Positions 1 to 50,947 of a stretch of DNA of 50,947 bases are shown here, piece after piece. The notes below the pieces were generated by a model. The model had not been told where the DNA came from and made no database searches. It worked only from the letters and a program-made list of their open reading frames with translations. The translations under genes and the position numbers were made by a program. The DNA lies in contig JAOAHQ010000024.1 in assembly GCA_026415155.1 (NCBI GenBank), positions 1 to 50,947 of the forward strand, in the 5' to 3' direction. The stretch's first letter is position 1. Each line of letters opens with the position of its first letter. The stretch comes from Rhodocyclaceae bacterium (lineage in GTDB: Bacteria; Pseudomonadota; Gammaproteobacteria; Burkholderiales; Rhodocyclaceae).

Positions 1-828
1 GGGCGCGGCCGCCCCGGCCGCCTCGGCGAGCCGCCGCCGGTAGGCGTTGAAGTCGCGCGCCTGGGCGATCACAATCTGGCGCGCTTGGCCCGCATCGACC
101 TGAGCCGCCTCGGCCGCCTCCGGTACGCGCAGGATCTTGCCGGCGCGCAGGCGGTTCATGTTCTGGCCATCAAAGGCATCGCGATTGCCCTCGAAGAGGG
201 CGACGAGCATCTGCTCGAGACTCACCGTTTCAGGCTTGTGCTCGCGGGCGATCTTGGCGAGCGTATCGCCGGCCTTGACCCGATATTCCTGTCCGCCCGC
301 TTTCGCGACTGGGGCTCGCGGTGCCTCGGCGAGAGGCGCAGCCGGCATCGGTTCTGGCCGGCTCACCGGTTTGGCGGCAGGCATCGCCGGCGCGGCCGCC
401 ACCGGCTTGGCGACTTGCAGCATCTCGGGGGGATCGAGCAGGAAGGTGTATTCGCGCACCACCCGCCCCGAGGCCCAGTTGAGTTCGAGCAGGAATTGCA
501 GGAAAGGCTCGTTGACGGGCGCCGAGGTCGTCACGCGCAGCACCGGCTGGCCGGCCGCGGACTTGTCGAGCTTGAACTGCAGCTGGGTGAGCACCGGCGC
601 CATCTCGATGCCGGCCTCGAGAAAGGCGCTATGGGGCGCTAAGCGCGCGCTGAGCGATGCAAGCTCCTCGGGCGAGGCGGTCACGGCGATCTCGGCGTTG
701 AGCGGCTGACCGATGGCCGAATAGACGGAGAGCTTGCCGAGTCCAGCGGCCTGAAGCGCAAAGGCCGCACCGAGCATGGCCATCCCTAGCGATGTCTTGA
801 ATAGCGCTGATATGTGAGGTTTATTCAC
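1..828 (-). CDS. fimV: FimV-like pilus assembly / polarity protein, N-terminal part (runs off the window)
   Basis: The gene enters from the left edge, so only its first 276 codons are visible. A GTG start at 828 is chosen because GGGGAGGA lies just upstream and an export signal follows directly (hydrophobic MAMLGAAFALQAAG). After the signal comes the FimV family opening GLGKLSVYSAIGQPLNAEI, a conserved beta-rich domain to about residue 135, an Ala/Pro linker, and a LysM peptidoglycan-binding motif (YRVKAGDTLAKIAREH, about residues 183-198). FimV is an inner-membrane/periplasmic protein that in Pseudomonas and relatives supports type IV pilus secretin assembly, twitching and cAMP signalling. 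It lies directly after asd, the usual betaproteobacterial arrangement. The C-terminal TPR region is outside the window. Confidence 0.88.
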   Translation of the reverse strand, partial: MNKPHISALFKTSLGMAMLGAAFALQAAGLGKLSVYSAIGQPLNAEIAVTASPEELASLSARLAPHSAFLEAGIEMAPVLTQLQFKLDKSAAGQPVLRVTTSAPVNEPFLQFLLELNWASGRVVREYTFLLDPPEMLQVAKPVAAAPAMPAAKPVSRPEPMPAAPLAEAPRAPVAKAGGQEYRVKAGDTLAKIAREHKPETVSLEQMLVALFEGNRDAFDGQNMNRLRAGKILRVPEAAEAAQVDAGQARQIVIAQARDFNAYRRRLAEAAGAAAP

Positions 829-865
829 GAGTCCTCCCCGCCGGGGAATATGTTATCTGGCATTC

Positions 866-894
866 AAAATAACATCATAGGGTTAATGACGCAA
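866..894 (-). promoter_or_regulatory. possible sigma-70 promoter for fimV
   Basis: Read on the minus strand, TTGCGT (889-894) and TATTTT (866-871) are separated by 17 nt, about 40 bp before the GTG start. Both hexamers match consensus only partly. The 107-bp gap between asd and fimV is AT-richer than its surroundings, which fits a promoter, but nothing here proves it. Confidence 0.28.
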
Positions 895-935
895 GCTCAA
901 CCTTTGCCTCAATTTGTTTGCTCAAGCACTCTGTC

Positions 936-2057
936 TCATCCGAGCAAAATGCGCAACATGCGCCGCAAGGGTTCGGCCGCCCCCCACAAGAGCTGATCCC
1001 CGCAGGTGAAGGCGCCGAGATAGTCATTGCCCATCGCGAGCTTGTGCAGCCGGCCGACCGGTACCGTCAGCGTGCCGGAAACGGCCGCAGGGGTGAGTTC
1101 CCGTTCGCTGCGCTCGCGCTCGTTGGGCACGACTTTGACCCAGTCATTCGCCGAGGCGATGATGTCGGATAGCTCATCGAGCGGCACATCCCGCTTGAGC
1201 TTGATCGTGAGGCCCTGCGAATGGCAGCGCATCGCGCCGACGCGCACGCAGATGCCATCGATCGGAATGCTGCCGGGGCTGCGGAAAGGCGGCTTGCCGA
1301 GGATCTTGTTGCACTCGGCGCCGCCTTTCCATTCTTCCTTCGACTGACCATGCTCGACGGGCACGTCGATCCAGGGAATGAGGCTGCCGGCGAGCGGCAC
1401 GCCGCGAAAATGTTGCGTCGGAAACGCCGTCGAACGCATCGTCTCGGTCACCTTGCGGTCGATGGCGAGAATGGCCGAGGCCGGATCGGCCAGCTCCGAC
1501 TTCACGGCTTCATAGAGCATCCCCATCTGCGCGAGCAGTTCGCGCATGTTCTGGGCGCCGGCGCCCGAGGCGGCCTGGTAGGTCATCGCCGAGATCCATT
1601 CGACGAGATCGGCGCGGAACAGGCCGCCCAGGCCCATCAGCATCAACGAGACGGTGCAGTTGCCGCCGATGTAGTTCTTGATGCCTTTGGCCAGCCCGGC
1701 CTTGATGACATCGAGATTGACGGGATCGAGGATGATGATCGCATCCTCGTTCATGCGCAGCGTGGAAGCCGCGTCGATCCAGTAGCCTTGCCAGCCAGCA
1801 GCGCGCAGGGGGCCGAAGACTTCCTTGGTGTAGTCGCCGCCCTGGCAGGTGAGGATGATGTCCATCTGCTTGAGCGCCGCAACGTCCTTGGCATCGAGCA
1901 GTCTCGCGCCGCCCGCTTCCGCCGGCCCCTCGCCGCCGACGTTCGAGGTGGTGAAAAACACCGGCTCGAAGTGCTTGAAATCGCCTTCGGCGCGCATGCG
2001 CTCCATCAGCACCGAGCCGACCATGCCGCGCCAACCAATCAGACCCACCTTTTTCAT
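936..2057 (-). CDS. asd: aspartate-semialdehyde dehydrogenase
   Basis: Reduces L-aspartyl-4-phosphate to aspartate semialdehyde with NADPH, the branch point to lysine/diaminopimelate, threonine and methionine. The 373-residue length fits the family. The N-terminus has the nucleotide-binding motif [11 protein letters not shown] (5-15), and the catalytic cysteine is C134 in GGNCTV, next to the position known for the E. coli enzyme (C135). The segment [17 protein letters not shown] is typical of the gammaproteobacterial-type Asd. It lies 20 nt downstream of leuB on the same strand and probably shares the leu transcript, a common arrangement in betaproteobacteria. Confidence 0.97.
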
Positions 2058-2077
2058 CGCGTTTTCCTTTGCTCAAA

Positions 2078-3145
<1,068 letters not shown>

Positions 3146-3784
3146 TTATGCAAAAAGCCAGGGCTGTTCGGCGCGGCGCTTTTCCTCGAAGGCGCGGATC
3201 GCCTCGGCATGCCGCAAGGTGAGGCCAATATCGTCCCAGCCATTCATGAGGCATTCCTTGCGGAAAGGATCGACCTCGAAGGAGTAAGCCTTGCCATCGG
3301 GACGCGTGACGGTCTGGGCGCCCAGATCGATTTTCAGGCGGTAGCCGGGCGTCGCATAGGTCTGCGCAAAGAGCTCATCGACTTCGGCCGGCGGCAGCCG
3401 GATCGGCAGGAGGCCGTTCTTGAAGCAGTTGTTGTAGAAGATGTCGGCGAAGGAAGGCGCGATGAGGGCGCGAAAGCCATAGTCTTCGAGCGCCCAGGGG
3501 GCATGTTCGCGCGAGGAGCCGCAGCCGAAGTTGTCGCGCGTCAAGAGGATCGAGGCGCCTTGATAGCGCGGCTGATTGAGCACGAAGTCGGGATTCAAAG
3601 GGCGCTTGGAATTGTCCATGCCCGGCTCGCCGCGGTCGAGATAGCGCCACTCGTCGAAGGCGTTGGGGCCAAACCCTGAGCGCTTGATCGATTTCAAAAA
3701 CTGCTTGGGGATGATGGCGTCGGTATCGACATTGGCGCGGTCGAGCGGCGCGACGAGCCCCTCATGGATCGTGAACGGGCGCAT
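3146..3784 (-). CDS. leuD: 3-isopropylmalate dehydratase small subunit
   Basis: The small, substrate-specificity subunit of isopropylmalate isomerase, which pairs with LeuC. An ATG at 3784 gives 212 residues ([20 protein letters not shown]), the normal LeuD length; the frame extends further upstream but only through the entericidin gene. The swivel-domain motif [13 protein letters not shown] is intact. The start codon shares one base with the stop of the preceding small lipoprotein gene (TAATG), which indicates translational coupling. Confidence 0.96.
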
Positions 3785-3903
3785 TACTTGGCCGCCTTTT
3801 CCAAGGCTTCGCCGCCTTTCTTGATGTCTTTGCCAATTCCCTGCACGGTATTGCAAGCAGCGAGCGCGAAGGCGGCGGACAGCATGAGCAGAAGCAGTCG
3901 CAT
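3784..3903 (-). CDS. entericidin A/B-family small lipoprotein
   Basis: A 39-residue lipoprotein precursor: [17 protein letters not shown] is a short signal peptide ending in a lipobox (LAAC, lipidated Cys17), followed by [22 protein letters not shown]. The NTV.G.G.DI..GG..IE pattern is the entericidin EcnA/EcnB signature. It sits between leuC (11 nt gap) and leuD (1-nt overlap), a placement I recall as recurrent in betaproteobacteria. In E. coli entericidins are antidote/toxin lipoproteins of stationary phase. No paired gene is visible here, so a toxin-antitoxin role is not supported; an envelope role is likely. Confidence 0.9.
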
Positions 3904-3914
3904 GATCGTCTCCG

Positions 3915-5321
3915 TCAAAGAAGGTTGCGCACGTCGGTGAAATGACCGGTGACGGCGGCAGCCGCCGCCATTGCCGGACTGACGAGGTGGGTGCGGCCGC
4001 CCGGGCCCTGGCGGCCTTCGAAATTGCGGTTGGAGGTCGAAGCGCAGCGCTCGCCGGGCTCTAGCCGGTCGGCATTCATCGCCAGACACATCGAGCAGCC
4101 CGGCTCGCGCCACTCGAAACCCGCCGCCTTGAAAATTTCGTCGAGCCCTTCTGCCTCGGCCTGGCGTTTGACGAGCCCCGAGCCCGGCACGACGAGCACG
4201 CGGCGCACATTGGCCGCCTTTTTGCGCCCCTTGGCGACCGCCGCCGCGGCGCGTAAATCCTCGATGCGCGAATTGGTGCAGCTGCCGATGAAGACCTGAT
4301 CGACGGCGATGTCCTGGATCCGCGTGCCTGGCTTTAAATCCATGTACTGCAAGGCGCGCGCCACACTCTCGCGCTTCACCGGATCGGAGAAATCATCAGG
4401 CGCCGGCACGGCGCCTTCGATGTCGGTGACCATCTCGGGCGAGGTGCCCCAGGTGACCTGCGGTTTGATCGCCGCGGCGTCGAGCTCGACGACGGCATCG
4501 AAATGTGCGCCCGGGTCCGAGACGAGCGTGCGCCAGTAGGCGACGGCCTTGTCCCACAGCTCGCCCTTGGGCGCAAACGGTTTGTCCTTGAGATACTCGA
4601 TCGTCTTGTCATCGACGGCGACGAAGCCGACGCGTGCGCCGGCTTCGATGGCCATGTTGCAGACCGTCATGCGCCCTTCCATCGACAGCGCGCGAATCGC
4701 ACTGCCGGCGAACTCGATCGCATAGCCCGTGCCGCCCGCGGTGCCGATCTTGCCGATGATGGCGAGGATGATGTCCTTGGCCGTCACGCCGAGGCCGACC
4801 TCTCCTTCCACTTTGACGAGCATCGCCTTCATCTTCTTCTGCAACAGGCACTGCGTCGCGAGCACGTGCTCGACTTCCGAAGTACCGATGCCATGGGCGA
4901 GGCAGGCAAACGCCCCATGCGTCGAGGTATGCGAGTCGCCGCAGACCACTGTCATGCCCGGCAGCGTCGCGCCGTTTTCGGGGCCGACGACATGGACGAT
5001 GCCTTGGCGCGCATCCTTGAACGGGAAATAGGCGAGCGCGCCGACCTCGCGGATGTTGGCATCGAGCGTCTCGACCTGCTCGCGCGAGATCGGGTCTTCG
5101 ATGCCGCGCTCCCAGTGGTCGGTTGGCGTGTTGTGGTCGGCGGTGGCGACGATCGAAGAAGCCCGCCAAGGCTTGCGGCCGGCGAGCTTCAAGCCCTCGA
5201 AGGCCTGCGGGCTCGTCACCTCGTGGATCAGATGGCGGTCGATATACAGGAGGGCCGTGCCGTCGGCTTCGGTGCGGACGACATGGCTCTCCCACAGCTT
5301 GTCATAAAGCGTTTGCGGCAT
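3915..5321 (-). CDS. leuC: 3-isopropylmalate dehydratase large subunit
   Basis: Aconitase-family catalytic subunit that isomerises 2-isopropylmalate to 3-isopropylmalate using a [4Fe-4S] cluster. The 468-residue protein has the three cluster cysteines at C348 (FIGSCTNSR), C409 and C412 (PGCSMC), almost identical in spacing to E. coli LeuC. Active-site motifs [14 protein letters not shown] and [13 protein letters not shown] are present. It is the first leu gene of the run leuC-ecn-leuD-leuB-asd. Only 27 bp separate it from the upstream MFS gene, so a private promoter is not obvious. Confidence 0.97.
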
Positions 5322-5348
5322 GGCGCGTATCCCGTCGGAAGAGCGGAA

Positions 5349-6524
5349 TTATGGCACACGCGCGCGCTCGTCATTGCCCAGCCAGCGCCAGATGAGCACG
5401 CCGCCGATCAAGGCACAGGCCGCGCCGAGCGTGTAAGTGAGCTCGGCGCCGAGGCTCTCCCAGGCCCGGCCGCTCATGAGCCCGCCGACCATGCCGCCGG
5501 CGCCGAAGGAGAGGCTGCCATAGAGCCCCTGCATGCGCGCCTGCTGGTGCGGCGCAAACCAGCGCGTCAGTACCGCCACGGCAGCCGCATGATAGGCGCC
5601 AAAGGTCGCGCCATGCATGAGTTGGGCAATGAACAGCAGGCCGGGCGAGGCGGCGAGCCAGCCGATCATCGTAAAGCGCAGCGCGGCAAGCCCAAAGCTC
5701 GCGAGCAGGATGCGGCGCAAGGACAGATGCCGCATCAGCCGCGGCATCAGGAGGAAGACGAGGATCTCGGCGACGACGCCGGTCGTCCAGTAAAGGCCGA
5801 CGGCCGTCTTGCCATAACCGAGCGCAACGAGATGGATCGACAAGAAGACATAGAGCGGCCCGTGCGCCACCGACATGAAGAAGCAGGCGGCCAAAAGAGC
5901 GAGCACCTCGGGGCGGCGCAGCATGGCGCCGAGCGGCTCGGCCGTCTTGCCCGCGCCGATTTTCGTCTCGGGCAAGAGCCATGCGCTCGCGAGCACACAA
6001 AGGAGGATCGCGAGGCATACCCACAGCACCGTCTCGACGGGCAGCCAATCGAGCAAGGCACCGAGTGCCAAGACGCTCGCGATGAAGCCAAGCGAACCCC
6101 ACAGGCGGATGCGCCCGTAGCGTTCGGGGCGGCCGGCGAGTTGATCGAGCGTCATCGCCTCGACGAGCGGTAAGGCAGCGCTCCAGAAAAACCAGACGAG
6201 CGCCATGGCGACGAGCATCGGCGCATACTCGCGCGTGAAGAAGAAGCCCAGGAAGCCGATGGCGGAGCATAGTGCCGCGAGCTTGACGACGATGGCGCGC
6301 CGGCCGAGATGATCGGCGAGCCACCCCCACAGATTCGGCGCCACGAGGCGCATCACCTGCGGCACCGACATCAGGACGCCGATGTCCCAGGCATTGAGGC
6401 CGATGGCCGCCAGATAGAGCGTGAAATACGGCGCGAAGGCGCCGACGAAGGCGAAATAGAAGAAATACCAGCCAGCGAGCCGCCCCAGCACATGCGGGGC
6501 GGCGCCCGTCGTCGAAAGGTTCAA
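5349..6524 (-). CDS. MFS transporter, HcaT/phenylpropionate-permease-like
   Basis: A 391-residue integral membrane protein with about twelve hydrophobic segments. The N-terminus (AGWYFFYFAFVGAFAPYFTLYL) and the loop LWGWLADHLGRR resemble the MFS_1-like/PPP (3-phenylpropionate permease, HcaT) branch of the major facilitator superfamily. The substrate cannot be told from sequence. Its start overlaps the stop of the upstream YdcH-like gene by 4 nt (ATGA), so the two are translationally coupled. Confidence 0.85.
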   Translation of the reverse strand: MNLSTTGAAPHVLGRLAGWYFFYFAFVGAFAPYFTLYLAAIGLNAWDIGVLMSVPQVMRLVAPNLWGWLADHLGRRAIVVKLAALCSAIGFLGFFFTREYAPMLVAMALVWFFWSAALPLVEAMTLDQLAGRPERYGRIRLWGSLGFIASVLALGALLDWLPVETVLWVCLAILLCVLASAWLLPETKIGAGKTAEPLGAMLRRPEVLALLAACFFMSVAHGPLYVFLSIHLVALGYGKTAVGLYWTTGVVAEILVFLLMPRLMRHLSLRRILLASFGLAALRFTMIGWLAASPGLLFIAQLMHGATFGAYHAAAVAVLTRWFAPHQQARMQGLYGSLSFGAGGMVGGLMSGRAWESLGAELTYTLGAACALIGGVLIWRWLGNDERARVP

Positions 6525-6784
6525 GCCTTGCTTTGCTGGCCGATGCGGAAGGCGATGAGGAGCTGGTAGATCTCGTCCTTGAGTCTCACGCGCGCCTTCT
6601 TCATGTCTTCGAGCGTGAAATCGGAGACCGGCATGTCATGCTCTTCGAGATCCTCGACCTTGCCCGTGAGGCGGTCGTAGCGCGCGAAGAGGCCAGCGAA
6701 ATAGGCATTGGCGGCCTTGAGCGCGTCGATGGCATCGCGCATGTCGGGAAATTCGCTGTAAAGATCGTGGTGTTCGACGTGCAT
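6521..6784 (-). CDS. YdcH/DUF465 family protein
   Basis: An 87-residue, highly charged, probably helical protein. The opening EHHDLYSEFPDMRDAIDALK and the later LKKARVRLKDEIYQLL-like end (here MKKARVRLKDEIYQLLIAF) fit the DUF465/YdcH family of small helical-hairpin proteins, whose biochemical role is unknown. It overlaps the MFS gene downstream by 4 nt. RBS-like GAGGAA lies upstream of the ATG at 6784. Confidence 0.85.
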   Translation of the reverse strand: MHVEHHDLYSEFPDMRDAIDALKAANAYFAGLFARYDRLTGKVEDLEEHDMPVSDFTLEDMKKARVRLKDEIYQLLIAFRIGQQSKA

Positions 6785-6817
6785 GTGAGTTCCTCGTAGG
6801 TCTTGTTTTTGTCGATT

Positions 6818-7921
6818 CTAACAGCCCGCCCGGCCCGGGATGGCCGGCGTCGGGCAAACGACGTCGGCGCATTGTGCGCGGTGGTGAAGCGCGGCATCGA
6901 TGAGCACCAAGGCGAGCATCGCTTCCGCGATCGGTGTGGCGCGAATTCCGACGCAGGGGTCGTGGCGGCCTTCGGTGACGACCGTCGTCGGCTGGCCGGA
7001 AAGATCGATCGAGCGGCGCGGCAGGCGGATGCTCGAGGTCGGCTTGATCGCGAGCGAAACCGTGATGTCCTGACCGGTGGAAATCCCGCCCAGGATGCCG
7101 CCGGCGTGGTTGGAGAGAAAGCCCTGCGGGGTGAGCTCATCGCCATGCTCGCTGCCGCGCTGACTGACACTCTTGAAGCCGGCGCCGATCTCGACGCCCT
7201 TGACGGCATTGATGCCCATCATCGCATAGGCGATCTGCGCATCGAGGCGGTCATAGACGGGATTGCCCCAGCCCGGCGGCACGCCGGTGGCGACGACCTC
7301 GATCTTCGCCCCGACCGAATCGCCCTCCTTGCGCAGCCGATCCATGAAGGCTTCGAGCTCGGGCACGACTGTGGCATTCGGCGCGAAAAACGGATTGCGG
7401 TCGATCTCGGACGCATCGACGAAGGGAATCTCGATGGAACCCAACTGGCTCATCCAGCCGCGGATGGTAATACCGTAGCGTTCTCTGAGCCATTTCTTGG
7501 CGATCGCGCCGGCTGCGACGCGCACCGCCGTCTCGCGCGCCGAAGCGCGCCCGCCGCCGCGGTGATCGCGGATGCCATACTTTTGCCAGTAGGTGTAATC
7601 GGCATGGCCGGGCCGGAAGGTCTGGGCAAGGCTGCCGTAGTCCTTGCTGCGCTGGTCGACATTGCGGATCAAGAGCGCGATCGGCGTACCGGTCGTCTTG
7701 CCCTCGAAGACGCCCGAGAGGATCTCGACTGCGTCGGCTTCGCGCCGCTGCGTCACATGGCGCGATGTGCCGGGCTTTCTGCGATCCAGCTCGACCTGGA
7801 TGTCGGCAGCGGAAAGCTCGAGGCCCGGCGGACAGCCATCGACGACGCAGCCGATCGCCGGGCCATGCGATTCGCCAAAGGAGGTGACGGAAAACAGGGT
7901 GCCGAAACGGTTACCGGCCAT
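6818..7921 (-). CDS. aroC: chorismate synthase
   Basis: Converts 5-enolpyruvylshikimate-3-phosphate to chorismate using reduced FMN, the last shikimate-pathway step. The 367-residue protein opens [20 protein letters not shown], has [23 protein letters not shown] with family-specific arginines and HxG elements, and ends with [16 protein letters not shown]. All three chorismate synthase signature regions are present. It is separated by 33 bp from the YdcH gene downstream and by 61 bp from the CBS-domain gene upstream. Confidence 0.97.
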
Positions 7922-7982
7922 GCGCGTAGTTCCAGAAGGCTAGCCTGGCAGTCTAGCATGCCCCTTAAGGCCGCCCTTCGCC

Positions 7983-8444
7983 TCAAGGCTTGGTTGGCTC
8001 GGTCTCCTCGCCCTCCGGCCAGTCGCGGATATAGGCCTTCAGCATGCGGTTCTCGAAGCTTTGCTCTTCGAGCACCGCCTTGGCGACGTCGTGGAAGGAA
8101 ATGACGCCCAAGAGCGTGTAACCATCCATCACGGGCAGGTAGCGCATGTGCTCGCTGACCATGAGGCGCCGCAGCTGATCGACGTCCATATAGGGATCGG
8201 CGGTGCGGGGATTCTTCACCATCACCTCGCGGATCGGCACCTCGCCCCAGGCCGCCCCTTTTTCGTTGAGCGTGCGCATCACCTCGCGGAAGGTCAGCAT
8301 GCCGACCATGCGGCCGCCCTCGAAGCAGACGAGGGAACCGACGTCCTGCTCGCTCATGATCGCCACGGCCTCGGCGAGTGTTTTGTCGGGCGAGATGGTG
8401 TAGAGCACCGAGCCCTTGATGTCGAGAATCTGTCTGACTTGCAT
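7983..8444 (-). CDS. CBS-domain pair protein
   Basis: A 153-residue protein starting MQVRQILDIKGSVLYTISPDKT. The ATG at 8444 is preceded by AGGAGGGGG and gives the typical length; an in-frame extension upstream would overlap fdxA. Two tandem CBS motifs (about residues 8-62 and 75-130, the latter with REVMVKNPRTADPYMDVDQL) form a Bateman module. Such stand-alone modules bind adenine nucleotides and often regulate partner proteins or channels. No partner can be assigned here. It lies 19 nt downstream of fdxA. Confidence 0.85.
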   Translation of the reverse strand: MQVRQILDIKGSVLYTISPDKTLAEAVAIMSEQDVGSLVCFEGGRMVGMLTFREVMRTLNEKGAAWGEVPIREVMVKNPRTADPYMDVDQLRRLMVSEHMRYLPVMDGYTLLGVISFHDVAKAVLEEQSFENRMLKAYIRDWPEGEETEPTKP

Positions 8445-8463
8445 CGCGTCCCCCTCCTCTTCG

Positions 8464-8787
8464 TTAGCGTTCCAGCAAGGCGCGCTTGCCCGGCTTGCCG
8501 CGCCAGGCATCGGCATCGGGCAGCGGCGCCTTGCGCTCGACGATCGCCGGCCATTGCTTGGCGAGCTCGGCGTTCAAGGCGATGAACTCGCGCTGATCCT
8601 CGGGCACGTCGTCTTCGGCGAAAATCGCCTCGGCCGGGCATTCCGGCACGCAGAGCGTGCAATCGATACACTCATCGGGATCGATGACGAGAAAGTTCGG
8701 CCCTTCGTGGAAACAATCGACCGGACAGACATCGACGCAATCGGTGTATTTGCACTTGATGCAGTTTTCCGTCACGACGTAGGCCAT
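8464..8787 (-). CDS. fdxA: 7Fe ferredoxin FdxA
   Basis: A 107-residue electron carrier. Cysteines at 9, 12, 17, 21, 40, 43, 46 and 50 ([24 protein letters not shown]) match the Azotobacter FdI-type pattern with one [3Fe-4S] and one [4Fe-4S] cluster. The C-terminal extension ending in [10 protein letters not shown] is typical of proteobacterial FdxA. An AAGGAG box lies upstream of the ATG at 8787. Confidence 0.95.
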
Positions 8788-8834
8788 TGGCTTGCTCCTT
8801 CTCGACCGTTTTGCTCAAGTATAGCCTCGCTGGG

Positions 8835-8853
8835 CCGTCCCGCCAGCGCCGAC
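8835..8853 (+). repeat. dispersed 19-nt motif, exact copy in the fdxA-der gap
   Basis: CCGTCCCGCCAGCGCCGAC, exact and intergenic. The other copies are at 14517 (1 mismatch), 18767 (exact), 25513 (inverted, 2), 28445 (3), 29035 (1), 33938 (2), 37521 (2) and 47291 (inverted, 1). All but this one lie inside genes. Confidence 0.75.
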
Positions 8854-8911
8854 CTGTTAAGGCGCGGCCGCGCCAGTGCAGCATCCTCGCTTTTGGTCGG
8901 TTGTGCAATGC

Positions 8912-10249
8912 TCACTCCTTGTCGACGTAGGGGTTCCTGCCGCTCTTCAACTGGATGCGCAAGGGCGTGCCTTGCAGCCGGAAGGCTTCGCGAAAGGCGT
9001 GTTCGAGATAGCGCAGATAAGCCGGCGGCACGTGCTCCAAGGCATTGCCATGGATGACGATGACGGGCGGATTGCTGCCGCCTTGATGGGCATAACGCAG
9101 CTTGGGCCGCACGTTGCCATGCCGGGGGGGCGCTTGCTTTTGCACGGCCTCCTGTAACACCCGCGTGAGCTTCGGCGTCGGCAGCTTCGCCATCGCGGCC
9201 GCATAGGCCCTGTCGACTGACTGCATGAGGCCGGCCAGCCCCTGCCCTTTAAGCGCCGAGATGGTGTGCGTGCGCGCAAAGCCGAGGAAATTCAGCTTGC
9301 GTTGGATGGCCTGCTTGACCTGCTCGCGGCGGTAGGCATCGACGGCATCCCACTTATTGACCGCCAGCACCAGCGCCCGCCCGGCATCACAGCAAAAGCC
9401 GGCGATGTGCGCGTCCTGATCGGCGATGTCTTGGCTTGCATCGACCAAGAGCACGACGACATTGGCGGACTCGATGGCCTGCAAGGTCTTCACCACCGAG
9501 AACTTTTCGACCGCGGCGAAGACGCGCCCTTTGCGGCGCAGCCCTGCCGTGTCGATCAGCGTGTAACGCTTGCCATTCCTCTCGAAGGGCGTGGCGATCG
9601 CATCGCGCGTCGTGCCCGGCAGGTCGAAGGCGATCATGCGCTCTTCGCCGAGCAGGGCGTTGATGAGCGTGCTCTTGCCGACATTGGGCCGGCCGACGAT
9701 CGCCACGCGGGGGCCGCCCGCTTCGGCCGCCGCGGGTGCTGCCTCCGCTTCGGTCTCGGGAAAGTCGGCGAGCACGCGCTCGATGAGCTCGCGCACCCCA
9801 TCGCCATGCGCCGCCGAGATCACGCGCGGCAGACCACAGCCAAGCTCGTAGAACTCCGCCGCGACGAGGTCGCGGTTCATGCCTTCGGCCTTATTGACGA
9901 CGAGGTAGAGGCGCTGGCCACGGCGCCGCAGCCGTTCGGCGATCAGCTCATCCTGCGGTGTCAGGCCTTGACGGGCATCGACGACGAAAAGCAGCGCATC
10001 GGCCTCGGCGATTGCCGCCTCGGCCTGACGCGCCATCTCATGCTCAATGCCTTCCTTCGCCTGCGGTTCGAAGCCGCCGGTATCGACAACGATGTAAGGC
10101 CGCGGCCCCAGCCGGCCATGCCCATAGTGGCGATCGCGCGTCAAGCCCGGCTGATCGGCAACCAATGCATCGCGCGACTTCGTGAGGCGATTAAAGAGCG
10201 TCGATTTGCCGACGTTGGGCCGGCCGACGATGGCGAGGATGGGCAGCAT
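8912..10249 (-). CDS. der: ribosome-assembly GTPase Der (EngA)
   Basis: Tandem-GTPase required for 50S subunit maturation. The 445-residue protein has two Walker A motifs, GRPNVGKST at 9-17 and again at about 186-194, each with its own G3 (DTGG / DTAGL) and NK.D motifs, followed by a KH-like C-terminal domain ending near the [18 protein letters not shown] segment. Its ATG at 10249 overlaps the bamB stop by one base (TGATG). The minus-strand order hisS-yfgM-bamB-der is the standard one in proteobacteria. Confidence 0.97.
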
Positions 10250-11421
10250 CAGCGCGCCGTCAGGGCAAAGAGCCCGCCCGCGCGGGTCTGGAGGACGAAG
10301 GCCTGCGGCCCGAGCGGACGCGGCGGCGCGGCCACTGCCGAACCATCGGTGCTCGAGCGCGCGAGGAAACGGCCATCGTCACCAGCCAATAAATGCACGT
10401 AGCCTTGAGCGTCGGCAACGACGAGACGCTCACCGAGCGCCAGCGGACGCGACAGGCCGCGCATGAAGAGCTTGTCCTGCTTCCAGAGGCTCGCGCCGGT
10501 CGCGCGGTCGAAGGCATGGAGCGTGCCCTTGTCGTCGCTGACATAGACGTGGCGCTCGCCGACGTCGAGGCCGGCCACCGAGGAGACGTCGCGCGCCCAG
10601 GCCTGCCGGCCGTTGGCCGCATCGAAACAGGCCACCCGGCCTTGAAAGGCCACCGCACAGACGAGTTCGCCGGCGAGGACGGGTTCGCTCGCCACGTCGG
10701 CGATGCGTTCAAGCTCGGTGGCGCCGCGCGGCAGCGCGACGGTGGCTTCCCAAAGCGCCGCACCGTTGTGCAAGGCGATGGCGACGAGCTTGCCACCGGG
10801 AAAGCCCGCATAGAGCGCCTTGTCGGTCAGCGTGACGCCGACGTTTGATCGCAGCGCCAAGGGCGGCGTGCTGCGCTGATAGACCCAGCGGCGGCGGCCA
10901 TCGGCGGCCTCGAAGCCGAAGAGGCGCGCGTCATTGCTCCGCACGACAACGAGATCACCGACCACGGCCGGCGCGGCGAGCACTTCTGAGCTTGCGCGCG
11001 CCTGCCAAGCCGGCTTGCCGTCGGTAGCCGTGAAGGCGAGCACCTCGCCCTTCGCCGTGCCGACGACGACGAGCTTGCCATCGGCGCCGACGCCGCCCGA
11101 GAGCGGCTGTCCGGCCTCGATGCGCCAGACGAGGCGGCCCTCGTCGAAGCGCGCCAGCGTGCCATCTTTCGCCGCGGCATAGACGCTCTTTCCCACCACG
11201 GCCGGCGTGAAGACAAACTCGCCTGCGCCACCGACATTCGCCTGCCAAAGCGTCGACAGCTCGGCCGTAGCCTGGAAGGATACGAGCTCGGCAGGTTTGG
11301 CCTTCGGCGCCGATTTACTGAAGGGATTGAGGCTGTCGAGCGTATTGCTGACGGTCGAGCAGGCCGTAATCAACAGCGCAACGAGCGCGAGGGCGGCCCT
11401 TCTCACGCCGCACCTCCGCAC
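10249..11421 (-). CDS. bamB: outer-membrane assembly lipoprotein BamB
   Basis: Lipoprotein subunit of the BAM complex that inserts beta-barrel proteins into the outer membrane. The 390-residue precursor has a signal peptide with lipobox LITAC (lipidated Cys21), then about eight PQQ-like beta-propeller blades (repeated G.L.ALD/FD..TG...W patterns such as [16 protein letters not shown]). The start overlaps yfgM's coding end by 19 nt. It sits between yfgM and der as usual. Confidence 0.95.
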
Positions 11422-12065
11422 GCATCGCGTTTTGCCCGCAGGATGTCGAGATACGCGTCGGTGGGCCCTTCGGCATTCTTGCGCTCGGCTTCGAGCGCCT
11501 CGATCGCATCGCCATAGGCTTGCCTGGCCGCTTCGCGCTTACCCTGGGCGAGCAAGACGTCGCCGCGCGCCTCGAGGTAACGCGCCTTGAAACTCGGCGC
11601 CGGCGGAACGGCCAAGAGCTTGAGCGCCGCCTCGTAGTCCTGCGCCTCGGCGAGCACAAGGGCTTGCCGAAGACGCGCCAGATCGCGCAGCGCCTCATCC
11701 CGCGCATGTTCGGCCGCCCATCCGTACTGCGCCGCCGCCGACTTGAGATCGCCCGATTCGGCGAGCGCCTTGCCGGAGAGCAGCGCTCCCATGCCGGCAT
11801 AGGCCGTGCCGGCATATTTGTCGATGAGCTCGCCGGCCAACAGGCGCATGCGCTTCGTATCCTGCTGGCTCATCGCCTGCTGCATGGCCGCGTAGAGCTC
11901 GCCCGCCTGCGCGGCCTGGCTGCGCTGCCACCAGTTCCAGCCCTGCCAGCCGACGACGGCGACGGCAAGCGCCGTGACGATCGAGGTCACCCAAGTGCCA
12001 TGCAGTTTCCACCAGGTCTTGAGTTCTTCGAGCTGCTCTTGCTCTTCGAGATCATAGGTCGCCAT
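11403..12065 (-). CDS. yfgM: YfgM-family TPR membrane protein
   Basis: A 220-residue inner-membrane protein (DUF2133/YfgM) starting MATYDLEEQEQLEELKTWWK; the frame is open further upstream but only as antisense-free read-through in hisS. One transmembrane segment (about 25-45) is followed by TPR-like repeats facing the periplasm. In E. coli YfgM works with PpiD at the Sec translocon. The start at 12065 lies 2 nt after the hisS stop. Confidence 0.9.
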   Translation of the reverse strand: MATYDLEEQEQLEELKTWWKLHGTWVTSIVTALAVAVVGWQGWNWWQRSQAAQAGELYAAMQQAMSQQDTKRMRLLAGELIDKYAGTAYAGMGALLSGKALAESGDLKSAAAQYGWAAEHARDEALRDLARLRQALVLAEAQDYEAALKLLAVPPAPSFKARYLEARGDVLLAQGKREAARQAYGDAIEALEAERKNAEGPTDAYLDILRAKRDACGGAA

Positions 12066-12067
12066 CT

Positions 12068-13363
12068 TCAATCCTCGTTCACTGCCTCGTCGCGGCCATA
12101 GAGCCAGTCGCTCACCGCCTCGGCTAGATTCGCTATTGGCACGCGCCACTGTTCGATCGCCACGCGCAAGGGCTTTAAGCTCACTTCGTTCTTTTGCACT
12201 TCGTCCTCGCCGATGAGGACGGCTAGCTGCGCACCCGAGGCATCGGCGCGCTTCATCTGCGACTTGAAGCTGCCACCGCCCATGTGCGTGAGCACCGCGC
12301 AGCCGACATCGCGCAAGGCCTCGGCGGCGCGGAAGGCAAGCCGCACGGCGCCTTCGCCCTGATGCACGACATAGACATCGGGGGCGGGAGAGGCTGGCAG
12401 CTCCCCTTCTGCTTCGAGAAGCGCCATGAGCCGCTCGATGCCTAGCGCGAAACCACAAGCGGGCGCGCGCTTGCCGCCGAGCTGCTCGATCAGGCCGTCG
12501 TAACGTCCGCCCGCGCAGACCGTGCCTTGCGCGCCGAGCCGGTCGGTCACCCACTCGAAGACGGTCAAGTTGTAGTAATCGAGCCCGCGCACGAGGCGCG
12601 GGTTGATGCGATAAGGAAGCCCAGCGTCCTTGAGGAGCTGCTGCACGCCCTCGAAGTGCTTGAGCGAGTCTTCGCCGAGATAGTCGATGAGCTTCGGCGC
12701 CGCCTCGACGAGCGCTTGCATGGCCGGATTCTTCGTATCGAGGATGCGCAAGGGGTTCGTATGGAGACGGCGCTTGCCGTCGTCGTCGAGCGCATCGAAG
12801 TGTTTTTCGAGATAACCGATCAGATCGGCGCGGTGCCGGGCACGTTCCTCGGGCTGGCCGAGCGAGTTGATCTCGAGCGTGATGCCGTGGAGCCCGAGAT
12901 CGTCCCACAGCCGCGCGCACATGAGGATCTGTTCGGCATCGATGTCGGGGCCAGCGAGCCCCAGCGCCTCGACGCCCACCTGGTGAAACTGCCGGTAGCG
13001 CCCTTTCTGCGGCCGCTCGTGGCGGAACATCGGCCCCATGTACCACAGGCGCTTGGGGCCATCGTAGAGCAGGTTGTGCTGCAGCACCGCGCGCACGCAG
13101 GAGGCCGTGCCCTCGGGACGCAAGGTGAGCGCCTCGCCATTGAGCGCATCGGTGAAGGAATACATCTCCTTCTCGACGATGTCGGTCACCGCACCGATGG
13201 CGCGCGCGAAGAGGGGGGTGGGCTCGACGAGCGGCATGCGGATCGGGCGGTAGCCGTAGGAAAACAGCCAGTCGCGCACGAGCTCCTCGAAGGCCTCCCA
13301 GCGCTCGGCTTCGGGCGGCAGGATGTCGTTCATGCCGCGAATGGCTTGCAGGGTCTGGCTCAT
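12068..13363 (-). CDS. hisS: histidyl-tRNA synthetase
   Basis: Charges tRNA-His in the cytoplasm. The 431-residue class II synthetase has motif 1 around [12 protein letters not shown], motif 2 [20 protein letters not shown], the histidine-specific [15 protein letters not shown] and AGGRYDGL segments, motif 3 [12 protein letters not shown], and a C-terminal anticodon-binding domain. Its ATG overlaps the ispG stop by 4 nt (ATGA). Confidence 0.97.
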
Positions 13364-14595
13364 GAATGCTGCGGATATTTCTGCTCGACGTAGGCGTCGA
13401 TGAGTTTCCTGAATTCGGCGGCGATGTTTTCACCTTTGAGCGTGGTGATCCGCTCGCCATCGGCATAGACAGGGGCGACGGGCGCTTCGCCTGTGCCGGG
13501 CAGGGAAATGCCGAGATTGGCGTGCTTGCTCTCGCCGGGGCCATTGACGACACAGCCCATCACGGCGATGGTCATCGCTTCGACGCCGCGATGTTTGAGC
13601 CGCCACTCGGGCATCTTGGCGCGCACATAGCCTTGGATGTCGCTTGCCAGTTCCTGAAAAAATGTGCTCGAAGTGCGCCCGCAGCCCGGGCAGGCGATCA
13701 CCATCGGCGTGAAGGCGCGCAGCCCCATCGCCTGCAAGATCTCCTGCGCGACGACGACCTCCTTGGTGCGGGGTTCATTCGGCTCGGGCGTCAGGGAGAC
13801 GCGGATCGTATCGCCTATGCCTTCCTGGAGCAGCACGGCGAGCGCCGCCGTCGAAGCGACGATGCCTTTCGTGCCCATCCCCGCCTCGGTGAGCCCCAGA
13901 TGGAGTGGATAGTCGCATTTCGCCGCCAAATCGCGATAGATCGCGATCAGATCCTGCACGCCGGAGACCTTGCAGGAGAGTACGATCGCATCGCCGGCGA
14001 GCCCCAGCCGTTCGGCTTGCTGAGCCGATTCGAGGGCCGAAGCGACCATTGCCTCGCGCATGAGCCCCGTCGCGTCCTTGGGCTTAGGGCGCCGCGCGTT
14101 CTCGTCCATGAGGCGCGCCAGCAAGTCCTGATCGAGGCTGCCCCAATTGACGCCGATGCGCACTGGCTTGCCATACTTGCAGGCAAATTCGATCATCTGC
14201 GCGAATTGCTCGTCGCGCTTTTTACCCTTGCCGACATTGCCCGGATTGATGCGCAGCTTGTCGAGCGCCGCGGCACATTCGGGCACCTCCGCGAGGAGCT
14301 TGTGGCCATTGAAATGGAAGTCGCCGACGAGCGGCACATCGAGCTGCCACTGAAGGAGCCGTTCCTTGATCTTCGGCACCGCCATCGCAGCCTCGCGGGT
14401 ATTGACGGTGACGCGCACGATCTCGGCGCCGGCGCGATGAAGCTCCGCCACCTGTGTGGCCGTCGCCTGCACATCGGCGGTGTCGGTATTGGTCATCGAC
14501 TGCACGACCACGGGCGCCGTCCCGCCAACGCCGACTTTGCCGACCCGCACCAAGCGCGTCGGCCGGCGCACTGGAAATTTCCCCGTCTCCATCAT
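13360..14595 (-). CDS. ispG: 4-hydroxy-3-methylbut-2-en-1-yl diphosphate synthase
   Basis: Iron-sulfur enzyme of the MEP isoprenoid pathway, converting MEcPP to HMBPP. Starting at the ATG at 14595 ([12 protein letters not shown]) gives 411 residues. The family opening [14 protein letters not shown] and the cluster cysteines in [12 protein letters not shown] plus [17 protein letters not shown] are present. Residues about 20-26 (KVGVGGTA) are encoded by one copy of the dispersed 19-nt motif described in the findings. The start overlaps the rodZ stop (ATGATG). Confidence 0.96.
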
Positions 14596-15437
14596 TCGAG
14601 CCTGAAACGGGCCACCTCGGCGCGCGTATGAGGCTTGAGATCGACTTCGCGCTCGCCGTAGGTAAGCCGCACCTTGGGCGCGTTGCCGATCACGATGTCG
14701 AAGGGCGGCCTGCCTTGCACGGTGAGCCGGCTGCTTGCCGGGTGTTCGCCCGTCGCGACGACCTGGCGCGTCGCATCGATGACCTCGATCCACGAGCGGC
14801 CCTCGAAGACGAACTGCAAGGCAGCAGGCGGCGGGAGGGCGCTTTCCGTGGGCGCGGCATTGGCTCCCGCCGCAGCAGGCGTAGGAGGAGCTTCTGCCGG
14901 AGTCGGCGTCGCAGCGGCCGCCTCTGCCTGAGGCGGCGCCACGGCCTGCGGCACCACCGGCGAGACGGGAGTCACCGCGCGGCCGTTGCCGCTTGCGGGC
15001 TTGCTCGGCACCCAGAAGTGCCACAGTGCGAGCAGCAGCGCCGCGAGCAAGAGCACGATCGCCGCCGCGACGATCGGCGGCATTTGCCGCAAGCCCTGCT
15101 CCTCGATGGCAAGCCCCATGTTTTCGGGAGGACGCACGTCTGCGGGCGTGCAGGGGGTAAGCGGATCGAGCCGTTGCAGTAGCTCGGCGACGTCGAGCTT
15201 GAGGAGCTTGCCATAGCTGCGCACGAAGCCGCGCACGATGGTGTTGCCGGGCAAGGCGGCATAGTCGTCGGCCTCGAGCGCCTCGATCTGGCGCGGGCTG
15301 AATTTGAGCACCTGCGCGACATCGGCGATCGAGAGCCCCGCCGCCTCGCGCGCCGCGCGCAGCGTCTGCCCCACCGTCGGCGGCACCGACGACTCAGGAA
15401 AGCCCGCCTCGGCGCATGCTTCGCTTGCTTCGCTCAA
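14592..15437 (-). CDS. rodZ: RodZ-like cytoskeletal helix-turn-helix membrane protein
   Basis: Morphogenesis protein linking MreB to the membrane. The chosen start is the TTG at 15437, which overlaps the pilF stop as TTGA and has GGAGAG 5-6 nt upstream; it gives 281 residues. The frame stays open further upstream but that part lies inside pilF. Domains: an HTH_25/Xre-like domain (about 20-85, [20 protein letters not shown]), one transmembrane segment (about 115-135), a Pro/Ala linker, and a C-terminal DUF4115 domain ([17 protein letters not shown]). Gene order pilF-rodZ-ispG-hisS is standard. Confidence 0.9.
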
Positions 15438-16249
15438 TCGAACTCTCCGCGCAGCAGTTGCTGATATTCGGGCGTATCGCGGTATTTGCGCCGCAGAAGG
15501 CCGACGAAGCGCGCCTCGCCCTCGCGGTTGCCAAGCTTGCGCTCGACGCGCAAGGCGAGCCAGGCCGATTCCGCGGTTGGCTCGATTTTGTCGTGCAATT
15601 GCTTGAGCCAATCGCGCGCATCCTCGTAGCGCTTATTCCGGTAGCCGATGTCGGCGAGCAGGTAATAGGCTCGCAGATTGTTGGGATCAAGCTTCAATGA
15701 GCGGAACAGATAGGTTTCGCCATTGACGTCGTCTTTGTCGAGCAGCGCACAGACGCCCATGTTGTGCCAGGCGCGCGCCGGCGTCTGATACAACGGGTTG
15801 CGCAACGCGGCGTTGAAATAGGCGAACGATTCCTTGGGCTTACCCGTCTGGCAGAGAAACCAGCCGTAGTTGTTGTTGATTTCCGGACTAGTGGGCGACA
15901 AGCGCAAGGCTTGGCGGAAGTTGGCATCCGCTTGCTCGTTCTGGCCCAGCGCCATATGGACCAGGCCTTTCAAGTTGTAGGCCGGCGCATAGCTGGAGAG
16001 CGCCTCGATGGCAATATTGGCCTCTTCGAGCGCGATTTCGAAGCGCCCTTCCTTCAGGTAAGCCAGGCCGAGATCGGTATGCACCTTGGCGCGCTCCTTC
16101 GGCTCGGCCTTGACGGGCTCCTGGAACGAGCTCGCCGGCTCGGGCTGCGGAGATGGAGGCGGCGGCTCGGGCCGAGTGCCGCCACTCCCGCCGCAGCCTG
16201 CGGCCCACAGCGCCATGGCGAGGATGGCCAATCCTTTATGCAAGCTCAT
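15434..16249 (-). CDS. pilF: type IV pilus biogenesis/stability lipoprotein PilF/PilW
   Basis: Outer-membrane pilotin that helps assemble the PilQ secretin. Signal peptide with lipobox WAAGC, a Pro-rich spacer, then about six TPR repeats (for example AKVHTDLGLAYLKEGRFEIA and NNYGWFLCQTGKPKESFAYF). A TTG at 16252 is also possible: GAGGAG is 8 nt from the TTG and 11 nt from the ATG at 16249, so the start is ambiguous by one codon. It ends in overlap with the rodZ start. Confidence 0.93.
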   Translation of the reverse strand: MSLHKGLAILAMALWAAGCGGSGGTRPEPPPPSPQPEPASSFQEPVKAEPKERAKVHTDLGLAYLKEGRFEIALEEANIAIEALSSYAPAYNLKGLVHMALGQNEQADANFRQALRLSPTSPEINNNYGWFLCQTGKPKESFAYFNAALRNPLYQTPARAWHNMGVCALLDKDDVNGETYLFRSLKLDPNNLRAYYLLADIGYRNKRYEDARDWLKQLHDKIEPTAESAWLALRVERKLGNREGEARFVGLLRRKYRDTPEYQQLLRGEFD

Positions 16250-16264
16250 CAAGGCTCGTTCTCC

Positions 16265-17377
16265 TCAGGCCGTCATCAGGCTGTGAAGGACTTGATTTCT
16301 CGGCGCTGCAAGACGCCGGTTCAACACCCGGCCGGCAAGCTGCCCGCACGCGGCGTCGATCTGATCGCCGCGCGTCTTTCTCACCGTCGTAACGATGTCG
16401 GCGTTCATGAGGACTTCCTGGAAGCGGCGGATGCGCTCAGCCGAAGGCCGGCGATAGGGCGAACCAGGGAAGGGATTGAAAGGAATCAAATTGAATTTGC
16501 AGGGGATGTCGCGCACCAAGGCGAGCAAGGCGTGCGCATCGGCCTCCCGGTCATTCACGCCGGATAGCAGCACATATTCGAAGGTGACGAAATCGCGCGG
16601 CGCGTTGTCCAGATAGCGCCGGCAGGCCGCCATGAGCGTTTTGAGCGGATACTTCTTGTTAAGCGGCACGAGCTCGTCGCGCAGCGCATCGGTCGGCGCG
16701 TGCAGCGACACCGCCAGCGCGACGGGACAATCCTCGCGCAGCCGGTCGATCGCCGGCACCATGCCGGCCGTCGAGACCGTGACGCGGCGGCGCGACAGAC
16801 CATAGGCGTTGTCGTCGAGCATCAGGCGCAAGGCCGCAAGGACGTTCTCATAATTGGCAAGCGGCTCGCCCATGCCCATCAGCACGACATTGCTGATGAC
16901 TCGCTCTCCAGAATCGCCGACACCTGCCTGCTTCACGGCGCCGAGCACGCGGTTGGCATGCCAGAGCTGACCGATGATCTCGGCGGTCGTCAGATTGCGG
17001 TTGAAGCCCTGCTTGCCCGTCGAACAAAACGCACAATCGAGCGCGCAGCCCACCTGGGTCGAGACGCACAGCGTACCGCGCGTCTCATCTGGGATGAACA
17101 CTGTCTCGACGGCATTGCCGCCCCCCACGTCGAGCAGCCACTTGCGCGTGCCATCCGGCGCCGAGGTGTCGGAAAGCGGCAACGGGCCGCGAATTTCGGC
17201 CTCATCCGTCAGCCGCGCGCGTAAGGTCTTCGCGATATCGGTCATCTGCCCGAAATCATTGACGCCGAAGCGATGCAGCCAGCGCAAGAGCTGGCGGGCG
17301 CGGAAGGGCTTCTCGCCCCGCTCGGCCAACCAGGCGGAAAGCCCGGCAGCATCGAAATCGAGCAGATTGACCTTCAT
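16265..17377 (-). CDS. rlmN: dual-specificity 23S rRNA A2503 / tRNA A37 methyltransferase RlmN
   Basis: Radical-SAM enzyme that makes C2-methyladenosine in 23S rRNA and some tRNAs. In the 370-residue protein the [4Fe-4S] motif CxxxCxxC is at C111, C115, C118 ([14 protein letters not shown]), SAM-contact residues occur in [17 protein letters not shown], and a conserved C-terminal cysteine (IDAACGQL) is the family's second catalytic Cys. The ATG at 17377 overlaps the ndk stop by one base (TGATG). Confidence 0.97.
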
Positions 17378-17805
17378 CAGCGGCCGGAGAAGACGGCGAG
17401 TTCCGGGAAGAAGTAGGCGATTTCGGTCTTCGCGGTCTCGGGGCCATCGGAGCCATGCACGGCGTTGGCCTCGATGCTTTCGGCAAAGTCGGCGCGGATG
17501 GTGCCCTTCTCCGCCTTCTTCGGGTCGGTCGCGCCCATCAGCTCGCGGTTCTTGGCAATCGCGTTCTCGCCTTCGAGCACTTGGATCATCACCGGGCCGG
17601 AGCTCATGTACTTGACGAGATCCTTGAAGAACGGGCGCTCCTTGTGCACGGCATAGAAGCCGGCGGCCTCGCGCTCGGACAGCCAGGCCATGCGGGCGGC
17701 GACGATCTTGAGGCCGGCAGCCTCGAAGCGGGAATAAATCTGGCCGATCACGTTCTTCGCCACGGCATCGGGTTTGATGATCGACAAGGTGCGTTCAATG
17801 GCCAT
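17377..17805 (-). CDS. ndk: nucleoside diphosphate kinase
   Basis: Transfers the gamma phosphate between NTPs and NDPs through a phosphohistidine. The ATG at 17805, 6 nt after a GGAG box, gives 142 residues ([21 protein letters not shown]). The catalytic histidine is in [12 protein letters not shown]. It is the first gene of the long minus-strand cluster, so its promoter should be in 17806-18008, just beyond which a miniature mobile element has inserted. Confidence 0.97.
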
Positions 17806-18008
17806 TTTTTCTCCAACAGATTGATTAGCATAACAATGGGCTGCGAATTCTAGCCCAGAAAACTGGGTCACCCGCGCCTCGCAGATCAGACTGAAAACGA
17901 CCAGGATACCCGATCGAGCCCTTCCCACACCACCCGGCATGCAGGCCGCAGCGGACGATTCGAGAAACGGGGGGCGTGATTTCCCATGGGGCTCCTTGGC
18001 GACTTGAA

Positions 18009-18214
18009 CCCAGATTGTCCATTAGACCGGGCAGGTGATCGATGAAGAGACTTTTCGACACACGCAGAGCCCTACGCGGCGGCTTGCGGGCTGCGGACGG
18101 GCGCCGCCCGCCCACGCTCCTCGCCCATAGGCCCCGCTTCTGGCGAGGCCCGCGGCCCGCCATCTCCTCGCCCTCGCCGGCGAGCGCCGCTCGCGTTCCA
18201 ATGGACAATCTGGG
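18009..18214. mobile_element. 206-bp miniature inverted-repeat element, copy A
   Basis: The element begins CCCAGATTGTCCATTAGA and ends with the inverted copy (AATGGACAATCTGGG): a 15-bp perfect terminal inverted repeat, with partial matching beyond. It is bounded by a 5-bp direct repeat TTGAA (18004-18008 and 18215-18219), as expected for a target-site duplication. A second copy of the same length lies at 35057-35262. The outer ends are nearly identical in the two copies, while the middle has diverged. There is no recognisable transposase, so it would be moved in trans. Ends starting CC.AGATT with 5-bp duplications recall IS1380-type elements, but this is only inference. Confidence 0.85.
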
Positions 18215-18581
18215 TTGAAATTTTGGGGATGAGGAATGGATTATCGGACACCCCAAAAAGGACGCCAGCGAATCCTCGCTGGCGTTTTCATTTACAGGGG
18301 GAGAAAAAAGGAAGCGGTGCGGGTTGCCGGAAATTCCGCCCGTTCGAGCCTGAGGGAAGGTTTCTCGCCTGGGCGGGCATTGGAGGAGGTCATCGATTCA
18401 CCCAATTCAGGGGGGACAAGGTGACTCGATTCGCGACAACCGGATGCGTTGCACCGCTTCGAGTGGTTCCATATCAAAAGCCATGCCAGCTTGTCTTGTC
18501 TGATCCCTCCCTTTTGTTTTCAATGAGATGCAGGCCTAGTCACTACCAGCCCCGCCGATCAGAACTGCCAATTACGTCAGT
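18215..18581. other. gene-free stretch between the miniature element and the sigma-54 regulator
   Basis: About 370 bp with no convincing coding region. The only structures seen are the hairpin at 18262-18289 and, at the right border, a palindrome next to the regulator's stop codon. Small open frames here (longest about 60 codons) show no family resemblance and no good ribosome-binding site. Confidence 0.5.
18262..18289 (-). terminator. hairpin, probable terminator for the minus-strand sigma-54 regulator
   Basis: A 10-bp stem (ACGCCAGCGA / TCGCTGGCGT) around a 4-nt ATCC loop. On the plus strand it is followed by TTTTC; on the minus strand by CCTTTTTGGGG, so it could stop transcription from either side. 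The nearest gene that needs it is the regulator, whose stop is about 315 bp away on the minus strand. Confidence 0.6.
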
Positions 18582-18602
18582 CATGACAGATGTTCTGTCA
18601 TG
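18582..18602. repeat. 21-bp perfect palindrome abutting the regulator stop codon
   Basis: CATGACAGA-TGT-TCTGTCATG, with a third CATGACAG box directly beside it (18604-18611) overlapping the stop codon. No T-run follows on either strand, so it looks more like a protein-binding site than a terminator. Related TGTC/GACA half-sites occur in the promoter region at 19935-20023. Confidence 0.5.
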
Positions 18603-19937
18603 TCATGACAGCGCCTTGAGGCGGCGCAAGCGCCGGTAGAGCGTGCGCTCGCTGATGCCAAGTTCCGCAGCGAGCGACTTGCGATTGCCGCGATGCGCCG
18701 CAAGCCGTTCGCGCAACACGGCCGCTTCGAGCTCGGCGAGCGTGGCCGTGGCCTGAGGCACGCTGGCCGTCCCGCCAGCGCCGACTTTCGCAGCACCATC
18801 GTTTCCCGCCGTCTGCACTTCGAGCGGCAGATGTTCAGGCAGGATCGTCTCGCCATCGCACAAGAGCGTGGCGCGCTCGAGCACATTTCTCAGCTCGCGC
18901 ACATTGCCCGGATAATCGTAGGCCATCAGGCAGCCAAGCGCCGCATCAGAGAGCTTGAGTTCCCGCCCCGGCGCTACGCGCGCCAAGAGCGCCTCGGCCA
19001 GGAGCGGAATGTCGCTCGCCCGCTCGCGCAAGGGAGGCAGGCAGATCGGGAAGGTGTTCAAGCGGTAATAAAGATCCTGACGGAAGCGCCCCTCCTCGAC
19101 CATCGCGCGCAGATTGCGATGAGTGGCCGAAATGAGCCGCACATCGGCCTGCAGGAATTCGTTGCCGCCGACGCGCCGGAAGGTGCCAGTTTCCAGCAAG
19201 CGCAAGAGCTTGACCTGCATCCCCAGCGGAATGTCGCCCAGTTCGTCGAGAAACAGTGTGCCGCCCGAAGCCGCCTCGACAAGCCCGATGCGCCGGCTCG
19301 ACGCGCCCGTGAAAGCGCCCTTTTCATGACCGAACAATTCGCTTTCGAACAATGTCTCGGTGAGCCCAGAACAATCGACGGCGATGAAGGGCCGCGCGGC
19401 GCGGCGGCTGGCGTCGTGGATCGCCTTGGCGACGAGCTCCTTGCCAGTGCCCGACTCGCCTTGCAGCATCACGGTCGCATCCGAGGGCGCGACGCGGGCA
19501 ATGAGTTCCAGCATGCGCCGGAAGGCGGGCGCGCGGCCGACGAGGGCAGGCGCCTGCCCTTCGCCATGGGGCCCGCTCAAAGGCTCGATCTTCTCGACGA
19601 ACCAGGCGATCGCGCCGCTTGCATCTCGCACGGGGGCAAGCTCGATATTCACGTAGGTCTCGCCTTTGGGCGTGTGGTGGAGATGCAGCACGCGCTCGCG
19701 CTGCCCAGAGACGAGGCTGCGTTTGAGCGGGCAGGTTTCGCCGGCCTTGTCGCAAGGGGCGTCATAGCGGTGCGAGACGGCATAACAGGTTTGCCCGATC
19801 GGCGACAGATCGGCGCCGAAATCGCGCCGGTAAGCGCGATTCGCAGCCTGGATGCGGTAATGCACGTCGCAGACGATGTGCGGCTCAGGAAGGGTTTCGA
19901 GGTAATCGACGAGCTCGACGGGGGGTTTAGCGGTCAT
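18603..19937 (-). CDS. PAS-domain sigma-54-dependent transcriptional activator
   Basis: A 444-residue enhancer-binding protein. Residues about 8-120 form a PAS domain with a distinctive metal/redox-like pattern C51-x4-H56-x5-C62-x6-C69 (CYAVSHRYDAPCDKAGETC) plus C23. The central AAA+ domain has Walker A GESGTGKE (160-167), the sigma-54 contact loop GAFTGA (207-212), Walker B GGTLFLDE (225-232) and the arginine-finger region FRQDLYYRLN. A Fis-type helix-turn-helix ends the protein (about 415-441, RKSLAAELGISERTLYRRL). The linker at about 383-391 (AKVGAGGTA) is encoded by an exact copy of the dispersed 19-nt motif. It is divergent from the SLAC1/TDT transporter and very probably activates it. 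The ligand is unknown. Confidence 0.9.
   Translation of the reverse strand: MTAKPPVELVDYLETLPEPHIVCDVHYRIQAANRAYRRDFGADLSPIGQTCYAVSHRYDAPCDKAGETCPLKRSLVSGQRERVLHLHHTPKGETYVNIELAPVRDASGAIAWFVEKIEPLSGPHGEGQAPALVGRAPAFRRMLELIARVAPSDATVMLQGESGTGKELVAKAIHDASRRAARPFIAVDCSGLTETLFESELFGHEKGAFTGASSRRIGLVEAASGGTLFLDELGDIPLGMQVKLLRLLETGTFRRVGGNEFLQADVRLISATHRNLRAMVEEGRFRQDLYYRLNTFPICLPPLRERASDIPLLAEALLARVAPGRELKLSDAALGCLMAYDYPGNVRELRNVLERATLLCDGETILPEHLPLEVQTAGNDGAAKVGAGGTASVPQATATLAELEAAVLRERLAAHRGNRKSLAAELGISERTLYRRLRRLKALS
18767..18785 (+). repeat. dispersed 19-nt motif, exact copy inside the sigma-54 regulator
   Basis: Exact copy, extended on both sides by GG and TTT as in most other copies. It encodes part of the non-conserved linker before the regulator's helix-turn-helix. 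Confidence 0.75.
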
Positions 19938-19943
19938 GTCAAT

Positions 19944-20023
19944 TTGTCAGTCGGTACGAACCGTAAGTGTCACATCAGACAGCCAAGCTGACAAGACTAT
20001 GAAAAAAGCAACTGGACATGACA
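19944..20023. promoter_or_regulatory. candidate upstream activator sites in the regulator/transporter intergenic region
   Basis: Several TGTC/GACA half-sites: an inverted pair TTGTCAG (19944-19950) and CTGACAA (19988-19994), a TGTC-N6-GACA palindrome at 19968-19981, and CATGACAC near 20017-20024. They lie roughly 25-105 bp upstream of the expected transcription start, the usual enhancer distance for a sigma-54 activator. The same half-site recurs at 18582-18611. Confidence 0.45.
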
Positions 20024-20039
20024 CGGCGCGCTCCTTGCA
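20024..20039 (+). promoter_or_regulatory. sigma-54 (-24/-12) promoter of the SLAC1/TDT transporter gene
   Basis: CGGCGCGCTCCTTGCA has GG at 20025-20026 and GC at 20037-20038, separated by exactly 10 nt. It matches the consensus TGGCACG-N4-TTGCA except at the first T and one internal base. Transcription would begin near 20050, 34 nt before the ATG at 20084. The divergent neighbour is a sigma-54 activator, which strengthens the call. Confidence 0.7.
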
Positions 20040-20083
20040 TGCGGTAAGCTTCACTTTTCCCAACCTCCCTCGAGAACAAGATC

Positions 20084-21055
20084 ATGAACACGCCCCCAAC
20101 CCCTCGCCCGCAACGCCTCGAACACTTTCCCATCGCCTTCTTCGCCGCCGTCATGGGCACGACGGGCTTGGCGCTGGCCTGGAAAAAGGCACACCACGTG
20201 CTCGGAATGCCTGCCGAGATCGGCCTTGCGCTGCAATGGTGGGCTTTTTTGCTCTTCGTCGTGATCGCCCTGGTTTATCTCGCCAAGATCGCCTTGCGCT
20301 GGGAGGCCGTCAAGCAAGAGTTTGCGCATCCCGTGCGCATGAACTTCTTCCCCGCAGCTTCCGTCTCGCTGCTTCTGTTGGCCGCTGCCTTTGCCGATGT
20401 CGCGCGCTATAGCGCCGCGGGGCTGTGGCTCGCGGGCGCGGCGCTGCATCTCGTCTTTACGCTGGCCGTGATGTCGAGCTGGCTCCACCACACGCGCTAC
20501 GAGATCAAGCATGCCAATCCGGCCTGGTTCATCCCCGTCGTCGGCAACATCGTCGCGCCGGTGGGCGGCGCGGCGCTCGCGCCGATCGAGCTCTCATGGT
20601 TCTTCTTCAGCATCGGCCTCGTCTTTTGGAGCGTGCTCTTCACCATCGTCCTCTACCGGCTCTTCTTTCACGAGCCCTTGCCCGAGCGCCTCACGCCAAC
20701 GCTCTTCATCCTCATCGCGCCGCCCGCCGTCGGCTCAATCGCCTGGGTGAGGCTTCACGGCGGCGAAATCGACGACGTGGCGCGCATTCTTTACTACGCC
20801 GCGCTCTTCCTCACGCTGCTGCTCGCCGCAAACGCCATGCGCTTCTTTAGGCTGCGTTTCTTCCTCTCGACCTGGGCCTATTCTTTTCCGCTCGCCGCGA
20901 TGACAGTCGCTACGCTCATGATGGCCGAGCACGCCGGCGGCCTCTTCCTGCCGCTTGGCTGGCTACTGCTCGCCATTCTCAGCCTCGTGCTCGCCTTGCT
21001 TACCGTGCGAACGGCGCTGGCCATCGTGCGCGGCGAAATCTGCGTGCCGGAATGA
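20084..21055 (+). CDS. SLAC1 / tellurite-resistance-dicarboxylate (TDT) family transporter
   Basis: A 323-residue membrane protein with about ten hydrophobic segments. The start PQRLEHFPIAFFAAVMGTTGLALAW and later NPAWFIPVVGNIVAPVGG are characteristic of the TDT/SLAC1 anion-channel family (TehA, Ssu1, plant SLAC1). Members move anions such as sulfite, malate, chloride or tellurite-related species; the substrate here is not predictable. It has a -24/-12 promoter and a divergent sigma-54 activator, so expression is probably inducible. Its last 93 nt overlap, in antisense, the end of a small minus-strand gene. Confidence 0.88.
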   Translation: MNTPPTPRPQRLEHFPIAFFAAVMGTTGLALAWKKAHHVLGMPAEIGLALQWWAFLLFVVIALVYLAKIALRWEAVKQEFAHPVRMNFFPAASVSLLLLAAAFADVARYSAAGLWLAGAALHLVFTLAVMSSWLHHTRYEIKHANPAWFIPVVGNIVAPVGGAALAPIELSWFFFSIGLVFWSVLFTIVLYRLFFHEPLPERLTPTLFILIAPPAVGSIAWVRLHGGEIDDVARILYYAALFLTLLLAANAMRFFRLRFFLSTWAYSFPLAAMTVATLMMAEHAGGLFLPLGWLLLAILSLVLALLTVRTALAIVRGEICVPE

Positions 21056-21250
21056 GGCCACGTCCATCGCTCCGCCGGGCTCGCATTGCACCGTGGCCGG
21101 GCGCGGCTGTGGCGCGCCCCCGAAGAGCGCCTGGATGCGCGGCTCGGCGCGCGCCAGCAGCGCGGGATTCTGCCGATAGACCATCAGCAGGAATTCGCGG
21201 TTGGCCTCGATCTCGCGGATTAAGCGCAGGTGACGCTCGCCTTCGCTCAT
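20963..21250 (-). CDS. small hypothetical protein paired with a nucleotidyltransferase
   Basis: A 95-residue protein. The first 50 residues (EGERHLRLIREIEANREF, then LLMVYRQNPALLARAEPRI) look like an amphipathic helical domain. The rest is low-complexity and is read antisense through the 3' end of the transporter, so the C-terminus may be a recent read-through extension. The ATG at 21250 overlaps the stop of the nucleotidyltransferase gene (ATGA) and is preceded by GGAG, so translation is coupled. No family is recognised with confidence; the arrangement suggests a two-gene toxin-antitoxin-like module. Confidence 0.6.
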   Translation of the reverse strand: MSEGERHLRLIREIEANREFLLMVYRQNPALLARAEPRIQALFGGAPQPRPATVQCEPGGAMDVASFRHADFAAHDGQRRSHGKQGEHEAENGEQ

Positions 21251-21741
21251 GAGCTTTCTCCATCACGCAGTTTTTTGAGTGCTTCGAGGTCGATCCGATC
21301 CTTGCTTCGCTGCGAAGCCGCCTTCATCGCGATGAGGTGATCGATCGAGGCCACGGGAACGCGATAAGGGCCTATATCGAGCAAGATGGCCTCGCGGCGC
21401 AGATCGGCATAGGGAACCGGCGAGGCAATCAGCACATCCAGCACGGTGGCTTGCGCCTCTCTCCCTTGCAAGGCAAAGGCCAGCATGCCCTTCTCGCGCC
21501 GCCACTGCTCCAGCCGCTCCGGCTGGGCGAGCGATTCGAGCGGCACGGGCATGACAGGCCGCAGGCCCGCAGCACGGGCATGCGCTATGAAGCGCTCAAG
21601 GTTGGCTGGCTCCATCGCCAGCACGACATCGACATCCATCGTCACGCGCGGATAGCCATGCAGCGCCACAGCCAGGCCGCCCACCAGCACATACTCGGTT
21701 TCGCTTTCCGCGAGGAGCTTGATGAGTTCGTACATGCCCAT
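21247..21741 (-). CDS. nucleotidyltransferase-fold protein (AbiEii/minimal-NTase like)
   Basis: A 164-residue protein using the ATG at 21741, which has GAGG 7 nt upstream. The pattern VLVGGLAVALHGYPRVTMDVDVVL (about 18-41) is the pol-beta nucleotidyltransferase core: GG followed by the paired metal-binding aspartates D36 and D38. A later third carboxylate may be in TVLDVLIAS. A final helix KAASQRSKDRIDLEALKKL is typical of stand-alone NTases (DUF1814/AbiEii relatives), where K..R.K.R.D..DL..L recurs. Such proteins occur as antitoxin or toxin partners in two-gene modules. It is coupled to the 95-residue gene downstream. Confidence 0.75.
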   Translation of the reverse strand: MGMYELIKLLAESETEYVLVGGLAVALHGYPRVTMDVDVVLAMEPANLERFIAHARAAGLRPVMPVPLESLAQPERLEQWRREKGMLAFALQGREAQATVLDVLIASPVPYADLRREAILLDIGPYRVPVASIDHLIAMKAASQRSKDRIDLEALKKLRDGESS

Positions 21742-21786
21742 GAGGCTACCTCGTCCGCTCGGCAACCGTTTTGCCCGCTTCGCGCC

Positions 21787-23061
21787 TCATTGCAGCAAAC
21801 GCACCTCGCGCTGCGGGAAGGGAATGACGATGCCCTCGGCCTGGAAGGCTCTCCAGATCGCCAGATGGATGTCGGACTTGACCTGCATCGAGCCGTTTTC
21901 GGGATCGCCGATCCAAAAGCCGAGTTCGAGTTCGATACCTGAATCGGCAAAGGCGACGACGAAAGCCTTGGGCGGCGGATCGGCCAGCACGCGCGGCTCC
22001 TGCGCGGCCGCGGCGACGAGAAGCTCTAGCGCGCGTTCGAGATTCGTGCCATAGGCCACCTGCACGCGCGTGGCAAGCCGCACTTTGGGATCGGAAAAGG
22101 TCTCGTTGGCGATTGTCGAGGAAACGAGCATCTCGTTCGGCACGATGGTTTCGATGCCCGTCAATCCCTTGAGCACCGTGTAACGCGTGGTGATTTGGCT
22201 GACGACACCTCGCTGGCCGCCCACTTCGATGAGGTTGCCGATGCGGATCGAGCGGTCGAGCAGGATGATGAAGCCCGAGACGTAGTTGGCGGCGATCTTC
22301 TGCAGGCCAAAGCCCAAGCCCACACCGAGCGCGCCGCCAAAGACCGACAGCGCCGTGAGATCGATACCGACGAGCGGCAGGCCGATGAGCACGGCCAGCA
22401 AAATGAAGAGCGCGCGGGAAAGACGCGCCAGCACGAGGCGCACGTTGCCATCGAGCCCTTCGGCGCCCATCAGGCGCGCTTCGAGAAGGCTGCCCAGCCA
22501 CAGCGCGATGAAGAGCGTCGCCAGCAGCGCCGCCGCGCCCTGCAGCAGGAGCCAGAGGCTTACGCGCGTCTTGCCGAGGCTGAAGCTTGCGGCATCGAGG
22601 AGCTCGATGAGCTCCGGCAGCACGCCGAGAATATGCAGCGCCACGACGCTCCAGGCGGCAAAGGCAAACAGGCGCTCGAAGCTGGCGAGCCAAGGCGCGC
22701 GGGAAAAGAAGCTGTGGCGCAGCACGAAGACCGTCGCGCGGATGACAGAAAGCGAGACAAGCAGCGCAATCGCCAGATCGAGCAGATTGACGTGATGCCA
22801 GGTCTTGAGGATCGGCCGCGCAGCAAAGACGCAGGCGAGCATGAGAAGCGGCAGGCCCAGGCGCTTCAAGCCCCGGCGGCCGAAGTCGAGCGCGCTGCCG
22901 ACTTTTGTCTTGCCCGCAAAGCGCTGCTGGAACCAGCGATCTACGCCCCAGGCGATGAGCCAGCAGACAAGGAGCGTGCCGATCTGCCAGAGCACGTCGG
23001 GGCTGTGCAGATCGCGCCAGATTTCGCCCAAGAGGCGGCCGATTTCTTTCTCCGCGCTCAT
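21787..23061 (-). CDS. MscS-family mechanosensitive ion channel
   Basis: A 424-residue inner-membrane channel with about five to six hydrophobic segments, then the MscS pore-lining and beta domains (ALGVGLGFGLQKIAANYVSG, LLDRSIRIGNLIEVGGQRG, TIVPNEMLVSSTIANETFSD). The family protects against hypo-osmotic shock; some members bind cyclic nucleotides, but no such domain is seen. The ATG at 23061 overlaps the stop of the PLD-like gene (ATGA); an in-frame ATG three codons upstream is a less likely alternative. Confidence 0.9.
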   Translation of the reverse strand: MSAEKEIGRLLGEIWRDLHSPDVLWQIGTLLVCWLIAWGVDRWFQQRFAGKTKVGSALDFGRRGLKRLGLPLLMLACVFAARPILKTWHHVNLLDLAIALLVSLSVIRATVFVLRHSFFSRAPWLASFERLFAFAAWSVVALHILGVLPELIELLDAASFSLGKTRVSLWLLLQGAAALLATLFIALWLGSLLEARLMGAEGLDGNVRLVLARLSRALFILLAVLIGLPLVGIDLTALSVFGGALGVGLGFGLQKIAANYVSGFIILLDRSIRIGNLIEVGGQRGVVSQITTRYTVLKGLTGIETIVPNEMLVSSTIANETFSDPKVRLATRVQVAYGTNLERALELLVAAAAQEPRVLADPPPKAFVVAFADSGIELELGFWIGDPENGSMQVKSDIHLAIWRAFQAEGIVIPFPQREVRLLQ

Positions 23062-23600
23062 GGCTGCCACCGCTCGGCTTCATCGCGATGCCGCCGCCAG
23101 TTGGCGAGATAGGCCTGCGCGAGCGGCCAGTTGCCGCGCAGGATGAGCAGATTCTCTGCATTCCTCGCCTGCGCCGAGAAGGTGAAGTTGTAACTGCCGG
23201 TGACCACCACGGGCGCCTCGCTTTCTGCATCGATCAGGATGATCTTGTTGTGGGCAGAAGCATAGCGGCTTTCGAGGCGCACTTCGATCCCCGCGGCGGC
23301 AAGCTGTGGCAGCTGGCTATTTTCGCCCTTGATCGCCATTTCCCGGTCGGCGAGCACGGCCACCTTGATGCCGCGCCTGTGCGCTTCGATGAGCGCATTG
23401 GCGATGCTGCGGCTCGTCAGCAAAAAGGCCTGCACGTGAATGCTGTGCCGCGCGCCCTCGAGTGCGCGAAGCAGCGCGCCTTCGGCGTCGTCCCAAGGCG
23501 TGAAGAAGACCTCGACGCGTCCCACCGCCGGCAGCTCGGCCGCCGGCGCCGCCGGCACGAGCAGCGTGAGAAACGCGCAGAAGAGCAGCCAGCGCCTCAT
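23058..23600 (-). CDS. secreted phospholipase D-like nuclease (single HKD motif)
   Basis: A 180-residue protein with a Sec-type signal peptide (MRRWLLFCAFLTLLVPAAPA). It has one HxK(x)4D motif with H117, K119 and D124 (AHNKIILID) followed by VVTGSYNFT. Single-HKD proteins of this size resemble the Nuc/PLDc_2 endonuclease family, which dimerise to form one active site. It is likely periplasmic. It overlaps mscS downstream and the RsmB gene upstream by 4 nt each. Confidence 0.85.
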   Translation of the reverse strand: MRRWLLFCAFLTLLVPAAPAAELPAVGRVEVFFTPWDDAEGALLRALEGARHSIHVQAFLLTSRSIANALIEAHRRGIKVAVLADREMAIKGENSQLPQLAAAGIEVRLESRYASAHNKIILIDAESEAPVVVTGSYNFTFSAQARNAENLLILRGNWPLAQAYLANWRRHRDEAERWQP

Positions 23601-24859
23601 GACCGCCGCTCCAGCACGGCGGCATAAAAGCCATCGGTGTCATGGACGTGGGGCAAAAGGTGCAGATCTTCTCCCTCCTGCTCGATCGCGATCCCTTGCA
23701 TGGCGAGGATTTCTCCTGCATTGCGGCGCGCGAAGCTGGCATGAGCAGCGAGGAAGGCATCGACGATCGCCTCGTTTTCCTCGGGCAGGAGGCTGCACGT
23801 CGCATAGACGAGCCGGCCGCCGGGCTTGAGGAGCCGCGCCGCGGCGGCGAGGATAGCAGCCTGTTTTGCGGTGAGCTCGGCGATGCTAGCAGGCGTCTGC
23901 CGCCACTTGAGGTCGGGATTTCTGCGCAAGGTGCCAAGCCCCGAGCAAGGCGCATCGACGAGCACGCGGTCGCATTTGCCGGCAAGCCGTTTGATGCGCG
24001 CATCGTGCTCGTGCGCGATGACGACCGGATGGACATTCGATAGCCCAGAGCGCGCGAGGCGGGGTTTCAGCTTGGCAAGGCGCTTTTCCGAGACGTCAAA
24101 GGCGTAGAGCCGGCCCGTCGAGCGCATCAGGGCGCCGAGCTGCAAGGTCTTGCCGCCCGCGCCGGCGCAGAAATCGACGATCATCTCGCCGCGGCGCGGC
24201 GCGACGAGATGGCCGATGAGCTGGCTGCCTTCGTCCTGCACTTCGATGAGCCCCTCCAAGAACAAGGGGTGCCTCGCCAGTGCAGGCTTCTCCCTCAAGC
24301 GGATGCCTGCCGGCGCATAGCGGCAGGGCGAGGCGGCGATGCCAGCTTCGGTAAGCTGCAAGCGCACGGTCTCCCGCTCGGCCTTGAGCACATTGACGCG
24401 CAGATCGAGCGGCGCCGGCCGGTTGAGCGCATGCATGAGGCGGGGGAACTCCTCCTCCGGAAAGTGCGCCGCGAGGCGTTCGTAGAGCCAATCGGGCAGC
24501 TCAGAAGCCTCCGCTGGAGAGAGCAGCGGCTCGGGCTGGGCCTTGCGTTCAGCGAGCCATTCGGCCTCATGCCGTAAGAGCGCGCCTTCGAGCGCGCGTT
24601 GCGAGTAGCCGAGCTCGCGCGTCAAAGCGGCGAGCACCAAACGCCGTGGCTCTTCACTGCCGGCCCAGGCGGCAAGCGTTCGCTTCTTCCTCAATACGGC
24701 GTAGGCGGCTTCGGCGATCAGCGCGCGCTCGCGCGGGCCGGCGTGCGTGCGGCGGAAGAAGGCAGATAGCAGCGCATCGGCTGGCTGCATGAAGCGCAGC
24801 GCTTCGGCCGTCGCGGCGACGGTCGCTTCGAGGAGGGTGCGAGAGAGGGAGGCGGTCAT
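23597..24859 (-). CDS. rsmB: RsmB-family 16S rRNA (cytosine-C5) methyltransferase
   Basis: Methylates C967 of 16S rRNA in E. coli using SAM. The 420-residue protein has an N-terminal NusB-like domain (to about 140) and a Rossmann methyltransferase with VDFCAGAGGKTLQLGAL, DAPCSGLGTLRRNPDLKW and YATCSLLPEEN, the last two holding the paired catalytic cysteines. It is shorter in the N-terminal region than some homologues but all catalytic motifs are intact. Confidence 0.93.
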   Translation of the reverse strand: MTASLSRTLLEATVAATAEALRFMQPADALLSAFFRRTHAGPRERALIAEAAYAVLRKKRTLAAWAGSEEPRRLVLAALTRELGYSQRALEGALLRHEAEWLAERKAQPEPLLSPAEASELPDWLYERLAAHFPEEEFPRLMHALNRPAPLDLRVNVLKAERETVRLQLTEAGIAASPCRYAPAGIRLREKPALARHPLFLEGLIEVQDEGSQLIGHLVAPRRGEMIVDFCAGAGGKTLQLGALMRSTGRLYAFDVSEKRLAKLKPRLARSGLSNVHPVVIAHEHDARIKRLAGKCDRVLVDAPCSGLGTLRRNPDLKWRQTPASIAELTAKQAAILAAAARLLKPGGRLVYATCSLLPEENEAIVDAFLAAHASFARRNAGEILAMQGIAIEQEGEDLHLLPHVHDTDGFYAAVLERRS

Positions 24860-24863
24860 GGCA

Positions 24864-25850
24864 TCACTCGATTTCGATCAGGGTGGCGAGCTGTTCATAC
24901 ACCTCGCCTTTTCTGTCCTTGTGGCGAATCTTGATCGGCAGCCAGCTGTCGGCGTCGAGCCAAACGAGGGTCTCCTCGTTGCCGGCAACGATCGTATAGG
25001 CACGCGCCGAACGCACCCCCTGCGGCAATTCGACGGGAGCGACTGGGCCGACCGTCACGGCGTAGGTGGAGACCCGGCGCCCGGCGGCGACCGCCACACC
25101 CAAAGGCGTCTCGGCCTCGAGCACGCCGAGCTGATAGAAGATCGACAAGAGATCCTGCGTGCCGGCCACAAACTCGACGCGCAGACCGTTGATCTCCACC
25201 GAGTTTTCCTCAGGGAGGAAACGGATGCGCTCCTTGAGCTTGTCGTTCTGCCAGCGCTCGAATGCAAGCGGCCGCAGGCCATGGGCATCGAAGCGGCCGC
25301 GGCTTTCCTGCACGACCTCTACGGGTCTGAACAAGGCCGCCAGGCCCGTCGTGCGCGTCTTGGCAACGAGCTCATAGCGCTCACCGTCGTGCTGCCAGCG
25401 CTGCTCGCTCTCGCCGATCACGAAGCCTTCGCCGCGTATGACCCGAAAGACGATGCGCCCGGAGGCCGGCAGCCGGCCAATGCGTGGCGGCAAGGGGGAA
25501 GAAGGCGCGAAAGTCGGCGCCGGCGGCACGGCCTCGGCGATCGATGCCGGCGGCTCGGCAGACGCAGGCGGCTCAGAAGCACTGGCTTCGCCAGCCGGCG
25601 GCGTTGGAACTTCGGGCATTGATGGCGCGGCAGGAGGCTTGGGCGGCGGGGATGGCGCTTTCCTCGCCGGCTGGGGCTTGATCGGTGTGGGCAATGGAGT
25701 AGGCGGCGGCAGAAGGAGCGTGGCATCGAGCGTCCTCGCTTCCTCTTCCTGCGGCAAAGACCAGCCGGGCGAGCAGAGCAAGGCGGCATGAAGGAGCAAG
25801 GACAAAGCGAGCGCGAGCCAAAACGAGCGCCGCGCGCCCAGCGCGTACAT
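24864..25850 (-). CDS. DUF3108 domain protein, membrane-anchored
   Basis: A 328-residue protein. A signal/anchor helix (FWLALALSLLLHAALLC) is followed by a long Pro/Ala/Glu-rich linker (about 35-130) and a C-terminal DUF3108 domain (about 135-328, with GRFDAHGLRPLAFERWQN). DUF3108 proteins are predicted periplasmic with no proven activity. In the linker, AVPPAPTF is encoded by a variant of the dispersed 19-nt motif in inverted orientation. The gene begins one base after the purN stop and ends 4 nt before the rsmB start. Confidence 0.85.
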   Translation of the reverse strand: MYALGARRSFWLALALSLLLHAALLCSPGWSLPQEEEARTLDATLLLPPPTPLPTPIKPQPARKAPSPPPKPPAAPSMPEVPTPPAGEASASEPPASAEPPASIAEAVPPAPTFAPSSPLPPRIGRLPASGRIVFRVIRGEGFVIGESEQRWQHDGERYELVAKTRTTGLAALFRPVEVVQESRGRFDAHGLRPLAFERWQNDKLKERIRFLPEENSVEINGLRVEFVAGTQDLLSIFYQLGVLEAETPLGVAVAAGRRVSTYAVTVGPVAPVELPQGVRSARAYTIVAGNEETLVWLDADSWLPIKIRHKDRKGEVYEQLATLIEIE

Positions 25851-26492
25851 TCATCCCTCCGCCGGCACGCAAAGCGCCGCGCCTGCCGGCGTGGCCTCGC
25901 CCTGCCAGACGACGCGTCCATCATCGGCGAGCCGGCAGCGGCCGGTGAGAATGGCGCGCGCCGCCTGGGGGTAGATACGGTGCTCCTGGGCGAGCACGCG
26001 CGCGGCGAGCGCCTCGGCGGTATCGCCGGCGAGCACCGGCACGGCGGCCTGAATGATGATCGGCCCGCTATCGAGCGCTGGCGTGACGAAATGCACCGTG
26101 CAGCCGTGGATGCGCACGCCGGCGGCGAGCGCCGCCTCATGGGTATGCAAACCGGGGAAGGCGGGCAGGAGTGAAGGATGGATATTGACGAGCCGGCCCG
26201 CGAAGCGGCGCACGAAGCCCTCGGTCAGCACGCGCATGAAGCCGGCAAGCAAGACGAGCTCGCCGCCGCGCGCTTCGATCTCGGCAGCAAGCGCCGCATC
26301 GAAGGCTTCGCGCGAGGGAAAGGCCTTGTGGTCGATGATGGCCGTTGGCAGGCCGCGCGCCGCGGCCCAGGCAAGCCCCGCGGCCTCCGGCCGGTTGCTG
26401 ATGATGCCGGCACAGGTGCCGGGCAAGTTCGCTTCGATCAAGGCCTGCATGTTGCTGCCGCGGCCGGAAATGAGGATGACGTAGCGTTTCAT
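25851..26492 (-). CDS. purN: phosphoribosylglycinamide formyltransferase
   Basis: Transfers a formyl group from 10-formyl-THF to GAR in purine synthesis. The 213-residue protein opens VILISGRGSNMQALIEA, and has the catalytic histidine in HPSLLPAFPGLHTH and the catalytic aspartate in TPALDSGPII. The start overlaps the lipoprotein gene's stop by 4 nt. purM lies about 6 kb away on the same strand rather than next to purN as in E. coli. Confidence 0.97.
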   Translation of the reverse strand: MKRYVILISGRGSNMQALIEANLPGTCAGIISNRPEAAGLAWAAARGLPTAIIDHKAFPSREAFDAALAAEIEARGGELVLLAGFMRVLTEGFVRRFAGRLVNIHPSLLPAFPGLHTHEAALAAGVRIHGCTVHFVTPALDSGPIIIQAAVPVLAGDTAEALAARVLAQEHRIYPQAARAILTGRCRLADDGRVVWQGEATPAGAALCVPAEG

Positions 26493-27175
26493 TTGGCAGG
26501 GATGGGAAGAAAGACGGCGGTGGCAAGGCTTTGCGCCACCTTGACGACGAGGCGCTGGCTGCGCTCGGCGGCGATCTTCGACAAAAGATCGAGGCTGCCG
26601 ATGAGCTTGCCGAATTCGCGCTCGAAGGAAAGGTTCTGAATCGGCCCCATCTCGTTGGAAAAAAGCAAGGGGGAACCGGCCGGCAGATCGTGCTCAGGCA
26701 GGCTGCGCCGCGCGTTGGCGAGCTTCCAGGCGGCGATCTCGACATTGCGCGCGGCGTTGTATAAGAGCTGCGGATCGAGTTCGTCGAGCAAAAAGAATTC
26801 CCTTTTGCCGCCAAAGGCATCATGCAGCATGGCCGCAAGCCCCCCGACGAAGGCCGCGACGCGATCCTCGGCATAGTCCTCGCGCAAGCCGGCGAGGATC
26901 AACGCCGTGCCGCGCCGGCCTGCGGCATCCGTCCAGCGCTCGGGCGCGAAGACTGCTTCGATGGCCGCTTCGAGGGAAGGATGCCCGCCCTTCTTCCATT
27001 CGCGCGGATTGCGCCGGTAGAGCTTCTCGGCAAGCCGCCGCAGGCTCGCGTCGATCTCCTGACGGTGCAAGTCGGCGATGCGGTCGATGTCGCCCTTGAC
27101 GAGTTGCCGCGGATTCGACAGGCAGCCGGAGAGCGCAGCAAAGAGAAACATCATGAGCCATGCGCGCCGCCTCAT
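26489..27175 (-). CDS. hypothetical lipoprotein
   Basis: A 228-residue protein from the ATG at 27175, which overlaps the DedA stop (ATGA). The N-terminus MRRRAWLMMFLFAALSGC ends in a lipobox, so it is probably lipidated. The rest is alpha-helical with no recognised catalytic motif. It contains LYRRNPREWKKGG and DPQLLYNAARNVEIAAWKLA, a pattern I associate with betaproteobacterial lipoproteins of unknown function. Confidence 0.8.
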   Translation of the reverse strand: MRRRAWLMMFLFAALSGCLSNPRQLVKGDIDRIADLHRQEIDASLRRLAEKLYRRNPREWKKGGHPSLEAAIEAVFAPERWTDAAGRRGTALILAGLREDYAEDRVAAFVGGLAAMLHDAFGGKREFFLLDELDPQLLYNAARNVEIAAWKLANARRSLPEHDLPAGSPLLFSNEMGPIQNLSFEREFGKLIGSLDLLSKIAAERSQRLVVKVAQSLATAVFLPIPAK

Positions 27176-27834
27176 GGGCGCGCGGCCGCGAGCCGCTGCC
27201 TGAGCCAGCCCACGGCGATCGGCAGCACGGAGACGAGGATGATGCCGACGATGACGAGCGAGAGATTGTTCTTCACCAGCGGCAAATTGCCGAACCAGTA
27301 GCCGGCGAGCGTCAGCGAGCCCACCCACAGCACGGCGCCCAGAAAGTCGAAGACGAAGTAGCGCGCATAGTCCATGCGCGCCACGCCGGCGACGAAGGGC
27401 GCGAAGGTGCGCACGAGCGGCACGAAGCGCGCGATCATCATCGTCAGCGCGCCATGGCGTTCATAGAAGGCATGGGTCTTTTCATAGGCGGCGCGGTTGA
27501 AAAAACGCGAGCCCTCGCCCCAGCGCAGGATGTGGCCGCCCACCCAGCGGCCGATCCAGTAATTGACGTTGTCGCCGAGCACCGCGGCCGTGAGCAGCAC
27601 GGCGATCAGCGTACCGATCGTTATGCCGCCGCCGCCCACGCCTTCAGCCGCCAGGGCGCCGGCGACGAAGAGCAGGGAATCCCCCGGCAGAAAGGGCGTC
27701 ACGACAAGCCCCGTCTCGCAAAAGACGATCAGAAACAGGATCGCGTAGATCCAGACGCCATACTCGGCTACCAGGAGCGCGAGGTGCTTATCGAGATGGA
27801 GGACGATGTCGAAGAATTGGGTGAGAAGTTCCAT
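27172..27834 (-). CDS. DedA-family membrane protein
   Basis: A 220-residue membrane protein with about five to six hydrophobic segments. The DedA motifs FCETGLVVTPFLPGDSLLF and ARFVPLVRTFAPFVAGV (with conserved arginines) are intact. DedA/VTT proteins are needed for membrane homeostasis, some acting as undecaprenyl-phosphate or phosphatidylethanolamine flippases. It is divergent from mutL with only about 30 bp between the starts. Confidence 0.92.
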   Translation of the reverse strand: MELLTQFFDIVLHLDKHLALLVAEYGVWIYAILFLIVFCETGLVVTPFLPGDSLLFVAGALAAEGVGGGGITIGTLIAVLLTAAVLGDNVNYWIGRWVGGHILRWGEGSRFFNRAAYEKTHAFYERHGALTMMIARFVPLVRTFAPFVAGVARMDYARYFVFDFLGAVLWVGSLTLAGYWFGNLPLVKNNLSLVIVGIILVSVLPIAVGWLRQRLAAARP

Positions 27835-27863
27835 GATCGGCGCAGTTTACAATGCGCGGGCCC

Positions 27864-29657
27864 ATGCCCCGCATTCATCCCCTCCCTGATCTTCTCATCA
27901 GCCAGATCGCCGCCGGCGAGGTCGTCGAGCGGCCGGCCTCGGTGCTCAAAGAGCTCCTCGAAAACAGCCTCGATGCCGGCGCGACGAAGATCGAGGTGAC
28001 GCTCGAAGCCGGCGGCGTGAAGCTGATCCGCGTCGCCGACGATGGCACCGGCATCGAAAAGGAGGACTTACCCCTGGCACTTTCTCGCCATGCGACGAGC
28101 AAGATCGCCAGCCTCGCCGATCTCGAAGCCGTGGCGAGCTACGGCTTTCGCGGCGAGGCGCTCGCCGCGATCGCCGCCGTGGCGCGCGTCACCCTGACGA
28201 GCCGCACGGCGGATGCGCCGCATGCCTGGCACATCGATGCATCGAGCATGGAGGTCAAGCCTGCGGCGCTTGCCGCCGGCACGGTGGTCACGGTCGCCGA
28301 CCTTTACTTCAGCACGCCGGCGCGCCGCAAGTTCCTCAAAAGCAGCGCTACCGAATTCGCCCATTGCGACGAGGTGCTCGTGCGCATGGCGCTCGCCCGC
28401 CCCGACGTCGCCTTTGCGCTGAGCCACGATGGCAAACCCAAGCGCCGTCTGGCGAGCGCCGACTTTACCGGCCGCATCGAGGCGCTCTTGGGCCGCGAAT
28501 TCATGGCCCATGCGCGGGCGGTGGAGGCGCAAGCCGGCCCCTTGCGGCTTTCTGGCTATGCCGCGCTGCCGGCCTATGCCAAGACGACGCGCGATGCGCA
28601 ATTTTGCTTCGTCAATGGCCGCTTCGTGCGGGATAAGCTGCTCATCCATGCGGCACGCCAGGCCTATGCCGACGTCTTGCATGGCGCCCATCAGCCCGCC
28701 TATGTGCTCTTTCTCGAACTCGATCCGTCAGCCGTCGACGTCAATGTCCATCCGGCCAAGACCGAGGTGCGCTTTCGCGACGCGCGCGGCGTGCATCAGT
28801 TCGTCCTGCATGCCCTCGAACGGGCGCTCGCCACGCCGCTCGTTTGCATCGGAGAACCTCTCACGCTCACGCCGAACGATCCTCGCGCCTTTGCGCACGA
28901 CAGGGAAGCCAGGCCGCCGCAGCGCATTGCTTACGCGCCTGCATCGAGCTATAGCCAGACCGAGCTTGCCGTCGAGGAGCCGACAGCGCAGGCGGCCGCC
29001 TATCTCGAATTCGCCCGCCAGGCCTTCGCCACGGCCGTCCCGCCAACGCCGACTTTTCCGGCAGACGCGGCCGCCAGCGCACCCTTGGGCTATGCGATTG
29101 GGCAGCTCGCCGGCATCTACATCCTCGCCCAAAACGCGCAGGGGCTCGTGCTCGTCGACATGCATGCCGCCCATGAGCGCATCCTTTACGAAAAGCTCAA
29201 ACGCGCCGCCGACGCTTCTCCTGCCGTGCAGCCGCTGCTCGTGCCGCTTCTCTTTTCCGCCAGCGAGAAGGAATTGGCCTGCGTCGCGGAGCATCAAGAA
29301 ACGCTTGCCTCGCTCGGCTTCGAAATCGCGCCGGCCGGGCCCCAGCAGCTTGCCGTGCGCGCGGTGCCGGCGCTCCTCGCCGGCGCTGACCTCGCTAGAC
29401 TCGCCCGCGCCCTGCTCGCGGAACTCATTCATCATCCCGCCAGCCGCGTGCTGGAAACACATCGCAACGCGATCCTCGCCACGCTTGCCTGCCACGGTGC
29501 GGTGCGCGCCCGCCGGCAGCTCTCCATTGCGGAAATGAACGCCCTCTTGCGTGAGATGGAGGCCACTGCCCGCGCGGATCAGTGCAATCACGGCCGGCCG
29601 AGCTGGGTGCAGCTAAGCCTCACCGAGCTCGACCGCCTCTTCATGCGCGGCCGATGA
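27864..29657 (+). CDS. mutL: DNA mismatch repair protein MutL
   Basis: A 597-residue protein starting MPRIHPLPDLLISQIAAGEV; an upstream in-frame ATG at 27852 is less likely because homologues begin here. The GHKL ATPase motifs ENSLDAGAT (E33, N34) and GFRGEAL are present. The C-terminal domain carries DMHAAHERILYE, ACHGAVRA and CNHGRP, close to the DQHA(x)2E(x)4E, ACR and C-P/N-HGRP set of MutL endonucleases, unlike E. coli MutL; only the Q is changed, to M. The linker (about 390-398) contains a copy of the dispersed motif, encoding AVPPTPTF. A second, weaker copy lies at 28445. Confidence 0.95.
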   Translation: MPRIHPLPDLLISQIAAGEVVERPASVLKELLENSLDAGATKIEVTLEAGGVKLIRVADDGTGIEKEDLPLALSRHATSKIASLADLEAVASYGFRGEALAAIAAVARVTLTSRTADAPHAWHIDASSMEVKPAALAAGTVVTVADLYFSTPARRKFLKSSATEFAHCDEVLVRMALARPDVAFALSHDGKPKRRLASADFTGRIEALLGREFMAHARAVEAQAGPLRLSGYAALPAYAKTTRDAQFCFVNGRFVRDKLLIHAARQAYADVLHGAHQPAYVLFLELDPSAVDVNVHPAKTEVRFRDARGVHQFVLHALERALATPLVCIGEPLTLTPNDPRAFAHDREARPPQRIAYAPASSYSQTELAVEEPTAQAAAYLEFARQAFATAVPPTPTFPADAAASAPLGYAIGQLAGIYILAQNAQGLVLVDMHAAHERILYEKLKRAADASPAVQPLLVPLLFSASEKELACVAEHQETLASLGFEIAPAGPQQLAVRAVPALLAGADLARLARALLAELIHHPASRVLETHRNAILATLACHGAVRARRQLSIAEMNALLREMEATARADQCNHGRPSWVQLSLTELDRLFMRGR

Positions 29658-29661
29658 GTTT

Positions 29662-29694
29662 TTACAGATTGAAGTTTTAACTTTCAAACTGTAA
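29662..29694. promoter_or_regulatory. 33-bp imperfect palindrome upstream of the DUF4143 ATPase
   Basis: TTACAG-aTTGAAG...CTTTCAAa-CTGTAA is symmetrical around 29678, AT-rich in a GC-rich region, and ends 9 nt before the ATG at 29704. It may be an operator over the promoter of the ATPase gene. It could also end mutL transcription, though there is no T-run. Confidence 0.5.
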
Positions 29695-29703
29695 GATGCA
29701 CGC

Positions 29704-30876
29704 ATGATTCCACGCACTGCGCTAGCCACCTTGTACCGTCTTGCGCGTGGTTTTCCCATCGTGGCCCTCACTGGGCCGCGCCAGTCGGGCAAGACGACAC
29801 TCGCGCGCGCTGCGTTTCCCGACAAGCCCTATGTCAGCCTGGAAGATGCCGACACCCTCGCCTATGTCACGACGGACACGCGCCTGTTCCTCGCCAGCCT
29901 GCCCGAAGGCGCCATCATCGACGAGGCGCAGCGCTGCCCCGCGTTATTCTCCTACCTGCAGCGCCACGTCGATGAACGTCAGCGCATGGGCGACTTCGTG
30001 CTCACCGGCTCGCAGCAGTTTGGCCTAATGTCGAAAATCACACAGTCGCTGGCTGGCAGGGTCGGGCTCATTCATCTGCTGCCCTTGTCGCAATCCGAGC
30101 TCGCCGCGGCGGGGCAAGCCACCGACTGTCTTGATGAGACGCTCTGGCGTGGTAGCTATCCTGCCCTCTACGACCGCGAGCTCTCTCCAGGCGATTGGTA
30201 TCCCCACTACGTCGCGACCTATCTCGAACGCGATGTCAGACAGCTGCTCGCCGTGCGCGAGCTTAGCCTCTTCCAACGCTTTCTCAAGATGTGCGCGGCA
30301 CGCTGCGGACAACTGCTCAACCTTTCGGCGCTTGCTGCCGATTGCGGCATCAGCCATGTCACGGCGCGGCAATGGCTCACGGTGCTCGAAGCGAGCTACA
30401 TCGTCTATCTTTTGCCGCCCTATCACCGCAATTTTGGCAAACGGCTCGTCAAGACGCCCAAGCTGTATTTCCTCGATGCGGGCTTGGCCGCCTGGCTGCT
30501 GGGCATCCGCTCGGCCGAGGCCATCGCCATCCATGCCATGCGCGGCGCGCTCTTCGAAACCTTCGTCATCGGCGAATTCATCAAGCAGCGCCAGAACGCT
30601 GGCATCCCGGTGGATCTCTATTTCTGGCGCGACAACACAGGCCATGAAATCGATCTGCTCTACGAAGCCGGCGACAAACTGCAAGCGATCGAAATCAAGT
30701 CCGGCATGACCTTCAGTTCCGACTGGCCCCAGGCGGTGCGCCGTTGGGCCACATATGCCCGGGATGCAGCGCTTGCGCCTTGGATCATCCACGGCGGCGA
30801 CCATTCATTCGAGGCGGCGGACTATCGCGCCTTTTCCTGGCGAACGCTCTTACTCCCCCCTGCGGTCATTTCATGA
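29704..30876 (+). CDS. AAA-type ATPase with DUF4143 C-terminal domain
   Basis: A 390-residue protein. Walker A is GPRQSGKTT (about 21-29) and Walker B is [10 protein letters not shown]; sensor-like VLTGSQQF follows. The C-terminal DUF4143 region includes a PD-(D/E)XK-like segment ([18 protein letters not shown], then AIEIKSG), which resembles a nuclease fold. These genes are common in bacteria and archaea, scattered, and often exchanged horizontally; function is unknown. It is preceded by the palindrome above and overlaps miaA by 4 nt, so it has slotted into a core operon. Confidence 0.85.
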
Positions 30877-31850
30877 ACCGCCCCCCTGCCCTCGCCTTGA
30901 TTGGCCCCACCGCCAGCGGCAAGACGGAACTCGCGCTCAAGATCGCCGAGCGCTTTCCCGTCGAGATCGTCAGCCTCGATTCGGCGCAGGTCTTCATCGA
31001 CATGGACATCGGCACCGCCAAGCCCGACCGCGCCACGCTCGCGCGCCATCCGCACCATTTGATCGACCTCATCACGCCCGAGGAAAGCTATTCCGCGGCG
31101 CGCTTTCGCGCCGATGCCTTAAGGGTCATGGCCGAAATCACCGCGCGTGGCCGCGTGCCGCTCCTGGTCGGCGGCACGATGCTTTACTACAAGGCCCTCG
31201 TCGAGGGGCTCGCCGAGCTGCCCGCGGCGAATGCCGACTTGCGCGCCGAGATCGACGCCCAGGCGCGCCTACAAGGCTGGCCGGCCCTGCATGCGGAACT
31301 CGCGCGCCTCGATCCGGCCACCGCCGCACGGCTTTCGCCCAACGACAGCCAGCGTATCCAGCGCGCGCTCGAAATCGTGCGCCTGACGGGGCAGCCGCTC
31401 GGCGAGCTCATCGAGCGCCAAGCACGCGCCGAGCTGCCCTACCGGCTGCTGACGCTCGCTCTCGTCGCGCCCGACCGCAGCATGCTTCACGCGCGCATCG
31501 CGCAGCGCTTCCGCGTGATGCTCGCTGCAGGCCTTGTCGCGGAAGTCGAGGCGCTGCGCGCGAAATACCGTCTCAGCGCAGAACTGCCGGCAATGCGCTG
31601 TGTCGGCTACCGGCAGGTCTGGGAGATGCTGGAAGGCCGCCTGCCGGCCGCGGAGCTTGCCGAACGCGGCATCTATGCCACGCGCCAGTTCGCGAAACGG
31701 CAGCTCACCTGGCTGCGCGCCTTGAACGATGCCGGCCGGCTCGATGGCGCCTTCGACTTGGCGGAAACGGCAACTGCTGAGAAAATATTACCAATGATCG
31801 ACCGCCAGCTGGCCGGCCAGACTGGCCTGCCACCCCACGAACACGCATGA
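30873..31850 (+). CDS. miaA: tRNA dimethylallyltransferase
   Basis: Adds a dimethylallyl group to A37 of tRNAs reading UNN codons. The ATG at 30873 overlaps the ATPase stop and gives 325 residues. It has the P-loop [12 protein letters not shown] (about 10-21), the substrate-binding [16 protein letters not shown], and the tRNA-contacting [10 protein letters not shown] and [13 protein letters not shown] segments. mutL-miaA is the usual core pair, here separated by the DUF4143 gene. It overlaps ycgR by 4 nt. Confidence 0.96.
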
Positions 31851-32584
31851 GCACCCCATCCGTCAGCGCCGAAGAACTCGAAAAATTCACCACCACCAAT
31901 CGGCGCGAGATCCTCTTCTACCTCAACCAGCTGATCAACGACGGCGAGCGCGTCAGCGTCATCTTCGACGAGGGGCAAGAGACGGTGCTCACCGTGCTGC
32001 TCGACATCGACGAGGCCGAAGACATGCTGATCTTCGACTGGGGCGGCAGTGAGGCCGCCAACCGCAAGCTGCTGCGAAGCGAACGCAATCTCTTCGTCTG
32101 CGCGCCGCATGGCGTGCGCAACCAGTTCGTGACGGGGCCCGTCCACGAGACCCAGTTCAAGAACCGTCCCGCCTTCAAAACCCGTCTGCCGAAGAGTTAC
32201 ACGCGCCTGCAGCGGCGCGAATTCTTCCGCCTCGTGCTGCCGATCACACGCCGGCCGGTTTGCATCGTGCCGCGCGAAGGCGGCAAGCCCTTGGAGCTGT
32301 CGGTCATCGACATCAGCATCGGCGGCGTGGCCGTCGAGCTGCCTGGCGCTGAGGAAGGTTTCGAGATCGGCCAGCTCCTGCCGCGCGCACGCCTCGAACT
32401 CAAGGGCATCGGCACCCTCGAAGTCGATCTCGAGGTGCGCAACCGCGCCCTCGTCCAGCACGGCAGCAAGCAGGCGTTGCGCTTGGGCTGCAGCTTCGCG
32501 CGGCTCGGCCGCGGCATGGAAAACCAGCTGCAGCGCTTCATCACCGAGGTGCAGCGGGAAGAGCGCGCCCGGCTCGGTTTGTGA
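31847..32584 (+). CDS. ycgR: flagellar brake protein YcgR (PilZ)
   Basis: A cyclic-di-GMP effector that slows the flagellar motor. The 245-residue protein has an N-terminal YcgR domain (about 12-115) and a PilZ domain with the c-di-GMP-binding signatures RREFFR (RxxxR type) and [10 protein letters not shown] (D/NxSxxG). Coupled to miaA by ATGA. The presence of YcgR implies a flagellated cell, although no flagellar genes lie in the window. The damaged GGDEF/EAL gene at the right edge would belong to the same signalling network. Confidence 0.9.
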
Positions 32585-32599
32585 TTCAGGGGATGTGAA

Positions 32600-33643
32600 T
32601 CAGACGATGCGCGTCTGGGCCTCATCCGCGCGGCGCGCCTCGATGACGCCGAGCCGATAGACCGTCTCGCCGGCGGCGGTGAGAAGTTCCGCGGCCCGCG
32701 CCGCTTCCGCCTCGGCGACGGTGACGACCATGCCGATGCCGCAATTGAAGACGCGGTGCATCTCCTCGTCGGCGACGTTGCCCATGCGCTGCAGCCAATC
32801 GAAGAGCGGCGGCAGCGGCCAGGCAGATTTCTCGATCACGGCCGTCACATCTTCTGGCAGCACGCGCGGCACGTTGCCGGTCAGCCCCCCGCCTGTAATG
32901 TGCGCCAGGCCCTTGATCGTGATTTCTTCCATGAGCGCAAGGATCGATTTCACATAGATGCGCGTCGGCGCGAGCAACACCTCGGCCAAGGGGCGGCCGT
33001 GGAAATCGGCATCGAGATCGGGCTTGGCGTGTGCAAGGATGCGGCGGATCAGCGAATAGCCATTCGAATGGGCGCCCGAGGATGCCAAGCCCAGCACGGC
33101 ATCGCCGGGCCGGATGTTCTTCCCATCGATGATCTTCGCCTTCTCGACGACGCCCACGGCAAAGCCGGCGAGATCGTATTCCCCGGGCGGATACATGTCG
33201 GGCATCTCGGCCGTCTCGCCGCCAATGAGCGCACAGCCGGCAAGCTCACAGCCCTTCGCGATGCCGGCCACCACCGCCGCGGCTGTCTCGACCTCGAGCT
33301 TGCCGCAGGCGAAGTAGTCGAGGAAGAACAAGGGCTCGGCGCCTTGCACGAGGATGTCATTGACGCTCATCGCGACGAGGTCTTGGCCGACCGTGTCGTG
33401 GCGATTCAATTGGAAGGCGAGTTTCAGCTTGGTGCCGACGCCGTCGGTGCCGGAGACGAGCACCGGCTCGCGGTACTTCTGCGGGATCTCGCAGAGCGCG
33501 CCGAAGCCGCCGATGCCGCCCAGGACTTCGGGTCGCAAGGTGCGGCGCGCCACGGGTTTGATGCGCTCGACGAGCGCGTCACCTGCATCGATATCGACCC
33601 CCGCGTCGCGGTAGGTCATGGAAGCAGCGGAAGGGGATGGCAT
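32600..33643 (-). CDS. purM: phosphoribosylformylglycinamidine cyclo-ligase
   Basis: Closes the imidazole ring to make AIR in purine synthesis. The ATG at 33643 gives 347 residues, close to E. coli PurM; another ATG at 33619 ([13 protein letters not shown]) is possible and neither has a good ribosome-binding site. Signatures include [31 protein letters not shown] and [16 protein letters not shown]. Divergent from hda with 28 bp between starts. Confidence 0.95.
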
Positions 33644-33671
33644 GGTGGAAGATGGGTCGAATGGAGGGATA

Positions 33672-34412
33672 ATGCGCGCGCATCTTACCGTAATCCCAAG
33701 ATTGCCCTTGCCCCAGCTGCTCCTCGATCTCCAACCGCCCCAGCCGCCGACGCTGGACAACTTCATCGCCGGCGAAAACCACGAGCTCATCGCGCGCCTT
33801 GCCGCCCTCGCGGCGCCGGGCTGTTTCGACGCGCTCTATCTCTGGGGCGGGGCAGGCTGCGGCAAGAGCCATCTGCTCGCCGCGACCGCGAGCCTCGCCC
33901 TGCGCCGCCGCCCCGCCTTGCTGCTCGAAGGCATGCGCCGTCCGGCGAGCGCCGACTTTCGGGCCCCACCCGGCGGCCTCGTCGTCGTCGATGATGTCGA
34001 CCAGCTCGAGGAAGAGGCGCAGATCGCGCTCTTTCGCATCTTCAACACGGCGCGCCTGGCCGGCCTGGGCCTTTTGTTGGCAGGCTCCAAGCCGCCGCTG
34101 AAACTAAAACTGCGCGAAGACCTCAGGACGCGCATCGGCCAGATGCTCATCTATGAAGTCAAAACCTTAAGCGATAGCGAAAAGGCCGCCGCCTTGCAGC
34201 GCCATGCGATCGAGCGCGGCCTCAAGGTCGATGACGGCCTCGTGAATTACCTGCTCACGCACGGCCGGCGCGATCTGCCCTCCCTGATGGCGGTGCTCGA
34301 CCATCTCGACCGCGCCACACTCGAGCGTAAGCAGCACGCGACCTTGCCGCTCTTGAAAGAAATCATGCAACTCTCCCTCCTGCCGAACGACCATGAATCT
34401 CGCTCTGTTTGA
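33672..34412 (+). CDS. hda: DnaA-inactivation regulator Hda
   Basis: DnaA-homologous AAA protein that, with the sliding clamp, stimulates hydrolysis of DnaA-ATP and limits initiation. The ATG at 33672 follows GGAGG by 4 nt and gives 246 residues. The N-terminal PQLLLDL resembles the clamp-binding motif. The P-loop [11 protein letters not shown], Walker [12 protein letters not shown] and the lid are present. Residues around ASADF (about 94-98) are encoded by a variant of the dispersed motif. Its last 20 nt overlap the start of the HAD hydrolase. Confidence 0.92.
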
Positions 34413-35055
34413 CCTCGACAACACGCTGCTTTCTGGCGATTCGGATTTCGAATGGGCCCAGTTCCTCATCGGCAAAGGCGTGCTCGACCGCGAGGTGCAT
34501 GAGGCGAAGAACCGCGCCTTTTACGAGGCCTACAAGGCCGGCACGCTCGACATCCACGCCTTTCTCCAATTCCAGCTCGCGCCCTTGGCGCGCCACGAGC
34601 GCCGCGAGCTCGATGCCTGGCGGCGAGAATTCGTCGCCACGCGCATCGCGCCGCTCATCGGCGAACCGGCGCGCGCCCTCGTCAAGCGCCACCAGGAAGC
34701 CGGCGATGTGTGCGCGATCGTCACGGCAACCAACAGTTTCGTCACCGGCCTCATCGCGCGCGCCTTCGGCATCGAGCACCTCATCGCGACGATCCCCGCG
34801 CAGGAAAACGGCCGCTTCACCGGCGAGCCGCGCGGGCTGCCGGCCTTCCGCGAAGGCAAGATCGCGCGCGTCGAGGCCTGGCTCGAATCCTTGGGCTTTT
34901 GGTGGGGCTCGTTCGAAGAAAGCTGGTTCTATAGCGACTCCTTGAACGATCTGCCGCTCCTTTCCAAGGTCACCCATCCCGTCGCCGTCGATCCCGACGA
35001 TACCTTGCGCGCCCATGCCGCCCGCCACGGCTGGCCGATCCTCAGCTTACGATGA
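34393..35055 (+). CDS. HAD-IB family hydrolase (SerB-like)
   Basis: A 220-residue phosphatase-like protein with the catalytic DxDxT motif [11 protein letters not shown] (D7, D9), the Ser/Thr motif VTATNS, and the acidic motif YSDSLNDLPLL. It belongs to HAD subfamily IB, whose members dephosphorylate small molecules such as phosphoserine or phospholipid head groups. It shares 20 nt with hda, so the two are co-translated. The stop codon lies inside the 5-bp duplication made by the second miniature element, which thus inserted without changing the protein. Confidence 0.88.
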   Translation: MNLALFDLDNTLLSGDSDFEWAQFLIGKGVLDREVHEAKNRAFYEAYKAGTLDIHAFLQFQLAPLARHERRELDAWRREFVATRIAPLIGEPARALVKRHQEAGDVCAIVTATNSFVTGLIARAFGIEHLIATIPAQENGRFTGEPRGLPAFREGKIARVEAWLESLGFWWGSFEESWFYSDSLNDLPLLSKVTHPVAVDPDDTLRAHAARHGWPILSLR

Positions 35056-35056
35056 T

Positions 35057-35262
35057 CCCAGATTGTCCATTAGACCGGGCAGATGATCCATGAAGAGACT
35101 TTCCGACACTCGCAGTGCCCTACGCGGCGGCGCTCGGGCTGCGGGCGGCATCTCTGCGCCCGTGCTCCTCGTCCAGAGGCCACGCTATGGACTCGTCGCA
35201 CGAACGCAGATCTGCTCGCCCTCGCCGGCGAGCGCCGCTCGCGTTCCAATGGACAATCTGGG
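35057..35262. mobile_element. 206-bp miniature inverted-repeat element, copy B
   Basis: Same length and same terminal inverted repeats (CCCAGATTGTCCATT / AATGGACAATCTGGG) as the element at 18009-18214. It is bounded by a 5-bp direct repeat ATGAT (35052-35056 and 35263-35267). About the first 80 and last 45 bp are nearly identical to copy A; the middle differs substantially. It sits between the stop codon of the HAD gene and the promoter region of the antitoxin gene. Confidence 0.85.
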
Positions 35263-35295
35263 ATGATGCCAGCCTCCCGCTAAAATTATTGGCCA

Positions 35296-35303
35296 AACTA
35301 GTT
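35296..35303. promoter_or_regulatory. small palindrome AACTAGTT before the antitoxin gene
   Basis: AACTAGTT lies 26 bp upstream of the antitoxin ATG, next to a second palindrome TTGGCCAA and an AT-rich TAAAAT. Phd/YefM antitoxins usually repress their own promoter by binding short palindromes, so this is a candidate operator. It is short enough to occur by chance. Confidence 0.3.
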
Positions 35304-35328
35304 AAGCCAGCCGGGCGAGGAAAGCGCC

Positions 35329-35568
35329 ATGCAAACCGTCAGCCTCTTCGATGCCAAAACGCATTTGTCGCGCCTTGTGGAGCAGATCGCCAGCGGGGCG
35401 GAAACGGAGATCGTCATCTCGAGGAATGGCAAGCCGGTGGCGCGCCTGCTGCCGATCCAGCCGGATACGAGCCGCCGCATCGGTATCGCGCGCGGCGAGT
35501 TCGAGGTGCCCGACGATATCGATGCCCACAATGCCGAAGTCGCCGCGCTCTTCGCGGGACGACGCTGA
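35329..35568 (+). CDS. Phd/YefM-family antitoxin
   Basis: A 79-residue protein: MQTVSLFDAKTHLSRLVEQI is the dimerisation and DNA-binding start typical of Phd/YefM antitoxins, and VISRNGKPVARLLPI is the conserved core. The acidic, flexible C-terminus would bind the toxin. GAGGAAA is present 6 nt before the ATG. The partner is the PIN-domain gene 2 nt downstream, which is frameshifted, so the antitoxin is either an orphan or the toxin defect is recent. Confidence 0.9.
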   Translation: MQTVSLFDAKTHLSRLVEQIASGAETEIVISRNGKPVARLLPIQPDTSRRIGIARGEFEVPDDIDAHNAEVAALFAGRR

Positions 35569-35570
35569 CC

Positions 35571-35956
35571 GTGCGGCTTTTGCTCGATACCCACATCCTG
35601 CTCTGGGCGCTCGCCGGCTCGCCGCGCCTCTCCAAGCTCGCCGAGGAGCTGATCCGCGATCCGGCCAACGACCTCTATGTCAGCACCGCTTCGATTTGGG
35701 AAATCGCGATCAAGCACGCGCTTGGGAAAGGCGACATGCCCATCTCCGGGGCGCGTGCCGCTCACTTGTGCGCCCAAGCCGGATATCGCGAGCTGCCGGT
35801 TGCCTGGCGCCACACCAGGCCGTCGAAGCGCTGCCCGCCTACCATACCGACCCCTTCGATCGCCTCCTCATCGCCCAGGCGGCGACCGAGCCGATGCGTC
35901 TGCTTTCATGCGATGCCGAGATCGCACGTTATGGCGACATGGTGATCCCCGTTTGA
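35571..35956 (+). pseudogene. PIN-domain (VapC-like) toxin, frameshifted
   Basis: Starts with GTG at 35571: VRLLLDTHILLWALAGSPRL carries the first catalytic Asp, and SIWEIAIKHALGKG the conserved Glu. The frame then shifts at about 35814-35817 (CACACCAGGCC, one base missing). The rest of the domain continues in the next frame: QAVEALPAYHTDPFDRLLIA, then CDAEIARYGDMVIPV ending at 35956. As written, the protein loses DPFDRLL, which holds the third catalytic acid, so it should be inactive as an RNase. A sequencing error cannot be excluded. Confidence 0.85.
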
Positions 35957-35987
35957 TTCCTTTGCTGCCAATGTCTTCCAAGCCACA

Positions 35988-37325
35988 ATGATCCGCAAGC
36001 TCCTGCGCCGCGTCTTTTTGCGCGGCGAACCCGCGCATCGCCCCGCCGAGCTGATTCCCGCCGAACGCCACGGCATTCGTCCCGAGCAGGTCTCGGCTGC
36101 CGCACGCCGCACCTGTGAGATCCTGCAAGCGGCCGGCCACAAGGCCTATGTCGTCGGCGGTGCGGTGCGCGATCTGATTGCCGGCATCCAGCCCAAGGAT
36201 TTCGACGTCGCCACCGATGCAACCCCAGAGCAAGTGCGGGCGCTGTTCCGCCGCTCGCGCATCATCGGCCGGCGCTTTCAGATCGTGCATGTGCTCCATG
36301 GCGCCGAGACGATCGAGGTCTCGACCTTCCGCGCCGCGCATGACGAGGCGACCCTCAAGGACGAACACGGCCGCGTGCTGGCCGACAACGTCTGGGGCAC
36401 GATGGAAGAAGACGCCGCGCGGCGCGATTTCACGATCAACGCGCTCTACTACGATCCGACGACGCAACAGGTATTCGACTATCACCACGGCGTGCGCGAT
36501 CTGCAACGAAAGACCTTGCGCATGATCGGCGATCCGCGCGCGCGTTACCGCGAAGACCCGGTGCGCATGCTGCGCGCCGTGCGGCTTGCCGCCAAGCTCG
36601 ATCTGCGCATGGATCCGCAGGTCGAGGCGCCAATCCGCGAGATGGCGCCGCTCATCGAGCACGTGCCGGCCGCGCGCCTCTTCGACGAGATGCTGAAGCT
36701 CCTCTTGTCGGGCCACGCCGTCGAAGCCGTGCATCGCTTGCGCGAAGCAGGCCTGCACCACGGCCTGTTGCCGCTGCTCGACGTCATCCTCGAACAGCCC
36801 TTGGGCGAAAAATTCGTCATGTTGGCCCTCGAGGACACCGACCGGCGCGTCAAGGAAGGACGGCGCACCTCGCCGGGATTTCTCTTTGCCACGCTGCTTT
36901 GGCACGAAGTGCTCGCCAACTGGCAAGCCCGCCAGCAAGCGGGCGAACTGCCCGTGCCAGCGCTTAACGCCGCGATGGACGAGGTGCTCACGGTGCAAGG
37001 CGAGAAGCTCGCCATCACGCGGCGCATCATCGGCGACATCAAGGAAATCTGGCTCATGCAGCCGCGCTTCGACAAACGCGCCGGGCGCGCCCCCTTTCGC
37101 CTCGTCGAGCAGCCGCGCTTTCGCGCCGCCTGGGATTTCTTGCGCCTGCGCTGCGAAAGCGGCGAAGCCCCGATGGAACTGGCCGACTGGTGGGCGCGCT
37201 TTGCCGCCGCCGACAACGCCACCCGCGAGGCGATGCTCAAGCCCACCCCCGTCGGCACGAAAAAGCGCCGCCGGCGGCGTAGCAGCCGCAAGGCGGATGA
37301 TGCAGCAGCGGTCGCGGCCGAATGA
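35988..37325 (+). CDS. pcnB: poly(A) polymerase I
   Basis: Adds 3' poly(A) tails to RNA, promoting decay. The 445-residue protein has the class II nucleotidyltransferase signature VVGGAVRDLIAGI followed by KDFDVATDATPEQV with its catalytic aspartates, FRAAHDE, and the RRDFTINALYY motif. A long C-terminal domain ends in a very basic tail (KKRRRRRSSRKADD), typical of PcnB rather than CCA-adding enzymes. The ribosome-binding site is weak. It overlaps folK by 4 nt. Confidence 0.93.
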   Translation: MIRKLLRRVFLRGEPAHRPAELIPAERHGIRPEQVSAAARRTCEILQAAGHKAYVVGGAVRDLIAGIQPKDFDVATDATPEQVRALFRRSRIIGRRFQIVHVLHGAETIEVSTFRAAHDEATLKDEHGRVLADNVWGTMEEDAARRDFTINALYYDPTTQQVFDYHHGVRDLQRKTLRMIGDPRARYREDPVRMLRAVRLAAKLDLRMDPQVEAPIREMAPLIEHVPAARLFDEMLKLLLSGHAVEAVHRLREAGLHHGLLPLLDVILEQPLGEKFVMLALEDTDRRVKEGRRTSPGFLFATLLWHEVLANWQARQQAGELPVPALNAAMDEVLTVQGEKLAITRRIIGDIKEIWLMQPRFDKRAGRAPFRLVEQPRFRAAWDFLRLRCESGEAPMELADWWARFAAADNATREAMLKPTPVGTKKRRRRRSSRKADDAAAVAAE

Positions 37326-37813
37326 GTCTCTTGGCTTACGTCGCGCTTGGCGCCAATCTCGGCGAGCCTGTGGCCACCGTGCGTGCGGCCATCGATGCCT
37401 TGGCCAGGCTCTCCGGCGCGCGTCTTATCGCGGCTTCCTCGCTTTACCGCACCGCGCCGGTCGGGCTCAAAAACCAGCCGGATTTCATCAATGCCGTCGC
37501 CGCGCTCGAAGTGGATGAGGCCGTCTGGCCAGCGCCGACTTTTCTCGCCGCACTCTTCGACATCGAGGCCGCCTTCGGCCGCGTCCGCAGCGTCAAGAAC
37601 GCGCCGCGCACGCTCGATTTGGATCTTTTGCTCTACGGCGAGCTTTGCCTCGCATCGCCACAATTGACGCTGCCGCATCCGCGCCTCGCCGAGCGCGCCT
37701 TCGTCTTGGCCCCCTTGGCCGAAATCGCGCCGGGGCTGGCCATCCCCGGCCACGGGCGGGTCGAGAGGCTGCTTGCGCGCATCACCGACCAGCGCATCGA
37801 AAGGCTGCCGTAA
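37322..37813 (+). CDS. folK: 6-hydroxymethyl-7,8-dihydropterin pyrophosphokinase
   Basis: Transfers pyrophosphate from ATP to the pterin in folate synthesis. The 163-residue protein has YVALGANLGEP at the start, SSLYRTAPVG, and the metal-binding APRTLDLDLLLYGE, followed by LPHPRLAERAFVLAPLAEI. All family signatures are intact. Residues about 67-73 (AVWPAPT) are encoded by a variant of the dispersed 19-nt motif. pcnB-folK-panB is a standard proteobacterial order. Confidence 0.96.
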   Translation: MSLLAYVALGANLGEPVATVRAAIDALARLSGARLIAASSLYRTAPVGLKNQPDFINAVAALEVDEAVWPAPTFLAALFDIEAAFGRVRSVKNAPRTLDLDLLLYGELCLASPQLTLPHPRLAERAFVLAPLAEIAPGLAIPGHGRVERLLARITDQRIERLP

Positions 37814-37861
37814 GCCTGGCCGGTGTATGCTTGCCGGTCTCTCGATACCGTATAAGCCGCC

Positions 37862-39516
<1,655 letters not shown>

Positions 39517-39533
39517 CCTTGGGAGATGCGTCC

Positions 39534-39917
39534 ATGCAACGCACCATGCTGAAGTCGAAACTTCATCGCGTCACCGTCACCCAGGCGGAGCTCCACTACG
39601 AGGGCTCCTGCGCCATCGACGAGAACCTCATGGATGCCGCCGACATCCGTGAATACCAGCAGATCGAGGTCTATAACGTCACCAACGGCGAGCGCTTCAC
39701 GACCTATGCGATCCGCGCCGAACGCGGCTCGGGCACCATCTCGGTCAATGGCGCCGCAGCCCGCAAGGCCGCCCCTGGCGATCTGCTCATCATCTGCACC
39801 TACGCCGCCTACAGCGAGATCGAGCTCGCCAAGTACGCGCCCGAGCTCATCTACGTCGACGCGAAGAACCGCATCACGCACAGAAGCGGCCGCATCCCCG
39901 TACAGGCCGCCGCTTAA
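39534..39917 (+). CDS. panD: aspartate 1-decarboxylase (pyruvoyl enzyme)
   Basis: Makes beta-alanine for PanC. The ATG at 39534 follows GGGAG by 8 nt and gives 127 residues. The precursor self-cleaves at Gly24-Ser25 in HYEGSCAID to form the catalytic pyruvoyl group. [10 protein letters not shown] and [19 protein letters not shown] are conserved. It completes panB-panC-panD and is followed by two strong terminators. Confidence 0.97.
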
Positions 39918-39937
39918 CCGCGCGTCTCGGAAACCAG

Positions 39938-39961
39938 CCCCGCCGCGGCGGGGTTTTTTTT
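39938..39961 (+). terminator. rho-independent terminator after panD
   Basis: CCCCGCC / GGCGGGG hairpin (39938-39953) followed by eight T residues, 20 nt after the panD stop. Textbook intrinsic terminator. Confidence 0.9.
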
Positions 39962-39965
39962 CGCC

Positions 39966-39990
39966 CGCGGCGGCGCCGCGAGGTTTTTTT
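39966..39990 (+). terminator. second, tandem terminator after panD
   Basis: CGCGGC-GGC-GCCGCG hairpin, three bases, then seven T residues, immediately after the first terminator. It isolates the anaerobic norCB promoter from read-through of the pan genes. Confidence 0.8.
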
Positions 39991-40017
39991 CTGCCGCTTT
40001 GCAACACGAGCCTCGAA

Positions 40018-40031
40018 TTGATGACCATCAA
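40018..40031 (+). promoter_or_regulatory. FNR/DNR-type box upstream of norC
   Basis: TTGAT-GACC-ATCAA is a perfect FNR-family palindrome. Its centre (40024.5) lies 41.5 bp before an expected transcription start at about 40066, with TAGAGT (40054-40059) in the -10 position. This is the class II layout of FNR/DNR/NNR-activated promoters. Activation under low oxygen or nitric oxide is therefore expected. Confidence 0.85.
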
Positions 40032-40105
40032 GGAATCGCGCTGCCCCCTTTCGTAGAGTCGCGCCACGCCGCATCCCGTGGCGATCGACATGAAAAGGGG
40101 GCACT

Positions 40106-40540
40106 ATGAGCGAAGCATTCACCACCTCGACTGCCCGAAACATCTTCTATGGAGGAACGATGTTCTTCTTGCTGGTGTTTCTGGCGCTGACCTATCAGAC
40201 CGAGCAAGTCATCCCGCAGCGCGACAAGCGCGAACTGCTCTCCGATCCAAAGGTGATCGCCGGCAAGAAGTTGTGGGAGACCAACAACTGCATCGGCTGC
40301 CATACCCTGCTCGGCGAAGGCGCCTACTATGCCCCCGAGCTCGGCAATGTCGTCAAACGCTTGGGCGGCAAGGAAGCCGTCAAGGCCTTCATCCAGTCCC
40401 GTCCGAAGGAAGGCGTGCCGGGCCGCCGCAGCATGCCGCAGTTCAATTTCACCGAACAGCAGCTCGAGGAAATCGCATCCTTCCTCGAATACGTGGGTCA
40501 GATCAACACCGCCAAGTGGCCGCCCAACATCCAGGGCTGA
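40106..40540 (+). CDS. norC: nitric oxide reductase subunit C (cytochrome c)
   Basis: The electron-donating, membrane-anchored cytochrome c subunit of cNOR. The 144-residue protein has one N-terminal membrane helix (about 14-30), the haem c motif C62-I-G-C65-H66, and a downstream Met ligand in RRSMPQFNF. AGGGGG precedes the ATG at 40106. It lies 22 nt upstream of norB in the normal order. Confidence 0.96.
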   Translation: MSEAFTTSTARNIFYGGTMFFLLVFLALTYQTEQVIPQRDKRELLSDPKVIAGKKLWETNNCIGCHTLLGEGAYYAPELGNVVKRLGGKEAVKAFIQSRPKEGVPGRRSMPQFNFTEQQLEEIASFLEYVGQINTAKWPPNIQG

Positions 40541-40556
40541 CCGACAACCGAGCTAG

Positions 40557-41942
<1,386 letters not shown>

Positions 41943-41963
41943 TTCCTCCTTTGTGGCCCATTG

Positions 41964-41998
41964 CCGGCGCCCATCTTCTCGATGTGGCGCCGGTTTTC
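41964..41998 (+). terminator. terminator after norB
   Basis: CCGGCGCC / GGCGCCGG stem (41964-41971 with 41986-41993), 14-nt loop, then TTTTCTTT. It closes the norCB unit 22 nt past the stop. Confidence 0.85.
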
Positions 41999-42061
41999 TT
42001 TACGGCCTTCCTTTTCTGCTAGGATTTCGCCCTACGCAATTCGATCCCTGCAGAGGAACTC

Positions 42062-42388
42062 ATGAGCGAACACATCCATTACGTCACCGACGCAAGCTTC
42101 AAGAGCGACGTCCTGGAATCTCCGATCCCCGTCCTGGTCGATTACTGGGCCGAATGGTGCGGCCCGTGCAAGATGATCGCGCCGATCCTCGACGAAGTGG
42201 CCAAGGAATACAGCGGCCGCCTCAAGGTGGCCAAGCTCAACATCGACGAGAATCCCAAGACGCCGGGCGAATACGGCATCCGCGGCATCCCGACCCTGAT
42301 CCTCTACAAAAATGGCAACGTCGAAGCCACCAAGGTCGGCGCGCTCTCCAAATCGCAATTGACCGCCTTCATTGACAGCAATCTCTGA
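42062..42388 (+). CDS. trxA: thioredoxin 1
   Basis: General cytoplasmic disulfide reductant. The 108-residue protein has the active site W32-C33-G34-P35-C36 and the cis-Pro loop [19 protein letters not shown] precedes the ATG. Upstream of rho, as in E. coli and most proteobacteria. Confidence 0.97.
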
Positions 42389-42405
42389 TCCCGTTACAGT
42401 GTGCC

Positions 42406-42495
42406 TGGCATCGCGCGGCTTCCGCCGCTAGCCGATGCCGGGCCGCCGGCCCTCCTCCGGCGCCCCTCGCTCCCCCACCGTTTTCTATCCCGAGC
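42406..42495 (+). promoter_or_regulatory. rho leader: two-part hairpin and C-rich tract
   Basis: GGCATCG pairs with CGATGCC around an inner GCGGC-TTCC-GCCGC hairpin (42407-42439), without a T-run. A pyrimidine- and C-rich, G-poor tract follows (about 42449-42495), the type of RNA Rho loads on. rho is known to be autoregulated by Rho-dependent termination in its leader in E. coli; the same here is inference. Confidence 0.4.
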
Positions 42496-42524
42496 ATCGA
42501 GCGCATCCAGCGCGCACGCACACC

Positions 42525-43787
<1,263 letters not shown>

Positions 43788-43859
43788 TTTGTCCTGCCGT
43801 TTCGAGCATAATGCGCCGCTTTCCCGCGACGTGCTCGCACAGGTTTCAAGGACATCCCC

Positions 43860-44075
43860 ATGAAAGAAGGCATCCACCCGAAATACGAAGAGATCGAGGT
43901 GACGTGTAGCTGCGGCAACACGTTCAAGACGCGCTCGACCACGGCCCGCCCGCTGCACATCGAAGTCTGTTCGGCCTGCCACCCGTTCTACACCGGCAAG
44001 CAGAAGATCGTCCCCCCCGCCGGCCGCGTCGAGCGCTTCAAGCAGAAATACCAGCGCAGCGGCGCGAGCGCTTAA
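43860..44075 (+). CDS. rpmE: 50S ribosomal protein L31 (zinc-binding form)
   Basis: A 71-residue ribosomal protein with the zinc ligands C16, C18, C37 and C40 (CSC and CSAC). This is the zinc-containing C+ paralogue, normally replaced by a Cys-free form under zinc limitation. AAGGA lies upstream of the ATG. Located after rho as in many betaproteobacteria. Confidence 0.97.
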
Positions 44076-44096
44076 GCGGCGATCGTCCCGTGCTAG

Positions 44097-44126
44097 AAAA
44101 GGCAGCCTTGGCTGCCTTTTATTTTT
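44097..44126 (+). terminator. terminator after rpmE
   Basis: AAAAGGCAGCC / GGCTGCCTTTT stem with a 2-nt TT loop, followed by ATTTTT. The A-tract on the left would also let it work in the other direction. Confidence 0.85.
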
Positions 44127-44145
44127 GGGCCATGGGCTTGTCACG

Positions 44146-45759
44146 ATGAACCTCGGCGCACGCCTTGCTCGCCCGCTCCTGCCGTGGGGATGGCTTGCGC
44201 TGCTGGCGGCGCTCTATCTGCTCGCCGGCACGGCCGCTCATGATCCCTGGAAGGCCGAAGATGCCATTCATCTCGGCATCGCCTATGGCTTCGCGCAAGG
44301 CGACGACTGGCGCTTCCCGCATATCGCCAATGAGCCCTGGCCGCATACCGCCCCGCTCTATCACTGGCTCGCCGCCCTGTTGGGCCTTCTGTTGGGCGAT
44401 TTCCTCGATTTCCACAACGCCGCGCGGCTTGCCACCGCCGTCTTTGGTGCCATTTTCCTGACGGGTCTTGCCGGCGCGGCGCGCGCCTTCTTCGACGCAG
44501 CCGCCGCGCGCTTGGCCCCCCTGCTCGCCTTGGGCACGCTGGGGCTCATGCTGCCGCTTCACGAAGCCCAGCCAGCCGTGGCAGGCCTTGCCGGCGCTGC
44601 GCTCGCCTGGTGGGGCGGGGCGCTCCTCTGGCAAAACGAGCGACCGCGGCGCGGCGCGCTGCTCTTCGGCCTCGGTATCGGACTCGCCTTCCTCGCCCAT
44701 GGCCTCGCCGGCCTCGTGATGGCATCAGGCGCCCTCTTGCCCTTGGCTTTGCGGCGCGATGGCCTCGCCTGGCTACTCGCGACACTCACCGCACTGCCCC
44801 TGTTCCTGTGCTGGCCCCTGCTCGTCGAGCCAACGGCCCCCGGGCTTTGGGCGAGCTGGTGGGCCAATGAGCTCGCCGAGGCCACCACCGCCCGCCGCTG
44901 GCCTGCGCCGCGGCACCTCAAGGAGCTCCTCGTCAATGCCTGGCCGCTGTGGCCGCTCGCGCTCTGGAGCCTGTGGCTCAAGCGGCGCGATTGGCGTCCG
45001 CTTTTCGCGCCGGCGGCTGGCAGCGTGCTTGCGCTCCTGTGGTATCTCTCGGGCTCGCCGCGCCCGTTGAGCCTCTTGCCGCTCATCTTGCCGCTCGCCT
45101 TGCTCGCCGCCGCAGGCGCAGCGCAGCTTAAGCGCGGCGCGGCGAACGCCTTCGACTGGTTTGCGCTCATCACCTTCGGCTGCGCAGCCGCCCTCGTCTG
45201 GCTGGGCGCTTCTGCCCTTGCGCTCGGCTGGCCGGCCAAGGTCGCGCATAACTTCGAAAAGCTCGCGCCGGGCCATCTGACGCAGTATTCGCCGCTCGCC
45301 TTGGGCTTTGCGCTCCTCGTCACGCTCGCTTGGCTCGCGACCTTACGCCTGCCCAGAAGCCCCTGGCGCGCCCCGTTTCACTGGGCGGCGGGCTTAGCAC
45401 TGATGTGGTCGCTCGCCGCGACGCTGTGGTTTGCCTGGATCGATCATCACAAGTCCTACCGGCCGGTCGTCGCGGCGCTCAAGGCAGCGCTGCCACCAGA
45501 CTTCGTTTGCCTTGAGCGCATCAATGTCGGCCCCGCGCAGCGCGCCATGCTCGATTACTTCGCCGGCCTGCGCACGGTGCCGCCGGGCAGCCGCGAGCGC
45601 TGCCATTGGCGGCTCGTCATCGACACGGCCCAGCGCGCCTCACCAGCAGGCTGGGAGGAAGTCTGGCGCGGCAACCGCCTCACTGACCGCGGCGAGAAGG
45701 ACGAGCGCTGGATTCTCTACCGGGCTAGAGACGAAGGAAATTCGCCCGGTAATACTTGA
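44146..45759 (+). CDS. ArnT/GT39-like membrane glycosyltransferase
   Basis: A 537-residue protein from the ATG at 44146 with a weak ribosome-binding site; a TTG seven codons upstream is possible but lies in the terminator. It has about twelve hydrophobic segments and the first-loop pattern [20 protein letters not shown], then [18 protein letters not shown]. Acidic residues in that loop are the catalytic feature of GT-C fold enzymes (PMT/ArnT family). Members transfer sugars from polyprenyl phosphates, for example to lipid A. The acceptor is unknown. Its last 35 nt overlap orn on the other strand. Confidence 0.8.
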
Positions 45760-46270
45760 GCTCCTCGATCGACTCGTAGATGTCGGCAAGCGCCTCGTGC
45801 TTGCCGCCTTTCTTGACGCCCTTGGCGATCGCCGGCGCCCAGCGCTTGCACAGCTCCTTGAGCGTCGAGACGTCGAGATTGCGGTAATGGAAATAGGCTT
45901 CGAGCTTCGGCATGTAACGCGCCATGAAGCGGCGGTCCTGGCAGATCGAGTTGCCGCACATCGGCGACTTGCCGGCCGGTACATAGCGCTTCAGGAAATC
46001 GAGCGCCTGGGCCTCGACGGCCGCCTCATCGAGCGCTGAGGAGCGCACCTTGTCGATGAGGCCCGACTTGCCGTGCGTCTTCTTGTTCCACTCGTCCATC
46101 GCCGCGAGCACGTCCTCGGGCTGATGCACGACCCAAACCGCGCTTTCGGCGACGAGTTCGAGCTCGGAATTCGTGATCACGAGCGCAAGTTCGATGATGC
46201 GGTCGCGCTCGGGATCGAGCCCCGTCATCTCCATGTCGAGCCAGACGAGGGCGTGGGCGTCTTGTGCCAT
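45725..46270 (-). CDS. orn: oligoribonuclease
   Basis: DEDDh 3'-5' exonuclease that degrades 2-5-nt RNAs and pGpG, the end product of c-di-GMP breakdown. The 181-residue protein starting [20 protein letters not shown] has the first acidic pair D12 and E14, plus [15 protein letters not shown] and the terminal H...D motif in [16 protein letters not shown]. It is convergent with the GT39-like gene (35-nt tail overlap) and divergent from the M48 peptidase. Confidence 0.96.
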
Positions 46271-46333
46271 ACTTCGTTCCCAGTCAATTACGAATGCCCG
46301 CGCATTCTGGCACAACTGCCCTCGCTTTCCCGC

Positions 46334-47581
46334 ATGGCCGAACGCTTTGCCGCCCTCTTCGTGACGATGCTTGCCCTCTCCACGCTCTTGCGCGCCTGGC
46401 TCCTTGTGCGCCAGGTGCGCTCTGTGCGCGCGCACCGTGAGGCGGTGCCGGCCGCCTTCGCAGCACGCATCTCGCTCGACGAACATCGCCAGGCGGCCGA
46501 CTACACGCTGGAGAAGACGCGCCTTGCGCTCATCGCGCTTGCCGCCGAGGCCCTCTGGCTTTTGCTGCTGACCTTGGGCGGATGGCTCGCGAGCCTGGCG
46601 AGCTTCTGGCAGCGCTCCTTGCCCGATGCGCCCTATCTCGCCGGCCTCATGCTCATCTTTAGCGTCGCCCTCGCCGGTTTCCTCGTCGATCTGCCTTTTT
46701 CGCTCTGGCGCACCTTCGTCATCGAGGCGCGCTTCGGCTTCAACAAGACAACGCCGGCGCTCTTCTTGATTGATCTCGTCAAATCGCTGCTCTTGGCCGC
46801 GCTCTTCGGCGCGCCGCTCGTGCTCACCGCGCTCTGGCTCGTGGACGCGCTGGGCGCACACTGGTGGCTTGGGGTGTGGGCCGTCTGGCTCGGCTTCAAT
46901 CTGCTGCTACTCTGGCTTTACCCGACCGTCATCGCACCGCTCTTCAACAAATTTGTGCCGCTTGCGGAAGGCGAAGTGAAATCGCGCATCGAGGCGCTGC
47001 TGGCCCGCTGCGGCTTCTCGCCGGCGGGGCTGTTCGTCATGGACGGCTCGAAGCGATCGGCGCACGGCAATGCCTATTTCCCCGGCTTCGGCGCTGCCCG
47101 CCGCATCGTCTTCTTCGACACCCTGCTCGAAAAGCTCGCGCCCAGCGAAATCGAGGCGGTGCTTGCCCACGAGCTCGGCCATTTCAAGCGCCGCCATGTC
47201 GCCAAACGCCTCGTCCTCATGGCCGCCGTCTCGCTCGGGCTCTTGTGGCTCCTCGGCGCGCTCATCGATGAGCCCTGGTTCTATGCAGGACTCGGCGCTG
47301 GCGGGACGGCCCCCACCACGGCGCTCGCACTCCTCCTCTTCGTCCTCGTGCTGCCCGTCTTCGCCTTTCCCCTCACGCCGCTCTTCTCGGCACTGTCCCG
47401 CCGCCACGAGTTCGAGGCCGATGCCTTCGCCGCGCAGCAAACGAGCGCGGCCGACCTCGTCCAGGCGCTCGTCAAGCTCTACCGTGACAATGCCGCTACC
47501 TTGACGCCCGACCCGCTCTATTCGCTCTTTCACGATTCACATCCGCCCGCCGCGGCGCGCATCGCCCGCCTCACAGGATGA
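46334..47581 (+). CDS. M48-family (Ste24-like) membrane metallopeptidase
   Basis: A 415-residue protein with about six hydrophobic segments and the zinc-binding HELGH (H279, E280, H283), with the third ligand in [11 protein letters not shown]. The N-terminal CAAX-protease-like domain ([41 protein letters not shown]) places it with Ste24p/M48A-type enzymes, probably membrane quality control. Residues about 320-325 (GAGGTA) are encoded by an inverted copy of the dispersed 19-nt motif. It overlaps rsgA by 4 nt. Confidence 0.92.
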
Positions 47582-48456
47582 CCGAGGGGCTCATCACCGC
47601 CGCCTTCGGCCGGCATTACGAAGTCACGCTCGCCGACGGCACGCGCCTGCGAGGCCTGCCGCGCGGCAAGAAGAGCCTCTACGCCTGCGGCGATCGCATC
47701 CGGCTGGGAGCCCTGCATGGCGAGGAGGCGGCCATCCTCGCCCATGCGCCGCGCACTTCCCTGCTCTATCGCAGCGATGGATGGAAGCAAAAGCTCATCG
47801 CCGCCAATGCGACACAAATCGTCATCGTCGTCGCCGTGGAGCCGAGCTTTTCCGACGAGCTCATCTCGCGCGCGCTCGTCGCCGCGCGTCACCAGGGCTT
47901 AGGCGCCCTGATCGTCCTCAACAAGTGCGATCTCGCCGAGGGCGTGCCGGCCGCGCGCGAGCGCCTCGCCCCCTTTCGCCGCCTCGAGGTGCCGCTCTTG
48001 GAGCTTTCCGCGCGGCAGGATGCTTCACCGCTCCTGCCTTGGCTTTCCGGTCACACTTCGGTGCTGGTCGGGCAAAGCGGCATGGGCAAATCCACGCTCG
48101 TCAATGCGCTCGTGCCGGAAGCCTGCGCCGCGACGCGCGAAATCTCGACGGCGCTCGATGCCGGCAAGCATACGACGACCCATGCGCGCATGTATGCCCT
48201 GCCCGGGGGCGGCTGGCTCATCGACTCGCCGGGCTTGCAGGCCTTTGGCCTCGCGCATCTTAAGCGCGGCGAAATCGAGCTCGGCTTCGCCGAATTCGTG
48301 CCGCATCTGGGCGCCTGCCGCTTCCGCGATTGCCGGCATGAGCACGAGCCTGGCTGCGCGATCCAAGCCGCCGTCGCCGCCGGCCAGATCGACCGCCGGC
48401 GGCTCGATCATTTCCACGCCATCGTTGGCGAGATGGAAGCCGCGCGCGCGTTCTGA
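47578..48456 (+). CDS. rsgA: ribosome small-subunit-dependent GTPase A
   Basis: Circularly permuted GTPase for late 30S maturation. The 292-residue protein has an N-terminal OB-fold, then the G motifs in permuted order: G4 (LNKCD), G1 (GQSGMGKST) and G3 (DSPG), followed by a zinc-binding C-terminal motif (CRFRDCRHEHEPGC). Coupled to the M48 gene by ATGA and to the next gene by TGATG. The order orn-M48-rsgA is frequent in betaproteobacteria. Confidence 0.96.
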   Translation: MTEGLITAAFGRHYEVTLADGTRLRGLPRGKKSLYACGDRIRLGALHGEEAAILAHAPRTSLLYRSDGWKQKLIAANATQIVIVVAVEPSFSDELISRALVAARHQGLGALIVLNKCDLAEGVPAARERLAPFRRLEVPLLELSARQDASPLLPWLSGHTSVLVGQSGMGKSTLVNALVPEACAATREISTALDAGKHTTTHARMYALPGGGWLIDSPGLQAFGLAHLKRGEIELGFAEFVPHLGACRFRDCRHEHEPGCAIQAAVAAGQIDRRRLDHFHAIVGEMEAARAF

Positions 48457-49538
48457 TGCCGCATCTCTTCGCCGACATTTCCGCCCACGGCTTCGGCCAC
48501 CTCGCCCAGGCGGCGCCCGTGCTCAACGCCCTCGCCGCACGCTGCCCGGCGCTCAAACTCACCGTGCGCAGCGCCTTGCCAGTCGAGAAACTGCGCGAAC
48601 GCATCCGCGCACCCTTCATGCATCTTCAGGCCGCGAGCGACATCGGCTTCGTGATGATCGACGCCTTCGACATCGATCTTGCGGCCACCGCCCAAGCCTA
48701 CCGCGCCTTTCACGCCGACTTTGCTGCGCGCGTCGCGGCCGAAGCAGCGCTGTTCAACAAGCTGGCCGTCGATCTCGTCTTTTCCGACGTCGCCTATCTG
48801 CCGCTTGCCGGCGCCGCGCGCGCCGGCCTTCCCGCCATCGCGCTTTGCTCGCTCAACTGGGCGGATCTCTTTGCCCACTTCTTCGGCTGCGAGGCATGGG
48901 CCGCGCCGCTACTTGCCGAGATGCTTGCGGACTATCAAAGCGCTCCCTTCCTGCGCGCCACGCCAGCCATGCCGATGCCGACACTAGTCGACACCCACGC
49001 CATCGGCCCGCTCGCCGTGGCGGGCCAAGCGCGGCGGGAGGCACTCGCCGCCCAACTCGGCGCCAGGCAGACGGCCCGCCTCGTCCTCGTCTCGCTCGGC
49101 GGCATCCCGACCCGGCTGCCCGTCGAGCACTGGCCGGCCACACCGGATCTACACTGGCTTGTGCCGGCCGCCTGGCAGCCTTGCCGCGCCGACATGTCGG
49201 CCATCGAGCCCCTAGGCTGGCCGTTTGCCGATCTCTTTGCCTCGGTCGATGCCGTGCTCACCAAGCCCGGTTATGGCACCTTCGTCGAGGCTGCGGTCAA
49301 TGGCACAGCGGTGCTCTACCTACGGCGGCCCGACTGGCCCGAACAGGATGTGCTGATCGATTGGCTGCATGCCCATGCGCGGGCGGCGGAGATTTCCACC
49401 GCCGATCTCGCGCACGGTCGGCTCTCCACCACGCTCGATCGGGTGCTGGCTTCCCCTGCGCCGCCGCGGCCCATCGCCGACGGCGCTGCGCAGGCGGCGG
49501 CCTTCATTGCGGCGCGGCTGTCAGCCAGCGGCGGATGA
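48456..49538 (+). CDS. GT-B glycosyltransferase-like protein of unknown function
   Basis: A 360-residue protein. The start FADISAHGFGHLAQAAPVL resembles the glycine-rich first loop of MurG/GT28 enzymes, and the C-terminal part has VDAVLTKPGYGTFVEAAVNG, close to the nucleotide-sugar-binding GGxG(T)..E segment of GT-B folds. The protein has no signal peptide. It shares one base with rsgA (TGATG). The substrate is unknown. Confidence 0.7.
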   Translation: MPHLFADISAHGFGHLAQAAPVLNALAARCPALKLTVRSALPVEKLRERIRAPFMHLQAASDIGFVMIDAFDIDLAATAQAYRAFHADFAARVAAEAALFNKLAVDLVFSDVAYLPLAGAARAGLPAIALCSLNWADLFAHFFGCEAWAAPLLAEMLADYQSAPFLRATPAMPMPTLVDTHAIGPLAVAGQARREALAAQLGARQTARLVLVSLGGIPTRLPVEHWPATPDLHWLVPAAWQPCRADMSAIEPLGWPFADLFASVDAVLTKPGYGTFVEAAVNGTAVLYLRRPDWPEQDVLIDWLHAHARAAEISTADLAHGRLSTTLDRVLASPAPPRPIADGAAQAAAFIAARLSASGG

Positions 49539-50778
49539 ATTCGTCGGAGGCCAAAGGCTTGCCGAAGTAATAGCCCTGGAAGGCATCGCAGCCCGCCTCG
49601 ATCAGGAAGTCGACCTCTTCGCGTCGTTCGGCGCCTTCGGCGATCGTCTGCATGCCGAGGTTCTTGGCGAGCGCGATGATGGTGCGCACGATGGCGGCGT
49701 TCTTTTCATCGCGATGCACATCCTGCACGAAGGAGCGGTCGATCTTGAGCTTTTGCACCGGCAGGCGTTTGAGGTAAGCCAGCGAGGAATAGCCGGTGCC
49801 GAAGTCATCCACTGCGAAGCCAAACCCCGCCTCGCGCAGCGCCCCGATCTTGGCGAGCGCCCCATCGATGTCGGCCAAGAGCAGGCTTTCCGTCACCTCG
49901 AGCTCGACGCGCTCGGGTGAAATGCCGGCATGGCGCAGCACGGCGAGGCAGCGCTCGGCAAAGCCCGCTTCGTGGAACTGACGCGCGCTCACATTGACCG
50001 ACAGCATCGGCAGCGCCTGAGCAGCGCCATTCAATTTTCCGAGCCATGCGACGCCGTCGGCCAGCACCCATTCGCCGAGGCTGCCGATCAGGCCCAGTTC
50101 CTCGGCAAGGGGAATGAACTCGCCGGGTGAGACGAGGCCCCGTTCCGGATGATGCCAGCGCACCAGCGCCTCGGCGCCGATGAGCCTGCCCGCGGCATCG
50201 ACCTGCGGCTGGTAGTAGAGCAAAAACTGCTTCGCCGCAAGCGCCTGGCGCAGCTCGCGGCCAAGCGTCATGCGCCGCGCCGCATCGCTTTGCATCTCGG
50301 GGCGGTAAAAATGAATCTGGTTGCGGCCCGCCTGCTTGGCGCGCGACATGGCGAGCTCGGCGCGCTGGATGAGCTCCGCCGCATCCTTGCCATCGCCGGG
50401 ATAGAGCGCGATGCCGATGCTCGCATTGAGCTGCACCTCCTGATCGGCCACCTTGACCGGCTGGGCGAGCACCTCGGCGAGCGAGAAGGCCACCGACTGG
50501 GCGAGGCTTGCCGCCGGGCCCGCCTCCGGTTCGAGATCAAGGGCCAGCACGATGAACTCGTCGCTGCCCCAGCGGCACAGCAAATCGCCCGCGCGCAGGT
50601 GGGCCGCAAGCCGCGCGGCGGTCAGGCGCAGGTATTCATCGCCCGCCGCATGGCCCAGCACGTCGTTGATCTGCTTGAACTCATCGACGTCGATGAACAA
50701 GAGCGCAAAGCCTGCCACGTGCCGGTCGGCGCGCGCGAGTTCCGTCTCGACGTGATCGAGGAAGGCATGGCGGTTCAA
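49504..50778 (-). CDS. GGDEF/EAL protein, 5' end removed by an IS30-type insertion
   Basis: Residues about 1-165 are a GGDEF domain and about 175-424 an EAL domain. The frame remains open to the transposase stop at 50817, reading LVYYDDLTGLLNR just after the insertion, which is how GGDEF domains begin, so the native gene started further upstream with a sensor region now lost. The remaining frame has only a TTG at 50778 as a usable start. The GGDEF motif is GSDEF, a change in the second Gly, suggesting weak or no cyclase activity; the EAL motif (AEALVRW) and DDFGTGYSS are intact. It overlaps the GT-B-like gene tail by 35 nt. Confidence 0.85.
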   Translation of the reverse strand: MNRHAFLDHVETELARADRHVAGFALLFIDVDEFKQINDVLGHAAGDEYLRLTAARLAAHLRAGDLLCRWGSDEFIVLALDLEPEAGPAASLAQSVAFSLAEVLAQPVKVADQEVQLNASIGIALYPGDGKDAAELIQRAELAMSRAKQAGRNQIHFYRPEMQSDAARRMTLGRELRQALAAKQFLLYYQPQVDAAGRLIGAEALVRWHHPERGLVSPGEFIPLAEELGLIGSLGEWVLADGVAWLGKLNGAAQALPMLSVNVSARQFHEAGFAERCLAVLRHAGISPERVELEVTESLLLADIDGALAKIGALREAGFGFAVDDFGTGYSSLAYLKRLPVQKLKIDRSFVQDVHRDEKNAAIVRTIIALAKNLGMQTIAEGAERREEVDFLIEAGCDAFQGYYFGKPLASDEFIRRWLTAAPQ

Positions 50779-50807
50779 AAGCCCTGTCAGGTCGTCGTAA
50801 TAGACCA

Positions 50808-50947
50808 GGCGGTTTCAAGGTCGAAGTGCAACGAATTGACGAAAGTGTTGTTCGAAGTTGAAGGCCTCGGGCATGAAGAGTTCGGCAGGGCAAAGCCAGT
50901 TGAGGCTCTTGCGGGGTCGGGTATTGAGCTTCCAGGCGATGGCATCG
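50808..50947 (-). mobile_element. IS30-family insertion sequence, right end (runs off the window)
   Basis: The element enters from the right edge and ends in about 50808-50814, just before the GGDEF coding sequence. GGCGGTTTCAAGGTCGAAGT (50808-50827) is a candidate terminal repeat; the other end is outside, so the boundary and target duplication cannot be confirmed. The direction of the transposase is the same as the disrupted gene. Confidence 0.7.
50815..50947 (-). CDS. IS30-family transposase, C-terminal fragment
   Basis: The last 43 codons (after one partial codon at the edge) are visible: DAIAWKLNTRPRKSLNWLCP, then AELFMPEAFNFEQHFRQF and VALRP before the TGA at 50815-50817. The LN.RPRK.L.W..P.E.F pattern is the C-terminal signature of IS30 transposases (DDE type with an rve-like domain). 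Confidence 0.88.
   Translation of the reverse strand, partial: DAIAWKLNTRPRKSLNWLCPAELFMPEAFNFEQHFRQFVALRP

Follow-up and report, generated by a model that had tools for sequence, protein, structure and literature searches.

Motif copies in the window

The window, i.e. the whole analysed stretch of 50,947 nucleotides from a Rhodocyclaceae bacterium, contains ten copies of CCGTCCCGCCAGCGCCGAC, the core of an asymmetric 23-bp motif, 5'-GCCGTCccGCCAGCGCCGAcTTT-3'. The expectation for the window is 0.10 copies, and the most found in any of 100 shuffles was two. Recounting reproduced the positions, mismatches and strands of all nine copies listed in an earlier note on this DNA, and added a tenth, at 11593. 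Genes were called with our own script, without use of annotation, and Pfam domains placed eight of the listed copies inside the same genes as that note had done, namely ispG (GcpE), a sigma-54 activator gene, a DUF3108 gene (the reading frame of which was settled separately from the Pfam scan), mutL (twice), hda, folK (HPPK) and an M48 peptidase gene. The copies, and a TPR protein discussed below, are:

8835..8853, plus strand: exact copy, intergenic, downstream of der (8912-10249, minus) and upstream of a ferredoxin gene (8464-8787, minus)
11593..11611, minus strand: copy with 3 mismatches, inside a TPR_21 gene (11403-12071, minus), sense
14517..14535, plus strand: copy with 1 mismatch, inside ispG (13360-14592, minus), antisense
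15434..16231, minus strand: TPR protein, matching TPR families only
18767..18785, plus strand: exact copy, inside the sigma-54 activator gene (18603-19937, minus), antisense
25513..25531, minus strand: copy with 2 mismatches, in a Pro-rich stretch before the DUF3108 domain (ORF 24864-25850, minus), read AVPPAPTF
28445..28463, plus strand: copy with 3 mismatches, inside mutL (site 1), read RRLASADF
29035..29053, plus strand: copy with 1 mismatch, in the mutL linker, read AVPPTPTF
33938..33956, plus strand: copy with 2 mismatches, inside hda (33708-34412, plus)
37521..37539, plus strand: copy with 2 mismatches, inside folK (37322-37813, plus)
47291..47309, minus strand: copy with 1 mismatch, inside the M48 peptidase gene (46073-47581, plus), antisense

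Most copies had been described as extended by GG before and TTT after. The latter holds: of 99 copies, 87, 86 and 76 respectively have a T at the three positions. Of the former, only one G is nearly invariant (98 of 99); at the other position G occurs in 45 copies and T in 31. The near-invariant blocks of the site are GCCGT, G, GCGCCGA and TTT. Beyond about 25 bp, the information in the aligned copies is near zero.

Abundance, placement and spacing

At up to one mismatch, the motif occurs 247 times in the genome to which the window belongs (125 and 122 copies on the two strands), and the reversed-pattern control gave none. An 834 kb sample held 199 copies (103/96 by strand), about one per 4 kb, and a related single-contig genome, G017, held 410 at up to two mismatches, again with no hits for the reversed control. 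Genic copies with zero, one, two and three mismatches numbered 24, 37, 32 and 36, against means of 0.1, 1.45, 9.7 and 25.6 in 20 codon-preserving shuffles. Chance, or codon and composition bias, thus accounts for part of the loosest genic matches, as the shuffles yield 25.6 of the 36 copies at three mismatches, where the excess is small, and 9.7 of the 32 at two. For copies with at most one mismatch it is already refuted by 61 observed against 1.6 expected, and by reversed controls of zero in every carrier of the genome survey, which leaves it a negligible probability as an explanation of the motif.

Most copies lie inside genes, where sense and antisense orientations are both common and five of the six frames are used. 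Intergenic copies are nevertheless enriched about 6-fold, with 44 of 189 against 7.4 expected when each gene is taken from its farthest possible start and the ten copies in or beside an integron are left out. This enrichment, together with the possibility that GCGCCGAC followed by TTT forms half a terminator, would suit a transcriptional or RNA-level element, e.g. a terminator, a regulator site or an RNA processing signal. Against it stand the common occurrence of both sense and antisense copies, the genic location of most of them and the scarcity of inverted partners: a GTCGGCG partner was found within 45 nt of at most 9 of the 199 copies. We regard such an element as very improbable, the few inverted partners weighing against a terminator in particular.

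The initial 1.273 Mb of G017, read as one replichore, show no strand bias with respect to replication, with 94 copies forward and 100 reverse; the strand balance is weaker in G002 (68/49) and G085 (193/150). Spacing is more even than random (CV 0.69 vs 0.965, sd 0.063), none of 2000 random placements being as low. The evenness in G017 is mainly a shortage of short spacings, with 15 under 1.5 kb against 39.4 expected (0 of 5000 random placements as low), while the CV over all spacings is just slightly reduced (0.848 vs 0.992; 60 of 5000 as low) and the longest gap of that stretch, at 40.1 kb, is at least as long as expected by chance. In the sample, the three widest gaps free of the motif hold core operons, i.e. 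pilus and glutamate synthase genes, nuo and a transporter, and TCA enzymes; no islands were evident in these gaps.

Even spacing and genome-wide spread would also be expected of a chromosome-organising or repair site, at which an intracellular protein binds for compaction, segregation or recombination. Like KOPS and Chi, which are about 8 bp long and polar to replication, the motif is dispersed, asymmetric and over-represented, but it is longer and non-polar; identity with either was rejected on the 94 to 100 count. The lack of polarity speaks against a KOPS- or Chi-like use, and the length and asymmetry of the motif, its dialect shifts within one genus, its absence from one genus member and its upkeep inside integron-like cassettes (see below) likewise count against an organising role. 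Karlin et al., cited in a passage of PMC1939737, once proposed such a role for USS and DUS, the uptake sequences of Pasteurellaceae and Neisseriaceae, which lends the idea some precedent; we nonetheless consider it unlikely for this motif.

Distribution and dialects among relatives

The motif is shared by 18 of the 19 genomes of the genus. Among 44 named genomes, seven hold 184-576 copies, one holds 15 and 36 hold 0-2; outside the genus, two of 30 genera sampled within the family reach high counts. Dialects run genome-wide in the seven high-count genomes, the consensus being GCCGCCcCGCCaGCGCCGAgTTT in UBA2250, ACCGT... in RC263 and GCCGT.cCGCtAGCGCCGACTTT in Sulfuritalea, and differ even between members of one genus. 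The remaining member of the genus, G006, has no motif copies, yet has ComEC, PilT and pilins; no convincing alternative motif of 8-12, 14 or 16 bases was found in 142 kb of it. An exact 26-mer gave no matches in a genome contig collection that possibly omits near records; the query carried the flanks of the window's own genome, mostly missing from the dialects of the named relatives, and it was a scan with MutL that supplied the names of these. In a viral scan of 2.9 million contigs, the exact 23-mer occurred in 40 stretches, among which there may be host flanks. Separately, AATGGACAATCTGG was considered as a second tag and rejected, the enriched string being the ends of a ~205-bp element.

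Individual window copies could be followed in relatives. The place matching the DUF3108 copy is occupied in four relatives (1-3 mismatches) and decayed in a fifth (5 mismatches). The first mutL copy lies in the same alignment column in six of eight carriers (with 5 mismatches in one), while the linker has a same-frame copy in six of eight (one at 5 mismatches), in differing alignment columns. Shared ancestry of one protein domain is not what the copies show. The proposal that selection or spread acts on DNA is instead borne out by the codon shuffle, the use of frames on both strands, the intergenic copies, the dialects and the spacing.

An integron-like array

The window's own genome also has an integron-like array, in which motif-bearing elements flanked by attC-like sites follow an integrase gene. 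It comprises nine cassettes with exactly one motif copy each. Within the seven short cassettes, conservation is highest at the motif (identity 0.972 vs 0.731 elsewhere), and no reading frame is open throughout all of these and five homologues; two 420-bp cassettes have one 135-aa open frame each. The integrase gene and attC-like sites are as in integron gene cassettes, which the short cassettes differ from in sharing the motif and having no common reading frame. Composite repeats bearing two motif copies were seen in G005.

A short mobile or selfish repeat copying itself to new places would readily produce hundreds of near-identical copies, and the composite repeats, the one-copy cassettes and the differing alignment columns of the mutL linker copies all point in that direction. 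A repeat of this kind is nevertheless improbable, given the absence of conserved flanks outside about 25 bp and the genome-wide change of dialects. Moreover, the motif is gapless at the first mutL site in five of the six carriers having it, and therefore arose there by substitution and not by insertion.

Putative uptake machinery

The statement that the window carries type IV pilus genes stands in part. Among 49 of its 55 called genes scanned, there is one protein with a PilZ domain, resembling the flagellar regulator YcgR, and the TPR protein at 15434..16231, which we take to be probably the pilotin PilF from the usual order beside rodZ, ispG and rlmN, and which is possibly part of an uptake pilus. 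Pilus structural genes are located outside the window; the genome has PilM, PilO, a secretin and a pilE-fimU-pilV-W-X-like cluster. All 19 genomes of the genus have the PilT family. As for the competence genes named in the earlier note, ComEC is present in 18 of the 19, while no recognisable ComEA was found: the ComEA model TIGR00426 matched only frames of 620-1723 aa, presumably Tex, all under the cut-off, with four genomes lacking any match, and PF12836 added two sub-cut-off matches in the genus, to frames 234 and 382 aa long. The role of ComEA is possibly taken over by another protein. Pilus genes, PilT and ComEC are common also in relatives without the motif.

PF16732 (ComP_DUS) names no receptor, because it is found regardless of the motif (in 72 of 81 genomes) and is missing in two carriers of the genus; its match in the window's genome is a pilE-like gene of the minor-pilin cluster. 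Neither PF16732 nor pilin counts part the carriers from G006, in a comparison that used part of the listed pilin loci and may have missed a specific pilin.

Comparison with known uptake sequences

The overall pattern resembles the 'self' tags by which meningococci and Haemophilus recognise their own DNA in uptake. Passages of PMC1939737 describe DUS and USS as unbiased in orientation and reported to be evenly spaced, with many copies located within ORFs; inverted-pair terminators are, according to a passage of PMC3630211, numerous in DUS genomes.

Like the Neisseriaceae DUS (GCCGTCTGAA), the motif is dispersed in hundreds of copies, intergenic and genic, without orientation bias and with clade dialects, in genomes with a type IV pilus and ComEC; both motifs start GCCGTC. 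It is longer (23 bp vs 10-12) and sparser, and lacks the conserved CTG core, as no dialect consensus has CTG on the motif strand and GCCGTCTG starts just 8 of the 199 copies. Some dialects have CTG on the opposite strand, at GCCAGC; the consensus sequences of RC263 and Sulfuritalea do not. The frequent inverted-pair terminators of DUS genomes are rare here, and ComEA was not found; the cognate receptor of DUS is the minor pilin ComP, and for the Rhodocyclaceae motif receptor and uptake are putative. With the Pasteurellaceae USS (AAGTGCGGT) it shares an extended site, a T/A tract at one end, the lack of orientation bias and the reported even spacing, and its reverse strand starts AAAGT. The core differs, the reverse strand having AAAGTCGGCGCTGGCGGGACGGC, there is only one short T tract, and the carriers are Betaproteobacteria instead of Gammaproteobacteria. 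Neither AAGTGCGGT nor ACAAGCGGT, the second USS core, occurs in the motif or any dialect consensus.

A putative uptake signal

From these genomic features, the motif probably serves a Rhodocyclaceae clade as an uptake-signal sequence in natural transformation. A signal distinct from both DUS and USS appears the best explanation of the data, and the genomic features tested support it except for two, the rare inverted-pair terminators and the unrecognised ComEA. Our literature search found no uptake sequence for Rhodocyclaceae, and no report of competence or uptake for the carrier organisms.

We infer the following receptor, uptake and drive. A putative type IV pilus receptor, probably a minor pilin, would bind the 23-bp site on extracellular DNA, PilT retraction would draw the DNA through the PilQ secretin, ComEC would pass one strand inward, and homologous recombination would replace the resident allele. 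Motif-bearing DNA, if taken up and recombined more often, would let the motif accumulate in both orientations and spread out, where harm is least, i.e. between genes, in linkers and in tolerated frames. As receptor specificity drifted, the copies would drift along, giving rise to dialects.

More tentatively, and as a reading that we hold to be less likely than not, environmental Rhodocyclaceae might have an independently evolved further uptake-sequence system whose site is long and built of two blocks and whose dialects are evolving, and in which short integron cassettes might carry one uptake tag as conserved cargo, so that the arrays would be passed preferentially by transformation.

The self-DNA tags described in the literature consulted are those of Neisseriaceae and Pasteurellaceae, whose tag bearers are mostly host-associated. 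If the uptake reading is true, a further tag lineage would be added in groundwater, lake and other environmental bacteria, and self tags would arise repeatedly and independently of host life. The clade with its several dialects would lend itself to studying tag-receptor co-evolution, with G006 as a natural contrast within the genus, and uptake-tagged integron cassettes would join two routes of gene transfer.

Motif copies and their consensus

Nine copies of the motif, a 23-bp site with a 19-mer core, had been listed in the window by the earlier note; all nine are present as described, with a tenth at 11593, while 0.10 copies are expected by chance. In 450,947 bases of the window's own genome (G000), we found 18, 32, 23 and 26 copies at 0, 1, 2 and 3 mismatches, respectively; a single fifth-order Markov control sequence of that length gave 0, 0, 0 and 2. 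In the whole assembly as scanned (70 contigs totalling 2,384,325 bases; 83.5% complete), 247 sites match with at most one mismatch (125 forward, 122 reverse), whereas the reversed pattern gives not a single match at that threshold.

Alignment of 99 copies gave a non-palindromic consensus, GCCGTCccGCCAGCGCCGAcTTT, with information near zero beyond about 25 bp. Near-invariant (97-99 of 99 copies) are GCCGT, CGCCG with the A that follows it, and the G at base 8 of the 19-mer. Since copies were picked by their closeness to the 19-mer, conservation inside it is inflated, whereas the flanking G and TTT are free of this bias. All three T positions are strongly conserved (87, 86 and 76 of 99). Most variable are, in the 19-mer, bases 5-7 (C in 85, 69 and 69), bases 9-11 (88, 85 and 82) and the final C (75). 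Matrices iterated for each genome yielded dialects, whose copies have a density of about 2-3 per 10 kb; from 142 kb of G006, a member of the window's genus, no copies emerged.

Dialect consensuses, with numbers of copies
Own genome, G000: GCCGTCccGCCAGCGCCGAcTTT, 228
UBA2250: GCCGCCcCGCCaGCGCCGAgTTT, 50
RC263: ACCGTccCGCCgGCGCCGACTTT, 17
G026 (another genus of the family): GCCGTCcCGCCAGCaCCGACTTT, 28
Sulfuritalea: GCCGT.cCGCtAGCGCCGACTTT, 19
G086 (a further genome): GCCGT.tCgCCAGCGCCGACTTT, 46

Placement and spacing

At up to three mismatches, 833,993 sampled bases of the own genome hold 199 copies (103 plus, 96 minus). By the calls of our own gene caller, genic copies fall in opposite-strand frames 0 (57), 2 (16) and 1 (1) and in same-strand frames 1 (38) and 2 (17), with none in same-strand frame 0. 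A codon-preserving shuffle had been proposed as a control, and the motif withstood it: genic copies number 24, 37, 32 and 36 at 0-3 mismatches vs means of 0.1, 1.45, 9.7 and 25.6 when synonymous codons were permuted within each gene 20 times, although the last of these means implies that much of the count at three mismatches reflects protein and codon content. Wholly outside genes are 44 of 189 copies vs 7.4 expected. For this count each gene was taken from its most upstream possible start, and ten copies in or beside the integron-like array described below were omitted.

The spacing is more even than random (coefficient of variation 0.69 vs 0.965, sd 0.063; none of 2000 random placements reached so low a value), and only 18 of 188 spacings are below 1 kb vs 40.9 expected. 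The longest motif-free gap in the sample (C31:56036-74556, L131/L132; 18.5 kb, GC 0.588) contains genes for PilM, PilO, a secretin and glutamate synthase.

Strand relative to replication, also raised earlier, was checked in a single-contig relative (G017), where 14 sampled stretches locate a switch in GC skew at about 1.3 Mb, the sign varying within the initial 80 kb. Among the matches listed in its first 1.273 Mb (the first 100 per strand, apparently in positional order), 94 are forward and 100 reverse; 15 of their spacings are below 1.5 kb vs 39.4 expected (0 of 5000 placements), the coefficient of variation is 0.848 vs 0.992 (60 of 5000 as low), and the longest gap, 40.1 kb, does not differ from the chance expectation.

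Distribution among genomes

Related genomes do share the motif, as the earlier note had asked. At one mismatch we surveyed 81 genomes: 19 of the window's own genus, 30 of other genera of the family (one each) and 32 of other families of the order. In the genus, 18 of 19 carry 32-486 copies. The exception, G006, has none, and 142 kb of it revealed no convincing substitute motif despite the presence of ComEC, PilT and pilins. Among the other genera, G019 has 217, G026 336 and G040 14 copies, and the remaining 27 have 0-4; the other families have 0-3 each. The reversed control is absent from 80 of the 81 genomes, with a single match in G080. Several of the copies in G040, a single contig, are clustered (C1, 564-585 kb and 124-135 kb), perhaps representing DNA imported from carriers.

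A MutL scan placed the window among Rhodocyclaceae/Rhodocyclales records and supplied 80 loci of named relatives; the genomes of 44 of these loci were searched with a degenerate pattern at one mismatch. This set overlaps the survey, since UBA2250 shares its contig coordinates with G016 and so belongs to the genus.

Motif copies in named relatives
RC263 bin 43: 576
UBA2250: 524
S2_15: 435
Sulfuritalea Bin_4_3_4: 482
LaPlata: 343
NC_groundwater_1916: 312
Pavin: 184
D14 (low count): 15
Remaining 36 of the 44: 0-2

The reversed control gave 0-2 in each of the 44, and at most 2 in any carrier. By MutL phylogeny, one 10-row group unites the window, the seven named carriers, D14 and a 2-copy genome; its support (89/93) falls short of the level that the tree tool marks with a star. 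The next group outward does carry the star (98/96) and also includes a Sterolibacterium with 0 copies.

Some sites are shared between carriers. In MutL, the site read RRLASADF has a copy at one alignment column in six of eight carriers, the Pavin copy having 5 mismatches and an interrupting insert. The variable linker has a copy in six of eight, in one frame (AVPPxPTF-like) at differing columns, again with 5 mismatches in Pavin. MutL of seven low- or non-carriers has no copy at up to 4 mismatches. Before the DUF3108 domain, the window has a copy, matched in place in RC263, S2_15, UBA2250 and NC_groundwater_1916 (1-3 mismatches) and in Pavin (5 mismatches), and absent there from LaPlata.

An integron-like array

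At the end of contig C70 of the own genome, an ORF with Phage_integrase and N-terminal SAM-like domains precedes an integron-like array:
G000 C70, L142:2779-10350, intervals delimited by GTTAGN cores (last end set by hand)

Exactly one motif copy lies in each of nine GC-rich intervals, of which seven measure 305-325 bp and two 420 bp; the other six (GC 0.49-0.57, with longer ORFs) have none, and there is no motif-free GC-rich interval for contrast. Five homologous cassettes occur in the IMG/VR contig L279, itself found through its motif. Across these five and the seven short ones of the own genome, no 23-column window is better conserved than the motif (0.972 mean pairwise identity, vs 0.842 at the attC end and 0.731 in the rest); none of the reading frames stays open throughout the 12, and variable columns have no third-position pattern (41, 35 and 43 of 62). 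The two 420-bp intervals may be coding, judging by parallel 135-aa frames, which agree at 103 of 136 positions if the stop is counted, vs 364 of 421 bases.

A gapped pattern found GTTAG-motif pairs in seven of 61 genomes. Those of G002 and the second of G010 are attC-bounded in appearance, as judged by eye; those of G005 (5), G015 (1) and one of G010 belong to another repeat.

Other repeats and genes

A MITE-like element of about 205 bp has inverted ends CCCAGATTGTCCATT...AATGGACAATCTGGG; besides its two places in the window, it occurs at ten others within 451 kb of the own genome. In a composite repeat, two direct motif copies about 100 bp apart, one often decayed, flank a hairpin-like stretch with GGTTAGCC. 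An AbiEii-family gene is possibly half of a toxin-antitoxin pair.

Window 18010-18213 and 35058-35261: MITE-like element of about 205 bp
Window 21247-21741, minus strand: AbiEii-family nucleotidyl transferase gene
G005 L336, L342, L345, L347, L349; G010 L344; G015 L340: composite repeat

Putative uptake machinery and function

Competence genes had been suggested as a further check, and ComEC was indeed found in 18 of the 19 genomes of the genus, the PilT family in all 19 and ComP_DUS in 17; ComP_DUS occurs in 72 of the 81 genomes overall and does not discriminate carriers. A ComEA was not recognized in the genus, where the models TIGR00426 and PF12836 gave only hits below their cut-offs. The own genome encodes PilM, PilO, a secretin with AMIN domains and 14 pilin-like N-termini, as well as a minor-pilin cluster that we take to be ispH-pilE-fimU-pilV-pilW-pilX-like, the names being assigned from sequence and gene order.

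Pasteurellaceae and Neisseriaceae are the families named for recognized short motifs in PMC12616744. For their uptake sequences (USS and DUS), PMC1939737 describes no orientation bias and many copies within ORFs, and cites Karlin's even spacing while doubting that it is regular enough to serve compaction. DUS are described in PMC3630211 as having dialects, lying at permissive positions and forming inverted pairs; such pairs are rare for the Rhodocyclaceae motif. No uptake sequence for Rhodocyclaceae or Sulfuritalea was found in the literature searched, whose coverage is partial (most subscription journals lie outside it), so that this absence is no proof that none was reported earlier. The features of the motif are those of known uptake sequences, and a putative role in DNA uptake is suggested by this analysis.
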